From contig NZ_RAQC01000001.1 in assembly GCF_003610405.1 (NCBI RefSeq), positions 1,860,001 to 1,924,000 on the forward strand: DNA of 64,000 bases, in the 5' to 3' direction. Source of the stretch: Microbacterium sp. AG238. Its GTDB lineage: Bacteria; Actinomycetota; Actinomycetes; Actinomycetales; Microbacteriaceae. The notes under the pieces are model-generated. The model made no database searches. It had not been told where the DNA came from and saw only the letters and a program-made list of their open reading frames with translations. Shown here one piece after another: positions 1 to 64,000 of this stretch (within the stretch, counting starts at the first letter, position 1; each line of letters begins with the position of its first letter). A program made the position numbers and the translations under genes.

Positions 1-1214
1 CCGCGGAGGGCGCCGGCCACGAACTGCTCGCGGCCCCCGGCAACGCCGGCATCGCCCGCGATGCCCAGATCATCGCGGGTCTCGATCAGAACGACCCGGT
101 CGCGGTGACCGAGTTCGCGGGCAGCGCGAACGTCGACCTCGTCGTCGTCGGCCCCGAGGCGCCGCTCATCGCCGGCGTCGCCGACGCGCTGCGCGAGCGC
201 GGCATCCCGGTCTTCGGCCCCGGCAAGGTCGCTGCCCAGCTCGAAGGGTCGAAGGCCTTCGCCAAGCGGGTCATGGACGAGGCCGGAGTGCCGACCGGTC
301 GCGCGGTTCGGGCACGCAGCCGAGCCGAGGTCGAGTCCGCGCTCGACGAGCTCGGCGCACCCCACGTGGTCAAGGCCGACGGCCTGGCAGCCGGTAAGGG
401 CGTCATCGTCACCGACGACCGCGAGGCAGCGCTCGCCCACGCCGACACGTATCTGCCCGGCGGCCCGGTGCTGATCGAGGAGTTCCTCGCCGGCCCCGAG
501 GTCTCGCTCTTCTTCGTCTCGGACGGCGACACCGTGCGCGCCCTCAGCCCCGCGCAGGACTACAAGCGCGCCTACGACGGCGACGCCGGCCCGAACACCG
601 GCGGCATGGGCGCCTACTCGCCGCTGCCGTGGCTCGCCGACCGGTTCGGCAGCGAGGCGGAGTTCGTCGCCGAGGTCACGCGCGACGTGGCCGAGCCCGT
701 CATCCGCCACCTCGACGCCGAGGGCACCCCCTTCATCGGCCTCCTCTACGCGGGCCTCATCCTCACCGACGCGGGAATCAAGGTCATCGAGTTCAACGCG
801 CGCTTCGGCGACCCCGAGACGCAGGTCGTGCTCGCCCGGCTGACGTCATCGCTGTCGGAGCTGCTGATGGCCGCCGCGAGCGGTCGACTCGAGTCCGAGC
901 CTGACCCGACGTTCTCGACCGACACCGCCGTCACCGTCGTGCTCGCGAGCGAGGGCTACCCCGAGCAGCCCGTCACCGGGCGGCCTCTCGCGGGGCTCGA
1001 CGCCGCAGCATCCGTCGAGGGCGTGCACCTCGCTCACGCTGCGACCGCCGAGACGATCGACGGGCTCGTCGCCACCGGCGGGCGGGTGCTGAACGTCGTC
1101 GCGGTCGGCACCGACTTCGCCGAGGCCCGAGACCGCGCCTACCGCGCACTGTCCGAGATCACGCTCGAGGGCTCGCACCACCGCACCGACATCGCCGCCC
1201 GCGTCGCGGACTAG
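1..1214 (+). CDS. purD: Phosphoribosylamine-glycine ligase (GAR synthetase), 5' end outside window
   Basis: Makes glycinamide ribonucleotide from phosphoribosylamine, glycine and ATP, the second step of purine synthesis, in the cytosol. The frame is open from base 3. The first visible residues include APGNAGIA, the conserved stretch that follows the N-terminal GREHA motif, so about 25 residues lie outside the window. An ATP-grasp fold is visible: KADGLAAGKGV (nucleotide site) and the family signature RFGDPETQ late in the protein. About 403 residues are visible, against roughly 420-430 for the whole family member. The ATG at 105 is internal and not the true start. The gene ends 20 nt before hairpin element A and converges on the MFS gene. 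Confidence 0.97.
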   Translation, partial: AEGAGHELLAAPGNAGIARDAQIIAGLDQNDPVAVTEFAGSANVDLVVVGPEAPLIAGVADALRERGIPVFGPGKVAAQLEGSKAFAKRVMDEAGVPTGRAVRARSRAEVESALDELGAPHVVKADGLAAGKGVIVTDDREAALAHADTYLPGGPVLIEEFLAGPEVSLFFVSDGDTVRALSPAQDYKRAYDGDAGPNTGGMGAYSPLPWLADRFGSEAEFVAEVTRDVAEPVIRHLDAEGTPFIGLLYAGLILTDAGIKVIEFNARFGDPETQVVLARLTSSLSELLMAAASGRLESEPDPTFSTDTAVTVVLASEGYPEQPVTGRPLAGLDAAASVEGVHLAHAATAETIDGLVATGGRVLNVVAVGTDFAEARDRAYRALSEITLEGSHHRTDIAARVAD

Positions 1215-1234
1215 CCCGCAGCGGGGCGCGGCCC

Positions 1235-1318
1235 GCCGCAACTCCTCGATTTCGGGCCGTCTCCAGCCTGACGTCGGCTGCGACGTCCGAGCTGGACGTG
1301 TTCTTGAGGAGTTACGGC
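1235..1318. repeat. Intergenic hairpin element A
   Basis: 84-nt imperfect palindrome between the convergent ends of purD and the MFS gene. Outer arms are GCCGCAACTCCTC (1235-1247) and GAGGAGTTACGGC (1306-1318), matching at 12 of 13 positions. Further in, CCAGC pairs with GCTGG, and the centre is ACGTCG-GCTG-CGACGT. No T-tract follows on either side, so this is not a standard intrinsic terminator. It is one of eight such elements in the window (A-H). Confidence 0.8.
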
Positions 1319-1337
1319 AGGCCGCGGGTCAACCAGC

Positions 1338-2831
1338 TCAGCGCTGCGCGAGGTGCGCGGGACGCTTCAGGAAGATCACGACGATCACGGCGACCCCGAT
1401 GACGACGGCCGGCAGCACCATCGCCTGAGCCATCGCGGCCGAGAACCCCTCGGCGATCGCGGGAGGCATCGAGCCGCCGCCACCGCCGAAGTCGCCGCCC
1501 GCGGCATCCCCGGCACCGGGGAGGTTCGCGGTGAGCCGCGACTGCATGTACGCCGCGATCGCCGCCGAGCCGATGACCGAGCCGACCGTCCGGGTCGTGT
1601 TGTAGATGCCCGAGCCGGCGCCGGCCTGGCGCGGCGGCAGGTTGCGGGTCGCCGTCGTGGCGAGGGGTCCCCACATGCCGGCGTTGGCGACACCGATGAT
1701 GGCGGCGGGGATGAGGAGCAGCAGCACCGGCGCCTCGGTGTTCATCAGCAGCGCGTAGCCGACCAGGCCCACCACCATCAGCATCAGACCGGGGACGAGC
1801 AGCAGACGCGGGTCGACCCGATCGAGGATGCGGCCGGCCAGCGGCGCGAGCGCACCCGAGAGGATCGCCATCGGCACCAGCAGCAGCGCCGACTGCGTCG
1901 GCGTGAGGCCGCGCGCGAGCTGCGTGAAGAAGGCCATCGGCAGAGCCATGCTCGTCACGGTGAACCCGACGGCCGCGATCGCGATGTTGGAGATCGCGAA
2001 GTTGCGGTCGCGGAAGAGCTCGAGCGGCACGAGCGGCTCGCTCTTGGTGCGTCCCTGCGTCCAGACGAAGACCGCCATGACGACCACACCTGCGGCGATC
2101 ATCGCCCAGATGCCGGCGGCCCAGTCATAGTGCTCGCCCTCCTGCAGGCCGAAGACGATGAGGAAGAGTCCGATCGCGCTCAGCACGACGCCCACGACAT
2201 CGAAGCGGTGGGGGTGCGTCTCGAGCTGGGGCACGAGGCGCCACGCCAGCACGAACGCCACGACGCCGACGGGGATGTTGACGAAGAAGATCCACTCCCA
2301 ACCGAAACCGTCGACGAGCAGCCCGCCCGCGAGGGGGCCGACGAGGGTGGCGACACCGGCGGTGGCGCCCCACAGGCCCATGGCGGCGCCTCGGCGTTCG
2401 GCGGGGAAGGTGCGGGTGATGACAGCCATCGTCTGCGGAGTCATGAGGGCTGCGCCGAGACCCTGCACGGCGCGGGCGACGATGAGAACGGCGAGGGAGC
2501 CCGACAGCCCGCAAGCGAGGGAGGCGACCGTGAAGATCGCGAGCCCGATCAGGTAGATGTTCTTCGGCCCGAACCGGTCGCCGAGACGGCCCGTGACCAG
2601 CAGCGGCACGGCGTACGCGAGCAGGTACGACGACGTGACCCACACGACGTTGTCGAGGTTGCCCGTCGACGGGTCGAGCGCGGCCTTGATCGCAGGATTC
2701 GCGACCGAGACGATCGTCGTGTCGACGAGGATCATGAAGAATCCGATGACCATCGCCCACAGGGCGGGCCACGGGTTGACGGCGGATGGGGCGCCTCCGG
2801 GGGCGCGGACGGTGTCGGTCTTCTCGCTCAT
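1338..2831 (-). CDS. MFS multidrug exporter, DHA2 (EmrB/QacA) type
   Basis: Predicted 497-residue, 14-helix drug/proton antiporter of the plasma membrane. The first helix carries ILVDTTIVSVANPAI, typical of the DHA2 branch. GRLGDRFGPKNIYL is MFS motif A between helices 2 and 3, and GPLAGGLLVDGFGWEWIFF is the antiporter-type motif C region. I chose the ATG at 2831 because it overlaps the PadR stop codon as ATGA, which implies translational coupling; the frame stays open upstream but only inside padR. Substrate cannot be told from sequence. It is probably induced when the coupled PadR repressor is released. Confidence 0.93.
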   Translation of the reverse strand: MSEKTDTVRAPGGAPSAVNPWPALWAMVIGFFMILVDTTIVSVANPAIKAALDPSTGNLDNVVWVTSSYLLAYAVPLLVTGRLGDRFGPKNIYLIGLAIFTVASLACGLSGSLAVLIVARAVQGLGAALMTPQTMAVITRTFPAERRGAAMGLWGATAGVATLVGPLAGGLLVDGFGWEWIFFVNIPVGVVAFVLAWRLVPQLETHPHRFDVVGVVLSAIGLFLIVFGLQEGEHYDWAAGIWAMIAAGVVVMAVFVWTQGRTKSEPLVPLELFRDRNFAISNIAIAAVGFTVTSMALPMAFFTQLARGLTPTQSALLLVPMAILSGALAPLAGRILDRVDPRLLLVPGLMLMVVGLVGYALLMNTEAPVLLLLIPAAIIGVANAGMWGPLATTATRNLPPRQAGAGSGIYNTTRTVGSVIGSAAIAAYMQSRLTANLPGAGDAAGGDFGGGGGSMPPAIAEGFSAAMAQAMVLPAVVIGVAVIVVIFLKRPAHLAQR

Positions 2832-3451
2832 GCGCGTGCGGCTTCTCTCTGTGCCAGATAGCGGTCGGTCGGTGCGAGGTCGGTGACCCCCCACACGGTG
2901 TCGGGGCGACGGATGTACTCGACCGCTTCGTCGAGCCAGGCGACATCCGCCGACAGCAGAGCCGTCTCGCGATGCACCTCGATCCAGAACTGGGGGTAGG
3001 AGCCGCGTTCGATCGCGTGGTCGCGCGCCTGGCGGTGCGCGTCGAGGGATGCCGCCAGGGCGTCGCGTCGCTCGCTGAGGAGCGCCACCACTTCGGCGCG
3101 GTCGAGGTTGTGCGACTCGGCCAGCGCGACGCGGAAACGCTCGGGGCGGTCGATGGCGGGGAGCTCGCGCCGCACCCACGCGATCAGCATGTCGGCGCCG
3201 GCCCCCGTCAGCGTGTACGTCGTCCGCTCCGGACGGTTGCCGTCACGATCGGTGCCGACCTCGGCGATGAGTCCCTGCCGCTCGAGACGCGCGACCGTGT
3301 GATAGATCGTGCCGTGCGTCAGGGCGACGAGGCGGTCGGCCTTGCGCTCGCGCAACAGACGGACCATCTCGTAGGCGTGCATGTCGTCCTCGTGCAGCAG
3401 CGCGAGCAGCATCAGCCCCAGCGGGGTGAGTCGGTCGACGGCATCCGGCAT
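2828..3451 (-). CDS. PadR-family transcriptional repressor
   Basis: 207-residue PadR regulator. The N-terminal winged helix (about residues 8-85) contains ALLHEDDMHAYEMVRLL and TIYHTVARLERQGLI, both characteristic of PadR, followed by a helical dimerisation region. It overlaps the downstream MFS gene by 4 nt, so the two form one transcript. A perfect-arm palindrome lies 17 nt upstream of its start codon and probably mediates autoregulation. Known PadR-transporter pairs respond to phenolics or drugs; the ligand here is unknown. Confidence 0.93.
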   Translation of the reverse strand: MPDAVDRLTPLGLMLLALLHEDDMHAYEMVRLLRERKADRLVALTHGTIYHTVARLERQGLIAEVGTDRDGNRPERTTYTLTGAGADMLIAWVRRELPAIDRPERFRVALAESHNLDRAEVVALLSERRDALAASLDAHRQARDHAIERGSYPQFWIEVHRETALLSADVAWLDEAVEYIRRPDTVWGVTDLAPTDRYLAQREAARA

Positions 3452-3467
3452 GGCACCCCCCTCTCAC

Positions 3468-3485
3468 ATAGTCCATGTGGACTAT
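3468..3485. promoter_or_regulatory. Predicted PadR operator
   Basis: ATAGTCC-ATGT-GGACTAT, a 7-bp perfect inverted repeat with a 4-bp spacer, 17 nt upstream of the padR start and 54 nt upstream of purC. Its placement upstream of a PadR gene suggests autoregulation; binding is inferred. Confidence 0.75.
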
Positions 3486-3526
3486 ACGCCTTTTTTCACG
3501 GGTGATCGCAACCGGTCCCGCTCCGG

Positions 3527-3532
3527 GATAAT
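3527..3532 (+). promoter_or_regulatory. -10 element of purC (leaderless)
   Basis: GATAAT, followed by exactly 6 nt and then the purC GTG. This spacing puts the transcription start at or next to the start codon, so the mRNA is probably leaderless. It supports the GTG at 3539 as the start. Confidence 0.7.
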
Positions 3533-3538
3533 GGCCGG

Positions 3539-4417
3539 GTGAGCGCCCTCGATCTGCCCGGCTGGAAGCACGTGTACTCCGGCAAGGTCCGCGACCTGTA
3601 CCGCCCGGACGACGGAGCGCACGATCGGATGCTGGTCGTCGCCAGCGACCGCGTGAGCGCGTTCGACCAGGTGCTCGATCCCGGCATCCCCGGCAAGGGC
3701 GAGCTGCTCACTCGACTGAGCCTGTGGTGGTTCGCCCAGCTCGCCGGCCGTGACGGCGGCCGGCCGATCCCCAACCATGTGCTCGGGCTTCAGCCCCCGG
3801 CAGCCGTTGCGGCCCGCGCCATGATCGTTCGCGAACTCGACATGCAGCCGATCGAGTGCATCGTGCGCGGGTACCTGACCGGCACGGGCTGGGCCGAGTA
3901 CTCCGAGAACGGCACGGTGTGCGGCATCCCGCTCCCCGACGGCCTGCAGAACGGTGACCGCCTGCCCGAGCCGATCTACACGCCGGCCTACAAGGCGCCC
4001 CTCGGCGAGCACGATGAGAACATCTCGTTCGAGCGCACCGAAGAGCTCGTCGGCGCCGAGACCGCCGCCGCGCTGCGTGACGCGTCGCTCGAGATCTACC
4101 GACGAGCCGCCGCTCTCGCCGAGAGCAAGGGGCTCATCCTCGCCGACACCAAGTTCGAGTTCGGCCTCGACGCCGACGGCGTGCTGACCCTCGCCGACGA
4201 GGTGCTCACGAGCGACTCGTCGCGCTACTGGGATGCCGAGGCCTGGCGCACCGGCACGACGCCCGCCGAGCGCATGGCGAGCTACGACAAGCAGATCGTG
4301 CGCGACTGGCTGGGCGCCAATTGGGACAAGACCGGCACTCCCCCGGCGCTGCCTGCCGAGATCGTCGAGCGCACCGCGGCGAAGTACCGCGAGCTGCTCG
4401 AGACGCTCGCCGGCTGA
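3539..4417 (+). CDS. purC: Phosphoribosylaminoimidazole-succinocarboxamide synthase
   Basis: Joins CAIR and aspartate with ATP to give SAICAR in purine synthesis. 292 residues, the usual length for the longer actinobacterial form. Visible signatures are YSGKVRDLY (N-terminal nucleotide loop), YKAPLGEHDENISFE and LADTKFEFGLD. The start is GTG, placed by a leaderless-type -10 box directly upstream. In many relatives purC follows purD closely; here a PadR/MFS pair on the other strand sits between them, and purC has its own promoter. Confidence 0.97.
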   Translation: MSALDLPGWKHVYSGKVRDLYRPDDGAHDRMLVVASDRVSAFDQVLDPGIPGKGELLTRLSLWWFAQLAGRDGGRPIPNHVLGLQPPAAVAARAMIVRELDMQPIECIVRGYLTGTGWAEYSENGTVCGIPLPDGLQNGDRLPEPIYTPAYKAPLGEHDENISFERTEELVGAETAAALRDASLEIYRRAAALAESKGLILADTKFEFGLDADGVLTLADEVLTSDSSRYWDAEAWRTGTTPAERMASYDKQIVRDWLGANWDKTGTPPALPAEIVERTAAKYRELLETLAG

Positions 4418-4493
4418 CCCCGCGACGCGTCGGGACGACCGGTTGCCCGCGCGTTCTGCGGAGCGCCGACCGGGCGTCCAGGGATCTCACAGG

Positions 4494-4499
4494 TAGGGT
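4494..4499 (+). promoter_or_regulatory. -10 element and leader of the uracil/xanthine permease gene
   Basis: TAGGGT about 50 nt before the ATG at 4551, giving a short leader. GAGGAG at 4541-4546, 4 nt before the ATG, is a strong ribosome binding site. I see no attenuator or known riboswitch in the leader. Confidence 0.5.
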
Positions 4500-4550
4500 A
4501 GGGCCGCTCTCGCGCTCCATCCCGAATCCCTCATCCTTCCGAGGAGTCCC

Positions 4551-5891
4551 ATGCCCATCTGGTCCCTCCACGGCGACGGTCGCACCGTCGCGCGCGGCGC
4601 CGTCGTCAAGCCCGGCGAGCGCCTGAACTGGCCCGGCACGATCGCCATCGGCGCGCAGCACGTCGTCGCGATGTTCGGTGCGACGTTCCTCGTGCCGATC
4701 ATCACCGGCTTCCCCGTGTCGACGACCCTGCTCTTCTCCGGTCTCGGCACCCTCGTCTTCCTGCTGATCACGCGCAACAAGCTGCCCAGCTACCTGGGCT
4801 CGTCGTTCGCCTTCATCGCGCCCATCACGGCGCTCAACGGCGGGAACCGCCTCGAGACCGGCGAGCAGATCACGCAGGCGCTCCTCGGCGTCGTCGTCGC
4901 GGGCCTCCTGCTCGCGGCGGTCGGCTTCATCGTGCAGGCCTTCGGCACGGGCTGGATCGAGAAGCTCATGCCGCCCGTGGTCGCCGGCGCGATCGTCGCG
5001 CTGATCGGCTTCAACCTCGCGCCCGCGGCGTGGAACAACTTCCAGATCCAGCCAGAGATCGCCACGGCCACCCTGTGCGCCGTCATCCTGTTCAGCGTGC
5101 TGTTCCGCGGTTTCCTCGGCCGGATCTCGATCTTCCTCGGCGTGATCGTCGGCTACATCGTGGCCGCCGTCACCGGTCAGGTGAAGTTCGAGGCCGTCGA
5201 GGCCGCCGACTGGTTCGGCCTTCCCGACTTCCACCTCGTGGCCATCGGGGATGCCGCGGCCTGGTCGATCGTGCCGATGTTCCTGCCGGTCGTGCTCGTC
5301 CTGATCGCCGAGAACGTCGGCCACGTGCGCGGTGTCGCCACCATGACCGACGACCCGTCGATCAACAAGCACACCGGCCGCGCGCTCATCGCCGACGGCG
5401 TCGCGACGACCCTCGCCGGCGGCTTCGGCGGCTCGGGCACCACGACCTACGGCGAGAACATCGGCGTCATGGCCGCGACCCGCGTGTACTCCACGGCCGC
5501 GTACTGGGTGGCGGGCATCGTCGCGATCCTGCTCGCGTTCTCGCCCAAGGTCGGGGCCGTGTTCAACACGATCCCGGCGGGAGTGCTCGGCGGCGTCACC
5601 ACCGCCCTCTACGGCCTCATCGGCGTGATCGGCATCAAGATCTGGGTCGACAACCGCGTCGACTTCTCCCGCCCCGTCAACCAATACACCGTCGCGGTGT
5701 CGTTCGTCATCGCGATCGCCGGCTTCGCGATGAACCTCGGCTCGCTGCAGTTCGGCGCGATCGTGCTCGGCACCATCGCCGCCCTCGTCATCTACCACGC
5801 GGGCAACGCGATCGCGCGCTGGCGCAAGACCGGCGCCGACGACGGTGGCCCCATCCCCGCGGTGGGCCCCCTGGGCGGCGACCCCCAGTAA
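4551..5891 (+). CDS. Uracil/xanthine permease, NCS2 family
   Basis: 446-residue nucleobase/proton symporter of the NCS2 (UraA/PbuX) family, about 14 membrane segments. Helix 1 holds the conserved QH motif (IGAQHVVAMFGATFLVPI). The substrate-site region around helix 8 reads LVLIAENVGHVRGVA, and GTTTYGENIGVMAATRVYS matches the helix 10 region. UraA-like proteins take up uracil while others take xanthine; the pur genes on either side do not settle this. A good RBS (GAGGAG, 4 nt) supports the ATG. Hairpin element B begins 6 nt after the stop codon. Confidence 0.93.
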   Translation: MPIWSLHGDGRTVARGAVVKPGERLNWPGTIAIGAQHVVAMFGATFLVPIITGFPVSTTLLFSGLGTLVFLLITRNKLPSYLGSSFAFIAPITALNGGNRLETGEQITQALLGVVVAGLLLAAVGFIVQAFGTGWIEKLMPPVVAGAIVALIGFNLAPAAWNNFQIQPEIATATLCAVILFSVLFRGFLGRISIFLGVIVGYIVAAVTGQVKFEAVEAADWFGLPDFHLVAIGDAAAWSIVPMFLPVVLVLIAENVGHVRGVATMTDDPSINKHTGRALIADGVATTLAGGFGGSGTTTYGENIGVMAATRVYSTAAYWVAGIVAILLAFSPKVGAVFNTIPAGVLGGVTTALYGLIGVIGIKIWVDNRVDFSRPVNQYTVAVSFVIAIAGFAMNLGSLQFGAIVLGTIAALVIYHAGNAIARWRKTGADDGGPIPAVGPLGGDPQ

Positions 5892-5896
5892 TCCGT

Positions 5897-5965
5897 AACG
5901 CCGAGTGCGCGGCATCCCGTCGACTGTCCGACTTTCAGACGCGAGGATGTCGTGCACTCGGCGTT
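5897..5965. repeat. Intergenic hairpin element B
   Basis: 69-nt element between the permease and VOC genes. The 12-bp outer arms are perfect: AACGCCGAGTGC (5897-5908) and GCACTCGGCGTT (5954-5965). The interior continues pairing imperfectly (GCATCC near one arm against GGATGTC near the other, then GAC..GTC). There is no T-tract. It starts 6 nt after the upstream stop codon. Confidence 0.8.
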
Positions 5966-6025
5966 GTGTCGTGCATTCGCGGCCACGCGGCGGGGGGAAT
6001 GACATTGGGGGGGCGGGGGTTGTGT

Positions 6026-6907
6026 ATGCGTATGAATGAGAAGCTCGCAGATGCCACGACGATGGGCGCCGTCACCCTGCTGGTCGGCGACCTCGACGGC
6101 ATGACGCGCTACTACCGTGACGTCGTGACCCTGCAGGTCCTCGCCGCCGACGGCGACACCGTCACGCTCGGGCGCGCCCGCCGGCCGGTCGTGATCCTGC
6201 GCCACGAGCCCGCGCTCCGCCACGCGGCCGCCGGATCGGCGGGCCTCTTCCACACCGCCATCCTCTTCGAGACGCAGTCGGCCCTCGCCGCGGCGCTCTA
6301 CAGCGTCGCCCGACACGCCCCGACGACCTTCACCGGCAGCGCCGACCACCTCGTCAGCCAGGCGTTCTACTTCACCGACCCCGAGGGCAACGGCATCGAG
6401 CTCTACTGGGACCGCGATCGCAGCACCTGGTCGTGGACCCATGGGCAGGTCGAGATGGACACGCTCTACCTCGACCCCAACGCCTTCCTGCGCGAGCACC
6501 TCGACCCCGCGGCGCTCGACGGCGCGGGCAGCGCCGGCTCCGCACCGTCCGATCCTGCCCGCGTCGGGCACGTGCACCTCTCCGTCGGCGACGTGGCGAC
6601 GGCCCGGGCGTTCTACATCGGCGCCCTCGGCTTCGACACGACCGCGGCGCTCGGCGATCAGGCCCTCTTCGTCAGCGCCGGCGGCTACCACCACCACATG
6701 GCGATGAATGTCTGGAACTCTCGGGGCGCAGGGCCCCGCATGCCGGCGCTCGGCCTCGGCCGCGTCGATCTCGCCCTGCCGACGCCCGACGACCTCGGCG
6801 CTCTCGCCGAACGCCTCCGCCACCACGGCGTCGCCGTTCGCGACGACGGCCGAACGGTCGCGTTCGACGACCCGTGGAACAACACGCTCCACGCCGCCGT
6901 AGCCTGA
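6026..6907 (+). CDS. Two-domain VOC (glyoxalase/extradiol dioxygenase-like) protein
   Basis: 293 residues made of two vicinal-oxygen-chelate modules (about residues 12-135 and 170-290) separated by a linker containing HLDPAALDGAG. The layout resembles CatE-type catechol 2,3-dioxygenases and ring-opening VOC enzymes: GLFHTAILF and NGIELYWDRD in the first module, GHVHLSVGDVATARAFY and GGYHHHMAMNVW in the second supply likely metal ligands (His, Glu). The reaction is not assignable. ATG 6026 or 6032 are both possible; upstream is a G-rich stretch that may act as RBS. It converges on cebR with 12 nt between stops. Confidence 0.88.
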   Translation: MRMNEKLADATTMGAVTLLVGDLDGMTRYYRDVVTLQVLAADGDTVTLGRARRPVVILRHEPALRHAAAGSAGLFHTAILFETQSALAAALYSVARHAPTTFTGSADHLVSQAFYFTDPEGNGIELYWDRDRSTWSWTHGQVEMDTLYLDPNAFLREHLDPAALDGAGSAGSAPSDPARVGHVHLSVGDVATARAFYIGALGFDTTAALGDQALFVSAGGYHHHMAMNVWNSRGAGPRMPALGLGRVDLALPTPDDLGALAERLRHHGVAVRDDGRTVAFDDPWNNTLHAAVA

Positions 6908-6919
6908 GCGCAGCGCGCG

Positions 6920-7933
6920 TCAGGCCGAGCCGCGGACGATGAGCTCCGTGTCGAGGATCGTCACTTCGGGCGGCGACATCCCCGCGAGCCGGGCGAGCAG
7001 GACATCGGCCATGCACTCGCCCTGCGTGAACGAGGGCTGCCGCATCGTCGTCAGCTGCGGCTCGGTGGTCAGCGCTACCGGCGAATCGTCGAAGCCCATG
7101 ACAGCGACCTCGTCGGGGATGCGGATGCCCTCGGCCGCGAGCACCTGCATGGCGCCGCGCGCCATGAGATCGCTCGCGACGAAGAGCCCGTCCAGCGGCT
7201 CGCCCGCCGCGAGGATGGCACGCATCGCCGCGGCGCCGGACTCGGTCGTGAAGTCGCCCTGCACGACGGGAGCGGGCGTGAGGCCCGACTCGGCAAGGGC
7301 GACACGGTACCCCTCGGCGCGGTCGACGCCAGCGGGCATCGACGGCGGACCGGTGATGGCGCCGATGTGACGGCAGCCCCGCCCGATGAGGTAGGCGGTG
7401 GCGTCGCGTGCGCCGGCGACGTTGTCGACGTCGATGTAGTAGTCGCCCCCACGGGACCGCACCGGGCGGCCGCCGTAGACGACGGGGACCGCGGCGGCGA
7501 TGCGTTCGATGAAGGTGTCGCTCGTGTGGTGAGACACGATGATCGCACCGTCGACGGCGCCGCTGCGCACGTACTGGGCGGTCTTGTCGCCGGGGTCGGC
7601 GCTGGCCATGATCAGGTTCAGCACATAGTCGCTGCGGCTGATGCGCGAGTTGATGCCCGACACGACCGAAGCGAAGAAGGGGTCGCCGAACACCCGGTTG
7701 GTGTCTTCGGGCACGACGAGCGCGATCGCCAGCGTCGATCGGCTGGCGAGCGAACGCGCCGCACGGTTGGGGACGTAATTGAGCTCGGCTATCGCGCGTC
7801 GCACCGACTCGAGAGCGGCGGGGCTGACGGCGGTCGAGCCGTTGACGACGCGCGAGACGGTGGAGCGCGACACACCGGCGACGGCCGCGACCTCTTCGAT
7901 GGTCGCGGCCGTCCGGGTCTGATCGGAGATCAC
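6920..7933 (-). CDS. cebR: LacI-family repressor of the cello-oligosaccharide operon (CebR-like)
   Basis: 337 residues. The N-terminal LacI helix-turn-helix is TIEEVAAVAGVSRSTVSRVV (about residues 9-28) with the hinge helix ending NRAARSLASRS, followed by a periplasmic-binding-protein-like sensor domain. The GTG at 7933 places the HTH at the usual position; an upstream ATG would add about 20 unusual residues. It is the last gene of cebEFG-bglC-cebR. Streptomyces CebR binds the 14-bp palindrome TGGGAGCGCTCCCA and releases with cellobiose; three near-matches stand before cebE here, so assignment as CebR is inferred from genes plus operators. Confidence 0.9.
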   Translation of the reverse strand: MISDQTRTAATIEEVAAVAGVSRSTVSRVVNGSTAVSPAALESVRRAIAELNYVPNRAARSLASRSTLAIALVVPEDTNRVFGDPFFASVVSGINSRISRSDYVLNLIMASADPGDKTAQYVRSGAVDGAIIVSHHTSDTFIERIAAAVPVVYGGRPVRSRGGDYYIDVDNVAGARDATAYLIGRGCRHIGAITGPPSMPAGVDRAEGYRVALAESGLTPAPVVQGDFTTESGAAAMRAILAAGEPLDGLFVASDLMARGAMQVLAAEGIRIPDEVAVMGFDDSPVALTTEPQLTTMRQPSFTQGECMADVLLARLAGMSPPEVTILDTELIVRGSA

Positions 7934-7940
7934 AGGTGGG

Positions 7941-9422
7941 CTACCTCGGGACGGCGGTCCGGGCGGCGTCCGCCGCAGCGGGAACGTCGATCGCACGATC
8001 TGCGATGACCCGACGATACTCCTTCGCGCTGTCCTTCAACGTCCGCTCCTGAGTGTGGTAATCCACGTGCACGATGCCGAAACGCTTCTCGTACCCCCAG
8101 GCCCATTCGAAGTTGTCGAGCAGCGACCAGTAGAAGTAGCCGCGGACGTCGACACCGGCATCCTGCGCGTCGAGGATCGCGCCCAGGTGCACCCGCAGGA
8201 ACTCGGCGCGCTCGGTGTCGGGCACCGTCTTCTCGCCGTCGACCTCGACGAGCTCGTCGTCGTACGCGGCGCCGTTCTCGGTGACGTAGAGGATCGTGCC
8301 CACGGGCTGCGCGTACTCGGTCCACACGCGCTCGAGCAGCTGCGTCAGCCCCGCGGGCTGCACCTCCCAGTGCATCGACGTGCGGGGCAGGCCCCGCTCG
8401 TGCCAGTAGATGTCGTGACCGGCGGGCCACGGCGAGCCGGTCTCGCGATCGGTCGGCGCGTCGCCCGGGGCCGGCGGGTTCGGGTCGGGACGACCGCCCA
8501 CGAACTCGCCGTGGTAGTAGTTCACCCCGAGAGCATCGAGGGGCTGCGCGATGATCGCCGCGTCGCCCGGGCGCACGGCGTCGCGCCAGCGCTCGACCGC
8601 CGCGGCATCCACTCTCTCGATGTCGGCGACGATGTCGCCGGGGTACGCGGCCCGGAAGATCGGGTCGAGGAACCAGCGGTTGAACTGTCCGTCGATCCGT
8701 CGCGCCGCGTCGACGTCGGCGGCGTCGGTCGGGTCGGCGGGCTCGGCGACCGTCAGGTTCAGCGTGATGCCGAGCGACAGCGACGCGTCGCGCTCCCGCA
8801 GCGCGGCGACGGTCTGGCCGTGGCCGAGCAGCAGGTGGTGGGCGGCGAGCATGCCGTCGCCGATGTCGAACCGCCCCGGCGCGTGGATGCCGGCGGTGTA
8901 GCTGAGGAACGACGAGCACCACGGCTCGTTGAGCGTCGTCCAGTGGTGGACGCGGTCGCCGAGGGCGTCGTGCATGTCGAGGGCGTACTCGGTGAAGCGA
9001 TCGGCCGTCTCGCGAAGGGTCCAGCCACCCCGCTCCTCGATGGCCTGCGGCAGATCCCAGTGGTAGAGCGTCAGCCACGGGATGATGCCGGCGCCGAGCA
9101 GCTCGTCGACGAGACGCTCGTAGAAGTCGACGCCCTGCGGGTTGAGCGGTCCGCCGTCGGGACGCACGCGCGACCACGACGTCGAGAACCGGTAGGTGTC
9201 GAGACCGAGTTCCTTCATGAGCGCGACGTCGTCGCGGTAGCGGTGGTAGTGGTCGCACGCGACGTCACCGTTGTCGGCGTTGATGACGGCACCGGGCACA
9301 CGGGCGAACGCATCCCAGATCGACGCGGTGCGTCCGTCTTCGAAGGCCGCGCCCTCGATCTGGTACGCCGCGGTGGCCGCTCCGAAGAGGAAGCCGGTGG
9401 GAAAGCTGCGCGAAGCGTTCAT
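7941..9422 (-). CDS. bglC: Family 1 glycoside hydrolase (beta-glucosidase)
   Basis: 493-residue cytosolic GH1 enzyme, likely splitting imported cellobiose and short cello-oligosaccharides to glucose. The fold start FPTGFLFGAATAAYQIEG, the acid/base in TTLNEP (Glu about 166) and the nucleophile in YVTENG (Glu about 382) are intact. Two starts compete: ATG 9458 overlaps the cebG stop as ATGA, while ATG 9422 has AGGAG five bases upstream and gives the usual short GH1 N-terminus. I chose 9422. No signal peptide. Confidence 0.95.
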   Translation of the reverse strand: MNASRSFPTGFLFGAATAAYQIEGAAFEDGRTASIWDAFARVPGAVINADNGDVACDHYHRYRDDVALMKELGLDTYRFSTSWSRVRPDGGPLNPQGVDFYERLVDELLGAGIIPWLTLYHWDLPQAIEERGGWTLRETADRFTEYALDMHDALGDRVHHWTTLNEPWCSSFLSYTAGIHAPGRFDIGDGMLAAHHLLLGHGQTVAALRERDASLSLGITLNLTVAEPADPTDAADVDAARRIDGQFNRWFLDPIFRAAYPGDIVADIERVDAAAVERWRDAVRPGDAAIIAQPLDALGVNYYHGEFVGGRPDPNPPAPGDAPTDRETGSPWPAGHDIYWHERGLPRTSMHWEVQPAGLTQLLERVWTEYAQPVGTILYVTENGAAYDDELVEVDGEKTVPDTERAEFLRVHLGAILDAQDAGVDVRGYFYWSLLDNFEWAWGYEKRFGIVHVDYHTQERTLKDSAKEYRRVIADRAIDVPAAADAARTAVPR

Positions 9423-9454
9423 GTTCTCCTGCTGAATGCGGTCGAGGTTCAGGG

Positions 9455-10372
9455 TCATCCCTTCACCGCCCCGGCCATGATGCCACTGACGAGCTGCTTG
9501 CCCGCGAAGATGAACAGCAGCAGCAGCGGGATGGTCGCGAGGATGACGCCGGCGAGCACGATGGAGTAGTCGACGAAGTAGTTCGACTGCAGCAGCGACA
9601 GCGCCACGGGGAGCGTCGGGTTCTGCCGGTCGAGCACGATGAACGGCCAGAAGAAGTTGTTCCAGGCTCCGACGAAGGTGAAGAGGAACAGCATCGCCGC
9701 CGCGGGACGCGCCGCGGTCATGCCGACCGTCCAGAACGTGCGGATCATCGAGGCGCCGTCGACGCGCGCGGCCTCGATCAGCTCGTCGGGCACCGCCTGA
9801 CGCAGGTACTGCGTCATCCAGAACACCCCGAACGCGCTCGTGAGCGCCGGGATGATGATGGCACCGATCTGCCCCGTCCACCCGAGCTCGGAGAACAGGA
9901 TGTACAGCGGCACGACGCCGAGCTGCTGCGGCACGGCCATGGTCGCCACGACGAAGATCAGCAGCCCGGGCCCGCCGTGGAAGCGCAGCTTCGCGAAGGC
10001 CCAGCCCGCGAGCGTCGAGGTGATCACGACGGCGGCGGCGATGAGGAACGAGCTGTAGATGGAGTTCCACAGCGCCGGCCAGAAGTTGACGGCCGGGTTG
10101 GAGATGACCGAGAGGGCGTTCTCGATGAAGTTGCCTCCGGGGATCCATGGGAAATCGCCGCGCAGTGTGGAGGAGTCACCCGAGCCGATCACGAACGACC
10201 AGTACAGGGGGAACACCGCCGAGAGGAAGACCGCGCCGAGGATGCCGTAGGTCCAGAAGCCGGGGCGGCTGCCACGGATGCGGCGGGCGCGCGCACCGCG
10301 ACGCTGCTTGTCCGCGGTCGGGATGCCCTCTTCCACCGTGGCGAGGGGGACGGGAGTGCCGATGGTGCTCAT
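9455..10372 (-). CDS. cebG: Carbohydrate ABC transporter permease, MalG type
   Basis: 305 residues, six predicted membrane helices. The EAA loop for ATPase contact reads IEAARVDGASMIRTFWTVGM, followed by the Trp-rich AWNNFFWPFIVL segment typical of MalG-like subunits. The ATG at 10372 overlaps the cebF stop (ATGA). Together with CebE and CebF it forms a sugar importer. No ATPase gene is in the operon, as in Streptomyces, where a shared MsiK ATPase serves several importers; the ATPase should lie elsewhere in the genome. Confidence 0.95.
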   Translation of the reverse strand: MSTIGTPVPLATVEEGIPTADKQRRGARARRIRGSRPGFWTYGILGAVFLSAVFPLYWSFVIGSGDSSTLRGDFPWIPGGNFIENALSVISNPAVNFWPALWNSIYSSFLIAAAVVITSTLAGWAFAKLRFHGGPGLLIFVVATMAVPQQLGVVPLYILFSELGWTGQIGAIIIPALTSAFGVFWMTQYLRQAVPDELIEAARVDGASMIRTFWTVGMTAARPAAAMLFLFTFVGAWNNFFWPFIVLDRQNPTLPVALSLLQSNYFVDYSIVLAGVILATIPLLLLFIFAGKQLVSGIMAGAVKG

Positions 10373-11424
10373 GCCTGGTTCTCCTTCAGCGCGCGCTGCG
10401 CCTGCTTGGCCTGCTTCTTCTGCTCCCGTTTGCTGAGCTCCCGGCGCAGCCCCTCGTCTCGGACGAGGGTGCGGGTCACCACGAGGTTCACCAGACCGAT
10501 CAGCACGATGATGATGAACAGGATCCACGCCATCGCCGCGGCGCGGCCGAAGTTCCACTGGCCCCAGCCGACGTCGTAGAGGTAGAGCGTGATGGTCAGC
10601 CACTGCTGAGCGGATCCACCGCGGCCGAACTGGTCGAACACGCGCGGCTCGTCGAAGATCTGCAGGCCGCCGATCGTGGCCGTGATGATGACGAAGATGA
10701 GGGTCGGCTTCAGCGACGGCAGCGTGATCGAGAAGAACTGCCGTACGGGACCGGCGCCGTCGACGGTGGCGGCCTCGTAGAAGTCGCGGTTCACGGCCTG
10801 CATGGCCGCGAGCAGGATGAGGGTGTTGTAGCCCATCCAGCGGTAGTTCACCATCGTCGCGATCGCGACGTGGCTCCAGAACGGCTCGACGTGCCAGGGG
10901 ATGGCTCCGATGCCGATCGCCTGCAGGATGCCGTTGATGAAGCCCGACTGGTCGGCGAACATCGCGTTGAAGATGAGGCCGACGGCGATGGGCGCGACGA
11001 CGTAGGGAACGAGAACCGCCATGCGCCAGAAGGTCTTGGCGCGGATGTTCCGGTCGAGCACGGCGGCGATGAAGATCGCGAGCACGAGCTGCGGAACGCT
11101 CGAGAGCAGGAAGATGCTGAAGGTGTTGCGCAGCGCCGTCCAGAAGTGGGGCTGCGACAGGATCCAGATGTACTGGTCGAATCCGATGAACTCACCCTCG
11201 CCGCGGATGAGGTCCCAGTCCATGAACGAGATCACCGCGGTGTACGCGATGGGGAAGAGCCCCACGATCGCGAACATGATGAAGAAGGGCGAGATGTAGA
11301 GGTAGGGCGAGAAGCGGATGTCCCACTTGCTGAGCTTCTGCGAGAAAGAGATGACTCGCGGAGGACGACCGCCGTCGTCGTTTCGGGGGGAGCGCGTCGC
11401 CGGGCGCTGCTGAGTCGTGGTCAC
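10369..11424 (-). CDS. cebF: Carbohydrate ABC transporter permease, MalF type
   Basis: 351 residues, six or seven helices, with an EAA loop (YEAATVDGAGPVRQFFSITLPSL split across helices) that would contact the ATPase. The charged N-terminal tail of about 35 residues is cytosolic. The start is GTG with AAGGACG five bases upstream. The C-terminus is unusually rich in Lys/Gln/Arg (REQKKQAKQAQRAL). It overlaps cebG by 4 nt, in the order expected for cebEFG. Confidence 0.95.
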   Translation of the reverse strand: MTTTQQRPATRSPRNDDGGRPPRVISFSQKLSKWDIRFSPYLYISPFFIMFAIVGLFPIAYTAVISFMDWDLIRGEGEFIGFDQYIWILSQPHFWTALRNTFSIFLLSSVPQLVLAIFIAAVLDRNIRAKTFWRMAVLVPYVVAPIAVGLIFNAMFADQSGFINGILQAIGIGAIPWHVEPFWSHVAIATMVNYRWMGYNTLILLAAMQAVNRDFYEAATVDGAGPVRQFFSITLPSLKPTLIFVIITATIGGLQIFDEPRVFDQFGRGGSAQQWLTITLYLYDVGWGQWNFGRAAAMAWILFIIIVLIGLVNLVVTRTLVRDEGLRRELSKREQKKQAKQAQRALKENQA

Positions 11425-11495
11425 GATCGTCCTTCGGGTGCGAGAGGGGGAGCGCCGGGGCGCACCTGTGGTGGGGTGCGCCCCGACAGGGCGGG

Positions 11496-12758
11496 TCAGA
11501 AGCTTCCGACCTCGGTCTCCCAGGTCTTCCAGGAGGTCTCCTTGTCCTCGATGCCGTCGAAGACGCGCGTGATCGCGTTGCCGAGGGCGTCGTGGAACTG
11601 GAAGTACTTCGGACCCTTGAAGGTCGTGACGGTGATCGCGTTGGCGCGGTCGATGCCGATCTGACCCGAAGGAGCGTTGTTGAAGTATTCGTTGACGAAC
11701 CCGGTCAGGTCGGGGCTCGACTGCGCCTCGGGCTGGCTCGGGAAGGTGCCGGCGTTGTTGAAGGCCTTGATCTGCGTCTCAGGCGACGTCAGCCAGTCGG
11801 CGAGCTTCTGCGCGTTGGTGAGGTTCTTGCCGTTCGCGGGGACCACGAGGTACGAACCGCCCCAGTTGCCGCCGCCCTCGGGGAACGCGTTGGCGATGTC
11901 CCAGCCGGCGATGTCGGGTGCTTCGCCCTCGATGATGCCGTGCATCCACGGCGGGCACAGCATCGCGGCGAACTTACCGCTCGCCATCGAGGCGTACCAG
12001 TCGTCGGACCACTGGCCGGCGTAGGCCGAGATCGGGATCGCCTTGTCGACGACGGTGTCGTAGGCCTCGCGGATGTCGGGGTTCTCGGTCGCGATGACCG
12101 TGCCGTCCGGCTCCTCGTAAGCGACCTCGAGCTGGTTCACGACGCCCTGGAGGACGGAGTTCGCCGAGTCGATGAAGGGCTCACCCGTCTTGGCGACGTA
12201 GTCGCTGCCGACCTGGAAGAACGCGTCCCACGTCGGGAAGAGCTGAGCGACCTCTTCACGGTCGGTGGGCAGTCCGGCGGCCTCGAAGAGGTCGGCACGG
12301 TAGCAGATGGCCTGGGGTCCGACGTCGGTGCCGTACGCGACGAGGTTGCCCTCGGCGTCGGTCGCAGCCTTCTCCTTCCAGTCGAGCCAGCGGCCCGCGA
12401 GCTCGTCGGGCACCGGCGCGACGAGGTCGGAGTACTGCATCATCTCGGGGAACCAGTCGACCTCGACGCCCTCGACGTCGGCGAGTCCGGTCTTGCCGAG
12501 CTTCTGGAAGAAGTTGGTGCGGGCGTCGTTCGAGGTCGCCGCCTTGGTGTGGACGACCTTGATGCCGGTCTCCTCGGTGAACTCCGCGAGCAGTTCGTCG
12601 GTGTAGCCGAAGTCGTTGAACGTCGCGAGGGTGACGGTGTCGGAGTCGCCACCGGATGCGGCCTGGTCACCTCCGCCCGAACATCCGGCGAGGACGATGG
12701 CCGAGGTGGTTGCGACGCCGGCCACGAGGCCGATCCGCCGCAGTGCGCGTGAATTCAC
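11496..12758 (-). CDS. cebE: Sugar-binding lipoprotein of ABC importer (CebE-like)
   Basis: 420-residue extracellular solute-binding protein, family 1. The signal peptide ends in lipobox LAGC with the lipidated Cys about 26, followed by a Gly/Ser linker, so it is anchored to the outer face of the membrane. The mature domain keeps typical SBP_1 features ([32 protein letters not shown], aromatic residues for stacking sugar). First gene of the operon, 72 nt before cebF. Cellobiose/cello-oligosaccharides are the likely ligand, inferred from bglC and the CebR boxes. Confidence 0.92.
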
Positions 12759-12813
12759 GTGTCACTCCTTCGTGATTGCGGGTATCTGGTGCGCGGTGCT
12801 GCGCACCCGACTG

Positions 12814-12827
12814 TGGGAGCGCTCTCA
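12814..12827. promoter_or_regulatory. CebR-type operator 1
   Basis: TGGGAGCGCTCTCA, one mismatch from the Streptomyces CebR box. It lies between the predicted transcription start and the cebE start codon. Confidence 0.85.
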
Positions 12828-12840
12828 CCGATTGACCATG

Positions 12841-12869
12841 ACCATACGGGAGCGCTCCCAGGATCACAA
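12841..12869 (-). promoter_or_regulatory. cebE promoter
   Basis: On the minus strand TTGTGA (12869-12864) and TATGGT (12846-12841) are separated by exactly 17 bp. Operator 2 occupies the spacer exactly between the two hexamers and operator 3 abuts the -35 side. This geometry is direct evidence for promoter occlusion by a LacI-type repressor. Confidence 0.75.
12847..12860. promoter_or_regulatory. CebR-type operator 2
   Basis: CGGGAGCGCTCCCA, 13 of 14 matches to TGGGAGCGCTCCCA, in the -10/-35 spacer of the cebE promoter. Confidence 0.88.
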
Positions 12870-12882
12870 GGGAGCGCTCCCA
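12869..12882. promoter_or_regulatory. CebR-type operator 3
   Basis: AGGGAGCGCTCCCA, 13 of 14 matches to the CebR box, touching the -35 hexamer. Centres of the three boxes are 33 and 22 bp apart, close to three and two helix turns, so they face roughly the same side of the DNA. Confidence 0.88.
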
Positions 12883-12949
12883 AAGACGATGGTCACGATC
12901 CGGTCACGAGGCCGGCCAGATGCGGCAACGGGGCGCGGCATCCCACCCG

Positions 12950-12955
12950 TAGACT
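12950..12955 (+). promoter_or_regulatory. -10 element of purSQ
   Basis: TAGACT, about 37 nt before the purS ATG, with GGAG at 12982-12985 as RBS. TAGACTGGTCGCG here matches TAGACTGATCGCG before purL at 12 of 13 bases. Confidence 0.6.
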
Positions 12956-12991
12956 GGTCGCGCACCCATCCCGCGACCTCCGGAGCGAGCA

Positions 12992-13237
12992 ATGCCCACC
13001 ATCGTCGTCGACGTCATGCCCAAGGCCGAGCTGCTGGATCCGCAGGGCAAGGCGGTATCGGGCGCCCTGACCCGCCTCGGCGTGGCCGGCTTCTCCGACG
13101 TCCGCATCGGCAAGCGCTTCGAGCTCACGGTCGACCGCGCCGACGAGGCGACTCTCGAGACCGCTCGCCGCATCGCCGACGAGATCCTGTCGAACTCGGT
13201 CATCGAGGACGTCGTGAACATCGAGGTCGTGGAGTGA
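12992..13237 (+). CDS. purS: Phosphoribosylformylglycinamidine synthase subunit PurS
   Basis: 81-residue bridging subunit of the PurLSQ complex that converts FGAR to FGAM. The sequence [19 protein letters not shown] and the motif VRIGKRFEL are typical PurS features. Stop codon TGA overlaps the purQ GTG start (GTGA), so synthesis is coupled. The presence of PurS agrees with the short PurL at 45 kb, which cannot work without it. Confidence 0.96.
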
Positions 13238-13938
13238 CCGCGCGCATCGGGGTCATCACCTTCCCGGGCTCTCTCGACGATCGCGACGCGCAGCGCGCCG
13301 TCCGTCTCGCCGGCGCCGAGCCCGTCGCCCTCTGGCATGGCTCGCACGACCTCGACGGCGTCGACGCGCTCGTGCTGCCCGGTGGCTTCAGCTACGGCGA
13401 CTACCTCCGCGCCGGTGCGATCGCCGCGCTCGCGCCGATCATGGCCGAGGTGAAGGATGCCGCAGACAAGGGCATGCCCATCCTCGGCATCTGCAATGGC
13501 TTCCAGATGCTCGTCGAGGCGCACCTGCTGCCCGGCGGGCTCATCCGCAACGCCCACCAGCAGTTCATCCGCCGCGACCAGCGGCTCGTCGTCGAGAACG
13601 CCGACACCGCCTGGACGAGCGGATTCGACGCGGGCCAAGAGATCGTCATCCCGCTGAAGAACGCCGACGGCGGCTTCACCTGCTCGGCCGAGACGCTGAA
13701 GCAGATCGAGGGCGACGGCCTCGTCGCGTTCCGTTACCGCGGCGTGAACCCCAATGGCTCGCTCGACGACATCGCCGGGCTCACGAACGAGCGCGGCAAC
13801 GTCGTCGGGCTCATGCCCCACCCCGAGCACGCGGTCGAGCCCGGCTTCGGCCCGAACACCACCGACGCGATGCGCTCGGGCACCGACGGACTCACCTTCT
13901 TCACGTCGGCCGTCGCCGCCGTCCTCGCTCGCGTCTGA
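13234..13938 (+). CDS. purQ: Phosphoribosylformylglycinamidine synthase, glutaminase subunit PurQ
   Basis: 234-residue class I glutamine amidotransferase delivering ammonia to PurL. The nucleophile elbow GICNGFQML carries Cys about 87, and the C-terminal His/Glu of the catalytic triad are in [10 protein letters not shown]. The GTG start at 13234 overlaps the purS stop and gives the canonical beginning [11 protein letters not shown]. Confidence 0.96.
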
Positions 13939-13972
13939 CGCGGGCGCGGGCCGAGACGTCTTCCCGGGTCGG

Positions 13973-13978
13973 TAGCGT
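13973..13978 (+). promoter_or_regulatory. -10 element of the 2-hydroxyacid dehydrogenase gene (leaderless)
   Basis: TAGCGT followed by 6 nt and then ATG 13985. Confidence 0.6.
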
Positions 13979-13984
13979 GGGGGC

Positions 13985-14914
13985 ATGAGCGAATCCCCCC
14001 GCAGCGTCGTCGTCAGCGTTCCCACCGATGAGCTGGCAGCCGACATCGGGGCCGTTCCCGACGGTGTCGAGCTGGTCGTCTGGGACCTCCGCTCCCCCGC
14101 GCCCCGCGACGCGTTCGACATGGTGGTCCCGCCCTATATGTCGGGCAAGCGACTGCTCAGCGCACTCGGCGGCGTGAAGGTCGGGCTTCTCCAGAGCCAG
14201 TCCATCGGCTACGAGGGCATGGGCGCGTACCTGCCCGAGGGCACGAGGCTCGCGAACGCGTCGAGCGTCCACGAGACCGCGACGGCCGAGATCGCCGTCG
14301 GCCTCGCGATCGCGGCGCAGCGCGACCTCGCCGACTACGTCCGCAATCAGGAGTCGTCGCGGTGGGCGCCGCAGTTCAGCCGGAGCGTCGCCGACCGCAC
14401 GGTGCTGGTGCTCGGCTACGGCGGTGTCGGCAAGGCCGTGGCATCCCGCCTGCTGCCCTTCGAGACGACGATCGTGCCGGTCGCATCCCGCGCACGCGAC
14501 GAGGACGGGGTGCACATCCACGGCATCGACGAGCTCGACGAGCTGCTGCCGAGCACCGACATCCTCATGATCACGCTGCCGGGCGGCGAGCCGACGAAGG
14601 GCCTGATCGGCGCGCGCGAGCTCGCGCTCCTCCCCGACGGCGCGCTCGTCGTCAACGTCGGTCGCGGCACCGTGCTCGACACCGACGCACTGGTGGCCGA
14701 GCTGCAGTCCGAGCGACTGCGCGCCGCCCTCGACGTCGTCGACCCCGAGCCGCTGCCCGAGGATCACCCGCTCTGGCGCGCGCCCGGCGCCCTCGTCGTG
14801 CCCCACGTGGGTGGCGCCGCCGACGCCATGCGCCCGCGCATCGCGAAGCTCGTCCGCACGCAGATCGAGCGCCTCGCCGCCGGCGAGGAGTCGATCAACA
14901 TCGTCGAGGGCTGA
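13985..14914 (+). CDS. D-isomer-specific 2-hydroxyacid dehydrogenase family protein
   Basis: 309-residue NAD(P)-dependent oxidoreductase. The Rossmann motif is GYGGVGKAVASRL (about residues 143-155). The conserved NVGRGTVLDTDAL, the Glu in DPEPLPEDHPL and the His in VPHVGGAAD supply the usual Arg/Glu/His catalytic set. The substrate is unknown; phosphoglycerate-dehydrogenase-like and glyoxylate-reductase-like members share these motifs. Own leaderless-type promoter; not part of the pur operon. Confidence 0.93.
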   Translation: MSESPRSVVVSVPTDELAADIGAVPDGVELVVWDLRSPAPRDAFDMVVPPYMSGKRLLSALGGVKVGLLQSQSIGYEGMGAYLPEGTRLANASSVHETATAEIAVGLAIAAQRDLADYVRNQESSRWAPQFSRSVADRTVLVLGYGGVGKAVASRLLPFETTIVPVASRARDEDGVHIHGIDELDELLPSTDILMITLPGGEPTKGLIGARELALLPDGALVVNVGRGTVLDTDALVAELQSERLRAALDVVDPEPLPEDHPLWRAPGALVVPHVGGAADAMRPRIAKLVRTQIERLAAGEESINIVEG

Positions 14915-15238
14915 GCCGCCGCTGCCGGGCCCGTGCCGGTCTCGGGCACGGCTCGGCCCGCGGTCCCGGGTGCCGTACGCAGGCTGAAAGCCGTCGGACG
15001 GCACCGTCGCCCCGCTCACGGCACGCTCAGCCTGAAGCCGGCCTGCTTAAGAGCCTGTTCACGCGACCCCGGCGGCCCGGAGTCGGCAACGAGCTGCGTC
15101 TCGCGCTCGGCCATCAAACCGGGTCGGGGTCGGAGCTTGCGCGTCCCGTCTACAGGATGAACGTCCCGGACCCGCCGCGAGGAGCCTCCGCGCGACGCTC
15201 AACCTGCGCACGGCACAGGTGCACGGGACCGGACCGGA
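14915..15238. other. 324-nt non-coding gap with three hairpins; possible structured RNA
   Basis: No convincing ORF in any frame. Visible structures: (1) 14926-14960, CGGGCC..GGCCCG enclosing CGTGCC..GGCACG, directly after the dehydrogenase stop; (2) 14969-15005, GGTGCCGT..ACGGCACC with an inner GGCT-GAA-AGCC; (3) 15202-15220, ACCTGCGC-ACG-GCACAGGT, just past the apt stop on the minus strand. Hairpins 1 and 3 may end the flanking transcripts although neither has a T-tract. The middle 200 nt holds no motif of tmRNA, SRP RNA, RNase P or tRNA that I can recognise. Confidence 0.45.
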
Positions 15239-15757
15239 TCAGACGCGGAAGATCGTGTGGACCGGACCGCAGACGTCCTGCCCGCCGAGCTCGGTGAGCT
15301 CCATCAGCACGGCGGTCCCGACGGTCCGGTGCCCGAGGCCTTCGAGCAGACGCTGAGCGGCACGCAGGGTTCCCCCCGTGGCCAGCACGTCGTCGACGAG
15401 CAGCACCCGCGTACCGCGCGGCAGGTCGTCGGCCATCTCGATCGTGGCCTGACCGTACTCGAGGTCGTACGAGACGGATGCCGCCGGGCGCGGCAGCTTG
15501 CCCGCCTTGCGGATCGGCACCATGCCGACGCCGCTCGCGGCGGCCACGGCGCCGGCGATGAGGAATCCGCGCGCTTCGACGCCGGCGACGACGTCGAACT
15601 CACGGGCGAAGGGCGCGATGATCGCGTCGATGACGCTGCGCAGCGCGGTGGCGTCGGCGAGCAGCGGCGAGATGTCGCGGAAGAGGATGCCCGGTTCGGG
15701 GAAGTCCGGGATGAGCGCGATGAGCGACTCGGCGTGCTCGAGGGGGTCGGAAGTCAC
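15239..15757 (-). CDS. apt: Adenine phosphoribosyltransferase
   Basis: Salvages adenine to AMP with PRPP. 172 residues, standard length. The PRPP loop is VLLVDDVLATGGT (about residues 117-129), and IPDFPEPGILFRDISPLL and GVEARGF are APT-specific. The start is GTG at 15757; a TAGGGT box on the minus strand ends 6 nt before it, so the transcript is probably leaderless. Stands alone, divergent from the GH13 gene. Confidence 0.96.
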   Translation of the reverse strand: MTSDPLEHAESLIALIPDFPEPGILFRDISPLLADATALRSVIDAIIAPFAREFDVVAGVEARGFLIAGAVAAASGVGMVPIRKAGKLPRPAASVSYDLEYGQATIEMADDLPRGTRVLLVDDVLATGGTLRAAQRLLEGLGHRTVGTAVLMELTELGGQDVCGPVHTIFRV

Positions 15758-15763
15758 CGAACC

Positions 15764-15769
15764 ACCCTA
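15764..15769 (-). promoter_or_regulatory. -10 element of apt (leaderless)
   Basis: TAGGGT on the minus strand, 6 nt before the GTG at 15757. Confidence 0.6.
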
Positions 15770-15807
15770 GGCCCGTTTCGAGAGGCCGCCGACGGTGACG
15801 GCGCGAC

Positions 15808-15821
15808 TGCAAGCGCTTGCA
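15808..15821. promoter_or_regulatory. LacI-type operator of the GH13 gene
   Basis: TGCAAGCGCTTGCA, a perfect 14-bp palindrome centred on CG, the classic form of LacI/GalR operators. It sits 1 bp upstream of the -10 box. The LacI regulator encoded two genes on is the obvious candidate ligand-responsive repressor. Confidence 0.85.
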
Positions 15822-15822
15822 C

Positions 15823-15828
15823 TAGAGT
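15823..15828 (+). promoter_or_regulatory. -10 element of the GH13 gene (leaderless)
   Basis: TAGAGT, 7 nt before ATG 15836, immediately 3' of the LacI-type palindrome. Confidence 0.65.
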
Positions 15829-15835
15829 GAGCGCC

Positions 15836-17551
15836 ATGACCTCCTCCTCCGTGGACACGGCGGCATCCACCCTCGCCCCGATCGGGATCTCCCGGCCCGG
15901 CGCCGAGTGGTGGCGCACCGCCGTCATCTATCAGATCTACCCCCGCTCCTTCGCCGACGCGTCGGGTGACGGCATCGGCGACCTCGCCGGCATCACCTCG
16001 CGCCTGGGCGACCTCGCCGACCTCGGCGTCGACGCCGTGTGGCTGAGTCCCTTCTTCCGGTCGCCGCAGAAGGATGCCGGGTACGACGTCTCCGACTACT
16101 GCGACGTCGACCCGCTGTTCGGCACGCTCGCCGACTTCGACACGATGCTCGAGGAGGCGCATGCCCGCGGCATCCGGGTCATCGTCGACCTCGTCCCCAA
16201 CCACTCGTCCGATCAGCACGCGTGGTTCCAGAAGGCCCTCGCCGCCGAGCCGGGCAGCCCGGAGCGCGCGCGCTACATCTTCCGCGACGGCAAGGGCGAG
16301 AACGGCGACGAGGCGCCCAACAACTGGGAGTCGGTCTTCGGCGGCCCCGCCTGGACGCGCACGACGAACCCCGACGGCACGCCGGGCCAGTGGTACCTGC
16401 ACCTCTTCGACTCGACCCAGCCCGACTTCGACTGGGCCAACCCCGAGGTGGGCGACGAGTTCGAGCGCATCCTCCGCTTCTGGCTCGACCGCGGGGTCGA
16501 CGGCTTCCGCGTCGACGTGGCCCACGGCCTGGTCAAGTCCGACGGCCTGCCCGACTTCGTGCCGGCCGAGGACGCCGGATCGATGGGCGGCGACAGCCTC
16601 GACGTCCCCTACTGGGGCCAGGAGGGCGTGCACGACATCTACCGCCGATGGAACCGCATCCTCGCCGAGTACGAGGGCGACCGCGCCCTGTGCGCCGAAG
16701 CGTGGCTGCCGACCGTCGACGAGACCGCCCTGTGGGTCCGCCAGGACGAGATGCACCAGGCGTTCAACTTCCCCTACCTGCAGACCGAGTGGGACGCCGA
16801 TCACCTCACCGAGGTGATCTCCGAGTCGCTGCGCGCGTTCCCCGCCGTCGGCGCGCCCGCCACCTGGGTACTCTCCAACCACGACGTCGTCCGACACGCC
16901 TCGCGCCTGGCTCTCACGGCGGAGAACCCCCAGGGCCACGGGCTCGGACCCGACTCCCCCGGCCAGCCGGATGCCGTCGTGGGACTCGCCCGCGCCCGCG
17001 CCGCGACGACGCTCATGCTCGCCCTCCCCGGCTCGGCCTACCTCTACCAGGGCGAGGAGCTCGGGCTTCCCGAGGTCGTGCACCTGCCCGACGACGCCCG
17101 TCAGGACCCGACCTGGTTCCGTACCGACGGCGAGCGCTACGGCCGTGACGGATGCCGCGTGCCGATCCCGTGGGACGCCGACGCCCCCGGTTACGGGTTC
17201 AGCCCGACGGGCGCCTCGTGGCTGCCGCAGCCCGAGGAATGGCACGACCTCGCGCGTTCGGTCCAGGACGGCGACCCCGCCTCGACCCTGACCCTCTACC
17301 GTGAACTGCTCGCCGCGCGTCGCCAGCACGACCTCGGCGCCGGCACGCTCGAGTGGGTCGACCTGCAGCTCGGCGACGACGTCGTGGCGTTCCGCAACGG
17401 CGACGTGCTCGTCGTCGCCAACACCGGCACGAGCGCGGTGACGCTCCCCGCCGGTGAGATCCTGGTCTCGAGCGTCGCGGGGCTCACCGGGACGACCTCG
17501 GGAAGCTCCGAGCTGCCCGTCGACGCGGCGGTCTGGATCCGCACGAGCTGA
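15836..17551 (+). CDS. GH13 alpha-glucosidase / oligo-1,6-glucosidase-like enzyme
   Basis: 571-residue cytosolic family 13 glycoside hydrolase hydrolysing alpha-linked gluco-oligosaccharides. All four GH13 regions are intact: DLVPNHSS (I), GFRVDVAHG with nucleophile Asp about 226 (II), CAEAWLP with acid Glu about 288 (III) and LSNHDVVRH with Asp about 350 (IV). No signal peptide. The ATG was chosen over longer forms because the operator and -10 lie directly upstream of it. The LacI gene follows 15 nt later and is probably cotranscribed. Exact linkage preference (maltose, isomaltose, trehalose-type) cannot be fixed. Confidence 0.93.
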   Translation: MTSSSVDTAASTLAPIGISRPGAEWWRTAVIYQIYPRSFADASGDGIGDLAGITSRLGDLADLGVDAVWLSPFFRSPQKDAGYDVSDYCDVDPLFGTLADFDTMLEEAHARGIRVIVDLVPNHSSDQHAWFQKALAAEPGSPERARYIFRDGKGENGDEAPNNWESVFGGPAWTRTTNPDGTPGQWYLHLFDSTQPDFDWANPEVGDEFERILRFWLDRGVDGFRVDVAHGLVKSDGLPDFVPAEDAGSMGGDSLDVPYWGQEGVHDIYRRWNRILAEYEGDRALCAEAWLPTVDETALWVRQDEMHQAFNFPYLQTEWDADHLTEVISESLRAFPAVGAPATWVLSNHDVVRHASRLALTAENPQGHGLGPDSPGQPDAVVGLARARAATTLMLALPGSAYLYQGEELGLPEVVHLPDDARQDPTWFRTDGERYGRDGCRVPIPWDADAPGYGFSPTGASWLPQPEEWHDLARSVQDGDPASTLTLYRELLAARRQHDLGAGTLEWVDLQLGDDVVAFRNGDVLVVANTGTSAVTLPAGEILVSSVAGLTGTTSGSSELPVDAAVWIRTS

Positions 17552-17566
17552 CGGAAGGAGCGGGAG

Positions 17567-18571
17567 ATGGTCGGCATCGACGACGTCGCGCGACGCGCGG
17601 AGGTCTCGACGGCGACCGTCTCCCGCACCCTCAGCGGCCGGGGCCCGGTGTCACCCACGACGCGCGAGCGCGTGCTGCGGGCGGCATCCGACCTGGGCTA
17701 CGTCGTCTCGTCGGCGGCGTCGAGTCTCGCATCCGGGCGCACCCGCAACATCGGCGTGCTCGTGCCGATGCTCGACCGGTGGTTCTTCTCGCGCGTGCTC
17801 ACGGGCATTGCCGCGACCCTCCAGCGTGACGACTACGACGTCGCGCTGTACGCCCTGACCGCCGAGGCCGACGAGCGGCGCCGGGTGTTCGCCACCTCGC
17901 TGCGACGCCAGCGGGTCGACGGGGTCATCGTGGTGTCGATGGCCCTCGCCCGCGACGAGATCGCGCAGCTGGGCGACCTGGGCCTGCCGGTGATCGCCAT
18001 GGGCGGGCAGCTCGCCGGCCTGCGCTCGCTCACCGTCGACGAGATCGAGGTCGCCCGGACGGCGACCGAGCATCTCCTCGGCCTCGGGCACCGCGACATC
18101 GCCCACATCGGCCTGCATCCGCAGTTCGAGGGCGACTTCCACATCCCGTCACAGCGCCGACGCGGGTTCGAGGCCGCACTGGCCGAGGCCGGCCTGCCCG
18201 CGCGTGGCGACCGGTTCGCGGCTGCCGATTTCACGATGGCCGGCGGCCACGAGGCCGCGACGCGGCTGCTCCGTGGCGCCGAGACCCGCCCGACCGCGAT
18301 CTTCGCGGCCTCGGACGAGATGGCGATCGGCGCGATGCTTGCCGCGCGCGAGCTCGGGCTGCGCGTTCCGGAGGACCTGTCGGTGATCGGGGTCGACGGC
18401 CACGACCTCGGCGGGTTCTTCGGCCTCACCACGGTCGATCAGTTTCCGGGACGACAGGGCGAGCGCGTGGCCTCGGCGATGATCGCGGGGCTGCGCGGGG
18501 CAGCATCCGAACCCCCCGCCGACCTCGACTTCGCGCTCGTGGAGCGGTCGAGCACCGCACCGCCCGCCTGA
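17567..18571 (+). CDS. LacI-family regulator, likely controls the adjacent alpha-glucosidase
   Basis: 334 residues. HTH IDDVARRAEVSTATVSRTLS begins at about residue 4; hinge region ends SSAASSLASGRTRNIGVL, then the sensor domain with FAASDEMAIGAM. An AAGGAG RBS lies 7 nt before the ATG. It follows the GH13 gene on the same strand, and the perfect palindrome before that gene suggests a self-contained sugar-responsive unit with negative feedback. The effector sugar is unknown. Confidence 0.92.
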   Translation: MVGIDDVARRAEVSTATVSRTLSGRGPVSPTTRERVLRAASDLGYVVSSAASSLASGRTRNIGVLVPMLDRWFFSRVLTGIAATLQRDDYDVALYALTAEADERRRVFATSLRRQRVDGVIVVSMALARDEIAQLGDLGLPVIAMGGQLAGLRSLTVDEIEVARTATEHLLGLGHRDIAHIGLHPQFEGDFHIPSQRRRGFEAALAEAGLPARGDRFAAADFTMAGGHEAATRLLRGAETRPTAIFAASDEMAIGAMLAARELGLRVPEDLSVIGVDGHDLGGFFGLTTVDQFPGRQGERVASAMIAGLRGAASEPPADLDFALVERSSTAPPA

Positions 18572-18612
18572 AACCGCCGTGGCATCCCGGGCAGCGCGCA
18601 GGTGCGCTCCCG

Positions 18613-18618
18613 TAGGCT
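18613..18618 (+). promoter_or_regulatory. -10 element of the M20 amidohydrolase gene (leaderless)
   Basis: TAGGCT followed by 6 nt and ATG 18625. Confidence 0.6.
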
Positions 18619-18624
18619 CGATGT

Positions 18625-19839
18625 ATGGCTTTCGACCTCGACGCCCTGTACACGGACCTCCACCGGCACCCGGAACTGTCGTTCCAGGAGACGCGGACGG
18701 CCGCTGTCATCGCGGCCCGGTTGAGCGAGCTCGGCCTCGAGTACGAGGAAGGCATCGGTCGCACCGGTGTCGCCACCGCCATCCTCAACGGCGACGGCCC
18801 GGTCGTCTGGCTGCGCGCAGACATGGATGGCCTGCCGGTGCCCGAGCAGACCGGCCTCGAGTACGCCTCGACGGCACGCGGCGTCGACCCCGCCGGCAAC
18901 GACGTGCCCGTCATGCACGCGTGCGGCCACGACATGCACGTCACCGCGCTCCTCGGCGCCCTCGAACAGCTCATCGCCACGCAGAACGAGTGGTCGGGCA
19001 CCGTCGTCGCGGTCTTCCAGCCCGCCGAAGAGTACGGTGCCGGCTCGCAGGCGATGATCTCCGACGGCGTGCTCGAGCGCTTCCCGAAGCCCGACATCGT
19101 GCTGGGCCAGCACGTCACGCCCCTCCCCGCGGGTGTCATCGGTGTGCGACCCGGCACGCAGATGGCGGCATCCGACGGCCTCAGCGTCGTGCTCCACGGC
19201 CGCGGCGGACACGGCTCGCGCCCGCACTCGACGATCGATCCCGTCGTCATGGCGGCGGCGACGGTCATGCGCCTGCAGACGGTGGTCTCGCGCGAGGTCG
19301 ACCCGCGCGATGTCGCCGTCGTGACGGTCGGCTCGATCCACGCCGGCCTGAAGAACAACATCATCCCCGCCGAGGCGAAGCTCGAGCTCAGCCTGCGATA
19401 CCCCGACGACGCCGCGCGCGAGCGCGTGATGGCGAAGGTGGAGCGCATCGTCCGTGCCGAAGCGGTGGCGTCGGGAGCGGAGACCGAGCCCACCATCACC
19501 GTCGACCACACCCTGCCCCCGACGATCAACGACCACACGGCGACAGCCCGCCTGAGCGCCGCGTTCGAGCGCGCCTTCGGCGAGGGGAGCGTCGTCGACC
19601 CGGGCATGTTCACCGGCAGCGAGGACGTCTCGTGGTTCGCGCGCGAGGCCGGCGTTCCCCTCGTGTTCTGGTTCTGGGGCGGCGTCGACCCGCAGAAGTT
19701 CGCGGATGCCGTCGCGGCGGGGACCGTCGAGCGCGACATCCCCACAAACCACTCCCCGTTCTTCGCGCCGGTCATGCACCCCACGATCGAGCGCGGTGTC
19801 GAGAACCTCGTCGTGGCAGCCAAGGAGTTCCTCGCATGA
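18625..19839 (+). CDS. M20-family amidohydrolase (hippurate/IAA-amino-acid hydrolase-like)
   Basis: 404-residue cytosolic metallo-amidohydrolase of the M20D group. Metal-site motifs are visible: RADMDGLPVPEQ, HACGHDMH and AEEYGAGSQAM, plus the insertion-domain GRGGHGSRPH and the late FTGSEDVSWFA. Relatives cleave N-acyl amino acids such as hippurate or auxin conjugates; the substrate here is not determined. The stop overlaps the next start (ATGA), so the downstream unknown membrane protein is translationally coupled to it. Confidence 0.92.
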   Translation: MAFDLDALYTDLHRHPELSFQETRTAAVIAARLSELGLEYEEGIGRTGVATAILNGDGPVVWLRADMDGLPVPEQTGLEYASTARGVDPAGNDVPVMHACGHDMHVTALLGALEQLIATQNEWSGTVVAVFQPAEEYGAGSQAMISDGVLERFPKPDIVLGQHVTPLPAGVIGVRPGTQMAASDGLSVVLHGRGGHGSRPHSTIDPVVMAAATVMRLQTVVSREVDPRDVAVVTVGSIHAGLKNNIIPAEAKLELSLRYPDDAARERVMAKVERIVRAEAVASGAETEPTITVDHTLPPTINDHTATARLSAAFERAFGEGSVVDPGMFTGSEDVSWFAREAGVPLVFWFWGGVDPQKFADAVAAGTVERDIPTNHSPFFAPVMHPTIERGVENLVVAAKEFLA

Positions 19840-20810
19840 GCGACCCCAACGACCCGTTCGCCGATTTCGAGCCGTACGAGCCCCCGGAAAAGCCCGGGCG
19901 CGCGAAGCGCGAGAAGACGCCGCGCGAGCCTCGTGATAAGGCGCCTCGCGAGCAGCGCGAGCCTCGCGAGAAGAAGCCCCGCGCGTCGCGTGAGCCCGGA
20001 CCCAAGCGCGAGAAGGCGTCGGGGATGCCGCCGGTCATGGCGGGCTGGCCCGACGAGCCCCTCGCGCCGCGTCTGGCCGATCAGAACGACGACGGAGGCG
20101 GCGGCGACCGCCGTCTGCTCGTCATCCTCTCGAGCATCGCGGGGCTGCTGGTCGTCGCGGTCGTCGTGGTCTTCGTGATCTACCTGACGCAGCAGTCGCA
20201 GCGCCAGGAGCCCGCGGCCGATCCGGTGCCGACCGCTCCGGCGACGCAGTCGATTCCGCAGCCGTCGGACACCCCGGTGCCATCGGAGAGCCCGAGCGCC
20301 CCCGCGGCGACGTCGGGCGTCGCGGTGACCGCCGACGGGTTCACGATCGCCGACGCGAGCGGTTCGACCGTCTTCACCCACGCATGGGCGGATGACGCGG
20401 CTCCCGCCGTGGCTGCCCTCACCGAGCTCTTCGGTGCCGCGCCGACCGAGGACTTCCAGAACGGCGACGCCGAGAACTACGCGTACAAGATCTACGCCTG
20501 GGAGGGCTTCCGCCTGTACGACGTCTTCCTGAGCGAGGGCAACCGTCCGCGTGCCGAGGTGCCCGCACCGACGTTCATCTCGTACGACTCCGACATCGAC
20601 GTCCCGGTGACCGACGACTTCGGCGTCGAGCTCGACATGTCGGCCGACGAGGTCGCCGCGCTCGGTCCCGACTCCGGGCAGGGCGGGTCGTTCGTGTTCG
20701 GCTCGGACCGCAACACGTTCTACCAGGACGGTCAGCGCCGCTTCGGGGCAGCCGTCACGGTCGAGGGCAGCAAGGTCACCGTCACCTACACCTTCCGCGC
20801 CGGTCGCTGA
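19836..20810 (+). CDS. Unknown membrane-anchored protein with charged N-terminal tail
   Basis: 324 residues, family not recognised. Three parts: an Arg/Lys/Glu/Pro-rich cytosolic tail (about residues 15-65, repeats of PREPR/PREQR type), one membrane helix (about residues 92-118, LLVILSSIAGLLVVAVVVVF in part), then a Pro/Thr/Ser linker and an extracellular domain of about 190 residues. That domain (ADGFTIADASGSTVF, ...YAWEGFRLYDVFLSEGN) recurs in the next gene, so the two are diverged tandem paralogues. ATG overlaps the amidohydrolase stop. Function unknown. Confidence 0.82.
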   Translation: MSDPNDPFADFEPYEPPEKPGRAKREKTPREPRDKAPREQREPREKKPRASREPGPKREKASGMPPVMAGWPDEPLAPRLADQNDDGGGGDRRLLVILSSIAGLLVVAVVVVFVIYLTQQSQRQEPAADPVPTAPATQSIPQPSDTPVPSESPSAPAATSGVAVTADGFTIADASGSTVFTHAWADDAAPAVAALTELFGAAPTEDFQNGDAENYAYKIYAWEGFRLYDVFLSEGNRPRAEVPAPTFISYDSDIDVPVTDDFGVELDMSADEVAALGPDSGQGGSFVFGSDRNTFYQDGQRRFGAAVTVEGSKVTVTYTFRAGR

Positions 20811-20842
20811 TCCGGAGCCCCGGCGCCGGGGTGGCGGGGCCC

Positions 20843-20920
20843 CGGATGCAAGGGTTCGTCACCGACACGCCGCGGCGCGGCATCCGCACGCGGCGCGTTG
20901 TGACCGATTCGTTGCATCCG
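20843..20920. repeat. Intergenic hairpin element C
   Basis: 78-nt element between the two paralogous membrane proteins, 32 nt after the first stop. Outer arms CGGATGCAA (20843-20851) and TTGCATCCG (20912-20920) pair perfectly, then GTCAC with GTGAC, then ACGCCGCG-type sequence with CGCGGCGCGT. The arm shares GATGCAAGGG with element G. Confidence 0.78.
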
Positions 20921-20972
20921 CGTACCGACCCGGGATGCCGGCGGCGGTGACTGCCCTGCCAGGATGGCGAGT

Positions 20973-21728
20973 ATGACCACAGCGACATCGCGGCGGCCCC
21001 TCATCGTGCTCTCGATCGTGGCGGGGGCGCTGCTGGTCGTGGCGGCGGTGGTCGTGTTCCTGCTCACGCAGCGCGATGGCGCGCCCGCGGCGGCGCCGTC
21101 GTCACCGGCTCCGACCAGCGCGACACCGGCGCCTACCCCAACACCCACGCCGACAACGACGCCGACAGATGCCGCTCCCCTCGCGGCCGAGATCGTCATG
21201 GCGGCGACAGGTTTCACGATCGTCGCCGACGACGGGTCGACGCTGCTCGAGTTCCGCTGGCGCGATGAGGTCGGGCCCGCCGTCGCCGCTCTGACCGAGG
21301 CGTTCGGAATGGAGCCCGGGCTCGGCGTTTACCCGGGTGATGGGAATCACTTTCCCGACTACACGATCTACGACTGGGCCGGATTCACCCTGTACGACAT
21401 GATCTTCGTCGACGGCAACAAGCCGCGAGATGAATACAGCATCCCGACGTGGGTGAGCATCCGGGCGAACGAAGTACAGACAGTGCCCATAACGTCTGAG
21501 TTCGGGCTCGCCATCGGCTCGCCGGCAGATGCGGTGCGCTCGAACGGTCCCGATGACGAATGGCCGATGCCCGAGCACGGCGAACTGCGCTTCGTCTTCG
21601 ATATCGACCGGACTGATGTCCTCTCGCCCGAGGGCACCGTGCAGGACCTTTCGTACAGCGTGTTCGCGGACACGGCTGAAGGCCTCGGCCTCGTCGACAT
21701 CCTGTATCGCCCCTACAGCGGGCTCTGA
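20973..21728 (+). CDS. Unknown membrane-anchored protein, paralogue of the preceding gene
   Basis: 251 residues. A short Arg-rich start, one membrane helix (about residues 9-32), a Thr/Pro linker built from TPTP-like units, then an extracellular domain sharing ATGFTIVADDGSTLLEF, a VAALTEAFG segment and YDWAGFTLYDMIFVDGN with the upstream protein. It lacks the long charged tail. Part of the gene (about 21320-21620) has more A/T at third positions than neighbours, which may mean transfer or relaxed selection. ATG 20964 is possible, but 20973 fits the -10-like CAGGAT better. Confidence 0.8.
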   Translation: MTTATSRRPLIVLSIVAGALLVVAAVVVFLLTQRDGAPAAAPSSPAPTSATPAPTPTPTPTTTPTDAAPLAAEIVMAATGFTIVADDGSTLLEFRWRDEVGPAVAALTEAFGMEPGLGVYPGDGNHFPDYTIYDWAGFTLYDMIFVDGNKPRDEYSIPTWVSIRANEVQTVPITSEFGLAIGSPADAVRSNGPDDEWPMPEHGELRFVFDIDRTDVLSPEGTVQDLSYSVFADTAEGLGLVDILYRPYSGL

Positions 21729-21808
21729 TCTCGAAGCGGATGCGGCGGTTCGGCAACACTCTGGTGACGCTCGGCGCGGCGAGATTGCGCAGGATGCCGC
21801 GCCAGGCG

Positions 21809-21814
21809 TAATGT
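21809..21814 (+). promoter_or_regulatory. -10 element of the KimA-like permease gene
   Basis: TAATGT, 8 nt before GTG 21823. The alternative ATG at 21811 lies inside this box. Confidence 0.5.
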
Positions 21815-21822
21815 CGCCCGCC

Positions 21823-23874
21823 GTGACCACTGACAGTCGCGAGCCGGGCGAGGATTCGACGCCCATCGCCAAGCGCATCCTCATCGGCGATCCGCTCGAC
21901 TCCGAGAAGCTCGACGAGCAGCTCCTGCCCAAGCGCCGGGCGCTGCCGATCTTCGCCTCAGACGCCCTGTCGTCGGTCGCCTACGCGCCGCAGGAACTGC
22001 TGATGATCCTGGCGATCGGCGGCACGGCGATGCTCGCTTTCAGCCCGTGGGTCGCGCTCGCGGTCGTGGCCCTGCTCGTCGTCGTCGTCCTCAGCTACCG
22101 GCAGCTGATCAAGGCCTACCCCTCGGGCGGCGGCGACTACGAGGTCGCACGCACGAACCTCGGCGAGAAGGCGGGCGTCGTCGTCGCGGCCGCGCTGCTG
22201 GTCGACTACATCCTGACGGTGGCGGTGTCAGTAGCCTCCGGTGTCGACAACATCATCTCGGCGCTGCCCGGGCTCGCGCCGTGGCGGGTCGAGTTGGCGG
22301 TCGGCTTCGTCGTCCTCATCATCATCGTCAACCTCCGCGGCGTGCGTGAGGCCTCGTCGGCGTTCGCCGTGCCGACCTACATCTTCATCGGTTCGGTCGG
22401 CGTCATGGTGGCGACGGGACTCATCCGCACGTTCCTCGGCGATGCGCCCGTGGCGTCGAGCGCGCAGTTCGCGATGGAAGCCGAGAGCCTCAGCCAGGTC
22501 GCGCTCATCCTGCTGATCCTGCGGGCGTTCTCGAGCGGCTGCTCGGCGCTGACCGGCGTCGAAGCGGTGTCGAACGGCGTGCCGGCCTTCCGCGCCCCGA
22601 AGGTCGAGAACGCGCAGAAGACCCTCGTCATGATGGGCACGATCGCCATCCTGCTGTTCTCGGGGCTGACGGCACTCGGCCTCATCACCGGCGTGCACTA
22701 CGCCGAGGATCCGTGCGCCCTCGTCGGCTTCGATTGCGTCAACCAGCCGCAGCCGAGTCTCATGGCGCAGATCGCCGCCGCGACGTTCGGCATGGGCTCG
22801 ATCCCGTTCTTCATCATCCAGGCCGCGACCGCGTGCGTGCTGCTGCTGGCCGCGAACACCGCGTTCAACGGGTTCCCGCTGCTGGGGGCGGTGCTGGCCC
22901 GCGACGGATACGCGCCGAAGTCGCTCAACACCCGCGGCGACCGTCTCGTCTTCTCCAACGGCATGATCATCCTGGGGCTCGCCGCGATCCTCGTGCTCGT
23001 GGTCTTCCAGGCCGACCTGACGACGCTCATCCAGCTGTACATCATCGGCGTGTTCGTCTCGTTCTCGCTGGGCCAGGTCGGCATGGTCAAGCACTGGAGG
23101 CGCGAGCTGCGGCTGCTGCATCCGACTGCCACCGCCGACCGCGCGGAGGCCCGACGCGGTCTCGTGATCAACGGAATCGGAGCGACCTTCACCGTGGCGG
23201 TCCTCCTGATCGTCACGGTGACGAAGTTCACCCACGGCGCGTGGCTCGTGTTCATCGCCATCCCGATCCTGGCTTTCCTCATGGTCGGCGTGAGCCGCTA
23301 CTACCGCGACGTCGAGCACGAGATCGCGATGGACGACGACGTGCACTTCGGGTCGACGGGGGACGTCGCCCTCGTCCTGGTGAACCGCCTGCAGAAGCCG
23401 GTCGCGAAGGCCATCGATTACGCCCTGTCGGCCAAGCACGACAAGACGATCGCCGTGCACGTGGCGGTGTCGAAGGAGTCCGCGCAGGACGTGCAGACCG
23501 AGTGGGAGGTGCACGGGGTGCCGGTTCCGCTCGTCATCATCGAGTCGCCGTACCGCCAGTACGCGGCTCCGCTCGCCGCCTTCATCCGCAAATACCGTGA
23601 GAAGCACGGCTCGGCGGTCGTGACGGTCTACCTGCCGCAGTACATCGTCGGACACTGGTGGGAGACCTTCCTGCACAACCGACGCGCACGCCGCATCGCG
23701 CAGCAGCTGATGATGGTGCACGGCGTGCAGATCACCCTTGTGCCCTGGTTGCTCGATTCGTCGGAGATCGTCTACGGTCGGCGCTCGCGCCCCATGCCCG
23801 GCGATGACCGCGCGGGCCGCGCCTCCGCGACCTACGGCCTCGTGGCCCACACTGATTCGCCCGACGAGCGCTGA
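21823..23874 (+). CDS. APC-superfamily permease, KimA-like (candidate potassium importer)
   Basis: 683 residues: a cytosolic start, about 12 membrane helices (to about residue 480) and a soluble C-terminal domain of about 190 residues. PIFASDALSSVAYAPQE and YPSGGGDYEVARTNLG are hallmarks of the KimA (formerly YdaO) group of APC proteins, whose Bacillus member is a high-affinity K+ importer inhibited by c-di-AMP. The family match is from memory of these motifs, and the transported ion is inferred. GTG 21823 was chosen because ATG 21811 overlaps the apparent -10. The kdp locus 7 kb away serves the same ion. Confidence 0.85.
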   Translation: MTTDSREPGEDSTPIAKRILIGDPLDSEKLDEQLLPKRRALPIFASDALSSVAYAPQELLMILAIGGTAMLAFSPWVALAVVALLVVVVLSYRQLIKAYPSGGGDYEVARTNLGEKAGVVVAAALLVDYILTVAVSVASGVDNIISALPGLAPWRVELAVGFVVLIIIVNLRGVREASSAFAVPTYIFIGSVGVMVATGLIRTFLGDAPVASSAQFAMEAESLSQVALILLILRAFSSGCSALTGVEAVSNGVPAFRAPKVENAQKTLVMMGTIAILLFSGLTALGLITGVHYAEDPCALVGFDCVNQPQPSLMAQIAAATFGMGSIPFFIIQAATACVLLLAANTAFNGFPLLGAVLARDGYAPKSLNTRGDRLVFSNGMIILGLAAILVLVVFQADLTTLIQLYIIGVFVSFSLGQVGMVKHWRRELRLLHPTATADRAEARRGLVINGIGATFTVAVLLIVTVTKFTHGAWLVFIAIPILAFLMVGVSRYYRDVEHEIAMDDDVHFGSTGDVALVLVNRLQKPVAKAIDYALSAKHDKTIAVHVAVSKESAQDVQTEWEVHGVPVPLVIIESPYRQYAAPLAAFIRKYREKHGSAVVTVYLPQYIVGHWWETFLHNRRARRIAQQLMMVHGVQITLVPWLLDSSEIVYGRRSRPMPGDDRAGRASATYGLVAHTDSPDER

Positions 23875-23918
23875 GCCCGCGCCCGCGCCCGCGCCGGGCG
23901 TCCGCGGGCCGGGTCGAT

Positions 23919-23988
23919 GCGAGAACGTACCCTCGCCGCGACACCGCACCCTCCACGGTGCCCTCTCGAGCGAACGGTAGGCTCTCGC
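23919..23988. repeat. Intergenic hairpin element D
   Basis: 70-nt imperfect palindrome between the convergent permease and coiled-coil genes, 44 nt after the permease stop. Arms GCGAGAACGTACC (23919-23931) and GGTAGGCTCTCGC (23976-23988). Its first 32 nt match the reverse complement of element E (25033-25064) at 29 of 32 positions. Confidence 0.7.
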
Positions 23989-24016
23989 GCGCTGCGTGCC
24001 TGGTGCCGGGCGTCCG

Positions 24017-24958
24017 TCAGGCGTCGAGAAGGAGACGTTCGCGGTGGGCGAGGAGGGCGGCGGTGCGCGTCTCGACGGCATCCGCCCGCTGGGCGAGGTA
24101 GTCGCCGAGGCCATCGAGACGCAGGCGAAGATCGGATGCCGCGGCCTGCGCGTCGGCGATGCGCTGGCGCACCATGAAGTCCGCGATCACGTTGTCGAAC
24201 AGCACGTCGAAGACGGCGAGCGACTCCGAGATCTGCACGCCCGCGAGGGGCGGCGCGTCGATGTCGGCGAGTTCGGTCGCCAGAGTCTCGAGCGCCCGGT
24301 TCACGACCGTGAAGGCGCGGGCGGACCGTCCGATGCGGTCGTGCTTCATCCAGTCGGCGACCATGCCGCCGCCGAAGAAGGTGTCATAGGTCGACCAGCC
24401 TCCCGCGGAGTCGAGGGCCTGCTGTGCAGCGCCGAGAGCCTCCTGGGCCCGCTCGAGCGCCGACCGCGCCTCGGCGATCTCCCGTGCCTCGGCGCTGAGC
24501 ACGCCGGCCTCGGAGTCGAGCCGCGTGAGCTCGGCCGCGGCATCCGGATCGGCGGCCCGCAGTTCGTGCTCGCGCCGGGCGAGGGCGGCCGCGTAGGCGG
24601 CATCCACGTCGCCGAGCGCGGCGATCTCGTCCTCGATCCGGGCCAGGTCGACCCGGGCGTGCGCGAGCCGCTCGGTCGCGCCGTCGACGGCATGCTCGGC
24701 CGCCTGCTGCTCCGCCCGCTCGACCGCAAGCTTGTCGTCGATGTCGCCGCGGAGGAGACCCCACACCTGCGCCGGCGAGAAGCGCTCGAGACGGCGCACG
24801 TCGGCGGTCTCGACCCGCAGCTTCTGCTGCAGCTCGGCGAGGTCGCGCTCGCGCTGCGCGACGAGGCCGCGGGCGGCGTCGGCGTGCGCGGTCAGCTGGT
24901 CGCGCCGCGCGCGGTCACGCGCCGCATCGTGCAGTTCACCGGAAGTCGTGTCACTCAT
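24017..24958 (-). CDS. Unknown coiled-coil protein
   Basis: 313 residues, predominantly helical and rich in Ala, Glu, Arg and Leu. Long coiled-coil segments run through most of residues 15-170 (LVAQRERDLAELQQKL, AEAREIAEARSALERAQEAL). A more globular stretch follows with GGWSTYDTFFGGGMVADWMK, then another helical part. No signal peptide or membrane segment. The start at 24958 is preceded by GAGGGGT; another ATG lies 9 nt upstream. Flanked on both sides by related hairpin elements D and E in opposite orientation. Family not recognised. Confidence 0.82.
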   Translation of the reverse strand: MSDTTSGELHDAARDRARRDQLTAHADAARGLVAQRERDLAELQQKLRVETADVRRLERFSPAQVWGLLRGDIDDKLAVERAEQQAAEHAVDGATERLAHARVDLARIEDEIAALGDVDAAYAAALARREHELRAADPDAAAELTRLDSEAGVLSAEAREIAEARSALERAQEALGAAQQALDSAGGWSTYDTFFGGGMVADWMKHDRIGRSARAFTVVNRALETLATELADIDAPPLAGVQISESLAVFDVLFDNVIADFMVRQRIADAQAAASDLRLRLDGLGDYLAQRADAVETRTAALLAHRERLLLDA

Positions 24959-24994
24959 ACCCCTCATCGTGCCAGCGCGCCGCGCTCGTCCGCA

Positions 24995-25064
24995 GCGAGC
25001 GCGTACCGGTGCCGCGAGCGCGTACCCCACACGGTGCGTTCTCGCGGCGGGGGTACGTTCTCGC
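24995..25064. repeat. Intergenic hairpin element E
   Basis: 70 nt with the longest continuous pairing in the window: about 32 bp around a 6-nt loop. Outer arms GCGAGCGCGTACC (24995-25007) and GGTACGTTCTCGC (25052-25064) match at 11 of 13; inner arms GCCGCGAGCGCGTACC and GGTGCGTTCTCGCGGC match at 13 of 16. Outer and inner arms resemble each other. Unlike the other elements it lies between divergent starts. Confidence 0.8.
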
Positions 25065-25108
25065 CGATCCAGCTCGACCCGGCCCGAGCTCGCGTCGGCG
25101 GGCGGGCG

Positions 25109-25114
25109 TAGCCT
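25109..25114 (+). promoter_or_regulatory. -10 element of sufS (leaderless)
   Basis: TAGCCT followed by 6 nt and the sufS GTG. Confidence 0.6.
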
Positions 25115-25120
25115 AGAGGG

Positions 25121-26449
25121 GTGAGCTCTCCCGCCGTTCCCGCCGCTTCGCCGCGCGTCAGCCCGCTCGACGCGGTGTCGCTGCGCGCCGACTTCCCGAT
25201 CCTGTCGGAGCACGTCAACGGGCACCGGCTCGTGTACCTCGACTCCGCCGCGACGAGTCAGAAGCCCACCGCGGTCCTCGATGCCGAACGCGACTTCCTC
25301 ACGCACGCCAACTCCGCCGTCCACCGCGGCGCGCACACTCTCGCGGCCGAAGCGACCGATCTGTTCGAAGATGCCCGCGCCACGGTCGCCGGCTTCGTCG
25401 GGGCGCAGCCCGAGCAGCTCGTCTGGACCAGCGGCGCGACCGCGGGCCTCAACCTCGTCGCCTACGCGATCGGCAACGCCACGCTCGGCCGGGGCGCACC
25501 CGCATCAGCGCCCTACGCGCTTTCCCCGGGCGACGAGATCGTCACGACGGCGATCGAGCACCACGCCAACCTCATCCCCTGGCAGGAGCTCGCCGCCCGC
25601 ACGGGAGCCGTGCTGCGCCACATCCCCGCACAGGCCGACGGCACGCTCGACCTGGATGCCGCGGCATCCATCATCGGCGAACGCACCCGGATCGTCGCCT
25701 TCACGCACGTCTCGAATGTGCTCGGCATCGTCAATCCGGTCGCCGAGATCGTGGCCCTCGCGCAGGCGGTCGGCGCCATGACGGTGCTCGATGCCTGCCA
25801 GTCGGCGCCGCACCTGCCGCTCGACCTTCCCGCGCTCGGCATCGATCTCGCCGTCTTCAGCGGCCACAAGATGCTCGGCCCCTATGCGATCGGCGGGCTG
25901 TACGGCCGCGCCGAGGTGCTCGACGCACTGCCGCCGTTCCTCACCGGCGGGTCGATGATCACCACCGTCACGCTCGACCACGCCGAGTACCTGCCGGCTC
26001 CGCAGAAGTTCGAGGCCGGAACGCAGGCCGTCGGACCCGCCATCGGTCTCGCCGCCGCCGTCCGCTACCTGCAGGATGTCGGGCCCGCGAACATCCACGC
26101 GCACGAGGTCGCGCTGGCCGAGCGCATGGGCGCGGGGCTGCGCGAGATCCCCGGCATCCGCCTGCTCGGCGATGCGCCGGGCACCGACCGCGTCGGCCTG
26201 TGGTCGTTCGACGTCGCCGGTGTGCACGCGCACGACGCGGGCCAGTTCCTCGACGCCCAGGGCATCGCCGTGCGGGTCGGACACCACTGCGCCGCGCCGC
26301 TGCACCGGCAGTTCGGGATGACGGCATCCGTCCGCGCCTCGACGGCGCTGTACAACACCGAAGACGACGTCGACCTGTTCCTCGACGCGGTGCGCGGCAT
26401 CCGCGGCTTCTTCGGCGTCACCGACGAGGCCGAAGGGGCACACGCATGA
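25121..26449 (+). CDS. sufS: SufS-type cysteine desulfurase
   Basis: 442-residue PLP enzyme that takes sulfur from cysteine for Fe-S cluster assembly. The PLP lysine is in SGHKMLGP (Lys about 250) and the persulfide-forming cysteine in GHHCAAPLH (Cys about 390), the SufS/group II pattern. Overlaps sufU by 4 nt (ATGA), the usual actinobacterial and Gram-positive pairing. The start is GTG, set by the -10 box. sufBCD are not in the window, so this is a detached sufSU pair. Confidence 0.96.
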   Translation: MSSPAVPAASPRVSPLDAVSLRADFPILSEHVNGHRLVYLDSAATSQKPTAVLDAERDFLTHANSAVHRGAHTLAAEATDLFEDARATVAGFVGAQPEQLVWTSGATAGLNLVAYAIGNATLGRGAPASAPYALSPGDEIVTTAIEHHANLIPWQELAARTGAVLRHIPAQADGTLDLDAAASIIGERTRIVAFTHVSNVLGIVNPVAEIVALAQAVGAMTVLDACQSAPHLPLDLPALGIDLAVFSGHKMLGPYAIGGLYGRAEVLDALPPFLTGGSMITTVTLDHAEYLPAPQKFEAGTQAVGPAIGLAAAVRYLQDVGPANIHAHEVALAERMGAGLREIPGIRLLGDAPGTDRVGLWSFDVAGVHAHDAGQFLDAQGIAVRVGHHCAAPLHRQFGMTASVRASTALYNTEDDVDLFLDAVRGIRGFFGVTDEAEGAHA

Positions 26450-26904
26450 CCGGGCTCGACTCGCTGTACCAGGAGCTCATCCTCGATCACTCGAAGCACC
26501 CGGTCGGCAACCCGCTTCACGACGTCGGCGACGCGGCGCATGCCGACTCGCACCAGAAGAACCCCGTCTGCGGCGACGAGATCACGCTGCGCGTCGCCGT
26601 CGACGGCGACCGCATCACCGAGGTCTCGTGGGAGGGCACCGGCTGCTCGATCTCGCAGGCCTCGGCCTCGATGCTGGCCTCGCTGGTCGAAGAGGAGATC
26701 GAAGGCGACGGGATGACGCGGGCCGACGCGGTCGCGCTCATCGAGCGCTTCCGCGAGGCGCTGCGCTCGCGCGGCACCATTCCCCTCGACGAGGAGACCT
26801 TCGGCGACGCCGCGGCGCTGTCGGGCGTCTCGAAGTTCTCGGCTCGCGTCAAGTGCGCGATGCTCGCCTGGGTCGCGCTCGAAGACGGACTCGGCCGCGC
26901 CTGA
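26446..26904 (+). CDS. sufU: SufU zinc-dependent sulfurtransferase / scaffold
   Basis: 152 residues. Accepts the persulfide sulfur from SufS and passes it to the SufBCD machine. The three zinc-binding cysteines are visible in PVCGDEITL, GTGCSISQAS and VKCAMLAW, and the SufU-specific insertion between the second and third (MTRADAVALIERFREALR) is present, separating it from IscU. Start overlaps the sufS stop. Confidence 0.96.
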   Translation: MTGLDSLYQELILDHSKHPVGNPLHDVGDAAHADSHQKNPVCGDEITLRVAVDGDRITEVSWEGTGCSISQASASMLASLVEEEIEGDGMTRADAVALIERFREALRSRGTIPLDEETFGDAAALSGVSKFSARVKCAMLAWVALEDGLGRA

Positions 26905-26920
26905 ACCGCGTCGCGGCCGG

Positions 26921-26961
26921 TCAGGCCGACGGCCAGGCACCGTTCAGGCCGACGGCCAGGC
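26921..26961. repeat. Duplicated 3' end of the minus-strand membrane gene
   Basis: TCAGGCCGACGGCCAGGC occurs exactly at 26921-26938 and 26944-26961 (period 23 bp). On the minus strand each copy reads Trp-Pro-Ser-Ala-stop, so the end of the gene including its stop has been tandemly duplicated. Each copy also contains the small palindrome GGCCGACGGCC, which may be part of a terminator. Confidence 0.85.
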
Positions 26962-27978
26962 GACGGATGCCGCGGGCCAGTCCGACCGCTGCAGCTCGGC
27001 GAGCGTCTCGCGCTGGCGCTGCACCGACTCGAGCGAGTCCGTGCGGAACGCCGTGGCGACGACGACCTCGCGCCAGTACTCGTCGCGATGGCGGTACGTG
27101 GTGAAGGCCCGGCTCGCCAACGGCTCGAGCAGTGACCACGCCTCGTCGGCCGTCAGGTAGCCGGCGACGTACGCGTAGCGGACACCGCCGATCGCGCGCT
27201 CGATGTCGGCGGCGAGCAGCAGTCGCGGCGGGCGAGCGTCGTCGCCACGGGCGAGGTCGTGGATGTCGAAGACCGGCAGATCGGTGAGGGCCGCGATGCG
27301 CGACATCATGTGCTCCGCGGCATCGCTCTGCGCGACTTCGGCGAACCGTGTCGAGAGCACGCCCCGCGCGAGCGTGTCAGCCACCAGCAGCTCGGCGTCG
27401 GAGCGCGAGACGATCTTGAACTGCTCGTCGAGTGCTGCACGAAGCTGCTGCATGCCCGGCAGCGGAAGCGCGAACCACGGTGATCCGTCGGCGCCGTCGC
27501 GGTGCTTCGAGCGCAGATCCTGCGGCAGCTCGGCGAAGGTCGGCGTGAACGCGAGCGACGAGTTCCAGCCGCGCATCGCGAAGTCGCTTGCGGCGTCGAG
27601 GGCGAGGATCTGCTGCTGTCGCGGCGTGAGCGGGCTCCGCGCCGCGAGGGCGAGGTACTGCCGCTGCGCATCTCGCGGAGCGCGGGCGTCGCGCGCGGCG
27701 AGGACGATCGACGCCACGAGCAGGCCCGCGCACATCCCCAGGAAAAGACCGAACAGGTTGTTCCCGAAATCCTCGCTGCCCACCAACACGTATGACAGCA
27801 CCAAGCCCAGGATGCCGATCGGCACCGCGATCGCCGTCACGGGCAGGGCTCGCTTGCCCATGGCTTTGGGGTCGGCCTTGCGCCGCGCGTCCAGCATCCG
27901 CGTGTACCGCCGCCGCGGGCGGACGGGGAACTCCACGTCGCCGGGATGATTCTGCAGGGCGATCACGGGTTCGGTCAC
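26944..27978 (-). CDS. Unknown membrane protein with two helices and a large cytosolic domain
   Basis: 344 residues. A charged N-terminus (about 40 residues), two adjacent membrane helices (about residues 44-66 and 72-93) and a soluble C-terminal domain of about 250 residues with helical segments (TRGVLSTRF-type and ERAIGGVRYAYVAGYLTADEAW). That last part resembles the DUF1266-like region of some actinobacterial proteins, with low certainty. GTG start at 27978, 4 nt after the SRPBCC gene stop. Its 3' end is duplicated. Function unknown. Confidence 0.8.
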   Translation of the reverse strand: MTEPVIALQNHPGDVEFPVRPRRRYTRMLDARRKADPKAMGKRALPVTAIAVPIGILGLVLSYVLVGSEDFGNNLFGLFLGMCAGLLVASIVLAARDARAPRDAQRQYLALAARSPLTPRQQQILALDAASDFAMRGWNSSLAFTPTFAELPQDLRSKHRDGADGSPWFALPLPGMQQLRAALDEQFKIVSRSDAELLVADTLARGVLSTRFAEVAQSDAAEHMMSRIAALTDLPVFDIHDLARGDDARPPRLLLAADIERAIGGVRYAYVAGYLTADEAWSLLEPLASRAFTTYRHRDEYWREVVVATAFRTDSLESVQRQRETLAELQRSDWPAASVAWPSA

Positions 27979-27982
27979 CCCA

Positions 27983-28960
27983 TCATTTTGTCAGTACCTC
28001 CGTCTCGAGACGGGCGTACGAGTCCTCCATGCCGTCGGCCATGCCGGTAGCGAGAATCATGTCGCGCGTCTCCTTGTCGGGGTACTCGACGAGGAGCGTG
28101 AGGAGGGTGGCGCCGTCTTCTTCGTACAGCTGCAGATCGTTGATCGTGCCGGGGCCGTCGGCTCCCGACATCCGCTCGGTCGTGACCTCGCGCCGGGGCG
28201 CGTCGAGCTGCAGCAGTTCGCCCTCGAATCCGAACGCCGTCTCGGGAGCGCCGTCCTGCTCCCACGCGTAGCGGTAGGTGCTGCCGACATCCGTGGCGGG
28301 TTCGGCGACCGTCATGGTCCAGCCGTCGGGACCCAGCATCCACTTCTTCAGCAGCTCGGTCTCGTGATGCGCACGCCACACGAGCTCGCGCGGACCGTCG
28401 ATGAAGCGCGTGATGCGCACGTGGGTGTCGTCGAGCAGCTCGACGCGGGTGCCCTGGCCCTGCGCGAAAGCGCGGAGGTCTTGCACGACAGCGTCGAGCT
28501 GTCCCATCGCGAGGCGCGAGCCCTCGATCGCGCCCATGGCGATGACCTGCTCGAGGCCCTCGGCCGAGGTGAAGTAGGTGACGTTCGTCAGCCGCGAGCC
28601 CGTGTCGGTCGCATCGAAGGAGAACACCATCCGCATCGCCGGGAACTGCTCCATCGGCTCGCCGTTCTCATCGGCGAAGGCGTCGAGGACCTCGAAGCTG
28701 CGGCCCTCGTCGATGGCGATGAACTCCCAGGTGCCCCGAGACTTCTCGCCCTGTGGGCTCGACATGGCGTACTGCGCGCGTCCGCCCGGGGTGAAGTCGA
28801 ACCGCGTGAACGTCGCGGGCCAGCCGGGAGGGCCCCAGAAGCGCTCGAGCTGCGCGGGCTGCGTGAACGCGCGCCAGAGGCGGTCGACGGGCGCGGCGAC
28901 ATCCGCCACGAGCGTCATCGTGAGGTTGTCGGCATCGGTGGTGATGTCGGTGACGGGCAT
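27983..28960 (-). CDS. Two-domain SRPBCC (AHSA1-like) protein
   Basis: 325 residues made of two START-like SRPBCC domains (about residues 1-160 and 165-325). Each begins with the strand pattern of Hsp90-ATPase-activator homologue family members (LVADVAAPVDRLWRAFTQPAQ and ITRFIDGPRELVWRAHHETE), and the first contains the RFWGPPGWPATFTRFDFTPGG signature. Such proteins bind hydrophobic ligands, often paired with an ArsR regulator as here. The role is unknown. It lies 63 nt downstream of the arsR-like gene. Confidence 0.9.
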   Translation of the reverse strand: MPVTDITTDADNLTMTLVADVAAPVDRLWRAFTQPAQLERFWGPPGWPATFTRFDFTPGGRAQYAMSSPQGEKSRGTWEFIAIDEGRSFEVLDAFADENGEPMEQFPAMRMVFSFDATDTGSRLTNVTYFTSAEGLEQVIAMGAIEGSRLAMGQLDAVVQDLRAFAQGQGTRVELLDDTHVRITRFIDGPRELVWRAHHETELLKKWMLGPDGWTMTVAEPATDVGSTYRYAWEQDGAPETAFGFEGELLQLDAPRREVTTERMSGADGPGTINDLQLYEEDGATLLTLLVEYPDKETRDMILATGMADGMEDSYARLETEVLTK

Positions 28961-29023
28961 CGGATTCTCCTTCGAACAGATGGTGCGCGTGCGGTGTGGT
29001 GCGGTTCTGTGGGTTTGCGGGGG

Positions 29024-29389
29024 TCAGTCTTCGGGCTCGGCGAGCAGCGCGTCGAGGCGGTCGACGCGGGCCCGCCAGAGGTCTTCGTAGCGGGCGAGGA
29101 GCGCACGGGCGCGGGCGATCATGGCGGGGTCGGCGCGCACGAGCCGCTCGCGCCCCTCGGCTCGCTTGACGATGAGGCCGGCGGTCTCGAGCACGCCGAC
29201 GTGCTTCTGCACCGCGGCGAACGACATGTCGTAGTCGGCCGCGAGCGCCGACACCGACTGCTCGTGCTCGATCGTCCGGCGGAGGATGTCGCGACGCGTC
29301 GCCGTCGCGAGCGCGTGGAAGAGGCGGTCGATGTCGTCATCGCTCAGCTCGCTCCGCTCACTCGGCCGGGGTTCGTTTCGTGCAACCAT
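29024..29389 (-). CDS. ArsR-family winged-helix regulator
   Basis: 121-residue regulator. The ArsR helix-turn-helix spans about residues 18-90: LFHALATATRRDILRRT, VSALAADYDMSFAAVQKHV and GLIVKRAEGRERLVR. No metal-binding Cys pair, so it is of the SRPBCC-linked non-metal group. Its start codon lies inside a palindrome, which suggests autorepression. Together with the SRPBCC gene it forms a two-gene unit. Confidence 0.92.
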   Translation of the reverse strand: MVARNEPRPSERSELSDDDIDRLFHALATATRRDILRRTIEHEQSVSALAADYDMSFAAVQKHVGVLETAGLIVKRAEGRERLVRADPAMIARARALLARYEDLWRARVDRLDALLAEPED

Positions 29390-29398
29390 TTGGTTGTA
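29381..29398. promoter_or_regulatory. Predicted ArsR operator over the start codon
   Basis: TGCAACCATTTGGTTGTA: arms CAACCA and TGGTTG are perfect, with a 2-bp spacer; the ATG of the regulator (minus strand 29389-29387) is inside it. Binding here would block both transcription and initiation. Confidence 0.75.
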
Positions 29399-29437
29399 CG
29401 TTAGGGCTCGGGTCGGTCGGTGTCAATGCCCTCGGCG

Positions 29438-29520
29438 GAACGAACTTCGGAGATCGGCGCGAAAGTCGGACCAGGATGCCGCATCCGTCCGAATCTCGCG
29501 TGATTCTCCGAAGTTCGCTC
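29438..29520. repeat. Intergenic hairpin element F
   Basis: 83 nt, 33 nt beyond the stop of the DksA-like gene and upstream of the arsR-like gene. Left arm from 29438 reads GAACGAACTTCGGAGA and pairs with TCTCCGAAGTTCGCTC (ends 29520), 15 of 16. GCGCGA and TCGGA pair further in, and the centre is the palindrome GGATGC-C-GCATCC. Confidence 0.82.
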
Positions 29521-29553
29521 GGACGCGGGCGGCGCGGGCACCTACCCGCGCGG

Positions 29554-29889
29554 CTAGCGCGAAGCGCACGCGACGCACATCGTCGCGTGGGGCCGGACCT
29601 CGAGGCGCTCGACCGGGATGTCGCGGCCGCAGCTCGCGCACACCCCGTATGTTCCGGCGGCGACGCGGGCGAGCGAGGCTTCGACCTCGGCGAGCTCGGC
29701 CCGCGCCGCGCGGCGCAGGGCCTCGACCCGCTGCCACTCCCCCGACAGCGTCGAGCCCTCGGGGTCGTGCTCGTCATCGGCTGTCGCGTCGGCACGGTCG
29801 TGACGGAGGCTGTCGTCGTCGGCATCCAGCCGGTCGAGCTGCACGGTGAGCTCGCGCTTACGCTCGTGCAGTCGCGCTTCCGGGTCCAT
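29554..29889 (-). CDS. TraR/DksA-family C4 zinc-finger protein
   Basis: 111 residues: a helical hairpin-like N-terminal half with acidic tip (RADATADDEHDPEG) and a C-terminal zinc finger CASCGRDIPVERLEVRP..CVAC, four cysteines in CxxC pairs. Family members bind the RNA polymerase secondary channel and modulate transcription; short actinobacterial versions are poorly studied. The finger and coiled-coil layout agree with a DksA-like role, which I infer. Start set by TAGGGT 6 nt upstream (leaderless). Confidence 0.92.
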   Translation of the reverse strand: MDPEARLHERKRELTVQLDRLDADDDSLRHDRADATADDEHDPEGSTLSGEWQRVEALRRAARAELAEVEASLARVAAGTYGVCASCGRDIPVERLEVRPHATMCVACASR

Positions 29890-29895
29890 CCCGCG

Positions 29896-29901
29896 ACCCT
29901 A
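29896..29901 (-). promoter_or_regulatory. -10 element of the DksA-like gene (leaderless)
   Basis: TAGGGT on the minus strand, 6 nt before ATG 29889. Confidence 0.6.
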
Positions 29902-29962
29902 CGTCAAGCCGGTGACATCGACGGCCGGATCGGCGCACGCTGGGGGCGGAAGGGAGTACGAC

Positions 29963-30178
29963 ATGACCGATCACCACGACAACGAGGCTGAGCACGCCGA
30001 CGAGGGCGCCGAGCACGCACCCGACGAGACGCCTTCGACGGAGGAGCTCGAAGAGCCCAGCGTCGCGAAGGAGCCGGGCGAAGAGCCCAAGGCTCCCGAG
30101 AAGAAGGACGAGGAGCCGAGCCACCACGCCGTCGGCATCGGGGTCATCGACGACGAGTCCTCGCCCCTCGCGCCCTGA
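29963..30178 (+). CDS. Small acidic protein of unknown function
   Basis: 71 residues, about 40% Asp/Glu, with His clusters near both ends (DHHDNEAEH, PSHHAVGIGV) and a Pro/Lys-rich middle. Almost certainly disordered. A strong GGAAGGGAG-type RBS precedes the ATG, supporting translation despite low complexity. It lies upstream of kdp on the same strand but 111 nt away. No family recognised; metal or cation binding is possible from composition only. Confidence 0.7.
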   Translation: MTDHHDNEAEHADEGAEHAPDETPSTEELEEPSVAKEPGEEPKAPEKKDEEPSHHAVGIGVIDDESSPLAP

Positions 30179-30289
30179 TCCCTGGAATCCCGCACGACCG
30201 TGAGGGCGGCGTGAGGAGCGGGCGCGAGGCCGTATGGATTCCGTGAGGACAGCGGGTGTGGCATCCGGCGGGGTGTTGCATCGGATCTC
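30179..30289 (+). promoter_or_regulatory. Upstream region of the kdp operon
   Basis: 111 nt. Contains GGAATCC (30184-30190) and GGATTCC (30236-30242) as an inverted pair about 45 nt apart, and a repeated GTGAGG..AGCGGG motif at about 30211 and 30243. KdpE operators are not conserved enough for me to call one; these are the candidates. No known riboswitch seen. Confidence 0.35.
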
Positions 30290-30373
30290 GTGCTCGACCT
30301 CATCTATCTCGCCGCGATCCTCGCGCTCTTCTCCGTCGCCGGCCTCATCGCCCGGGGGGTCGAGAAGCTGTGA
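30290..30373 (+). CDS. 27-residue membrane micro-protein preceding kdpF
   Basis: GTG start, 27 residues, a single hydrophobic helix (about residues 3-21) followed by RGVEKL. The stop codon TGA shares its last base with the kdpF ATG (TGATG), so translation is coupled. From memory, many actinobacterial kdp operons carry a similar unannotated micro-ORF ending in RGVERL or KGVEKL just before kdpF; the match is from recollection. It may be a second small stabilising subunit of the Kdp complex, an inference from position and shape. Confidence 0.7.
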   Translation: MLDLIYLAAILALFSVAGLIARGVEKL

Positions 30374-30459
30374 TGGTCTTCTCGCTCCTCGCGGCGGTGC
30401 TGGCCGTCGCCGCCATCGTCTACCTCGTCGTCGCCCTCGTGCGGCCCGAACGGTTCTGA
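30373..30459 (+). CDS. kdpF: Potassium-transporting ATPase subunit KdpF
   Basis: 28 residues, one membrane helix and the diagnostic ending [12 protein letters not shown] (family consensus YL..AL..PE.F). KdpF binds at the side of KdpA and stabilises the complex. Too short for most gene finders. It overlaps the preceding micro-ORF by one base, and kdpA starts 1 nt after its stop. Confidence 0.93.
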
Positions 30460-30460
30460 C

Positions 30461-32143
30461 GTGGATGCCGCGCAGATCGGGTTCGCGTCGCTGCAGATCG
30501 CGACCCTCGTCCTCATCCTCGTCCTGCTGTACCGGCCCGTCGGCGACTACATCGCCCACGTCTACACATCGCCGCGCGACCTCGCCGTCGAACGGGGCGT
30601 CTACCGCCTGATCGGCGTCGACCCGCGCACCGAGCAGACCTGGCAGGCCTACGCCCGGGGCGTGCTGCTGTTCTCCCTGGTCGGCGTCGTGGTCGTATAC
30701 GGGCTACAGCGGATCCAGCCGCTTCTGCCGTTCAGCCTCGGCCTGCCCGCGCCGAGCGAGCACCTCGCGTTCAACACCGCCATCTCGTTCGTGTCCAACA
30801 CCAACTGGCAGTCGTACTCGCCCGAGGCGACGCTCGGCTACACCGTGCAGTTCGCGGGTCTCGCCGTGCAGAACTTCGTCTCGGCGGCGGTCGGGATCGC
30901 CGTCGCCATCGCCCTCGTCCGTGGCTTCGCCTACCGCCGCTCCGGCACGATCGGCAACTTCTGGGTCGACCTCGTGCGCGGGCTCGGCCGCATCCTCCTC
31001 CCGATGGCGATCGTCGCGGCCGTCGTGCTGCTCGCGGGCGGCGTCATCCAGAACTTCGCCGGATTCACCGACGTGCAGACCGTCGCCGGCGGAGCGCAGT
31101 CGATCCCCGGCGGGCCGGTCGCGAGCCAGGAGGCCATCAAGCTGCTCGGCACGAACGGCGGCGGGTTCTTCAACGCGAACTCCGCCCACCCGTTCGAGAA
31201 CCCGACGCCGTGGACCAACCTGTTCGAGATCCTGCTGCTCCTCGTCATCCCGTTCGCCATGCCTCGCGCCTTCGGCCGGATCGTCGGCGACGATCGCCAG
31301 GGCTACGCGATCGTCGCGGTCATGGGCGGGATCTTCCTCACCTCGATCGCCCTCGGCTCGTGGGCCGAGGCGTCCGGCGGCGGCGCCGCGGCCCAGCTCG
31401 CGGGCGCCGCGATGGAGGGCAAGGAGACCCGGTTCGGCGTCGCCGCGTCGGCCCTGTTCGGCGGCGCTTCCACGCTCACCTCGACCGGCGCGGTCAACGC
31501 GATGCACGACAGCTTCACGCCACTCGGCGGCATGATGCCGATGCTCAACATGATGCTCGGCGAGATCGCGCCCGGCGGCGTCGGTTCGGGGCTGTACGGG
31601 ATGCTGGTGCTCGCGATCCTCGCGGTGTTCGTCGGCGGCCTGCTGATCGGACGCACGCCCGAATACCTCGGCAAGAAGATCGGGCCCCGCGAGATCAAGC
31701 TCGCGAGTCTGTACATCCTCGTGACGCCGACGCTCGTGCTCGCCGGCACCGCGCTGAGCTTCGCCATCCCGGCCGTCCGCGCCGACGTCGAGGGCACCTC
31801 GATCTGGAACCCGGGCGTCCACGGCCTGAGCGAAGTCCTCTACGCGTTCACCTCTGCGGCGAACAACAACGGGTCTGCCTTCGCCGGCCTCACCGCCAAC
31901 ACCCCGTGGCTCAACACGGCGCTCGGCGTCGCGATGCTGCTCGGCCGGTTCATCCCGATCGTGCTCGTGCTCGCCCTCGCCGGATCGCTCGCCGCTCAAG
32001 ACACCGTGCCGTCGAGCGCCGGCACCCTGCCGACGCACCGTCTGCAGTTCGCGGGCCTGCTCGCCGGCGTCGTCGTCATCATCACCGCGCTCACCTACTT
32101 CCCGGTCCTCACCCTGGGCCCCCTCGCCGAAGGACTCTCCTGA
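30461..32143 (+). CDS. kdpA: Potassium-transporting ATPase, channel subunit KdpA
   Basis: 560 residues, ten helices, the K+-selective channel-like subunit of the Kdp pump. The four selectivity-loop regions can be recognised: [32 protein letters not shown] (here split by one residue), [16 protein letters not shown] and [16 protein letters not shown] start. Overlaps kdpB by one base (TGATG). Confidence 0.97.
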
Positions 32144-34320
32144 TGTCTGCCCCTCTGACCGAAACCCGGCCCTCATCCGGCCCGTCGTCTGCGGACCCGG
32201 ACGCCAGTCCGGCACCGCGCCGGCGCAGCGCCTTCAGCCTCGCGCAGGTCGGCGCCGCCCTCCCCGGCGCCCTCCGCAAGCTCAACCCCGCCGCGCAATG
32301 GCGGAACCCCGTGATGTTCCTCGTCTGGATCGGCGCGGCCCTCACCACGGCGATCGCGATCGCGGAGCCGTTCCTCGGCGGCCCCGAGACCTCGGGCGGC
32401 ACGGCGGTTCCGGCCGGGTTCACGTGGGGCATCGCGGTCTGGCTGTGGCTCACGGTGTTCTTCGCGAACGTGGCGGAGTCGGTCGCCGAGGGCCGCGGCA
32501 AGGCGCAGGCACAGGCGCTGCGCAAGACGCGGACGACCACGACCGCGCGCCGGGTCGTCTCGTACGACGAGCGGACGGATGCCGCAGCCCGCGGCGCCGC
32601 GACCGAGGAAGTGCCCTCGGCCGACCTCCGGCTCGCAGATGTCGTCCTCGTCGAAGCGGGCGAGCTCATCCCGGGCGACGGAGACATCGTCGACGGGATC
32701 GCAACGGTCGACGAATCGGCGATCACGGGCGAGTCTGCTCCCGTCGTCCGGGAGTCCGGCGGCGACCGCAGCGCCGTCACGGGCGGCACCCGGGTGCTCT
32801 CCGACCGCATCGTCGTGAGGATCACGTCGAAGCCCGGCGAGACGTTCGTCGACCGCATGATCGCCCTCGTCGAGGGCGCTGCGCGGCAGCGCACACCAAA
32901 CGAGATCGCCCTCAACATCCTGCTCGCGAGCCTGTCGATCGTCTTCGTCGTGGTCGTGCTGGCGATGAATCCGATCGCGTCGTACAGCGCCTCCCCCGTC
33001 AGCATCCCGGTGCTCGTCGCACTGCTGGTCTGCCTGATCCCCACCACGATCGGCGCGCTGCTGTCGGCCATCGGCATCGCGGGCATGGACCGCCTCGTGC
33101 AGCGGAACGTCCTGGCGATGTCGGGTCGTGCCGTCGAGGCGGCCGGCGATGTGACGACCCTGCTGCTCGACAAGACCGGCACGATCACCTACGGCAACCG
33201 GCGCGCGTCGGAGTTCGTCGCGATGACCGGCGTCGACGCGACCGACCTCGCCCGCGCGGCATCCCTCTCGTCGCTATCCGACCCGACGCCCGAGGGCACC
33301 TCGGTCGTCGAGCTCGCGGCCTCGCAGCATGTCGTCGCCGAGCTCCCTCGCGACGCCGTCGCGGTGGCCTTCACGGCACAAACGCGCATGAGCGGCGTCG
33401 ACCTGCCCGACGGCACGCAGGTGCGCAAGGGCGCGTCGGGGTCGGTGCTCGCCTGGCTCGACGCGTCGGCGCGACCGGTCTCAACCGAGGCCCGCGCAGA
33501 GCTGCTGCACCACGCCGACGCGATCGCGCAGTCCGGCGGCACACCGCTGGCCGTCGCGACCCTCGACGCGTCGGGAACCGGAACCCTGCTCGGCGTCATC
33601 CACCTGAAGGATGTCGTCAAGGACGGGCTGCGCGACCGCTTCGAGGAGCTGCGCTCGATGGGCATCCGCACCGTCATGATCACGGGCGACAACCCGCTGA
33701 CCGCTGCCGCGATCGCGAGAGAGGCGGGTGTCGACGACTTCCTCGCCGAGGCGACACCCGAAGACAAGCTCGCCCTGATCCGCAAGGAGCAGGAGGGCGG
33801 CCACCTCGTCGCGATGACCGGTGACGGCACGAACGACGCTCCGGCTCTGGCGCAGGCCGACGTCGGCGTGGCGATGAACACGGGCACGTCGGCGGCGAAG
33901 GAGGCCGGCAACATGGTCGACCTCGACTCGGATCCGACCAAGCTCATCGACATCGTCCGCATCGGAAAGCAGCTGCTCATCACGCGCGGGGCGCTCACGA
34001 CGTTCTCGCTCGCGAACGACATCGCCAAGTACTTCGCGATCATCCCCGCGATGTTCATGGGGGTGTTCCCGGGACTCGCCGCACTCAACATCATGCAGCT
34101 GTCGTCGCCGGCATCCGCCGTCACGAGCGCGATCGTCTTCAACGCGATCGTCATCATCGTGCTCATCCCGCTCGCGCTGCGGGGAGTGGCCTACCGCGCG
34201 GCGAGCGCCTCGTCGATCCTGAGCCGCAATCTCGTCGTGTACGGGCTCGGCGGCGTCATCGCACCGTTCGTCGGCATCAAGCTGATCGACCTCGTCGTCA
34301 GCCTCATCCCGGGCTTCTGA
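32143..34320 (+). CDS. kdpB: Potassium-transporting P-type ATPase, subunit KdpB
   Basis: 725-residue P-type ATPase subunit that powers high-affinity K+ uptake. The phosphorylated Asp about 343 is in [10 protein letters not shown]; the actuator motif TGES is in [29 protein letters not shown] is the hinge motif. The N-terminal 45 residues before the core are Pro/Ser-rich and longer than in E. coli. Operon order F-A-B-C is standard. Confidence 0.97.
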
Positions 34321-34340
34321 GCCCCGTCTGGAGACCTGTC

Positions 34341-34949
34341 ATGTCCACCGCTCGCGCCTCGCTGCGCACCTCCGCCGTCGCCGTCCGCGCGATGATCGTT
34401 CTCACCCTCGTGCTCGGAGTCGGGTACACCCTGCTCATCTCGCTGATCGGTCTCGCGCTGCCGGCGCAGGCGAACGGGTCGCTGCTGCGCGAAACCGAGG
34501 GCCAGGTCGTCGGCTCGTCGCTCATCGGCCAGTCGTTCGCGGATGCCGACGGCGAGGCGCTGCCGCAGTACTTCCAGCCACGCCCCTCGGCGGCCGGCGA
34601 CGGCTACGACGCGGCGGCGTCGAGCGGATCGAACCTCGGCCCGAACAACGCCGACCTCGTCGCCGCGGTCGAGGAGCGGCGGGCGACGATCGCCGACCGC
34701 GAGGGCGTCGACGTCGCCGACGTCCCCGCGGATGCCGTCACCGCGTCGGCCTCGGGCCTCGACCCGCACATCTCGCCGGCATACGCCGAGCTGCAGGTCG
34801 CACGGGTCGCGGCCGAGCGCGGGCTCTCGGCGGCGGAGGTGCGCGACCTCGTCGCCGCGCACACGACGGCCCGCGACCTGGGGTTCCTGGGCGAGCCGCG
34901 AGTGAATGTCGTCGAACTGAACCTGGCGCTGGACGGTGTCGCACGGTGA
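34341..34949 (+). CDS. kdpC: Potassium-transporting ATPase subunit KdpC
   Basis: 202 residues: one N-terminal membrane helix (about residues 18-40) and an extracellular domain. Conserved pieces are GSLLIGQ-type ([13 protein letters not shown]), [18 protein letters not shown] and [21 protein letters not shown]. It completes KdpFABC. Ends 30 nt before element G, which separates the structural genes from the regulators. Confidence 0.96.
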
Positions 34950-34979
34950 CGGCATCCGATCCCGAGGGCGGGCGGGCGC

Positions 34980-35055
34980 CGATGCAAGGGATGCGGGGCG
35001 CCGCGCCGAAGCGGGATGCCGTTCGCCGGGGTGTCGCGCCCGATCCCTTGCATCG
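34980..35055. repeat. Intergenic hairpin element G
   Basis: 76 nt between kdpC and kdpD. Arms CGATGCAAGGGAT (34980-34992) and ATCCCTTGCATCG (35043-35055) are a perfect 13-bp pair; pairing continues with CGGGGCGC against GCGCCCG and CGAA against TTCG near the centre. Shares GATGCAAGGG with element C. Confidence 0.85.
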
Positions 35056-35101
35056 CGGCTCGAGGGTGCGAGGGCGCCGGGCGATCCGGACCCGGGAGAA
35101 C

Positions 35102-35107
35102 TAGGGT
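35102..35107 (+). promoter_or_regulatory. -10 element of kdpDE (leaderless)
   Basis: TAGGGT followed by 6 nt and the kdpD GTG. kdpDE can therefore be transcribed apart from kdpFABC. Confidence 0.65.
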
Positions 35108-35113
35108 GATGCC

Positions 35114-37633
35114 GTGAAGCGGGGACGACTGCGGGTGCTGCTGGGCGCGGCGCCGGGCGTCGGCAAGACCTACGAGATGCTCGAGGAGGGGCGCCGGCTG
35201 CAGGATGCCGGGGTCGACGTCGTCGTCGCGATCGTCGAGACCCACGGCCGGGCCGCGACAGCGGCGATGGCCGCGGGCCTGCCGATCGTTCCGCGGCGGC
35301 GCCTCGAGCACCGCGGCGTCACCCTCGACGAGATGGACCTCGAGGCCGTCCTCGCCCGAGCTCCGCGCGTCGCGCTCGTCGACGAGCTCGCCCACACCAA
35401 CGTCGGCGGGTCGCGCAACGAGAAGCGCTGGCAGGATGTCGAGGAGCTGCGGGATGCCGGTATCGACGTCATCACGACGGTGAACGTCCAGCACATCGAG
35501 TCGCTCGGCGACGTCGTCGAGCAGATCACCGGGGTCGCGCAGCGCGAGACCGTGCCCGATGCCGTCGTGCGCTCGGCCGACCCGATCGAGCTCGTCGATC
35601 TCGCACCGCCGTCGCTCCGCGACCGACTGGCCGCCGGCCTCGTCTACCCCGCCGAGCGGATCGACGCCGCCCTGTCGAACTACTTCCGGCTGGGAAACCT
35701 CACCGCCCTGCGCGAGCTCGCGCTGCTGTGGCTGGCCGACGAGGTCGACAGCGCCCTGCAGGACTACCGCGCCGAGCACGGCATCCGGGGCACCTGGCAG
35801 GCGCGCGAGCGCGTCGTCGTGGCACTGACCGGCGGACCCGAGGGCGAGACGCTGATCCGGCGCGGCGCGCGTATCGTCGACCGCTCGGCCGGCGGCGAGC
35901 TGCTGGCCGTTCACGTGTCGGGCCAGGACGGCCTGCGCACCGCCGACCCGGCGGCCCTCGCCGCGCAGCGAGCGCTCGTCGAATCGCTCGGCGGCAGCTA
36001 CCACCAGGTGGTCGGTGACGACATCCCCGCCGCCCTCGTCGAGTTCGCCCGGTCGGTCAACGCGTCGCAGCTCGTCGTCGGCGTGAGCCGTCGCGGCCGG
36101 CTCGCGGCGGCCCTCAGCGGCCCGGGCATCGGTGCCACCGTGATCCGCGAATCGGGCGACATCGACGTGCACGTCGTGACCCACGCCGCCGCCGGCGGTC
36201 GCTTCACGCTGCCCCGCGTGGCCGGTGGCGCGCTGAGTGTGCGCCGCCGGATGCTCGGATTCGTCGTGGCACTGATCGGCGGCCCGCTGCTGACCTGGCT
36301 GCTCGTCGCACTGCGGAGTCCCGAGTCGATCACGAGCGACGTGCTGGCGTATCAGCTGCTGGTCGTGGTGGTCGCGCTCGTGGGCGGCCTGTGGCCCGCC
36401 GTCTTCGCGGCGGTGATGTCGGGCGTGACGCTCGATTTTTTCTTCGTCGCACCCCTCTACACGGTGACGGTCGCCGACCCTCTGCACACCTGGGCGCTCG
36501 CGCTCTACGTCGTGATCGCCCTGCTCGTGAGCGTGATCGTCGACCGGGCTGCCCGGGGCACCCGCGCCGCACGACGCGCCGCCGCCGAGGCCGAGCTGCT
36601 CGCCGCGGTCGCGGGCAGCGTCCTGCGCGGCGACGGCTCGATCCCCGCGCTCGTCGCCCGGGCGCGCGAGGCGTTCGGGATGTCGGGAGCCCGCCTGATC
36701 GCCGCGGACGGAACCGTGATCGCCGCCGACGGCGAGCCCGTGCGTGACGACCGCCACCTGCGCGTCAACGTCGGACGCGAGGCCGTGCTCGAGCTGCACG
36801 GCAGCGAGTCGGAGCAGCTCGACGGCTCGGAACGCCGGCTGCTGGATGTCGTCGTCGCGCAGCTCGCCGCCGCCCTCGAGCAGGCCGACCTGCAGCGGGC
36901 CGCGAGCTCGGCCTCGGTGCTGGCGGAGACCGACCGGGTGCGCAGCGCCCTCCTCTCGGCGGCGAGCCACGACCTGAGGCGTCCCCTCGCCGCCGCCGTC
37001 GCGGCCCTCGGCGGGCTCCGGGCGGCGGGCCCGGCGCTCGACGAATCCGACCGCGACGAGCTCCTCGCCACCGCCGACGAGAGCCTGGGCACCCTGACCT
37101 CGCTCGTCACCGATCTGCTCGACGTCAGCCGCATCGAGGCCGGTGCCCTCGCCGTCGCGCTGCGGCCCGTCGACACCGCCGACGCCGTGCTCGCCGCCGT
37201 CGACGAGCTCGACCTGGGCCCGGCTGCCGTCGAGCTGGCCCTCGACGAGGCGATCGAGCCCGTGCGCGCCGATCCCGTTCTGCTGCAGCGGGTGATCGTG
37301 AACGTGCTGGCGAACGCGCACCGTCACTCACCGGCAGACACGCCGGTGCGCATCAGCACGAGCTCGCTGGGCGGGCGGGCGCAGATCCGCGTGATCGACC
37401 ACGGTCCCGGCATCCCGCTCGAACGTCACGGCGATGTGTTCGCTCCCTTCCAGCGACTCGGCGACACCGACAACACGACCGGGCTCGGGCTGGGGCTCGC
37501 GCTGTCGCGGGGTTTCACCGAGGGGATGCAGGGTCAGCTGATGCCCGAGCAGACTCCCGGGGGCGGCCTGACAATGGTGATCGAGCTGCCGCTGGCGTCG
37601 TCGGCCGCGCAAGAGGGCAGGATCGAGGCGTGA
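35114..37633 (+). CDS. kdpD: Sensor histidine kinase KdpD
   Basis: 839 residues. Order: N-terminal KdpD domain with Walker-like GAAPGVGKTYEMLEEG (about residues 10-25), universal-stress-like domain (about 235-360), four membrane helices (about 380-485), GAF-like segment, HisKA with His about 619 in SHDLRRPLAA, and HATPase with NVLANAHRHSP, DHGPGIPLE and GLGLGLALSRG. Senses low K+ and turgor-related cues and phosphorylates KdpE. GTG start; overlaps kdpE by 4 nt. Confidence 0.96.
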   Translation: MKRGRLRVLLGAAPGVGKTYEMLEEGRRLQDAGVDVVVAIVETHGRAATAAMAAGLPIVPRRRLEHRGVTLDEMDLEAVLARAPRVALVDELAHTNVGGSRNEKRWQDVEELRDAGIDVITTVNVQHIESLGDVVEQITGVAQRETVPDAVVRSADPIELVDLAPPSLRDRLAAGLVYPAERIDAALSNYFRLGNLTALRELALLWLADEVDSALQDYRAEHGIRGTWQARERVVVALTGGPEGETLIRRGARIVDRSAGGELLAVHVSGQDGLRTADPAALAAQRALVESLGGSYHQVVGDDIPAALVEFARSVNASQLVVGVSRRGRLAAALSGPGIGATVIRESGDIDVHVVTHAAAGGRFTLPRVAGGALSVRRRMLGFVVALIGGPLLTWLLVALRSPESITSDVLAYQLLVVVVALVGGLWPAVFAAVMSGVTLDFFFVAPLYTVTVADPLHTWALALYVVIALLVSVIVDRAARGTRAARRAAAEAELLAAVAGSVLRGDGSIPALVARAREAFGMSGARLIAADGTVIAADGEPVRDDRHLRVNVGREAVLELHGSESEQLDGSERRLLDVVVAQLAAALEQADLQRAASSASVLAETDRVRSALLSAASHDLRRPLAAAVAALGGLRAAGPALDESDRDELLATADESLGTLTSLVTDLLDVSRIEAGALAVALRPVDTADAVLAAVDELDLGPAAVELALDEAIEPVRADPVLLQRVIVNVLANAHRHSPADTPVRISTSSLGGRAQIRVIDHGPGIPLERHGDVFAPFQRLGDTDNTTGLGLGLALSRGFTEGMQGQLMPEQTPGGGLTMVIELPLASSAAQEGRIEA

Positions 37634-38304
37634 AGGTCCTCCTCGCCGACGACGACCCGCAGCTCGTGCGGGCGCTGCGCATCACGCTCGCCGCGCACGG
37701 GTACGACGTCGTCTCGGCGGGCGACGGCGCCGCCGCGATCGCCGCCGCGGCATCCGAGCACCCCGACGTGATCGTGCTCGATCTCGGGATGCCGCGCCTC
37801 GACGGCGTCGCAGTGATCGAGGCCGTGCGGGGGTGGAGCGCCGTGCCCATCATCGTCGTGTCGGGGCGCACGGGGTCGGCCGACAAGGTCGCGGCGCTCG
37901 ACGCGGGGGCCGACGACTACGTCACCAAGCCCTTCCAGATCGACGAGCTGCTCGCGAGACTGCGCGCGCTGACCCGGCGGGCCGGCGGTGCCGCATCCGT
38001 CGCCGTCGTGCGGTTCGCGGATGTCGAGATCGACCGGGCCGCCAAGACCGTCACCCGCGGCGGCGAGCGCGTGCACCTCACTCCGACCGAGTGGCGGATG
38101 CTCGACTTCCTCGCGCGCAGCCCGGGAGCGCTCGTGACCCGGCAGGATCTGCTGAAGGAGCTGTGGGGCACCGAGCAGGTCAACGACACCGGCTACCTGC
38201 GGCTCTACGTCTCGCAGCTGCGCAAGAAGCTCGAGGCCGACCCGGCCCGCCCCGAGCACCTCATCACGGAGTCGGGCATGGGCTACCGGCTCATCGTCGA
38301 CTGA
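37630..38304 (+). CDS. kdpE: Response regulator KdpE
   Basis: 224-residue OmpR-type regulator. Receiver domain with phospho-acceptor Asp about 51 in VIVLDLGMPRLDG, acidic pocket LLADDDP and Lys in YVTKPF. The winged-helix output domain contains LTPTEWRMLDFLARSPG and the terminal GYRLIVD. Activates kdpFABC. GTG start overlapping the kdpD stop. Confidence 0.96.
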   Translation: MKVLLADDDPQLVRALRITLAAHGYDVVSAGDGAAAIAAAASEHPDVIVLDLGMPRLDGVAVIEAVRGWSAVPIIVVSGRTGSADKVAALDAGADDYVTKPFQIDELLARLRALTRRAGGAASVAVVRFADVEIDRAAKTVTRGGERVHLTPTEWRMLDFLARSPGALVTRQDLLKELWGTEQVNDTGYLRLYVSQLRKKLEADPARPEHLITESGMGYRLIVD

Positions 38305-38315
38305 ATGCTGCTGGG

Positions 38316-38321
38316 TACGAT
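38316..38321 (+). promoter_or_regulatory. -10 element of the GNAT gene (leaderless)
   Basis: TACGAT, 6 nt before GTG 38328. Confidence 0.55.
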
Positions 38322-38327
38322 CGGGCC

Positions 38328-38852
38328 GTGCCCCTCGACATCCGCCCGCCCAGACCTGACGAGCTGAGCCTCCTCGAGCAGATCGAGAACGATGCCGACG
38401 CGCTGCTGCGCGACCTGCTCGACCCGCCGACCTGGTGGCCCGCCCCGACCGGTGCGGAGCGCGCCGCGGAATCGGGCTTCCTGCTCGTCGCGGATGTCTC
38501 TGGCGGTGAGGGCGAGGAGGCCGGCGAGAGCGTGATCGCCGGATTCGTCCATGTGCTCGAGCTCGATGGTCATGCCCACCTCGAACAATTGTCGATGTCG
38601 CCCGCGCACGGCCGCCGCGGGTACGGCCGCAAGCTCGTCGAGGCGGCGATGGCGTACGCCCGCGACCGCGGGCACGACCGGATGTCGCTGCGCACGTTCG
38701 CCGACGTGCCCTGGAATGCCCCGTTCTACGCGCGCCTCGGCTTCGCCGTCACCGAGCCTCGTTCGGGCTTCGAGCTGATGCTCGTCGAGACCGAGAACCG
38801 CATGGGCCTCGACGCCCTCGGCCCTCGCGTGCAGATGACTGCGGAGCTGTAA
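38328..38852 (+). CDS. GNAT-family N-acetyltransferase
   Basis: 174 residues with the acetyl-CoA site GRRGYGRKLVEAAMAYA (about residues 99-115, pattern Rx-x-GxG/A) and the C-terminal FYARLGFAVTEP motif. An insertion rich in Gly/Glu (SGGEGEEAGES) lies between beta strands 2 and 3. Substrate unknown. Start fixed by the -10 box; it follows kdpE by 23 nt but has its own promoter. Confidence 0.9.
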   Translation: MPLDIRPPRPDELSLLEQIENDADALLRDLLDPPTWWPAPTGAERAAESGFLLVADVSGGEGEEAGESVIAGFVHVLELDGHAHLEQLSMSPAHGRRGYGRKLVEAAMAYARDRGHDRMSLRTFADVPWNAPFYARLGFAVTEPRSGFELMLVETENRMGLDALGPRVQMTAEL

Positions 38853-38861
38853 GCGGCCGCG

Positions 38862-39686
38862 TCAGTCGGAGCCTGAGCGGTCAGCGCCGACGGCAGGTTC
38901 GAGAAAGCGGTTGGACCACGCGAACGCGATGAGCTCGCTCCGTGACGACAGTCCGAGCTTCTTCAGGATGCTGCCGACATGCGACTTCACCGTCGCCTCG
39001 CTGATGAAGGCGTTGGCAGCTACCTCCGCATTGGACCGGCCCCGGGCGACGAGATCGAACACCTCGCGCTCACGGTGCGAGAGCGGGAGGGACGCCGTCG
39101 CAGCTTCGTCGGCCGGGCGCTTCGCAGTGGGGCGGCGGTCCGCAGGCGTCAGGCGCGGCCGCCCCAGACGCCACCCGAGCCACGCGCCCATAACGCTGAG
39201 CGTCGTACAGAGCGCGATGGCGTCGAGACCTCCGGCGAGGTCCTTGCCACTGACGGTGCCCCACCGGCCGGAGATCGAGAGCGCGGGAACGGTCAACAAC
39301 GCACCGACAGCGACCGCGCATACGAGGACCCACGCCAGCACGAGGCGACGGCGCTCGGGAGGGGTGCTCCGCGAGAGGAATGCGGGCAGCGGCAGCAGCA
39401 GCGCATAGCCGACCCAGCTCACCTGACTGAAGCGAGCCGGCCAGAACAACAGCTGCACGATGAGCAGGGTAACCAGCAGCACCGCGGACCAGGTCGGACG
39501 AACGCCGGCCAGCGCCATGGCGGCAGCGAAGCCGACCATGACCGCGAGGCCGTAAACGGATGTCGCGAAGGTGTCGTCGCGCACGAGTACGACGTCGAGG
39601 CGATCCAGCCCCGCCACCGCGAGCCAGAGCGCGAGCGCGAGGAGCCCGGTGATCGGCGCGAGGAACCGCGAAACGAGGGGTGTCAT
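38862..39686 (-). CDS. Membrane-bound LuxR-type one-component regulator
   Basis: 274 residues. About six hydrophobic helices occupy residues 10-180 (for example GLLALALWLAVAGL, VSWVGYALLLPLPAF, LAWVLVCAVAVGALL). A short linker leads to a C-terminal LuxR HTH: LPLSHREREVFDLVARGRSN and ISEATVKSHVGSILKKLGL (about residues 203-260). There is no receiver domain and no adjacent kinase, so the membrane part is probably the sensor. Targets are unknown. It converges on the GNAT gene with 9 nt between stops. Confidence 0.88.
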   Translation of the reverse strand: MTPLVSRFLAPITGLLALALWLAVAGLDRLDVVLVRDDTFATSVYGLAVMVGFAAAMALAGVRPTWSAVLLVTLLIVQLLFWPARFSQVSWVGYALLLPLPAFLSRSTPPERRRLVLAWVLVCAVAVGALLTVPALSISGRWGTVSGKDLAGGLDAIALCTTLSVMGAWLGWRLGRPRLTPADRRPTAKRPADEAATASLPLSHREREVFDLVARGRSNAEVAANAFISEATVKSHVGSILKKLGLSSRSELIAFAWSNRFLEPAVGADRSGSD

Positions 39687-39793
39687 GGGGCGAGGCTATG
39701 CCACCGGCGCGGCTCGCTCGCAGCGGATTCGCCCGCTCCGGCACGAGATCATCCGAAGGTCGGACGCTCCTCCCGAAGTCGCACCCGCCTCCG

Positions 39794-40996
39794 TCAGAAG
39801 TCTCGCGTCTCGTCGAACCAGCTCAGCGCGTCCTCCGCGGTGACGCCCAGCGCGATGGGACGCGCCTGGGTCTGCAGCTGCAGCACCGCGTCGCCGACGT
39901 CCTCGCGTTCGGTCGTCTCGATGCCGGGCACACTGTTGAAGCGTTCGACGAAGGCGACGATCGCGGCGCGAGCCTCGCCGAGGTCCTGCGACGCGGCGAG
40001 CGACGCGAGCGCGGCGTCGTAGGCGGCATTGGCGATCTTCGCTCGTCGGGCGTCCCAGCCCGCGAACGGGCGGCCGTACTCCTGCTGCCACCACTCGGGC
40101 TTTCGCAGCTTCACGACCGATGCGTAGTCGTCCCACGGTCGCGTCTTCGCGCGCGCACGCATCTGCGAGCGGAGGACCTTTCCGCCCGCCTCGTCGACGT
40201 TGAATGCGATGAGCCGCTCGAGCGACGGCCACGTGTCGAGCGACGGCATCCCGTCGAGGTTCGGCACGAAGCGGATCTCGAGACCGCGGAGCGCGTCGAG
40301 CTCGCCCAGCGCTTCCCAGTCGGTGAAGCTCCCGTGCAGCGACAGGCTCTCGATCCGGGTGAACTGCCGGAGCGCCGTCAGCGAGATCGGACGACCGAGC
40401 GGAGCGCCCGACAGCGTCACCGACTCGACGTCTCGTAACGGACCCAGGTCGGGGACGACGACCGGCTCCCCCGTCGCGCGGCCGAGCGCCGGCAGCAGCG
40501 AGAGCGATCGCGGAAGCGCCCCGTCCGTCCGCAGCCGGGCGAGGTCGCCCGCGACGCTGAGGTGGTAGACCGCCGGCATCGTCAGACGCAACGATCCGCG
40601 CAGCGCGCCCAGACGGAGGAACAGGCTGTGGATGTCGGAACCCGCGGCATCCACGTCGCGGTCGTCGGCGAACTCGGGCGTCCACGAGAAGTTCTCGATC
40701 GGGCGCCGCCGCGCCCAGGCGAAGAAGCCGGCGTCGTTACCGCGATAGACGATGTGTCTGGGCCACGGAGAACCTGCAGGTGTCGCGAAGGGATCGAACG
40801 CCGACCAGTCGATCGCGTCGTCCGGCCCGATCTGCAGGTCGACCGGCTTCCCGTCGGCGGGCCCGAGCGAGAGGTCTCCTCGTCCGGGTTGGATCGTGAG
40901 GACATGACTGTCGGGACCGGTGAGGTTGAGCCGATACGACCCCCAATCGCTGACGGAACCAGCCGGCTGATCGGTCACATCTCTCGGGCCGGTCAT
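39794..40996 (-). CDS. Unknown protein with leucine-rich-repeat-like segment
   Basis: 400 residues, no signal peptide or membrane helix. A middle stretch (about residues 180-275) has strand-loop repeats with a 20-24 residue period: LGPLRDVESVTLSG, LRQFTRIESLSLHG, LGELDALRGLEIRF, LDTWPSLERLIAFN, typical of leucine-rich repeats. N-terminal and C-terminal parts are not recognised. The ATG at 40996 has AAAGGTG five bases upstream and was preferred over one 33 nt further out. A plus-strand spacer of 107 nt after its end shows nothing notable. Confidence 0.82.
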   Translation of the reverse strand: MTGPRDVTDQPAGSVSDWGSYRLNLTGPDSHVLTIQPGRGDLSLGPADGKPVDLQIGPDDAIDWSAFDPFATPAGSPWPRHIVYRGNDAGFFAWARRRPIENFSWTPEFADDRDVDAAGSDIHSLFLRLGALRGSLRLTMPAVYHLSVAGDLARLRTDGALPRSLSLLPALGRATGEPVVVPDLGPLRDVESVTLSGAPLGRPISLTALRQFTRIESLSLHGSFTDWEALGELDALRGLEIRFVPNLDGMPSLDTWPSLERLIAFNVDEAGGKVLRSQMRARAKTRPWDDYASVVKLRKPEWWQQEYGRPFAGWDARRAKIANAAYDAALASLAASQDLGEARAAIVAFVERFNSVPGIETTEREDVGDAVLQLQTQARPIALGVTAEDALSWFDETRDF

Positions 40997-41091
40997 GGGA
41001 CACCTTTCACACCGGGGACGGTCGGACACTCCCGCCGCAGCATAGCCACCGCCGGAGAAGGATGCCGAGCTGCTGCACGAGACTGGGAGCC

Positions 41092-41514
41092 ATGGCAGGT
41101 TTCCATCATGTCGAGCTCTGGGTCAGCGACATCGAGTCCGCCCGCCGGGAATGGGGCTGGTTGCTTCGGCGGGTCGGCTTCGACCTCGAGAGCACGTGGC
41201 CGCAGGGCGAGTCGTGGGCCGCGGGCGGGGCGTACTTGACGCTCACCACCTCCCCGAACACGGTCGGCATCGAGCACGACCGTCGGCGCCCGGGCCTGAA
41301 CCACCTGGCCTTCCGCGGCGGCTCCCCCGCCGAGGTCGACGCGATCGTGGCCGACGCCCCGTCCGCAGGTTGGATGCCGCTGTACCAGGAGCGTTACCCG
41401 CACGCCGGCGGCCCCCAGCACTACGCCGGCTGGCTCGAGAACGCGGCGGGCTTCAAGGTCGAGGTCGTCGCGGCGGACGAATCACCCCTGCCTGATCGTC
41501 GCGCGGGCAGCTGA
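41092..41514 (+). CDS. Single-domain VOC (glyoxalase-like) protein
   Basis: 140 residues forming one VOC module: GFHHVELWVSDIESARREWGW at the start, GLNHLAFRGGSPAEVDAIV in the middle and VEVVAAD at the end. Metal ligands would be His6, His (NHL) and Glu near the C-terminus. Substrate unknown; many such proteins are resistance or isomerase proteins. ATG 41092 gives the usual family start; ATG 41062 is an alternative. A GAGACT box lies 7 nt upstream. Confidence 0.87.
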   Translation: MAGFHHVELWVSDIESARREWGWLLRRVGFDLESTWPQGESWAAGGAYLTLTTSPNTVGIEHDRRRPGLNHLAFRGGSPAEVDAIVADAPSAGWMPLYQERYPHAGGPQHYAGWLENAAGFKVEVVAADESPLPDRRAGS

Positions 41515-41526
41515 CACCGCACCGCC

Positions 41527-41532
41527 GATAAT
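41527..41532 (+). promoter_or_regulatory. -10 element of the NTF2-like gene (leaderless)
   Basis: GATAAT, 6 nt before ATG 41539. Confidence 0.65.
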
Positions 41533-41538
41533 GGGCGG

Positions 41539-41931
41539 ATGGAACCGTGGGAGATGCACGCCTGGTACGCCGAGTACCTCGAGGCCTGCAACCGCCACGA
41601 CCTCGACGCCATCCGCTCCTTCATCGACCCAGAGGTCCGGCGAGCGCACCTGCCGGCCGGCGCCGACGCGTGGATGGCCGACGTCGTCGAGGTGCTCGAC
41701 GCCTTCCCTGACTGGCAGGTGCGCCGCATCCAGCTCGTCGTCGAGGACGACCGCATCGCCGCGCACGTGCGCGCGAGCGGCACGCACACCGGCCCGTTCC
41801 GCGGCATCCGACCCACCCGCCGCCACGTCAATGTGGCGGAGTTCGGGTTCCTGCGGGTGGCGGGAGGGCGCATCGTCGAGCTCGCCGGCACGACCGATCA
41901 CGCCGCGCTGCTGGCCCAGCTGCGCGACTGA
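41539..41931 (+). CDS. NTF2/SnoaL-like small protein
   Basis: 130 residues with the cone-shaped NTF2-like fold pattern: a first helix WYAEYLEACNRHDLDAIRSF, then ADVVEVLDAFPDWQVRRIQLVVEDDRIAAHV and the barrel strands ending VNVAEFGFLRVAGGRIVEL. Members of this polyketide-cyclase-like group bind small ligands or catalyse isomerisation. Function unknown. Followed 15 nt later by the DUF1349 gene on the same strand. Confidence 0.88.
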   Translation: MEPWEMHAWYAEYLEACNRHDLDAIRSFIDPEVRRAHLPAGADAWMADVVEVLDAFPDWQVRRIQLVVEDDRIAAHVRASGTHTGPFRGIRPTRRHVNVAEFGFLRVAGGRIVELAGTTDHAALLAQLRD

Positions 41932-41946
41932 CCCGAGAGGAACCCC

Positions 41947-42534
41947 ATGACCGACATCGCCTGGTCCGCCGGATCGTGGACCAACGAGCCCGCCGCCGCG
42001 ACGCTCGACGGCCACGACCTGCTCGTCACGGCGCACGAGGGAAGCGATGCCTGGCGCGTGACGTCGTACGGGTTCGTGCACGACGACGAGCACGCCCTGC
42101 TCGCGCCGATGGCACAGGGCACCGCGGTCGAGGTCGCGTTCGTGCTCGACTTCTCGGCGCAGTTCGATCAGGCGGGCGTCTTCCTCCGCGTCGACGACGA
42201 GACGTGGATCAAAGCCGGCGTCGAGCACAGCGACGGCACCGACAGCTTGGGCGCGGTCGTGACCCGCGGGATGTCGGACTGGTCGCTCTGCCCCGTCACC
42301 GATTGGGCGGGCCGAGTCGTCACGGTGCGCGCGAGCCGGTCGGGCGACGCCGTCACGATCAGAGCCCGCGTCGACGACGAGGACTGGCGCCTCGTCCGGG
42401 TGACGCCGCTCGACCCGGCGGCGGAGGTCGCTGCCGGACCGTTCTGCTGCGCGCCGACGCGCGCCGGGCTCACGGTTCGATTCGTGTCGTGGCGGAGCGT
42501 GGCTGCCGACCCGTCGCTGCATCCCGACCACTGA
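41947..42534 (+). CDS. DUF1349 (YesU-like, concanavalin-fold) protein
   Basis: 195 residues. Beta-rich with the DUF1349 pattern: AVEVAFVLDFSAQFDQAGVFLRVDDETWIKAGVE (in two pieces), GAVVTRGMSDWS and VTVRASRSGDAVTIRARVDDEDW. Family proteins are carbohydrate-binding-like and often lie near sugar genes, though not here. AGAGGAACCCC before the ATG is a good RBS. Its last 65 nt are overlapped by the convergent membrane gene. Confidence 0.88.
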   Translation: MTDIAWSAGSWTNEPAAATLDGHDLLVTAHEGSDAWRVTSYGFVHDDEHALLAPMAQGTAVEVAFVLDFSAQFDQAGVFLRVDDETWIKAGVEHSDGTDSLGAVVTRGMSDWSLCPVTDWAGRVVTVRASRSGDAVTIRARVDDEDWRLVRVTPLDPAAEVAAGPFCCAPTRAGLTVRFVSWRSVAADPSLHPDH

Positions 42535-43120
42535 GCCGCCGGCGCACCCACCAGTCGATGCCGGCCGCGCCCCACGCCGCGGCGAGCCCGCCGACGATCA
42601 CGATGCCCTGCATCGCCAACGCGTAGCCGCCGCTCGTGACGTTCGCCTCGACCAACCGCGGACCGACGATCGGCGGCACCAGCGCGACGACCATGACGAC
42701 CCATGACAACGGATGCCGCCCCCGCGCGACCACCCAGCCGCCCACGCCGGCGAGCAGCGCGATGAACCCCTGGTTGAGCACGACCGCCCACAGCGGGTCG
42801 AGGTGCGCGAGGTGACCGGCTCCGCGCAGCAGCCCGAACGTCGCCCACAGGAAGAGGGCGACGCAGGCGAGCGTCACCCCGCCGACGCGACGCATCGGCG
42901 AGGTGGGCAGCAGCGCGAACGCAGCGACGAGGGTCGCGACGACGAGAACGAACTGGAACGTGTCGACGTACGGCATGTCGTTCGTGATGGCGCCGGCGTA
43001 GATCTCGGCCTGCACGATCGCCGAGAAGTCCGACGCGACGGCGAGGTACGTCGCGAACGTCGCCGCGACGATCGCCGCCCCGTAGCGGGCACCCCGATCG
43101 AAACGCAGGCCGTCATCCAT
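42470..43120 (-). CDS. Unknown integral membrane protein
   Basis: 216 residues with about six hydrophobic helices: YGAAIVAATFATYLAVASDF, FQFVLVVATLVAAFALL, GVTLACVALFLWATFGLL, QGFIALLAGVGGWVVA, WVVMVVALVPPIVG and ALAMQGIVIVGGLAAAW. Tail is basic and cytosolic. No family recognised. Its 3' end overlaps the DUF1349 gene by 65 nt in convergent orientation, the largest real overlap in the window; both frames are convincing. Confidence 0.82.
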   Translation of the reverse strand: MDDGLRFDRGARYGAAIVAATFATYLAVASDFSAIVQAEIYAGAITNDMPYVDTFQFVLVVATLVAAFALLPTSPMRRVGGVTLACVALFLWATFGLLRGAGHLAHLDPLWAVVLNQGFIALLAGVGGWVVARGRHPLSWVVMVVALVPPIVGPRLVEANVTSGGYALAMQGIVIVGGLAAAWGAAGIDWWVRRRLSGRDAATGRQPRSATTRIEP

Positions 43121-43167
43121 GGGTGTGAGAGTAGCCTGATCGCCGAGCGCCGAGCGAGGGGAGCAGC

Positions 43168-44922
43168 GTGACCGACGCCGATCGCAACGAGACCGACGCC
43201 TCTTGGGCGAGCCGCCGACCGTCGCGTCGCGACTTCCTCCGCCGTGCGGGCCTCGGGGCTGCGGGCCTTGCGGTCGGGGGCTCGGCCGGTGCCGCGGTGA
43301 CGGCGGCGATGACCGCCCATCCGCCCGAGTTCGCGCCCCTCGCCGCGCGGAACGTCGCCGGCTTCGACCACGTCGTGGTGCTCATGTTCGAGAACCGCAG
43401 CTTCGACAACCTCCTCGGCCACCTCTACACGGCCGACGAGAAGAGTGCGGCCGACTTCGACGGCATCCTGCAGGGCGACTACGCCAACACCGCTCCCGAC
43501 GGCACGGTCGTGCCCGCGCACGTCTACACGGGCGCGACCGACCACATCATGCAGCAGCCGCAGCCCGACCCGGGCGAGACCTACCCGCACGTCAACACGC
43601 AGCTGTTCGGGACGATCGACCCGCCCGCCAACGCCGACATCGCCCGCAATGGGCTGCAGCCGCCGTACAACGCGCCCGCCGCGGGGAGCGCGCCGCGCAA
43701 CGACGGGTTCGTGCACGACTACATCGTCAACTACCGCCTCGCGAAGAAGCGCGAGCCCACCGTCGACGAGTACACGACGGCCATGGGCGGCTTCTCGCCC
43801 GAGATGCTGCCGGTGATCTCGACGCTCGCCCGCGAGTTCGCCGTCTACGACCGCTGGTTCGCCGGGGTGCCGTCGCAGACCTTCTGCAACCGCAGCTTCT
43901 TCCATGCCTCCACCTCGCACGGCTACGTCGTCAACCACACCGGCGACAACTACGACAAGTGGATCGACGCGCCCGCGGCGCCGACGATCTTCAACCGCCT
44001 CGAAGACGCCGGCCTGTCGTGGCGTGTCTACTACGACGCGACGCAGCTCGTGTCGCTGACCGGCATGCTCCACGCGCCCGTGCTCGAGCGGTACTGGAAG
44101 ACCAATTTCCGCGTCATGGAGCAGTTCTACGAGGATGCCGCGAACGGCGAGCTGCCCGACTACGCCTTCATCGAGCCGCGCATGGTGTTCAACCACAACG
44201 ACATGCACCCGCCGTGGGGCGCGACCCGCGAGGGCGAGCTCGAGCTGCCCGACGGCAGCCGCATCCGCATCACCAACAGCGCCGACAGCGACGTGCGCGC
44301 CGGCGACAAGCTCGCGCAGGACGTGTACGACGCGATCCGCACGAGCGCGTCGGCATCCGGTTCGAACGCGATGAACACCGCGCTCGTCATCACCTTCGAC
44401 GAGCACGGCGGCACCTTCGACCACGTCGCCCCACCGGCCGCGCCACCGCCCGACGCGAGCGGCCCCGGCGAGATGGGGTTCGCCTTCGACCGCCTCGGTC
44501 TGCGGGTGCCGGCCATCGTGGTGAGCGCGTACACCGCGGCCGGAACCGTGATCCACGACGAGATGCACCACGGCTCGGTGATCAACACGCTGTGTCGTCT
44601 GCACGGGCTGCGGCCGCTCAACGTCCGCGACGAGACCGCGAACCCGATCTTCAACGCGGTCAACCTCACGACGCCGCGTCAGCCCTACACCTGGCCGCAG
44701 CCGCAGTCGCTCTATGCCCCGCCGAACCCCGAGAAGGGGGCGGCGAAGGCCCCCGACGAGAAGCACCACAAGCGGCCGCTCACCCCGCCGGCGCGAGGAC
44801 TGCTCGGGCTGCTGACGTCGCGCTTCGACCCCGGCAGCACCCTGCCCGCGACGTACGGCGAGGCATACGACGCGCTCGTCGAGCACGGCACGGGCCTCTT
44901 CGGCGCGTACAACACCCCCTGA
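43168..44922 (+). CDS. Tat-exported phospholipase C / acid phosphatase-like phosphoesterase
   Basis: 584 residues. A twin-arginine signal (RRDFLRRAG, Arg pair at 20-21) and hydrophobic stretch to about residue 48 direct export in folded form. The phosphoesterase family begins with DHVVVLMFENRSFDNLLGHL (metal site Glu/Asn); NTPC-like STSHGYVVNH and the distal ITFDEHGGTFDHVAPP complete the active site. The family includes bacterial non-specific phospholipases C; exact substrate unknown. GTG start with GAGGGGAGC upstream. Element H follows 14 nt after the stop. Confidence 0.92.
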   Translation: MTDADRNETDASWASRRPSRRDFLRRAGLGAAGLAVGGSAGAAVTAAMTAHPPEFAPLAARNVAGFDHVVVLMFENRSFDNLLGHLYTADEKSAADFDGILQGDYANTAPDGTVVPAHVYTGATDHIMQQPQPDPGETYPHVNTQLFGTIDPPANADIARNGLQPPYNAPAAGSAPRNDGFVHDYIVNYRLAKKREPTVDEYTTAMGGFSPEMLPVISTLAREFAVYDRWFAGVPSQTFCNRSFFHASTSHGYVVNHTGDNYDKWIDAPAAPTIFNRLEDAGLSWRVYYDATQLVSLTGMLHAPVLERYWKTNFRVMEQFYEDAANGELPDYAFIEPRMVFNHNDMHPPWGATREGELELPDGSRIRITNSADSDVRAGDKLAQDVYDAIRTSASASGSNAMNTALVITFDEHGGTFDHVAPPAAPPPDASGPGEMGFAFDRLGLRVPAIVVSAYTAAGTVIHDEMHHGSVINTLCRLHGLRPLNVRDETANPIFNAVNLTTPRQPYTWPQPQSLYAPPNPEKGAAKAPDEKHHKRPLTPPARGLLGLLTSRFDPGSTLPATYGEAYDALVEHGTGLFGAYNTP

Positions 44923-44936
44923 CACACCGGCCCGAG

Positions 44937-45002
44937 CCGTCGAGTCGCCGCAAAGCGCGGATGCCGGACCTCCCGCATCCGCGTTTTCTGGCGACTCGAC
45001 GG
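44937..45002. repeat. Intergenic hairpin element H
   Basis: 66 nt between the phosphoesterase and purL. Perfect 13-bp arms CCGTCGAGTCGCC (44937-44949) and GGCGACTCGACGG (44990-45002), and an inner pair CGCGGATGC..GCATCCGCG. Its right arm covers the place where a -35 hexamer of the purL promoter would be. Confidence 0.85.
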
Positions 45003-45016
45003 TTCTGCGCGCCAAC

Positions 45017-45022
45017 TAGACT
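45017..45022 (+). promoter_or_regulatory. -10 element of purL
   Basis: TAGACT, 38 nt before the GTG. TAGACTGATCGCG differs at one base from the sequence at the same point before purS. GGAG at 45048-45051 is the RBS. Confidence 0.6.
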
Positions 45023-45060
45023 GATCGCGTCCGGCATCCCGAGTCCTGGAGTCCAGCCGC

Positions 45061-47382
45061 GTGAGCACCCCTGTCGCAGATACCGTCGAGAACGCCACCG
45101 CTACTCCGGAGCGTGAGCAGCCCTACGGAGCCCTGGGCCTCAAGCCCGACGAGTACGCCAAGATCCGCGAGATCCTCGGCCGCCGCCCCACCTCGGGTGA
45201 GCTGGCGATGTACTCGGTCATGTGGAGCGAGCACTGCTCCTACAAGTCGAGCAAGAACTACCTGCGCCGCTTCGGCCAGAAGGTCTCCGACGAGATGAAG
45301 ACCCGCCTCATGGTGGGCATGGGCCAGAACGCGGGCGTCGTCGACGTCGGCGAGGGCTGGGCGGTGACCTTCAAGGTCGAGTCGCACAACCACCCGAGCT
45401 ACATCGAGCCGTTCCAGGGCGCCGCGACCGGCGTCGGCGGCATCGTCCGCGACATCATCTCGATGGGCGCGCGGCCCGTCGCCGTCATGGACCAGCTGCG
45501 CTTCGGCGCCATCGACCACCCCGACACCGCGCGCGTGGTGCACGGCGTCGTCAGCGGCATCTCGTTCTACGGCAACTGCCTGGGCCTGCCGAACATCGGC
45601 GGCGAGACGGTCTTCGACTCGGTCTACCAGGGCAACCCGCTCGTGAACGCCCTCGCGGTGGGCGTCATGCGCCACGAGGACATCAAGCTCGCCAACGCCA
45701 CCGGCGCGGGCAACAAGGTCGTGCTGTTCGGCGCCCGCACGGGCGGCGACGGCATCGGCGGCGCATCGATCCTCGCCTCCGACACCTTCGCCGACGGCGG
45801 GCCGACCAAGCGCCCCGCGGTGCAGGTCGGCGACCCGTTCGCCGAGAAGGTGCTCATCGAGTGCTGCCTCGAGCTGTACGCGGGCGAGCTCGTCGAGGCC
45901 ATCCAAGACCTCGGCGCCGCCGGCATCTCGTGCGCCACGAGCGAGCTCGCCGCCAACGGCGGATCGGGCATGCGGGTCGACCTCGAGAACGTGCTGCTGC
46001 GCGACCCCTCGCTCACGCCCGAGGAGATCCTCATGAGCGAGAGCCAGGAGCGGATGATGGCGATCGTCGCCCCCGAGAAGCTCGACGCCTTCCTCGCCGT
46101 GGTCGGCAAGTGGGATGTCGAGACGAGCGTGCTCGGCGAGGTGACCGGCGACGGCCGCCTGCAGATCTTCTGGCACGGCGAGCAGATCGTCGACGTCGAC
46201 CCCTCGACCGTCGCGGTCGACGGCCCGGTCTACGACCGGCCGGTCGCCTACCCGACCTGGATCGACGGGCTGCAGGCCGACTCGGCGGCATCCCTCCCCC
46301 GCGCCACCGACGGCGGCGCCCTGCGCGAGCAGTTCCTGCAGCTCGTGGCGAGCCCGAACCTCGCCGACACGTCGTGGATCACGAACCAGTACGACTATTA
46401 CGTGCTCGGCAACACCGCGCTCAGCTTCCCCGACGACGCCGGAATGATCCGCGTCGACGAGGAGTCGGGCCTGGGCTTCGCGATCGCGACCGACTGCAAC
46501 GGGCGCTACTGCCAGCTCGACCCGTACGCGGGCGCGCAGCTGGCCCTCGCCGAGGCGTACCGCAACGTCGCCGTCACGGGCGCCACCCCGACCGCGGTGA
46601 CCGACTGCCTCAACTTCGGCAGCCCCGAGAACCCCGAGGTCATGTGGCAGTTCGGCCAGGCCGTCGACGGACTCTCCGACGCCTGCCTCGAGCTCGGCGT
46701 GCCGGTCACCGGCGGCAACGTGTCGTTCTACAACCAGACCGGCGACCAGCCGATCTTCCCGACTCCCGTCGTGGGTGTGCTCGGCATCGTCGACGACGTC
46801 GCCCGCCGCATCCCGTCGGGCTGGCAGGATGCCGGCGAGAACATCTACCTGCTCGGCACGACCGCCGAGGAGCTCGACGGCTCGGCCTGGGCCGACACGA
46901 TCCACGGCCACCTCGGCGGGCGTCCCCCGAGAGTCGACCTCGCCGCCGAGAAGCGTCTGGCCGGCCTCATCCAGGCCGCCTCACAGCAGGGCCTCGTCTC
47001 TTCCGCGCACGATCTGTCGACGGGCGGCCTCGGCCAGGCCCTCGCCGAGGCGACCACCCGTTTCGGTGTCGGCGCCCGCGTCTGGCTCAGCGAGATCGTC
47101 GAGCGCGATGGCGTCGACGTGGCGACGGCGCTGTTCAGCGAGTCGACCGGTCGCGTCATCGTCTCGGTCCCGCGCGAGGAGGACGTGAAGTTCCGCGGCC
47201 TCTGCGAGGGCCGCAACTACCCCGTCATCCGTATCGGCGTGACGGATGCCGCCGAGGGTGTCGAGTCCGTGCTCGACATCCAGGGTCTGTTCTCGGTGCC
47301 CGTGGCTGAGATCCGTGCCACGTCGCGCGCGACCCTGCCGGCCGCCTTCGGCGAGATCGTCGACGAGGTGCCGACGTCGTGA
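45061..47382 (+). CDS. purL: Phosphoribosylformylglycinamidine synthase subunit PurL
   Basis: 773 residues, the small-type PurL that works with PurS and PurQ. The N-terminal [15 protein letters not shown] motif, [14 protein letters not shown] (ATP site), [15 protein letters not shown] and the second-half [20 protein letters not shown] are all typical. Starts with GTG. Lies 31 kb from purSQ, but the leader resembles theirs. Downstream, a 52-residue ORF begins 7 nt after the stop. Confidence 0.97.
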
Positions 47383-47389
47383 GCGTGTC

Positions 47390-47548
47390 ATGAGCGGGCG
47401 TGACCTGACGCCGCAGGGCGAAGACGACGAGTACGCCGGGTTCGCCCGGGGGCGCTCGCGTCGCATGCGCGTGACCGCGTGGGTCGCGATCATCTCGCTG
47501 ATCGTCGTGGGCGGCGGCTCGACCGTCTTCGCACTGCTCTTCGGCTGA
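47390..47548 (+). CDS. Small single-pass membrane protein after purL
   Basis: 52 residues: a charged cytosolic start (DLTPQGEDDEYAGFARGRSRRMR) and one membrane helix (about residues 29-50, ending VFALLFG). ATG 7 nt after the purL stop, without a strong RBS, so it may depend on purL translation. Comparable small proteins follow purL in some actinobacteria to my recollection. Function unknown. Confidence 0.65.
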   Translation: MSGRDLTPQGEDDEYAGFARGRSRRMRVTAWVAIISLIVVGGGSTVFALLFG

Positions 47549-47606
47549 TACGGCTCAGGGGCGCGCAGAGCGGGTATGCCCGAAGACGCGGGTGCGGCGA
47601 GGTGCG

Positions 47607-47612
47607 TAGGCT
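47607..47612 (+). promoter_or_regulatory. -10 element of the 286-residue unknown gene (leaderless)
   Basis: TAGGCT, 6 nt before GTG 47619. Confidence 0.6.
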
Positions 47613-47618
47613 GAAGGA

Positions 47619-48479
47619 GTGGATCCGATCCTCGCGCTCGCGGCCGAATGGTGGTGGATCGCGCCGGCGGGAGCCAGCGCGGGCGCCCTCGGCTGGGCTG
47701 GCCTGCGCCGCAGACGCCCTTCGCAGCGCCGTCTCGAGCTCGATGCCGCGCAGCTCGACCTCCGCCGCGCACAGCAGGGCGTCACGCACGCCCGCGCGCA
47801 GCTCAAGGTCGCCCGCGCCGAGCTGATGCGCGCACAGGCCGAGAAGGCGACCCCTCGCGCGACGGCGGGCGCGGTTCCGGAAGCACGACGTCGGCTGCAG
47901 GTCGCGGAGCGTCAGGCGCGCGCCGCCGTCGCGGAGCTGAAGGCGCGCCGCGCGGGCGTGCAGGCGGCGCGCGCGATGATGCCGGCATCGCGCAAGGAGA
48001 TCGACCGGATGCCGCTGGCCCGGCTGATGGCCGAGCACGACGCGCTCCTGGCTCGCTGGATGGACTACGAGACCGATGCTGCGAAGGCGATCGGGTTCCC
48101 GATGATGCTCGATGCGCGCTGGCCTCCGATGGATCTCTTCCTCCGCGAGCACCAGCAGGCCTCGTGGCTGCGTCCGGCCTCACGCGATGCGCGCATGGCG
48201 CCGGCCGATTACAGCGCGTACCGCGAGGCGGTCCGTCGGGCGACCCACGCCTTCGATGCCGCTGAGCGCGCCGCCCGGCAGGGCACGCCGCGCGAGCTTC
48301 CCGAGCCCGACGACCGTTCACCCGACTGGGCGGAGGTCGCGCAAGACCTCCTCGACAATGCGCAGCGCGCGATCACGCGCTCGACCGAGATGTGGAACCG
48401 GATGCGGCGCGACCGGCCGTCTCGTCCCGACCGGCCGTCTCGTCCCGACCGGCCCTCTCGTCCCGACCGGCCCGACTGA
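47619..48479 (+). CDS. Unknown membrane-anchored coiled-coil protein with C-terminal repeats
   Basis: 286 residues. N-terminal Trp-rich helix (AAEWWWIAPAGASAGALGW) likely anchors it. Residues about 35-125 are a long Arg/Ala/Gln coiled coil, followed by a conserved block LMAEHDALLARWMDYETDAAKAIGF that recurs in the next gene. The tail is four copies of RPDRPS-like hexa/pentapeptides from a DNA tandem repeat. Leaderless GTG start. Tandem paralogue of the next gene; family not recognised. Confidence 0.8.
   Translation: MDPILALAAEWWWIAPAGASAGALGWAGLRRRRPSQRRLELDAAQLDLRRAQQGVTHARAQLKVARAELMRAQAEKATPRATAGAVPEARRRLQVAERQARAAVAELKARRAGVQAARAMMPASRKEIDRMPLARLMAEHDALLARWMDYETDAAKAIGFPMMLDARWPPMDLFLREHQQASWLRPASRDARMAPADYSAYREAVRRATHAFDAAERAARQGTPRELPEPDDRSPDWAEVAQDLLDNAQRAITRSTEMWNRMRRDRPSRPDRPSRPDRPSRPDRPD
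48412..48475 (+). repeat. 15-bp tandem repeat in coding sequence
   Basis: About four copies of a 15-bp unit CGTCTCGTCCCGACC (with one-base variants) encode repeated Arg-Pro-Asp-Arg-Pro-Ser at the C-terminus of the preceding unknown protein. In frame, so copy-number change would only shorten or lengthen the tail by five residues. Confidence 0.85.
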
Positions 48480-48495
48480 CGCCACCGCGCAGGGC

Positions 48496-48501
48496 TAGCA
48501 T
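48496..48501 (+). promoter_or_regulatory. -10 element of the 244-residue unknown gene (leaderless)
   Basis: TAGCAT, 6 nt before GTG 48508. Confidence 0.6.
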
Positions 48502-48507
48502 GGCGGG

Positions 48508-49242
48508 GTGGATGGATTCTGGCCCGGGCTGTGGGAGTTCGCCGGCAGCTACTGGTGGCTGATCTTCATCATCGGACCCGCCGCCGGCGGCGCGGCGAAG
48601 GCTCTCGAGCAGTCTGCGCGTCGACGGCATAAGCGCCGTCTCGAGATCATCCGAGCGAAGGCCGAAGCGAAGAGCATCATGCGATCGGGCGCGGTCCGCG
48701 CCGGCGACGCGACGCCGGTCGCCGCGGACGACGAACAACTGAGCACCGGCGCTCGCCTGCAACAGCTTTTCGACGCCCATGACGACCTGACGCACCGCTG
48801 GCTCGAGTACGAACTCGACGTCGCGAAGCTCATCGCCTTCCCGGCCATGAGCGACGGGCGACAGCCGCTCACCGCCGCCTTCCTGCGTGCGAAGAAGGTC
48901 GCCGACGGCCTACGACCGCCGACGACGTCAGTCCGCATCGGTGCCGCCGACCTGACGGCCTACCGCGATGCGCTCACCGACGCCGAGGTCGCGTTCGACG
49001 TCGCGGAACGCGATGCCCGCCGTCAGCGCGATCGAGCCTTCAGCGAGCCGGAGCGCCGTCGACTCGACACGGCCAAGCGTCTGCTCAACGTCGCGGTGGA
49101 CGAAGCTGCCACGCCCGCCGAGCGCCGGACGGCGTACGAGCGCGTTCGAGCCGAGCTCGACGGGCTCATCGCGGTGTCGGATGCCGCGATGGAGCGCCTG
49201 GCCGAGAAGGCCGCGCTGCAGCTCCCCCCGACGGCGTCCTGA
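48508..49242 (+). CDS. Unknown membrane-anchored coiled-coil protein, paralogue of the preceding gene
   Basis: 244 residues. N-terminal membrane segment (WEFAGSYWWLIFIIGPAAGG), a short basic helix, then LQQLFDAHDDLTHRWLEYELDVAKLIAFPAM, which aligns with the block of the upstream protein, and a helical C-terminal half rich in Arg/Glu. It lacks the proline-rich tail. Own leaderless promoter although only 28 nt follow the previous stop. Ends 4 nt before a strong bidirectional terminator. Confidence 0.8.
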   Translation: MDGFWPGLWEFAGSYWWLIFIIGPAAGGAAKALEQSARRRHKRRLEIIRAKAEAKSIMRSGAVRAGDATPVAADDEQLSTGARLQQLFDAHDDLTHRWLEYELDVAKLIAFPAMSDGRQPLTAAFLRAKKVADGLRPPTTSVRIGAADLTAYRDALTDAEVAFDVAERDARRQRDRAFSEPERRRLDTAKRLLNVAVDEAATPAERRTAYERVRAELDGLIAVSDAAMERLAEKAALQLPPTAS

Positions 49243-49246
49243 CGCA

Positions 49247-49278
49247 CGAAACCCCCGGGATGGCTCCCGGGGGTTTCG
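49247..49278. terminator. Bidirectional terminator
   Basis: Perfect 14-bp stem CGAAACCCCCGGGA / TCCCGGGGGTTTCG with a 4-nt loop between two convergent genes. The A-rich foot on one side and T-rich foot on the other supply short T-tracts in both directions. This is the clearest conventional terminator in the window. Confidence 0.93.
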
Positions 49279-49292
49279 TCTCCGTCAGGGGG

Positions 49293-50204
49293 TCAGCTGG
49301 TCTGCAGGCCGTCGACCTGGCTGCCGTACTCCTCGAGCCAAGCGGTGATCGCCTCGGCTTCCTTGCCCTCGCCATACTGGTTGACGACCATGTCCTCGAG
49401 CGCGGCGTACTGCTCGTCGTCCAGCTTGATCTTGCCGATCAGCTCGGCCGCCTCGGGGTGCTCGTCGGCGAAGCCGGACGTCGCGAGGAAGTGCAGTGCC
49501 TCGGTGTCGCCCATCGCGCCGCGCGGGTCTTCGAGGTCCTTGAGGCCGTAGCGCTCGTTGGCCCAGAACGGACGCCACGACGTCACGACGATGTCGCGCT
49601 GCGCGGCGATCGCCGTGTCGAGCTCGGTGAGCATCGCGGCGGTCGACGAGGTGACGAGCTCGTACGTGCCGTCGAGGCCGTACTCGGGGATCATCGACTC
49701 CTGCGTCTGCTTCGTGAGGCCCGCGCCCGGCTCGATGCCGTAGATCTGGCCGCCGAAGCGGTCGGCGTTGGCGGCGAGGTCTTCGATCGAGGTGATGTCG
49801 ACGTACTCGGGCACCGCGATCGTGAGCTTGGCGTTGTCGTAGTAGGCGCCGAGGTCGTCGATCTGGTCGCCGTAGCGCTCCATGTACGAGGCGTGGGTCA
49901 GTTCGGGCCATGCCGACGGGTAGATGTCGACGTCACCCTGCGCGAGACCGGCGTAGAGCGGCCCCGCCTCGGTGAGCTCCTGCATCTCGACGGTGTAGCC
50001 GAGCTGCTCGAGCTGGTTCTCGAGCAGGTATGCGGTGCTGAGGCCGTCGGTCCACGAGGGCAGGTAGCCCAGCGTGATGGTGCCCTTGCTGTCGCCGTTC
50101 TCGCCAGAGCCGCCTTCGGCCTGGTTACCGCTCGCGCATCCGGCGAGGGCGAGGGATGCCGCGGCGCCGAGCGCCACGATCCCGGTGAGGTGTCGCTTGT
50201 TCAT
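49293..50204 (-). CDS. Glycine betaine/choline-binding lipoprotein of ABC importer
   Basis: 303 residues, OpuAC/ProX family. Lipobox LAGC with Cys about 23. The mature domain starts ITLGYLPSWTDGLSTAYLLENQLEQLGY, the usual OpuAC opening, with aromatic residues (WTDG, YPSAWPE, SWRPFWANERY) that could form the box for quaternary ammonium groups. Good RBS GGAAGG six bases before the ATG. Last gene of a three-gene minus-strand operon; ligand not certain between betaine, choline and proline betaine. Confidence 0.92.
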   Translation of the reverse strand: MNKRHLTGIVALGAAASLALAGCASGNQAEGGSGENGDSKGTITLGYLPSWTDGLSTAYLLENQLEQLGYTVEMQELTEAGPLYAGLAQGDVDIYPSAWPELTHASYMERYGDQIDDLGAYYDNAKLTIAVPEYVDITSIEDLAANADRFGGQIYGIEPGAGLTKQTQESMIPEYGLDGTYELVTSSTAAMLTELDTAIAAQRDIVVTSWRPFWANERYGLKDLEDPRGAMGDTEALHFLATSGFADEHPEAAELIGKIKLDDEQYAALEDMVVNQYGEGKEAEAITAWLEEYGSQVDGLQTS

Positions 50205-50275
50205 CGTGTGCCTTCCGTATGGATTCATTCGTTCCGTATGGGTGGTGCAGGGGGATACGTTCGGGATGCCGCGGC

Positions 50276-51199
50276 TCAGGCGGCCGGGGCGAGCTCGCGC
50301 TTCTCCGCGGCGGTCGCGGCGGCTGCCGCCGTGCGACGACGACCGATCGCGCCGAGGACCGACCCCTTCTGGCCCTTCATGTCGCCGAGAGCGGACGTGA
50401 GGCGATCGAGGTAGATCGCGAGGATGACGACGCTGAGCCCCGCTTCGACACCGGTGCCGATGTTGACGGTCGACATCGCCTGGACGATCTCCTTGCCGAG
50501 GCCGGGGGCGCCGGCGATTCCGGCGATGACGGCCATCGAGAGCGCGAGCATGATCACCTGGTTGACGCCGGTCATGATCGTCGGCATCGCGAGGGGCAGC
50601 TGGACGCCGCGCAGGATCTGGCCCGGCGTCGCACCGAACGCGTGCCCGGCCTCGACGGTCTCGGAGTCGACGCTGCGGATGCCGAGCTCGGTCAGACGCA
50701 CGCCCGGGGGCAGCGCGAAGATCACGGTGGCGACCAGACCCGGCACGAAGCCGATGCTGAAGAACACGATCGCGGGGATCAGGTACACGAACCCGGGCAT
50801 CGCCTGCATCAGGTCGAGCACGGGCTTGATGACCGCGCTGAAGCGGTCGCTGCGGGCGGCGAGGATGCCGAGGGGCACGGCGATGACGACGGCGATGATC
50901 GTCGCGATGAGCACGAGCGCGAGCGTCTGCATCGCCGTGACCCACTGCCCCACGCCGAGGATGATCGCGAACGAGATAGCCGTGCCGATCGCGAACTTCC
51001 ACGACCGCAGGAACCAGCCGAGCAGCGCGGCGACGACGATGACGACGACGATCGGGGCGCTCAGCAGCAGGTCGGCGAGCGAGCCGACGAGCCAGCCGAC
51101 GGCGGTGGAGATCGCGCCGAGCAGCCACGAGACGTTGTCGCGGATCCAGTCGACCGCGACCTCGGCCCACTGGCCGAGCGGAATACGGAAACCATCCAT
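50276..51199 (-). CDS. Glycine betaine ABC transporter permease (ProW/OpuAB type)
   Basis: 307 residues, six or more helices, with the BPD_transp_1 motif EAGHAFGATPGQILRGVQLPLAMPTI. A long N-terminal region with DNVSWLLGAISTAVGWLVGSL resembles ProW. Its ATG overlaps the ATPase stop by one base (TGATG). The C-terminus is Ala/Arg-rich. Confidence 0.94.
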   Translation of the reverse strand: MDGFRIPLGQWAEVAVDWIRDNVSWLLGAISTAVGWLVGSLADLLLSAPIVVVIVVAALLGWFLRSWKFAIGTAISFAIILGVGQWVTAMQTLALVLIATIIAVVIAVPLGILAARSDRFSAVIKPVLDLMQAMPGFVYLIPAIVFFSIGFVPGLVATVIFALPPGVRLTELGIRSVDSETVEAGHAFGATPGQILRGVQLPLAMPTIMTGVNQVIMLALSMAVIAGIAGAPGLGKEIVQAMSTVNIGTGVEAGLSVVILAIYLDRLTSALGDMKGQKGSVLGAIGRRRTAAAAATAAEKRELAPAA

Positions 51200-52524
51200 C
51201 AGCGCACCTCCCCGTTCTGGAGGGCGGCACCGTCGACGGCGGTCGCCTCCGCGAGCACTTCGTCGATCGCGGCCTGCGGCATCGGCTGCAGGGGGATCGT
51301 GATCTCCTCCGTCGCGCCGGGGCCGGGGCCGAGGGCGGCGAGGAGGGTGATGCGCGGGATGACGCCGACGAGGCGTCCGTCTGCATCGGTGACGGCGAGC
51401 GGCAGCGGCGACTCGACGGCCGGGACGAAGAGGTTCATGAGCACCTCGTCCTGGCTGACGGTCTGCGGGGCCGGCTTGATGACCGATGAGAGCGCCGACT
51501 CGCCGCGACGGACCAGCTTGACCGCGTCGCGATCGGTGACGACACCGAGGAGTTTGCGGTCGCGGCCGACGACGTAGGCCGCCGACATGAAGGCATCCCG
51601 CATCTGCTTGAGGGCAACGCGGGGTCCTGCCGATTCGGCGACGACGGGCCGCGGGCGCTCCATGACGTTCGCGGCCGTGAGGACGCGGGCACGGTCGACG
51701 TCCTGGACGAACTGCTCGACGTAGTCGTTCGCCGGGTCGGTCAGGATGTCTTCGGGCGTGCCGATCTGCACGATGCGGCCGTCGCGCATGACGGCGATGC
51801 GGTCGCCGAGGAACATCGCCTCGTTGAGGTCGTGCGTGATGAAGATGATGGTCTTCTGCAGCTTCTGCTGCAGTTCGAGCAGCTGCTCCTGCATCTCGCG
51901 TCGGATGAGCGGGTCGAGCGCGCTGAAGGCCTCGTCCATGAGCAGGATGTCGCTGTCGGCGGCGAGCGCGCGGGCGATGCCGACACGCTGCTGCATTCCG
52001 CCGGAGAGGGCCGAGGGCAGCTTGTCGCCCCAGCCTTCGAGGCCGACGAGCGCGAGGATCTCCTCGGCCTTGGCCAGGCGCTCGGCCTTGCCGACACCCC
52101 GCAGCTCGAGCGGGTAGGCCACGTTCGCGGCGACGGTGCGGTGCGGCAGCAGGGCGAAGTGCTGGAAGACCATCGCGATGCGCTCGCGACGGATGCTGCG
52201 CAACCGGGCGGGCGCGACATCGGTGATCGAGTCGCCCTTCACGGTGATCGTTCCGGCGGTGGCGTCGTGCAGGCCGTTGAGCATGCGGATGAGCGTCGAC
52301 TTGCCCGAGCCTGAGAGGCCCATGATGACGAAGATCTCACCCGGCTGCACGGTGAACGAGGCGTCGATGACGGCGGCGGTTCCGGCGTCGGCGATCTCGT
52401 TGCGCTGGGCTCCGGCCCGCAGCTTCTCGACGACGGACTTCGGGTTGCGCCCGAAGACCTTGTACAGATTCTTGGCTTCCAGCGCGGGGGAGGTCATTTC
52501 CCCCGAAGAAGACGGACTGGTCAC
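51199..52524 (-). CDS. Glycine betaine ABC transporter ATPase with CBS domains (ProV/OpuAA type)
   Basis: 441 residues. Walker A GLSGSGKST, signature LSGGMQQR, Walker B ILLMDEAFSALDP and the H-loop FITHDL are intact; an N-terminal extension of about 45 residues precedes them as in ProV. Two CBS domains (about residues 285-400) follow, the osmosensing or nucleotide-binding module of OpuA-type ATPases. Known relatives respond to ionic strength, some to c-di-AMP. Start GTG 52524 or ATG 52497; both plausible. Confidence 0.94.
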   Translation of the reverse strand: MTSPSSSGEMTSPALEAKNLYKVFGRNPKSVVEKLRAGAQRNEIADAGTAAVIDASFTVQPGEIFVIMGLSGSGKSTLIRMLNGLHDATAGTITVKGDSITDVAPARLRSIRRERIAMVFQHFALLPHRTVAANVAYPLELRGVGKAERLAKAEEILALVGLEGWGDKLPSALSGGMQQRVGIARALAADSDILLMDEAFSALDPLIRREMQEQLLELQQKLQKTIIFITHDLNEAMFLGDRIAVMRDGRIVQIGTPEDILTDPANDYVEQFVQDVDRARVLTAANVMERPRPVVAESAGPRVALKQMRDAFMSAAYVVGRDRKLLGVVTDRDAVKLVRRGESALSSVIKPAPQTVSQDEVLMNLFVPAVESPLPLAVTDADGRLVGVIPRITLLAALGPGPGATEEITIPLQPMPQAAIDEVLAEATAVDGAALQNGEVR

Positions 52525-52839
52525 AGGTCACCTCGGCAGCCGGTGCAGGCTGCATCGGTTACGCCCGGGTGGCGGCCTCTCGGCGCGTCTTGCGACGGCG
52601 TCTCGGCTGCGGATGTCGGACCCACGAGCACAGGCCGCCGACCATACGCTCGCCGGTCTGGCACCCACAGGGACTGCCACCAACGACCGCGGACTGGTCG
52701 GGTAGGGGCCCGCTGTGGGCCGCATCCAACGTTTCACGTTCCCGGGGAGGTCGCAAATCGAACCGACGATTTGACCTCTGATCGGCACTTCCGGTAAACG
52801 CGCGCGCCCGCGCAGGCAAACCGGTGGTCCTTCTCAGGT
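52525..52839. promoter_or_regulatory. Intergenic region between opuA-type operon and GNAT/TetR genes
   Basis: 315 nt without a gene. Two inverted repeats are visible: AACGT-TTC-ACGTT (52728-52740) and a 32-nt hairpin (52747-52778) with GAGGTC..GACCTC enclosing AAATCG..CGATTT. Either could be an operator for the ABC operon about 200 nt away, whose promoter I cannot place with confidence. Confidence 0.4.
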
Positions 52840-52866
52840 AACTGTATGTGTAGTACACGTACAGTT
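52840..52866. promoter_or_regulatory. Predicted TetR operator overlapping the GNAT promoter
   Basis: 27-bp palindrome: 13-bp arms AACTGTATGTGTA and TACACGTACAGTT, matching at 12 of 13 around one central base. It overlaps a TACAGT -10 (52860-52865) 6 nt before the GNAT ATG. The TetR gene is next in the operon, so autoregulation is likely. Confidence 0.85.
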
Positions 52867-52871
52867 TATCC

Positions 52872-53528
52872 ATGACTCGCACGCCTATCCCCCCGACGAC
52901 CCGCACCGTCACACCCGTCGCTCGCGGAGAGATCGACGCGGCGGCTGATCTGCTGACCCGCGCGTTCGCCGAAGACGCCCCGACGCGGGCCCTCCTGCAG
53001 GAACGCGGCGACGACGAACGCGCGCGCCACCGCCTGTTCCGCGCCGTCCTCCTCGGTGGTCCGTTGCAGAACGGCACGGTCGACGGTGTGCGCGATCCCG
53101 ACACCGGCAGGCTCCTCGGCGTCGCGGTGTGGTCCGCCCCCGGCGAGACCGGGATGCGCACGGCCGCCCTGCCGGAGTACGTGCGGGCGATCGGCCTCGG
53201 CGGTCTGGCCCGGGCTCTTCGCGTCTCGGACGCGATCGACGCGCACCGGCCGGCCGTGCCGCACTGGTACCTCAAGGCGGTCGGCGTCGCGCCGGACGCT
53301 ACCGGCGGCGGCATCGGCAGAACACTGCTCGCGTCACGACTCGAGGTCGTCGACGCCGACGGCTCGCCCGCGTACCTGGAATCGTCGAACGCCCGCACGA
53401 CCGCGCTCTATCGTCGGCACGGCTTCGTGCCCCTGACGAGGGTCCCCTGGCCCGACGGGGCCGGACCCCTGGCCATGTGGCGCGGCGGCCACGCGGAGTC
53501 GAGCGGAGCAGATGGTGCGTCCCAGTAA
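52872..53528 (+). CDS. GNAT-family N-acetyltransferase under TetR control
   Basis: 218 residues. Acetyl-CoA binding motif VAPDATGGGIGRTLLASRLE (about residues 139-158) and the terminal ALYRRHGFVPL. The N-terminal part has DAAADLLTRAFAED, common in GNATs that inactivate drugs or modify small amines. Overlaps the tetR gene by 17 nt and shares its operator, so it is probably the main target of that regulator. Substrate unknown. Confidence 0.91.
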   Translation: MTRTPIPPTTRTVTPVARGEIDAAADLLTRAFAEDAPTRALLQERGDDERARHRLFRAVLLGGPLQNGTVDGVRDPDTGRLLGVAVWSAPGETGMRTAALPEYVRAIGLGGLARALRVSDAIDAHRPAVPHWYLKAVGVAPDATGGGIGRTLLASRLEVVDADGSPAYLESSNARTTALYRRHGFVPLTRVPWPDGAGPLAMWRGGHAESSGADGASQ

Positions 53529-54036
53529 TCGCGAGCTCATCGTCGACGCGGCCGTCGAGCTGTTCGCAGACTCGGGCGCGGATTCGGTCACCTTCGACGA
53601 CCTCGCGGCACGGACCGGGCTGACCAAGAGCGGCATCGTCTACCACTTCGCCACGCGGCAGCTGATCCTCGAGGCCGTCGCGGGGCGACTGATCGACGGC
53701 TGGGCGGAGTCAGCGGCATCCCATCTCGCCGGAGCGCCCGACGATCCTCCGCACCGGCTCGCTGCTTTCGTCGCAGGCATGCTCGAAGGAGATGCGACAC
53801 CCGCCGAACTGCGGCTGGCGGTCGAGACCCTCGGCGGGCGACGGATGCACGACGGATGGCAGGGCATCCGGGCGCACTGGCTGCAGCCGGAAGGCGCGAC
53901 GCCCGCACAGCTGACCGCCGTGGCGGCGGCGCTCGGACTGTGGGTGAGCCGCGCGACGGGGTTCCTCGATCTCGACGCCGGTCAGCGCGCCGGCATCGAA
54001 CGATCGATCCGGCAGCTCGCGGCAGCGGGCGACTGA
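53512..54036 (+). CDS. TetR-family repressor
   Basis: 174 residues, short for the family (usually about 190-220). HTH in residues 8-52: RELIVDAAVELFADSGADSVTFDDLA and GLTKSGIVYHFATRQLIL. The C-terminal ligand domain contains a Trp/Gly-rich stretch (GGRRMHDGWQGIRAHWLQP). Start lies inside the end of the GNAT gene. The 27-bp palindrome before the GNAT gene is its likely site. Confidence 0.92.
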   Translation: MVRPSNRELIVDAAVELFADSGADSVTFDDLAARTGLTKSGIVYHFATRQLILEAVAGRLIDGWAESAASHLAGAPDDPPHRLAAFVAGMLEGDATPAELRLAVETLGGRRMHDGWQGIRAHWLQPEGATPAQLTAVAAALGLWVSRATGFLDLDAGQRAGIERSIRQLAAAGD

Positions 54037-54039
54037 GGC

Positions 54040-54336
54040 TCAGTCCGCGATGTCCTCCGCCGCGATGCGGTGGTGGCGGATGACCTCGGCGACGACGAAT
54101 CCGAACCACTTCTCCGCGAACTCGGGGTCGAGGTCGGCCTCCTCGGCGAGGCGCCGCAGGCGGGCGACCTGCCGTTCTTCGCGACCGGGATCGGATGCCG
54201 GCATGCCGTGAGTCGCCTTGAGCTCGCCGACCTGCTTCGTGCAGCGGAACCGCTCCGCCAGCATGAACACGAGCGCGGCGTCGATGTTGTCGATGCTCGC
54301 GCGCAGGCGATGGAGTTCGGTCGTGGCGTCGGTCAT
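54040..54336 (-). CDS. AroQ-class chorismate mutase-like protein
   Basis: 98 residues, all helical, with the AroQ pattern LHRLRASIDNIDAALVFMLAERFRCTKQVGELKA and DPGREERQVARLRRLA. The Arg and Lys that bind chorismate in family members are visible (R11, R28-type, K38-type positions). Probably the free-standing mutase for phenylalanine/tyrosine synthesis, or an isochorismate-pyruvate-lyase-like variant. Converges on tetR with 3 nt between stops. Confidence 0.9.
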   Translation of the reverse strand: MTDATTELHRLRASIDNIDAALVFMLAERFRCTKQVGELKATHGMPASDPGREERQVARLRRLAEEADLDPEFAEKWFGFVVAEVIRHHRIAAEDIAD

Positions 54337-54412
54337 GGTGGCTCCTCCCCCGCCGACCCTATCTGCTCGACGGGCGAGCGCGATCCCACCGCGGCGCTGT
54401 AAGCCGCGCCCC

Positions 54413-54418
54413 TAGAGT
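54413..54418 (+). promoter_or_regulatory. -10 element of the AI-2E family permease gene (leaderless)
   Basis: TAGAGT, 6 nt before ATG 54425, which favours that ATG over the GTG at 54419. Confidence 0.6.
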
Positions 54419-54424
54419 GTGACC

Positions 54425-55573
54425 ATGACGAAGCCTCGCCCGAGCACCCCGGCCCCCGCGGCCCCCACCGCCCCGGTGTCCGCAGCGGCCACGCGTGATC
54501 AGCCCCTCTGGGGAGCGCTGTCCCGCCCGTTCGCGGCCGGCTTCTTCCTCGCTCTGGGCGCCCTCGCGGCGATCGTTCTGGGGCTGGCGATCTCGAGCCT
54601 GTCGACGGTCCTCATCTACGTCGCGATCGCGTTGTTCGTCGCGCTGGCGCTCGACCCGGTGGTGCGGTTCCTCGTGCGCCGCGGCATCCCGCGCGCCTGG
54701 GGCATCGTCATCACGTTCGCCGCGCTCGCGCTCATCATCGCCGGCATCCTGTGGGTCGTCCTGCCACCGGTGGTGCGCCAGGTCGAACAGTTCGCCAAGG
54801 ATGTGCCGTCGATCGTCAACGACATGCTGCGCAGCGATACGGTGCGCTGGCTCGAGAACACGTTCGGCGACAGCCTGAGCGACGTGCTGAACGAGGTGCA
54901 GAGCTTCGTCACCAACCCGTCGAACATCGCCGCGATCGGCGGCGGGCTGCTGCAGGTCGGCGTGAACGTCGTGACCGCCATCTCGGGGTCGATCATCGTG
55001 CTCGTGCTCAGCCTGTACTTCCTGGCGTCGCTCCCCCGCATGAAGAACGCGCTGGTGCGCATCTCGCCCGCACGCTCCCGCTCGACCGTCGCCGACATGA
55101 CCCGGCAGATCACCGAGTCGATCGGCGGCTACCTGTCGGGCATGGTCGTGCTCGCCCTCATGAACGCGACCTTCGGCTTCATCCTGCTGACCATCCTCGG
55201 GGTGCCGTTCGCGGCCCTGATGGCTGTGCTCGCGTTCGCGATCACGCTGATCCCGCTCGTGGGAACAGTGATCTTCTGGGTCGGGGCATCCGTCATCACG
55301 CTGCTGACGAATCCCACCGCGCCGTTGCCGGCGATCATCTTCGCGGCCGCGTACCTGCTGTACATGCAGGTCGAGGCATACGTCCTCACCCCGCGCGTCA
55401 TGAACCGCACCGTCTCGGTTCCCGGATCGCTCGTGGTCATCGGGGCTCTCGTCGGCGGCACCCTGTTGGGTCTGCTGGGCGCGCTCGTCGCGATCCCCGT
55501 CACGGCGTCGATCCTGCTGATCATCAACCAGATCGTCATTCCGCGTCAGGACGCGAAGAAACTGCCGCACTGA
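54425..55573 (+). CDS. AI-2E family transporter (PerM/TqsA-like)
   Basis: 382 residues. Pro/Ala-rich cytosolic start of about 35 residues, then eight predicted helices in the AI-2E exporter layout: FFLALGALAAIVLGL, VLIYVAIALFVALALDPVV, the large loop with VVRQVEQFAKDVPSIV, then GYLSGMVVLALMNATFG, PFAALMAVLAFAITLIPLVG and the end LLGALVAIPVTASILLI. Family members export autoinducer-2 or antiport ions; role here unknown. Confidence 0.92.
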   Translation: MTKPRPSTPAPAAPTAPVSAAATRDQPLWGALSRPFAAGFFLALGALAAIVLGLAISSLSTVLIYVAIALFVALALDPVVRFLVRRGIPRAWGIVITFAALALIIAGILWVVLPPVVRQVEQFAKDVPSIVNDMLRSDTVRWLENTFGDSLSDVLNEVQSFVTNPSNIAAIGGGLLQVGVNVVTAISGSIIVLVLSLYFLASLPRMKNALVRISPARSRSTVADMTRQITESIGGYLSGMVVLALMNATFGFILLTILGVPFAALMAVLAFAITLIPLVGTVIFWVGASVITLLTNPTAPLPAIIFAAAYLLYMQVEAYVLTPRVMNRTVSVPGSLVVIGALVGGTLLGLLGALVAIPVTASILLIINQIVIPRQDAKKLPH

Positions 55574-55607
55574 CTCTGATAGCGGCCCCCGTTCGCGGGA
55601 CCGGGAA

Positions 55608-56783
55608 TCACGCCACCGGCAGGATGCAGGTCGGGCTGGGGGCTGCGACGCGGTGACGCACGCGCCCCGGCACCCCGGTTCGCGGGTCGCGCGTCATCGA
55701 CACCACCTCGCCCGAGAGCTGCCCGGCGACGAGCAGGGTGTCTCGGACGACGACGTGGTGGCGCGGCCAATCGACGCCGGCATCGACGAGGGCGAGTTGC
55801 TCGAGCCGGTCACCGGTGCCGCGAACGCGCAGCACCCCGAGGGTGTTGCTGCCGCGGATGCCCGCGTAGACGGTCTCACCGTCGGGCGTCATGGCGATCT
55901 CAGCAGCTGTGTCGTCGTCGAGGGAACCGATGAGGCCTGTCGCCGACAGCATCCGCCATTCCCCGGCGCGATCGGCGCCGAGCACGACCACCTCGCGAGA
56001 TAGTTCCGTGAGGACGTACAGGTGACCGCTCGGATGCCAGAGGGTGTGACGCGGTCCGCTGCCGAGCGGCAGCGTGACCTGCCCGACGAGCCGGAGCCCG
56101 CGCGGACTGTCACGCCAGAACCGCACGAGGTCGAGCCCCATGTCGGTCGTCACGATCAGACCGCCCGGCAGGTGACGCGCCTGGTGCGACCGAGACGGGC
56201 GTGCGGCCTCGGATTCCTGATCCGGACCGGGATGCGGCGCGGCGGGCGCGTCCGAGCCGGGCACCAGATGGGCGAACTCGGGACCGGCGGCCTCGCGCAG
56301 AGCCCGCGCGGCAGCGGCGAGATCGAGGTCGTCCGCGGCCGGCTCCGCCGAAGCAACGGGTCCGTAGGGGTCGACCGCGGCGGGCGCGATCACCGGAGCC
56401 GACGGGACGCCGGCGTCGTCGATGCTCATGCGGACGACGCGGCCGTCGCTCCAGCAGCTGGCGACGAGCGAGGCTCCGTCGGGGGCGACGGCGACGTGAC
56501 ACACGGCCTCACCGGCGGCGACCGGGCGCCCGAGCGGCATCCACGCGTCGGGACCCGTGCGCCGGTAGGCCTGCACCTCACCGCGGAACTCGAGCGCGGC
56601 GTAGACGACGTCCAGACGCGGATGGCGGGCGAGCCACGACGGCGACGACGTGGCCACGACCTCGGTGCGCAACGAGAGCTGGCCGTCCGCGGTCGGGCCG
56701 TCGGGGTCGCCGGCGTGGACCAGGCCGATGCCCGCGGCATCGCCGCCCATGTCGGTGGTGTAGCCGCCGAGCAGCAGCCGCAC
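55608..56783 (-). CDS. Lactonase-family seven-bladed beta-propeller protein
   Basis: 391 residues. Propeller repeats typical of 6-phosphogluconolactonase (YbhE)-like proteins: VRLLLGGYTTDMGG, WLARHPRLDVVYAALEF, VCHVAVAPDGASLVASCW, GSGPRHTLWHPSGHLYVLTELS, AEIAMTPDGETVYAGIRGSNTL and a terminal CILPVA. A less conserved insertion (about residues 130-200) is Ala/Asp/Pro-rich. The GTG at 56783 starts right after the purA stop; GTG 56837 would overlap purA by 53 nt. Substrate unproven. Confidence 0.85.
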   Translation of the reverse strand: MRLLLGGYTTDMGGDAAGIGLVHAGDPDGPTADGQLSLRTEVVATSSPSWLARHPRLDVVYAALEFRGEVQAYRRTGPDAWMPLGRPVAAGEAVCHVAVAPDGASLVASCWSDGRVVRMSIDDAGVPSAPVIAPAAVDPYGPVASAEPAADDLDLAAAARALREAAGPEFAHLVPGSDAPAAPHPGPDQESEAARPSRSHQARHLPGGLIVTTDMGLDLVRFWRDSPRGLRLVGQVTLPLGSGPRHTLWHPSGHLYVLTELSREVVVLGADRAGEWRMLSATGLIGSLDDDTAAEIAMTPDGETVYAGIRGSNTLGVLRVRGTGDRLEQLALVDAGVDWPRHHVVVRDTLLVAGQLSGEVVSMTRDPRTGVPGRVRHRVAAPSPTCILPVA

Positions 56784-56784
56784 G

Positions 56785-58071
56785 TCAGTCGACGAGGTCG
56801 TGGCGGACGATGACGGCGTCGCGGGCGGGCCCGACACCGATCACCGAGATGCGCGTTCCGCTCATCTTCTCGAGCGCCAGCACGTACTCCTGGGCGGCGA
56901 TGGGGAGGTCGTCGAACGTGCGCGCCGTCGAGATGTCTTCCTTCCAACCGGGGAAGTACTCGAGCACCGGCTTGGCGTGGTGGAAGTCGGACTGGTTGAC
57001 CGGCACCTCGTCGAACCGCTCGCCGTCGACGTCGTATGCGACGCAGACCGGGATGCGGTCGAGCCCGGTGAGGATGTCGAGCTTGGTGAGCACGAGGTCG
57101 GTGATGCCGTTGATCCGCGTCGCGTACCGCGTGATCGGGGCGTCGTACCAGCCGACACGGCGGGGGCGGCCGGTCGTCGTGCCGAACTCGAATCCGCGCG
57201 ACCGGAGGAAGTCGCCGTTCTCGTCGAACAGCTCGGTCGGGAACGGGCCCGACCCGACGCGCGTCGTGTACGCCTTGACGATGCCGACGATGCGGTCGAG
57301 ACGGTTGGGTCCGACGCCCGCACCGGTGGCGGCGCCGCCGGCCGTCGCCGACGACGACGTGACGAAGGGGTAGGTGCCGTGGTCGACGTCGAGCATGGTC
57401 GCCTGCCCGCCCTCGAAGACGACGACGTCGCCGTTGTCGAGCGCGTTGCTCAGCAGCAGGCCCGTGTCGCACACCATGGGCCGCAGACGCTCGGCGTACG
57501 AGAGCAGGTCTTCGACGATCTCGTCGGCGGTGATCGCACGACGGTTGAACACCTTGACCAGCAGGTGGTTCTTCTGGTCGAGGGCTCCCTCGACCTTCTG
57601 GCGCAGGATGTTCTCGTCGAAGAGGTCTTGCACGCGAATGCCGACGCGGTTGATCTTGTCGGCATAGGCCGGTCCGATGCCGCGGCCGGTCGTGCCGATC
57701 TGGCGCTTGCCGAGGAAGCGCTCGGTCACCTTGTCGAGCGTGCGGTGGTATTGCGTGATGAGGTGCGCGTTGGCGCTGACCTTGAGGCGAGAGATGTCGA
57801 GCCCGCGCGCCGACAGCGCCTCGAGCTCGGCGAAGAGCACCTCGAGGTCGACGACGACGCCGTTGCCGATGACGGCGTTGACGCCCGGCGAGAGGATGCC
57901 GCTCGGCAGCAGGTGCAGGGCGTACTTCTCGTCACCGATGACGACGGTGTGCCCGGCGTTGTTGCCGCCGTTGAACTTGACGACCCAGTCGGTGCGATCG
58001 CCCAACAGGTCGGTGGCCTTGCCCTTGCCCTCGTCGCCCCACTGGACGCCGACGATGACGATTCCCGGCAT
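56785..58071 (-). CDS. purA: Adenylosuccinate synthetase
   Basis: Converts IMP, aspartate and GTP to adenylosuccinate, first step to AMP. 428 residues, standard length. GTP/Mg motif [15 protein letters not shown] at the N-terminus, [25 protein letters not shown] and the late [17 protein letters not shown] region are intact. AAGGGAGA lies six bases before the ATG; TAGGAT (58114-58109) is a likely -10. Confidence 0.98.
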
Positions 58072-58108
58072 GCGGATCTCCCTTTCTGTCGAGGAGGGAT
58101 TGCACCCC

Positions 58109-58114
58109 ATCCTA
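58109..58114 (-). promoter_or_regulatory. -10 element of purA
   Basis: TAGGAT on the minus strand, 37 nt before the ATG, leaving a leader that contains the RBS. Confidence 0.5.
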
Positions 58115-58213
58115 TCGACACGGGCGCAACCCCCTTACGGCGATCGCAACACGCGCGCCAGAGTGGGGATGCAGATCGCATACCCACACCAGACGCCTAT
58201 GGAGGAGGGTCTC

Positions 58214-58711
58214 ATGCACCACCGGCTCGCCACAGCGGTCGGCGCGGTCCTGTTGCTACTGACGTCGTCGTTCGCACTCGCGGGGTGCGGGCTGTCGATA
58301 CCGACCGACCCGTCGGGCACGCTCACCTCGGTCGAGGGAGGGACGCTTCGGGCCGGGGTCTCCCCCGACGGCGAATGGGTGAAGGTCGACGGCGAAGAAC
58401 CGCAGGGCAGCGAGCCCGATGCGATCCGAGTCTTCGCCGACTCGCTCGACGCCGACGTGGAATGGACCGTCGGGTCGGAGGAGGCGCTCGTGCGCGAACT
58501 CGAGAACGGCGGGCTCGATCTCATCGCGGGCGGCATCACCGACCAGACCCCGTGGACAGACAAGGCGGGTGTCACACGCCCGTACGCGGAGGCGACCGCG
58601 AAGGACGGCAGCACGCTGAAGGTCGTCATGCTCGTGCCGCTCGGCGAGAACGCGTTCCTGTCGCGCCTCGAGACCTTCCTCTCGGAGCGGGCGAGAGCGG
58701 GAGAGCTGTGA
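58214..58711 (+). CDS. Truncated solute-binding-like lipoprotein coupled to CDF transporter
   Basis: 165 residues. Signal peptide with lipobox LAGC (Cys about 25). The rest resembles the first lobe of an SBP_bac_3 (amino-acid-binding type) domain: GTLRAGVSPDGEWVKVDG, DAIRVFADSLDADVEWTVGSEEALVRELENGGLDLIAGGIT; the second lobe is missing, so it is about half the family length. GGAGGAGGG RBS before the ATG. Stop overlaps the CDF start (GTGA). It may be a metal-related accessory to that transporter, an inference from coupling. Confidence 0.85.
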   Translation: MHHRLATAVGAVLLLLTSSFALAGCGLSIPTDPSGTLTSVEGGTLRAGVSPDGEWVKVDGEEPQGSEPDAIRVFADSLDADVEWTVGSEEALVRELENGGLDLIAGGITDQTPWTDKAGVTRPYAEATAKDGSTLKVVMLVPLGENAFLSRLETFLSERARAGEL

Positions 58712-59688
58712 ACCGGTCGGAGGTGCGGTTCGGACAGACCGAGCTGCCGGAACGTCAGGTCGAGGTGCTTCGCCGCGCGGTGCGGCTCGAATGGATCACG
58801 ATCGGGTTCCTGGCGGTCACCGTGACCCTCGTCTTCCTCGTGCTCGGCAACTCGCAGGCGATGAAGGCGGCGTGGATCGAGGACCTGCTGTCGTTCATCC
58901 CGCCGCTGGCGTTCCTCATCGCGATCCGCGTCAACCGGCGACGACCGACGCTGCGGCATCCGTACGGCTATCACCGCTCGGTCGGAGTCGGTCACCTCGT
59001 CGCCGCTGTCGCCCTGACCACGATGGGCACCTACCTGATCGTCGAGTCGGGCATCGGGCTGCTGAGCGGCGAGCACCCGACGATCGGCACGGTCGAACTG
59101 TTCGGCGCGTCGATCTGGCTCGGGTGGCTGATGATCGGGGTCATGGCGCTGACAGCCGTGCCGCCTGTCCTGCTCGGGCGCGCGAAGATCACGCTGGCGC
59201 GCGAGCTGCACAACAAGGTGCTCTACGCCGATGCCGACATGAATAAGGCCGACTGGATGACCGCGGTCGGGTCCATCGTGGGCGTCACGGGCATCGGCCT
59301 CGGGCTGTGGTGGCTCGACGCGGCGGCGGCGCTCTTCATCGCGGCGGGCATCCTGCGCGACGGGCTGAAGAACCTGCGGGCCGCGATCATCGACCTCATG
59401 GACGCGCGAGCGACGACGTTCGACGATGCTGAGCCTCATCCGCTCGCGGGCGAGATCGACGCCTACCTCGCGAGCCTCCCGTGGGTGTCGGCGGCGGGCA
59501 GCCGGGTGCGTGACGAGGGACACGTGTTCCACGTCGAGTCGTTCGTCGTGCCGCGCGACGGTCGGATGCCGACCCTCGACGAGCTGGAAGCGGCGCGCGA
59601 AGGCTGCGTCGAGCTCGACTGGAAGGTGCAGGACATCGTGCTGGTGCCGGTGCGCGAGCTGCCGATCGTCGTGCCGGTCAGCGAGTGA
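58708..59688 (+). CDS. Cation diffusion facilitator (CDF) family protein
   Basis: 326 residues, six helices with the CDF layout: VRLEWITIGFLAVTVTLVFLVLGN, WIEDLLSFIPPLAFLIA, then RHPYGYHRSVGVGHLVAAVA, and a C-terminal cytosolic domain with VSAAGSRVRDEGHVFHVESFVV. The usual transport-site residues are partly changed (expected HxxxD patterns appear as ..EDLLS.. and ..DADMNKADW..), so metal specificity is uncertain. GTG start coupled to the lipoprotein gene. Confidence 0.9.
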   Translation: MNRSEVRFGQTELPERQVEVLRRAVRLEWITIGFLAVTVTLVFLVLGNSQAMKAAWIEDLLSFIPPLAFLIAIRVNRRRPTLRHPYGYHRSVGVGHLVAAVALTTMGTYLIVESGIGLLSGEHPTIGTVELFGASIWLGWLMIGVMALTAVPPVLLGRAKITLARELHNKVLYADADMNKADWMTAVGSIVGVTGIGLGLWWLDAAAALFIAAGILRDGLKNLRAAIIDLMDARATTFDDAEPHPLAGEIDAYLASLPWVSAAGSRVRDEGHVFHVESFVVPRDGRMPTLDELEAAREGCVELDWKVQDIVLVPVRELPIVVPVSE

Positions 59689-60466
59689 CGAGCTCGCGCA
59701 ACGCCGTGACGACATCCGGTCGGCCGACGATGACGAGGTCGCCGTCGGCCGAGGTCCAGGATGCCGCTCCCGCCTCGGTCGCGATGAGCGCGCCGCCGAC
59801 GAGGTCCCAGATCTCGTTGCGGTAGGCCACGAGGGCGCCGAGCCCGCCCGTCACGAGCAGCGCCCAGTCCGACGACGGAGCCCAGCTGCGCAGGACCCGC
59901 TTCGTGCCGCGCTCGAGGCGATCGAACAGCTCGTTGCGACGCGGGTCGTCATGGCCGACGTCGTAACCCTGTGTGAAGGCGACGGTCTCGTGAGCGAGCG
60001 CACCCGCCCCCTCGATGACGAGGCGCGGTGCGGTGGATCCGGATTCGTCGGAGTCGCCGGCGGTGAATGCCCCGCTCCCCTCGATGGCCCAGAACGTGCG
60101 GCGCCGCGGTGAGTCGTGGACGACCGCCATCACCGGACGGTCGCGCTGGCAGAGCGTGATGCAGACGCCGTAGACATCGAGCCCCAGCACGTAGTTGTGC
60201 GTGCCGTCGAGCGGGTCGATGAGCCAGCGGTACTCGCCCTCGTCGCTGCCCTGCTCGCCGCCCTCCTCGCCGAGGATCGCGTGCTCCGGATACGCGCGCC
60301 GCAGGGCCTCGACGATCCGCCGCTCTGTCTCGCGATCGACGTGCGTCACGAGGTCGGCGCCGTCGCCCTTCGCGTCGATGCGGGCGGTCGCCCGCTCCGC
60401 GACGGCGACGTCGCCGGCTTCACGGGCGAGGGCGATGGCCAGGTCTGCTGCGCGCTGGAGATCCAC
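59678..60466 (-). CDS. Inositol-monophosphatase family phosphatase
   Basis: 262 residues. Metal motifs GEEGGEQ, WLIDPLDGTHNYV (about residues 80-92) and the distal WDLVGGALIATEAG are intact. The family covers inositol phosphate, histidinol phosphate and fructose-1,6-bisphosphate phosphatases; the variant here cannot be narrowed from sequence alone. GTG start at 60466 set by TAGCGT 7 nt upstream. Its 3' end overlaps the CDF gene by 11 nt, convergent. Confidence 0.9.
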   Translation of the reverse strand: MDLQRAADLAIALAREAGDVAVAERATARIDAKGDGADLVTHVDRETERRIVEALRRAYPEHAILGEEGGEQGSDEGEYRWLIDPLDGTHNYVLGLDVYGVCITLCQRDRPVMAVVHDSPRRRTFWAIEGSGAFTAGDSDESGSTAPRLVIEGAGALAHETVAFTQGYDVGHDDPRRNELFDRLERGTKRVLRSWAPSSDWALLVTGGLGALVAYRNEIWDLVGGALIATEAGAASWTSADGDLVIVGRPDVVTALRELVTR

Positions 60467-60473
60467 CCGCCCG

Positions 60474-60479
60474 ACGCTA
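60474..60479 (-). promoter_or_regulatory. -10 element of the inositol-phosphatase-like gene (leaderless)
   Basis: TAGCGT on the minus strand, 7 nt before GTG 60466. Confidence 0.55.
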
Positions 60480-60573
60480 TCGGCAGCCAGAGACGACGAG
60501 AACCTGCCGGAACCGGCAGAGCAAGCCTCAACGGCGCTGGGCAGGCCAATCGGGTTGCTGACAGTATCGAGTT

Positions 60574-61893
60574 GTGAGGCGCGACTACCTGGGGCGTGCC
60601 GCGCTGGCGGCATCCGCGATGTTCCTGCCGGGGATCGGCAGCGTCGTCATCCTGCTCGTCATGGCGATCGCCTATTCCGACGAGGTCCAGGCGGCGATCG
60701 GCCTGGGAGGCTCCACCGCCGCGATCGTGACGGTCGTGGCATCCGGTTTCGTGGTCACCACCATCCGCGCGCGCACGGCGGGGCACTCCCTCGAAGGAGA
60801 GTTGACGGGGGCGGTGGGGGCGGCGATGCTTCTGCTGCTGGCCGCTATCGCGATCGCGCTCCTCAGTCCGGTCGTCTCGCGCTCGGACGCGGGCGGGTAC
60901 TTCGCCGTCTATTGGATCGCCACCATCCCGGCGACGGTGCTCACGCCGATCGGCTTCGTCTTCAACGGCGCGTTCCAGGCGCAGCACCGCGACGGCACCA
61001 ACCTGATCACCGCGGTCACCGGAACGCTCGTGAAAGCCGCCGTCGCGGCCGTCGTCGTCGCGCTCGGCGTCCCACCGCTCGCGGCTGTGGCTGCCGTCGG
61101 CGCCACGACGTCGGTCGTGTCGATCCTGGGAGTGCTGGTGCGCGGATCACAGCTCGCGCGAGCGGACATGATCTCGTGGCGCATGGTGGCGTCGGCGGCG
61201 CGTGAGGCTCTCGCGCATCCCGTCGCCGTCATCCGGTCACTCGGCGAGCGCGCGGCCGCGTCGGTCGACGGACTGGTCTTCCTGGTGACCTTCACGGCAG
61301 CGATCATGGTGGCCACTGCGCACTCCCCCGCCGACGGTGCGGTGGTCGCGCTGTCGGTGGCGGTGATGCGCTCCGTCATCGTCCCGCTGAAGCAGTTCGG
61401 CGTGGTCGGGGCAAGATTCGTCATCGCCGAGCGCGGGGGAGGCGGCGGGCGCGGGCTCGGGCGCGGGCGGGCCATGCGCCTGTCGACGGTGCAGGCGAAC
61501 TGTCTCGTCCTGCTCGCGGCGATCGCGGTGGCGCTGACGATCTCGCGCCTGGCTCTGCCGGTCTTCGACCAGCTCGGCTGGCTGATCGTCGCGATGATGG
61601 CCGTGCAACTGCTCATCGAACCGTGGGCAAGTGTCCTGTACTCCTACCGCAAGATCGCGCTGTCGACAGCGGCTGGGCTGCCCGCCCTCGTGATCGCGTA
61701 CGGGGCGGTCGGTGGGTCGGGGCTGACGCTGCTCGCCGTCACACGTTCCGGCTCGGCCGAGGCCATCTGGGGGGTCCTGCTCGCGACACGTGTCGTCTTC
61801 GCCGTCCTCCTGGCCTGGACCCCTCGCATATCGATGCCCGCGGGTCCAGACTGGCGTCGCGGCGTCATCCGCCGCAGACGGGATGCGGCATGA
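60574..61893 (+). CDS. MATE/flippase-like multi-pass membrane protein
   Basis: 439 residues, about 12 helices, most similar in layout to MOP-superfamily exporters (MATE or polysaccharide flippase-like): helices near residues 8-30, 45-60, 75-95, 105-125 and so on, with GAFQAQHRDGTNLITAVTGTL between helices 4 and 5, and a Gly/Arg-rich central loop (ERGGGGGRGLGRGRAM). No glycosyltransferases nearby to suggest a glycan. GTG start. The stop overlaps the RibD-like start (ATGA). Confidence 0.8.
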   Translation: MRRDYLGRAALAASAMFLPGIGSVVILLVMAIAYSDEVQAAIGLGGSTAAIVTVVASGFVVTTIRARTAGHSLEGELTGAVGAAMLLLLAAIAIALLSPVVSRSDAGGYFAVYWIATIPATVLTPIGFVFNGAFQAQHRDGTNLITAVTGTLVKAAVAAVVVALGVPPLAAVAAVGATTSVVSILGVLVRGSQLARADMISWRMVASAAREALAHPVAVIRSLGERAAASVDGLVFLVTFTAAIMVATAHSPADGAVVALSVAVMRSVIVPLKQFGVVGARFVIAERGGGGGRGLGRGRAMRLSTVQANCLVLLAAIAVALTISRLALPVFDQLGWLIVAMMAVQLLIEPWASVLYSYRKIALSTAAGLPALVIAYGAVGGSGLTLLAVTRSGSAEAIWGVLLATRVVFAVLLAWTPRISMPAGPDWRRGVIRRRRDAA

Positions 61894-62453
61894 GACCTCT
61901 GCGGTACTCGATCAATGTGACGCTCGACGGGTGCTGCCACCATGAGGCGGGGCTGCCGCCCGACCAAGAATCGATGGGCTACTGGACGGCGCAGATGGCC
62001 GGGGTCGACGCGTTGCTGCTCGGCCGCGTGACGTACGAGATGATGGCCGCCGCCTGGCGACGGCCCGCCTCGGGCGAGTGGCCCGAGTGGATGGATGACG
62101 CCGAGATCAGATTCGCCGAGGCCATCGACGGCGCCCGGAAGTTCGTCGTGTCGTCGACCCTTGGCGATCCCGACTGGAACGCCGAGCTCATCTCGGGCGA
62201 CCTGGAGACCGCCGTCCGAGCGCTGAAGGCCGAGCCGGGCGCCGGGCTCTGGGTCGGCGGCGTCATGCTGCCCACCGCCCTGGCGGACCTCGGCCTCATC
62301 GACGAGTTCGAGTTCGTCGTGCACCCCGTCGTCGCGGGACGGGGGCCGACGCTGCTCGCGGGCCTGCACGGGCAGATCGAGCTCGAAGCGGTCGACCGCA
62401 CAGCATTCCGCTCGGGGGCTGTGGCGACGCGGTACCGGCTGCGCAGCGCCTGA
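61890..62453 (+). CDS. Dihydrofolate reductase-fold protein (RibD C-terminal-like)
   Basis: 187 residues with the RibD_C / YyaP-type pattern: YSINVTLDGCCHHEAGLP at the start, GVDALLLGRVTYEMMAAAW, KFVVSSTL, LWVGGVMLPTALADLGLIDEFEFVVHPVVAGRG. Such single-domain NADPH-fold proteins are common in actinobacteria, reaction mostly unknown. Coupled to the membrane protein gene by a 4-nt overlap. Confidence 0.9.
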   Translation: MRPLRYSINVTLDGCCHHEAGLPPDQESMGYWTAQMAGVDALLLGRVTYEMMAAAWRRPASGEWPEWMDDAEIRFAEAIDGARKFVVSSTLGDPDWNAELISGDLETAVRALKAEPGAGLWVGGVMLPTALADLGLIDEFEFVVHPVVAGRGPTLLAGLHGQIELEAVDRTAFRSGAVATRYRLRSA

Positions 62454-62543
62454 CCTGATGTGATCTGAGCGCGCGACGCGAACCCCGGTTACGACAGGTG
62501 TCGCCGGATGACGGGCGGCCTTGGCAGCGCTCGGGGCGAGGTC

Positions 62544-62549
62544 GACAGT
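62544..62549 (+). promoter_or_regulatory. -10 element of the LLM oxidoreductase pair (leaderless)
   Basis: GACAGT, 6 nt before ATG 62556. Confidence 0.5.
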
Positions 62550-62555
62550 GGGCTC

Positions 62556-63758
62556 ATGTCTCACCGCATCCATCTCGCCGTCGCTCTCGAGCGGGCCGGC
62601 TGGCACCCCGCCGCGTGGCGCGCGTCCGGGCTCTCGCCGCGCGCGTTCACCACATCCCGTCACTGGGCCGACCAGGTGCGACTCCTCGACGGGGCGGGCG
62701 TGACTCTCGCGACCATCGAGGACGCGCTCTCGCTGACCGACCGCTTGGAAGACGCGAACGACCCCGACCCCGGGTGGCTGCACGGGCGTATCGACGCGGT
62801 GCTGCTGGCCTCCGCGCTCGCGCCGCTCACGCACCGGATCGGGCTGATCCCGACGGTCACGACGACGCACACCGAGCCGTTCCACGTCGCCACCGGCATC
62901 CAGACGCTCGACTTCGCCAGTCGTGGCCGCGCGGGCGTGCGGCTCGTCGTCGGCGGGTCGGCCGCGGAGCGCGCGAACTTCGGGCGGCGCGACGAGATCG
63001 ATCTCGAGACCGGGTTCCGCGAGGCGGGCGAGGTCGCCGACGCGCTCGGGCGCCTGTGGGACTCGTGGCAGGACGATGCGATCATCCGGGATGCCGCGAG
63101 CGGCCGCTTCGTCGACGCCGACCGCATCCACAACATCGACGTCGCGGGCGAGTTCTTCTCGATCACCGGGGCCTCGATCGTGCCCCGCTCGCCCCAGGGC
63201 CGCCCCATCATCTCGGTACTCGCGCACCAGACCGTGCCGTTCCGCCTCGCCGCCGAGCACGCCGACGTCGTGTTCGTCACGCCCCACGATGCGGCCGCCG
63301 CGACCGGCATCCTCGCCGAGCTCGACGGAGCCGCCGCCGAGCTGCGCCGCTCTGGCGAGCGCCTGCGCGTGTTCGCCGACGTGATCGTGCTCGTCGAGGA
63401 GACGAGTGCGGCTGCACGCGACGCGCTCGCGCGGCTCGACGACCTCGTCGGAGGCGAGTTCCGCTCGGACGCGCGGGTCGTCGCCGGCACGCCGACCGAG
63501 GTCGCCGAGCACATCCGGGCCCTCGCAGAGACCGGCGTCGACGGTGTGCGGCTGCGGCCGGCACGCCAGCCCGATGACGTCGTCGCGATCGCCGAGCGTC
63601 TCGCCCCGCTGCTGCGCGCGACCCGTGTGCTGCGCGACGACGACGCCACCACCTTGCGCGGCCGGCTCGGCCTGCCGCGTCCCGCGAGCAGGTACGCCGG
63701 CCCCGCGCACGACTCCGCCAACGAGTCCGCCCCGACACGAGAGAAGGTCGCCCTGTGA
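62556..63758 (+). CDS. LLM-class flavin-dependent oxidoreductase
   Basis: 400 residues, bacterial-luciferase-like TIM barrel using reduced FMN. FHVATGIQTLDFASRGRAGVRLVVGGS, GFREAGEVADALGRLWDSW and FVDADRIHNIDVAGEFFSITG are typical of this group. The N-terminal 50 residues (ALERAGWHPAAWRA) and the C-terminal segment fit the NtaA/SsuD relatives. The ATG at 62556 follows a -10-like box. GTGA overlap with the next gene, another LLM enzyme, suggests that the pair acts in one pathway (for example degradation of a sulfonate or chelator), not proven. Confidence 0.9.
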   Translation: MSHRIHLAVALERAGWHPAAWRASGLSPRAFTTSRHWADQVRLLDGAGVTLATIEDALSLTDRLEDANDPDPGWLHGRIDAVLLASALAPLTHRIGLIPTVTTTHTEPFHVATGIQTLDFASRGRAGVRLVVGGSAAERANFGRRDEIDLETGFREAGEVADALGRLWDSWQDDAIIRDAASGRFVDADRIHNIDVAGEFFSITGASIVPRSPQGRPIISVLAHQTVPFRLAAEHADVVFVTPHDAAAATGILAELDGAAAELRRSGERLRVFADVIVLVEETSAAARDALARLDDLVGGEFRSDARVVAGTPTEVAEHIRALAETGVDGVRLRPARQPDDVVAIAERLAPLLRATRVLRDDDATTLRGRLGLPRPASRYAGPAHDSANESAPTREKVAL

Positions 63759-64000
63759 GCCGCTCGCCCCGCCAGATCCACCTGGCCGCACACTTCCCCG
63801 GCGTCAACAGCACCACGGTGTGGACCGACCCCGCCTCGGGCAGCCAGATCGACTTCGCCGCATTCGAGTACTTCGCGCGCTCGGCCGAGCGCGGCTTCTT
63901 CGACTACGTGTTCCTCGCCGAGGGCCTGCGCCTCCGCGAGCACAAGGGCCGCGTGCACGAGCTCGACGTGCTGGGCCGCCCGAACACCCTCGCGATCCTG
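63755..64000 (+). CDS. Second LLM-class flavin-dependent monooxygenase (NtaA/DszA-like), truncated by window end
   Basis: 82 codons visible, GTG start overlapping the previous stop. The start RQIHLAAHFPGVNSTTVWTDP and FAAFEYFARSAERGFFDYVFLAEGLRLREH match the N-terminus of NtaA/SnaA/DszA monooxygenases, which use FMNH2 from a partner reductase. The frame is open to the last base, so most of the protein lies outside the window. Confidence 0.9.
   Translation, partial: MSRSPRQIHLAAHFPGVNSTTVWTDPASGSQIDFAAFEYFARSAERGFFDYVFLAEGLRLREHKGRVHELDVLGRPNTLAIL

What the first reader, a model, noticed from the sequence alone, without database searches (positions are those of the whole stretch)
1235..45002. 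A class of eight long self-complementary intergenic elements with mostly different arms
Seen directly: eight spacers (1235-1318, 5897-5965, 20843-20920, 23919-23988, 24995-25064, 29438-29520, 34980-35055, 44937-45002) each hold a 66-84 nt sequence that pairs with itself nearly end to end, with 9-16 bp outer arms and a second palindrome inside. Seven of eight begin 6-45 nt after a stop codon. None has a T-tract. Arms differ between most elements, unlike classical REP or BOX repeats, but two sequence pairs recur (C/G share GATGCAAGGG; D/E are 29/32 identical over 32 nt in inverted orientation). Shared size, position and architecture with little shared sequence suggest one mechanism maintaining structure: mobile palindromes of several families, or 3'-end RNA structures for termination or stability. 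I recognise no named class.
Basis: partly seen in the sequence, partly recalled or inferred. Interest (0 to 1): 0.85.

Follow-up and report, generated by a model that had tools for sequence, protein, structure and literature searches.

The report
Palindrome families with dedicated nuclease genes
This Microbacterium genome carries families of short DNA palindromes scattered between genes, and at least six of the families each have their own gene for a protein predicted to cut DNA, with copies of that same palindrome beside it, so the protein likely binds them and would spread them as a selfish repeat system.

Summary
The eight elements are real. They are not one class of unrelated hairpins: six (C-H) belong to dispersed sequence families of a 3.4-Mb Microbacterium genome (C/G, D/E and H about 20 places each, F 7); relatives of A and B were seen in other species. 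Copies share four half-sites (outer, inner, inner', outer') with variable spacers.

The new result is a partner gene. Eight lone genes elsewhere in this genome encode a DUF559/Vsr-like nuclease, each with a different palindrome beside it; six of these palindromes, including C/G, D/E and F, also occur elsewhere in the genome. Across 95 such loci (8 own, 87 from relatives) left and right flanks share a palindrome in 68, against 0 of 29 KdpC loci, 2 of 225 ordinary genes and 9 of 282 shuffled pairings; outside the genus, 19 of 28. In three relatives, C/G-type copies carry that species' own half-site version. A predicted structure joins an AbiEi-like DNA-binding part to a Vsr/homing-endonuclease-like part. 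Two units are absent at syntenic sites of a relative. No Y1 (RAYT) transposase was found in 28 genomes.

It works like REPIN-RAYT but is not a member. Binding, cutting and copying are inferred. B has no partner yet; A and H have candidates only in relatives.

The parts
1235..1318 (.). Element A: palindrome between convergent genes (GARS/ATP-grasp gene ending 1214, MFS gene ending 1338); half-site CGCAACTCCTC
   Evidence: single copy in 464 kb; same half-site flanks a nuclease gene in relative G042 (L236)
5897..5965 (.). Element B: palindrome 6 nt after a permease gene; half-site CGAGTGC(A/G)CG; by reading, conserved at the orthologous site of relative G070; no cognate nuclease found
20843..20920 (.). 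Element C: C/G family (GATGCAAGGGATC - N5 - CGACACCCCG); half remnant at the orthologous site in G070
23919..23988 (.). Element D: D/E family (CGAGAACGCACC x4), between convergent genes; absent in G070
24995..25064 (.). Element E: D/E family, between divergent genes; present but decayed in G070 (by reading); cognate nuclease at C1:2414 kb
29438..29520 (.). Element F: F family (CGAACTTCGGAG x4); cognate nuclease at C3:165132-165818 flanked by the same family
34980..35055 (.). Element G: C/G family, between kdpC and kdpD; G070 has almost no spacer there
   Evidence: cognate nuclease C2:517656-518492
44937..45002 (.). Element H: H family (GTCGASTCGCCA outer, GCGGATGC inner), 15 nt after a phosphoesterase gene; about 40 nt of other sequence at this place in G070
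   Evidence: a 9-nt outer half-site in common with the flanks of a nuclease in G038 (L226)

Best explanation
The elements are copies from several families of DNA palindromes, and at least six dispersed families in this genome each have one lone gene, with the same palindrome beside it, whose protein is predicted to bind the palindrome arms with an AbiEi-like domain and to nick or cut there with a Vsr-like nuclease domain, which would copy the palindrome to new gene ends. Shown: the families, their four-half-site anatomy, the gene-palindrome pairing, species-specific versions of one motif, and presence/absence of whole gene-plus-palindrome units. Inferred: that the protein binds its own palindrome, that it cuts, and that cutting drives copying by repair. 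The bias to gene 3' ends is most likely survival of harmless insertions, possibly helped by terminator activity. It is a functional analogue of RAYT transposases and REPINs, built from an unrelated enzyme.
Against: No movement, binding or cutting was observed. B has no cognate gene; A and H have candidates only in other species, H by one 9-nt half-site. The M and N palindromes were found only beside their genes (E<1e-3 in 464 kb), so dispersal is not shown for them, and the M pair failed the automatic test and rests on reading. 27 of 95 loci failed the flank test, and at least three passes (L216, L240, L242) look like ordinary terminators. The 95 loci are best-scoring matches, not a random draw. 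Raw motif bit scores do not correlate with protein identity (Mantel r 0.03, 396 of 2,000 permutations at least as high); only the thresholded counts do. 13 of 18 motif-sharing pairs have both neighbours in common, so shared descent of the locus explains part of that signal. No target-site duplication was recognised.
Confidence: 0.72

Rival explanations
1. The palindromes are operators or target sites of nuclease-linked regulators or defence proteins: the protein represses its own gene through the flanking palindrome, as AbiEi does, and the scattered copies are regulatory or decoy sites rather than mobile DNA.
For: AbiEi-like domain and known AbiEi autoregulation through inverted repeats (PMC7319586, passages); arms conserved as sequence, not as structure, in the C/G family.
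Against: Placed copies sit at gene 3' ends and avoid divergent promoters (3 of 56 against 54 of 190); sites differ between species and hold different palindromes; palindromes lie on both sides of the gene, also downstream.
Confidence: 0.15
2. They are transcription terminators or mRNA 3'-end stabilisers of a GC-rich genome, with sequence families arising by local copying.
For: 29 of 56 placed copies lie between convergent genes against 28 of 190 background spacers (p 9e-8); many H copies start about 14 nt from stop codons; at two spacers one species has a palindrome or unit and the other an ordinary terminator hairpin.
Against: No T-tract at the outer ends; no covariation and unpaired spacers in the C/G family; does not explain nuclease genes flanked by their own palindrome.
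Confidence: 0.08
3. They are MITEs or solo ends of a classical DDE insertion sequence and the nuclease genes are passengers or neighbours by chance.
For: End-to-end inverted repeats, dispersed copies, presence/absence.
Against: Chance flanking is rejected by controls; the gene shared by the loci examined is the nuclease; no target-site duplication recognised.
Confidence: 0.05

Closest known systems
REPIN / RAYT (REPtron) systems
   Same: About 70-nt inverted doublets dispersed between genes, several families per genome, each tied to a chromosomal gene flanked by the same repeat (PMC3116915 and PMC3733652, passages).
   Different: No Y1 HUH transposase in 28 genomes; enzyme is AbiEi-like plus Vsr-like; four half-sites; no GTAG end in the aligned copies (by reading).
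CGTC REPs without a known transposase (PMC3733652)
   Same: Dispersed palindromes lacking a Y1 partner.
   Different: Those belong to the 20-40-bp REPs, have a CGTC end and no known partner gene (passages); here a partner gene is found.
EDxHD / Vsr-fold homing endonucleases (I-Bth0305I)
   Different: Linked to intergenic palindromes, no intron or intein seen; AbiEi-like N-terminal part.
AbiE type IV toxin-antitoxin (AbiEi)
   Same: N-terminal 168 residues similar in predicted structure; AbiEi binds paired inverted repeats.
   Different: Fused to a nuclease; genes look lone in my gene calls, though neighbours were not annotated one by one.
MTES_1575-type Vsr REase domain in HEPN conflict proteins (PMC3710099, passages)
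   Same: Same Pfam nuclease family (PF18741), named from a Microbacterium testaceum protein.
   Different: There a domain near residue 1,800-2,000 of a large HEPN/helicase fusion; no palindromes in the two passages seen.

Membership tests
REPIN/RAYT | Y1 (HUH) transposase gene, PF01797 | tested here: not met
   0 of 28 genomes incl. own; control genomes ring in 5 of 14
REPIN/RAYT | Inverted doublet as the unit, single half-sites rare between genes | tested here: met
   In 464 kb, half-sites in inverted pairs / intergenic singles: H 6/4, C/G outer 13/6, D/E 15/2, F 2/0; further singles inside called genes 4, 10, 18, 4
REPIN/RAYT | Partner gene flanked by its repeat | tested here: met
   Met with a different enzyme:
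REPIN/RAYT | Transposition intermediates or movement seen | not testable with these tools
   No population reads
Intrinsic terminators | GC stem followed by T-tract | tested here: not met
   Not met at the outer ends of the eight elements; H has GTTTTC after the inner stem
Intrinsic terminators | Stem kept by compensatory changes | tested here: not met
   19 C/G copies: 6 compensatory cells against 14.6 in shuffles, spacer 32.6% paired; other families not counted
DDE-type MITE | Target-site duplication | tested here: inconclusive
   Flanks of elements and units in G000 against G070 too diverged to read ends
DDE-type MITE | Parent element with same ends and DDE transposase | not tested
   No systematic search
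Integron attC sites | Integron integrase and cassette array | not tested
   Considered from anatomy only
Vsr-fold nuclease | Vsr-like catalytic domain fold | tested here: met
AbiEi antitoxin | wHTH plus AbiEi C-terminal fold | tested here: met
AbiE toxin-antitoxin | Adjacent AbiEii toxin gene | tested here: inconclusive
   Genes look lone by my gene calls at eight loci; neighbours not all annotated

The most novel reading that the evidence does not exclude
A previously undescribed class of selfish repeat system, convergent with REPIN-RAYT: vertically kept, fast-changing AbiEi-Vsr fusion nucleases, several per genome across a bacterial order, each reading its own half-site code and each breeding its own population of palindromes that supply gene ends with hairpins.
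Probability: 0.62. Interest if true: 0.92.

Novelty: categorically new. Interest (0 to 1): 0.88.

Why it matters
It gives a partner, and so a testable mechanism, to palindromic intergenic repeats in bacteria without a RAYT. It also suggests a function for proteins now named 'DUF559', 'AbiEi-domain' or 'very-short-patch-repair endonuclease' in these bacteria (1,231 homologues of one member at E<=1e-10). Natural enzyme-site pairs with matched divergence would be a ready set for learning how an AbiEi-type domain reads DNA and for new site-specific nickases. If true, it would show that the REPIN way of life evolved at least twice from unrelated nucleases.

Tried and rejected
RAYT/Y1 partner: rejected. 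Rfam and tRNA hits: none in the window. RNA structure as the conserved feature: rejected for the C/G family. Flanked genes that are not nucleases (a gene between two H copies, a glyoxalase-like gene between two B copies in G070) were taken as chance, from their sequences by eye. L152 and L137 (Vsr-like matches inside long frames) show no palindrome pair; the own genome has a tenth match at E<=1e-8 whose place was not listed. Mantel test on raw bit scores: no signal. The J nuclease locus has no match in the first 500 kb of G070 held, and neither J nor the C/G locus in the other 800 kb. I first read the N nuclease of G070 as lacking N palindromes; its flanks do hold them, and that point was withdrawn. 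Plasmids: 3 distant protein matches; phages: 1 partial, with one nuclease as query. Papers: ten searches (listings seen) gave no report linking DUF559/Vsr-like genes to dispersed palindromes; the library holds only open-licence papers. Four papers were looked at in passages; none was read whole. PADLOC matches mainly the AbiEi part, NCBIfam nothing useful. Rows dropped before counts: L161, L170, L173 (contig ends), L170 and L173; 16 of 73 copies that fell in a called gene and 1 unplaced from the counts; of the 73 aligned rows a few are partial or doubtful. My gene caller is home-made; it miscalled the gene at window 24044-25111 (true gene on the minus strand), so D and E are misplaced.
Full report
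Observation. The eight palindromes are at the stated coordinates. A gapped palindrome scan of 464 kb around the window puts A, B, F and H at or above the tail of Markov sequences and C, G and E in its upper part; D is weak. Positions after stop codons are as described for seven; E is between divergent genes.

They are families. G hits 23 places in its own 3.38-Mb genome, itself included and three weaker ones left out; E hits 18; F 7; H about 20. Aligned rows (C/G 24, D/E 20, F 7, H 22, a few partial or doubtful) show one plan: outer half-site (12-13 nt), variable spacer of about 6 nt, inner half-site (8-12 nt), loop, and the mirror image. In D/E and F the inner half-site repeats the outer one about 20 nt further on. 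More families appear in the neighbourhood. A pattern of perfect C/G arms hits 11 stretches in GTDB contigs, all Microbacterium. Between genes, half-sites occur mostly as inverted pairs. A and B find only themselves in the 464 kb.

DNA, not RNA. In 19 C/G copies outer and inner helices pair in about 90% of cells because both arms are conserved; the spacer pairs in 32.6%, and compensatory changes are rarer than in shuffles. This fits double-stranded half-sites read by a protein. Other families were not counted; in H the spacers look partly complementary by eye.

Place. Of 73 copies in four families, 56 could be placed between called genes: 29 convergent, 24 co-directional, 3 divergent, against 28/108/54 background spacers of 60 nt or more in the 464 kb. 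Many H copies start about 14 nt from stop codons.

Turnover. The kdpC-kdpD spacer was read in 14 plus-strand loci of 30 fetched: G here, other palindromes in G039, G076, G011 and G091, none in nine. Against G070, about 85% identical and syntenic in blocks, C is half gone, D, G and H absent, E decayed, and G070 has its own palindrome where this genome has an ordinary terminator. B is conserved, by reading.

The partner gene. Among ten genes looked at near clusters of copies, two encoded DUF559/MTES_1575 proteins. Searches of the whole genome found eight lone genes of this kind, each beside a different palindrome: C/G at C2:517 kb, F at C3:165 kb, J at C1:1670 kb, K at C2:180 kb, M at C2:161 kb, family 4 at C1:797 kb, N at C3:158 kb, and D/E at C1:2414 kb. 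By reading, all eight have it on both sides; for family 4 one of the two is decayed, and M fails the automatic test. A ninth profile match lies inside a 795-aa frame without palindromes, and one search counts a tenth that was not listed. Elsewhere in the sequence searched, the palindrome recurs for C/G, D/E, F, K (2 places), 4 (2-3) and J (1); for M and N no copy beyond the locus was found in 464 kb at E<1e-3.

Statistics. The test asks for a blastn match (E<1e-3) between left and right flank that is itself palindromic. Nuclease loci: 32 of 34, and with 60 more, taken from the top of the match list, 68 of 95 (7 of 8 own, 61 of 87 from relatives). KdpC loci: 0 of 29. Genes of 700-1100 nt in this genome: 2 of 113, one of which is the J nuclease. 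G070 genes: 1 of 113. Left flank of one nuclease locus with right flank of another: 9 of 282, at least four of these being pairs of related palindromes. All 39 genus genomes sampled have 2-15 such genes at E<=1e-8, 55 of 59 genomes sampled in the order have at least one (33 of 35 genera), and 19 of 28 loci from other genera pass, two of them (L285, L288) weakly.

Coevolution. Among 58 loci (score >=15, three terminators removed) motif sharing is 0 of 1,396 pairs below 40% protein identity, 1 of 160 at 40-50%, 9 of 84 at 50-60%, 8 of 13 above; raw scores show no correlation (same call). Of the 18 sharing pairs 13 have both neighbours in common, 2 one and 3 none; in 12 of the 13 a neighbour is better conserved than the nuclease, so the gene seems inherited in place and changes fast. 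A C/G-type palindrome from G048 finds 18 places in G048, 16 in G091, 9 in G015 and one weak one in G070; the copies read carry each species' own version (8 of 8, 10 of 10, 7 of 8), and G048's version is the one beside its nuclease (L212). The query resembles the G048 version, but it also found the GATGCAA type in G015.

Units. At the syntenic sites in G070 the M unit (2.1 kb) is replaced by about 100 nt and the family-4 unit (1.15 kb) by about 70 nt holding an ordinary terminator. In 1.3 Mb of G070 blastn finds no copy of C/G, J, M, 4 or N (query from this genome), while K has its gene and 4 places; M and N are also absent from the 464 kb of this genome, so only 4, J and C/G are informative there. 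N keeps its gene in G070 with N-type half-sites on both sides, diverged in sequence. F keeps its gene too.

The protein. Nearest named homologues are Microbacterium 'very-short-patch-repair endonuclease', 'DUF559' or 'AbiEi family antitoxin domain' proteins (best 120 of 1,231 listed). AlphaFold2 of a 97% relative of the C/G nuclease (pLDDT 89.6) matches AbiEi in residues 4-168 and Vsr-fold enzymes in 171-272, among them the catalytic domain of the homing endonuclease I-Bth0305I. AbiEi proteins bind pairs of 23-bp inverted repeats and do not bind each other's sites (PMC7319586, passages).

Mechanism. Most likely the nuclease binds the two arms through its AbiEi-like part and nicks or cuts at the palindrome, and repair copies the palindrome to a new place; copies survive where they do no harm, mainly at gene ends. 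Shown: anatomy, families, pairing, species-specific versions, unit presence/absence. Inferred: binding, cutting, copying.

Window elements. C, D, E, F and G have their cognate gene in this genome. A has a candidate in G042 (three copies around L236 with AACTCCTCAA). H has a candidate in G038 (L226, shared GAGTCGCCA). B has none.

Known systems. It works like REPIN-RAYT (PMC3116915, PMC3733652, passages) but fails the defining Y1 test, so it is not filed there. I call it categorically new because no report of such a pairing turned up in ten searches of an open-licence library, which is not proof that none exists.

Noticed in passing
window about 45008-45100 against G070: About 90 nt upstream of and into the gene called at 45061 are identical between this genome and G070, although the blocks around are about 85% identical: a constrained leader or recent exchange.
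   Followed up: no
window 49229-49306: A classic two-way terminator hairpin here is replaced in G070 by a 92-nt palindrome with GAGAATCG half-sites.
   Followed up: partly
window 17554-17632: A strong palindrome overlaps the start of a called gene and is kept in G070.
   Followed up: no
own genome C1:2027754-2027822: Two GTTTCACGTGAAAC sites (parS-like, recalled) form a 69-nt palindrome, with a similar one in G070.
   Followed up: no
own genome, 464 kb: GGATGC is above a Markov expectation (1065 against 781), and hairpins of GCGGATGCCGCG type are seen at gene ends in several genomes (L216, L240, L242).
   Followed up: no
G070 C1:2659696-2660805 (L306/L307): A further nuclease in G070, distantly like the D/E one, with an ordinary hairpin beside it and no clear palindrome pair.
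   Followed up: no
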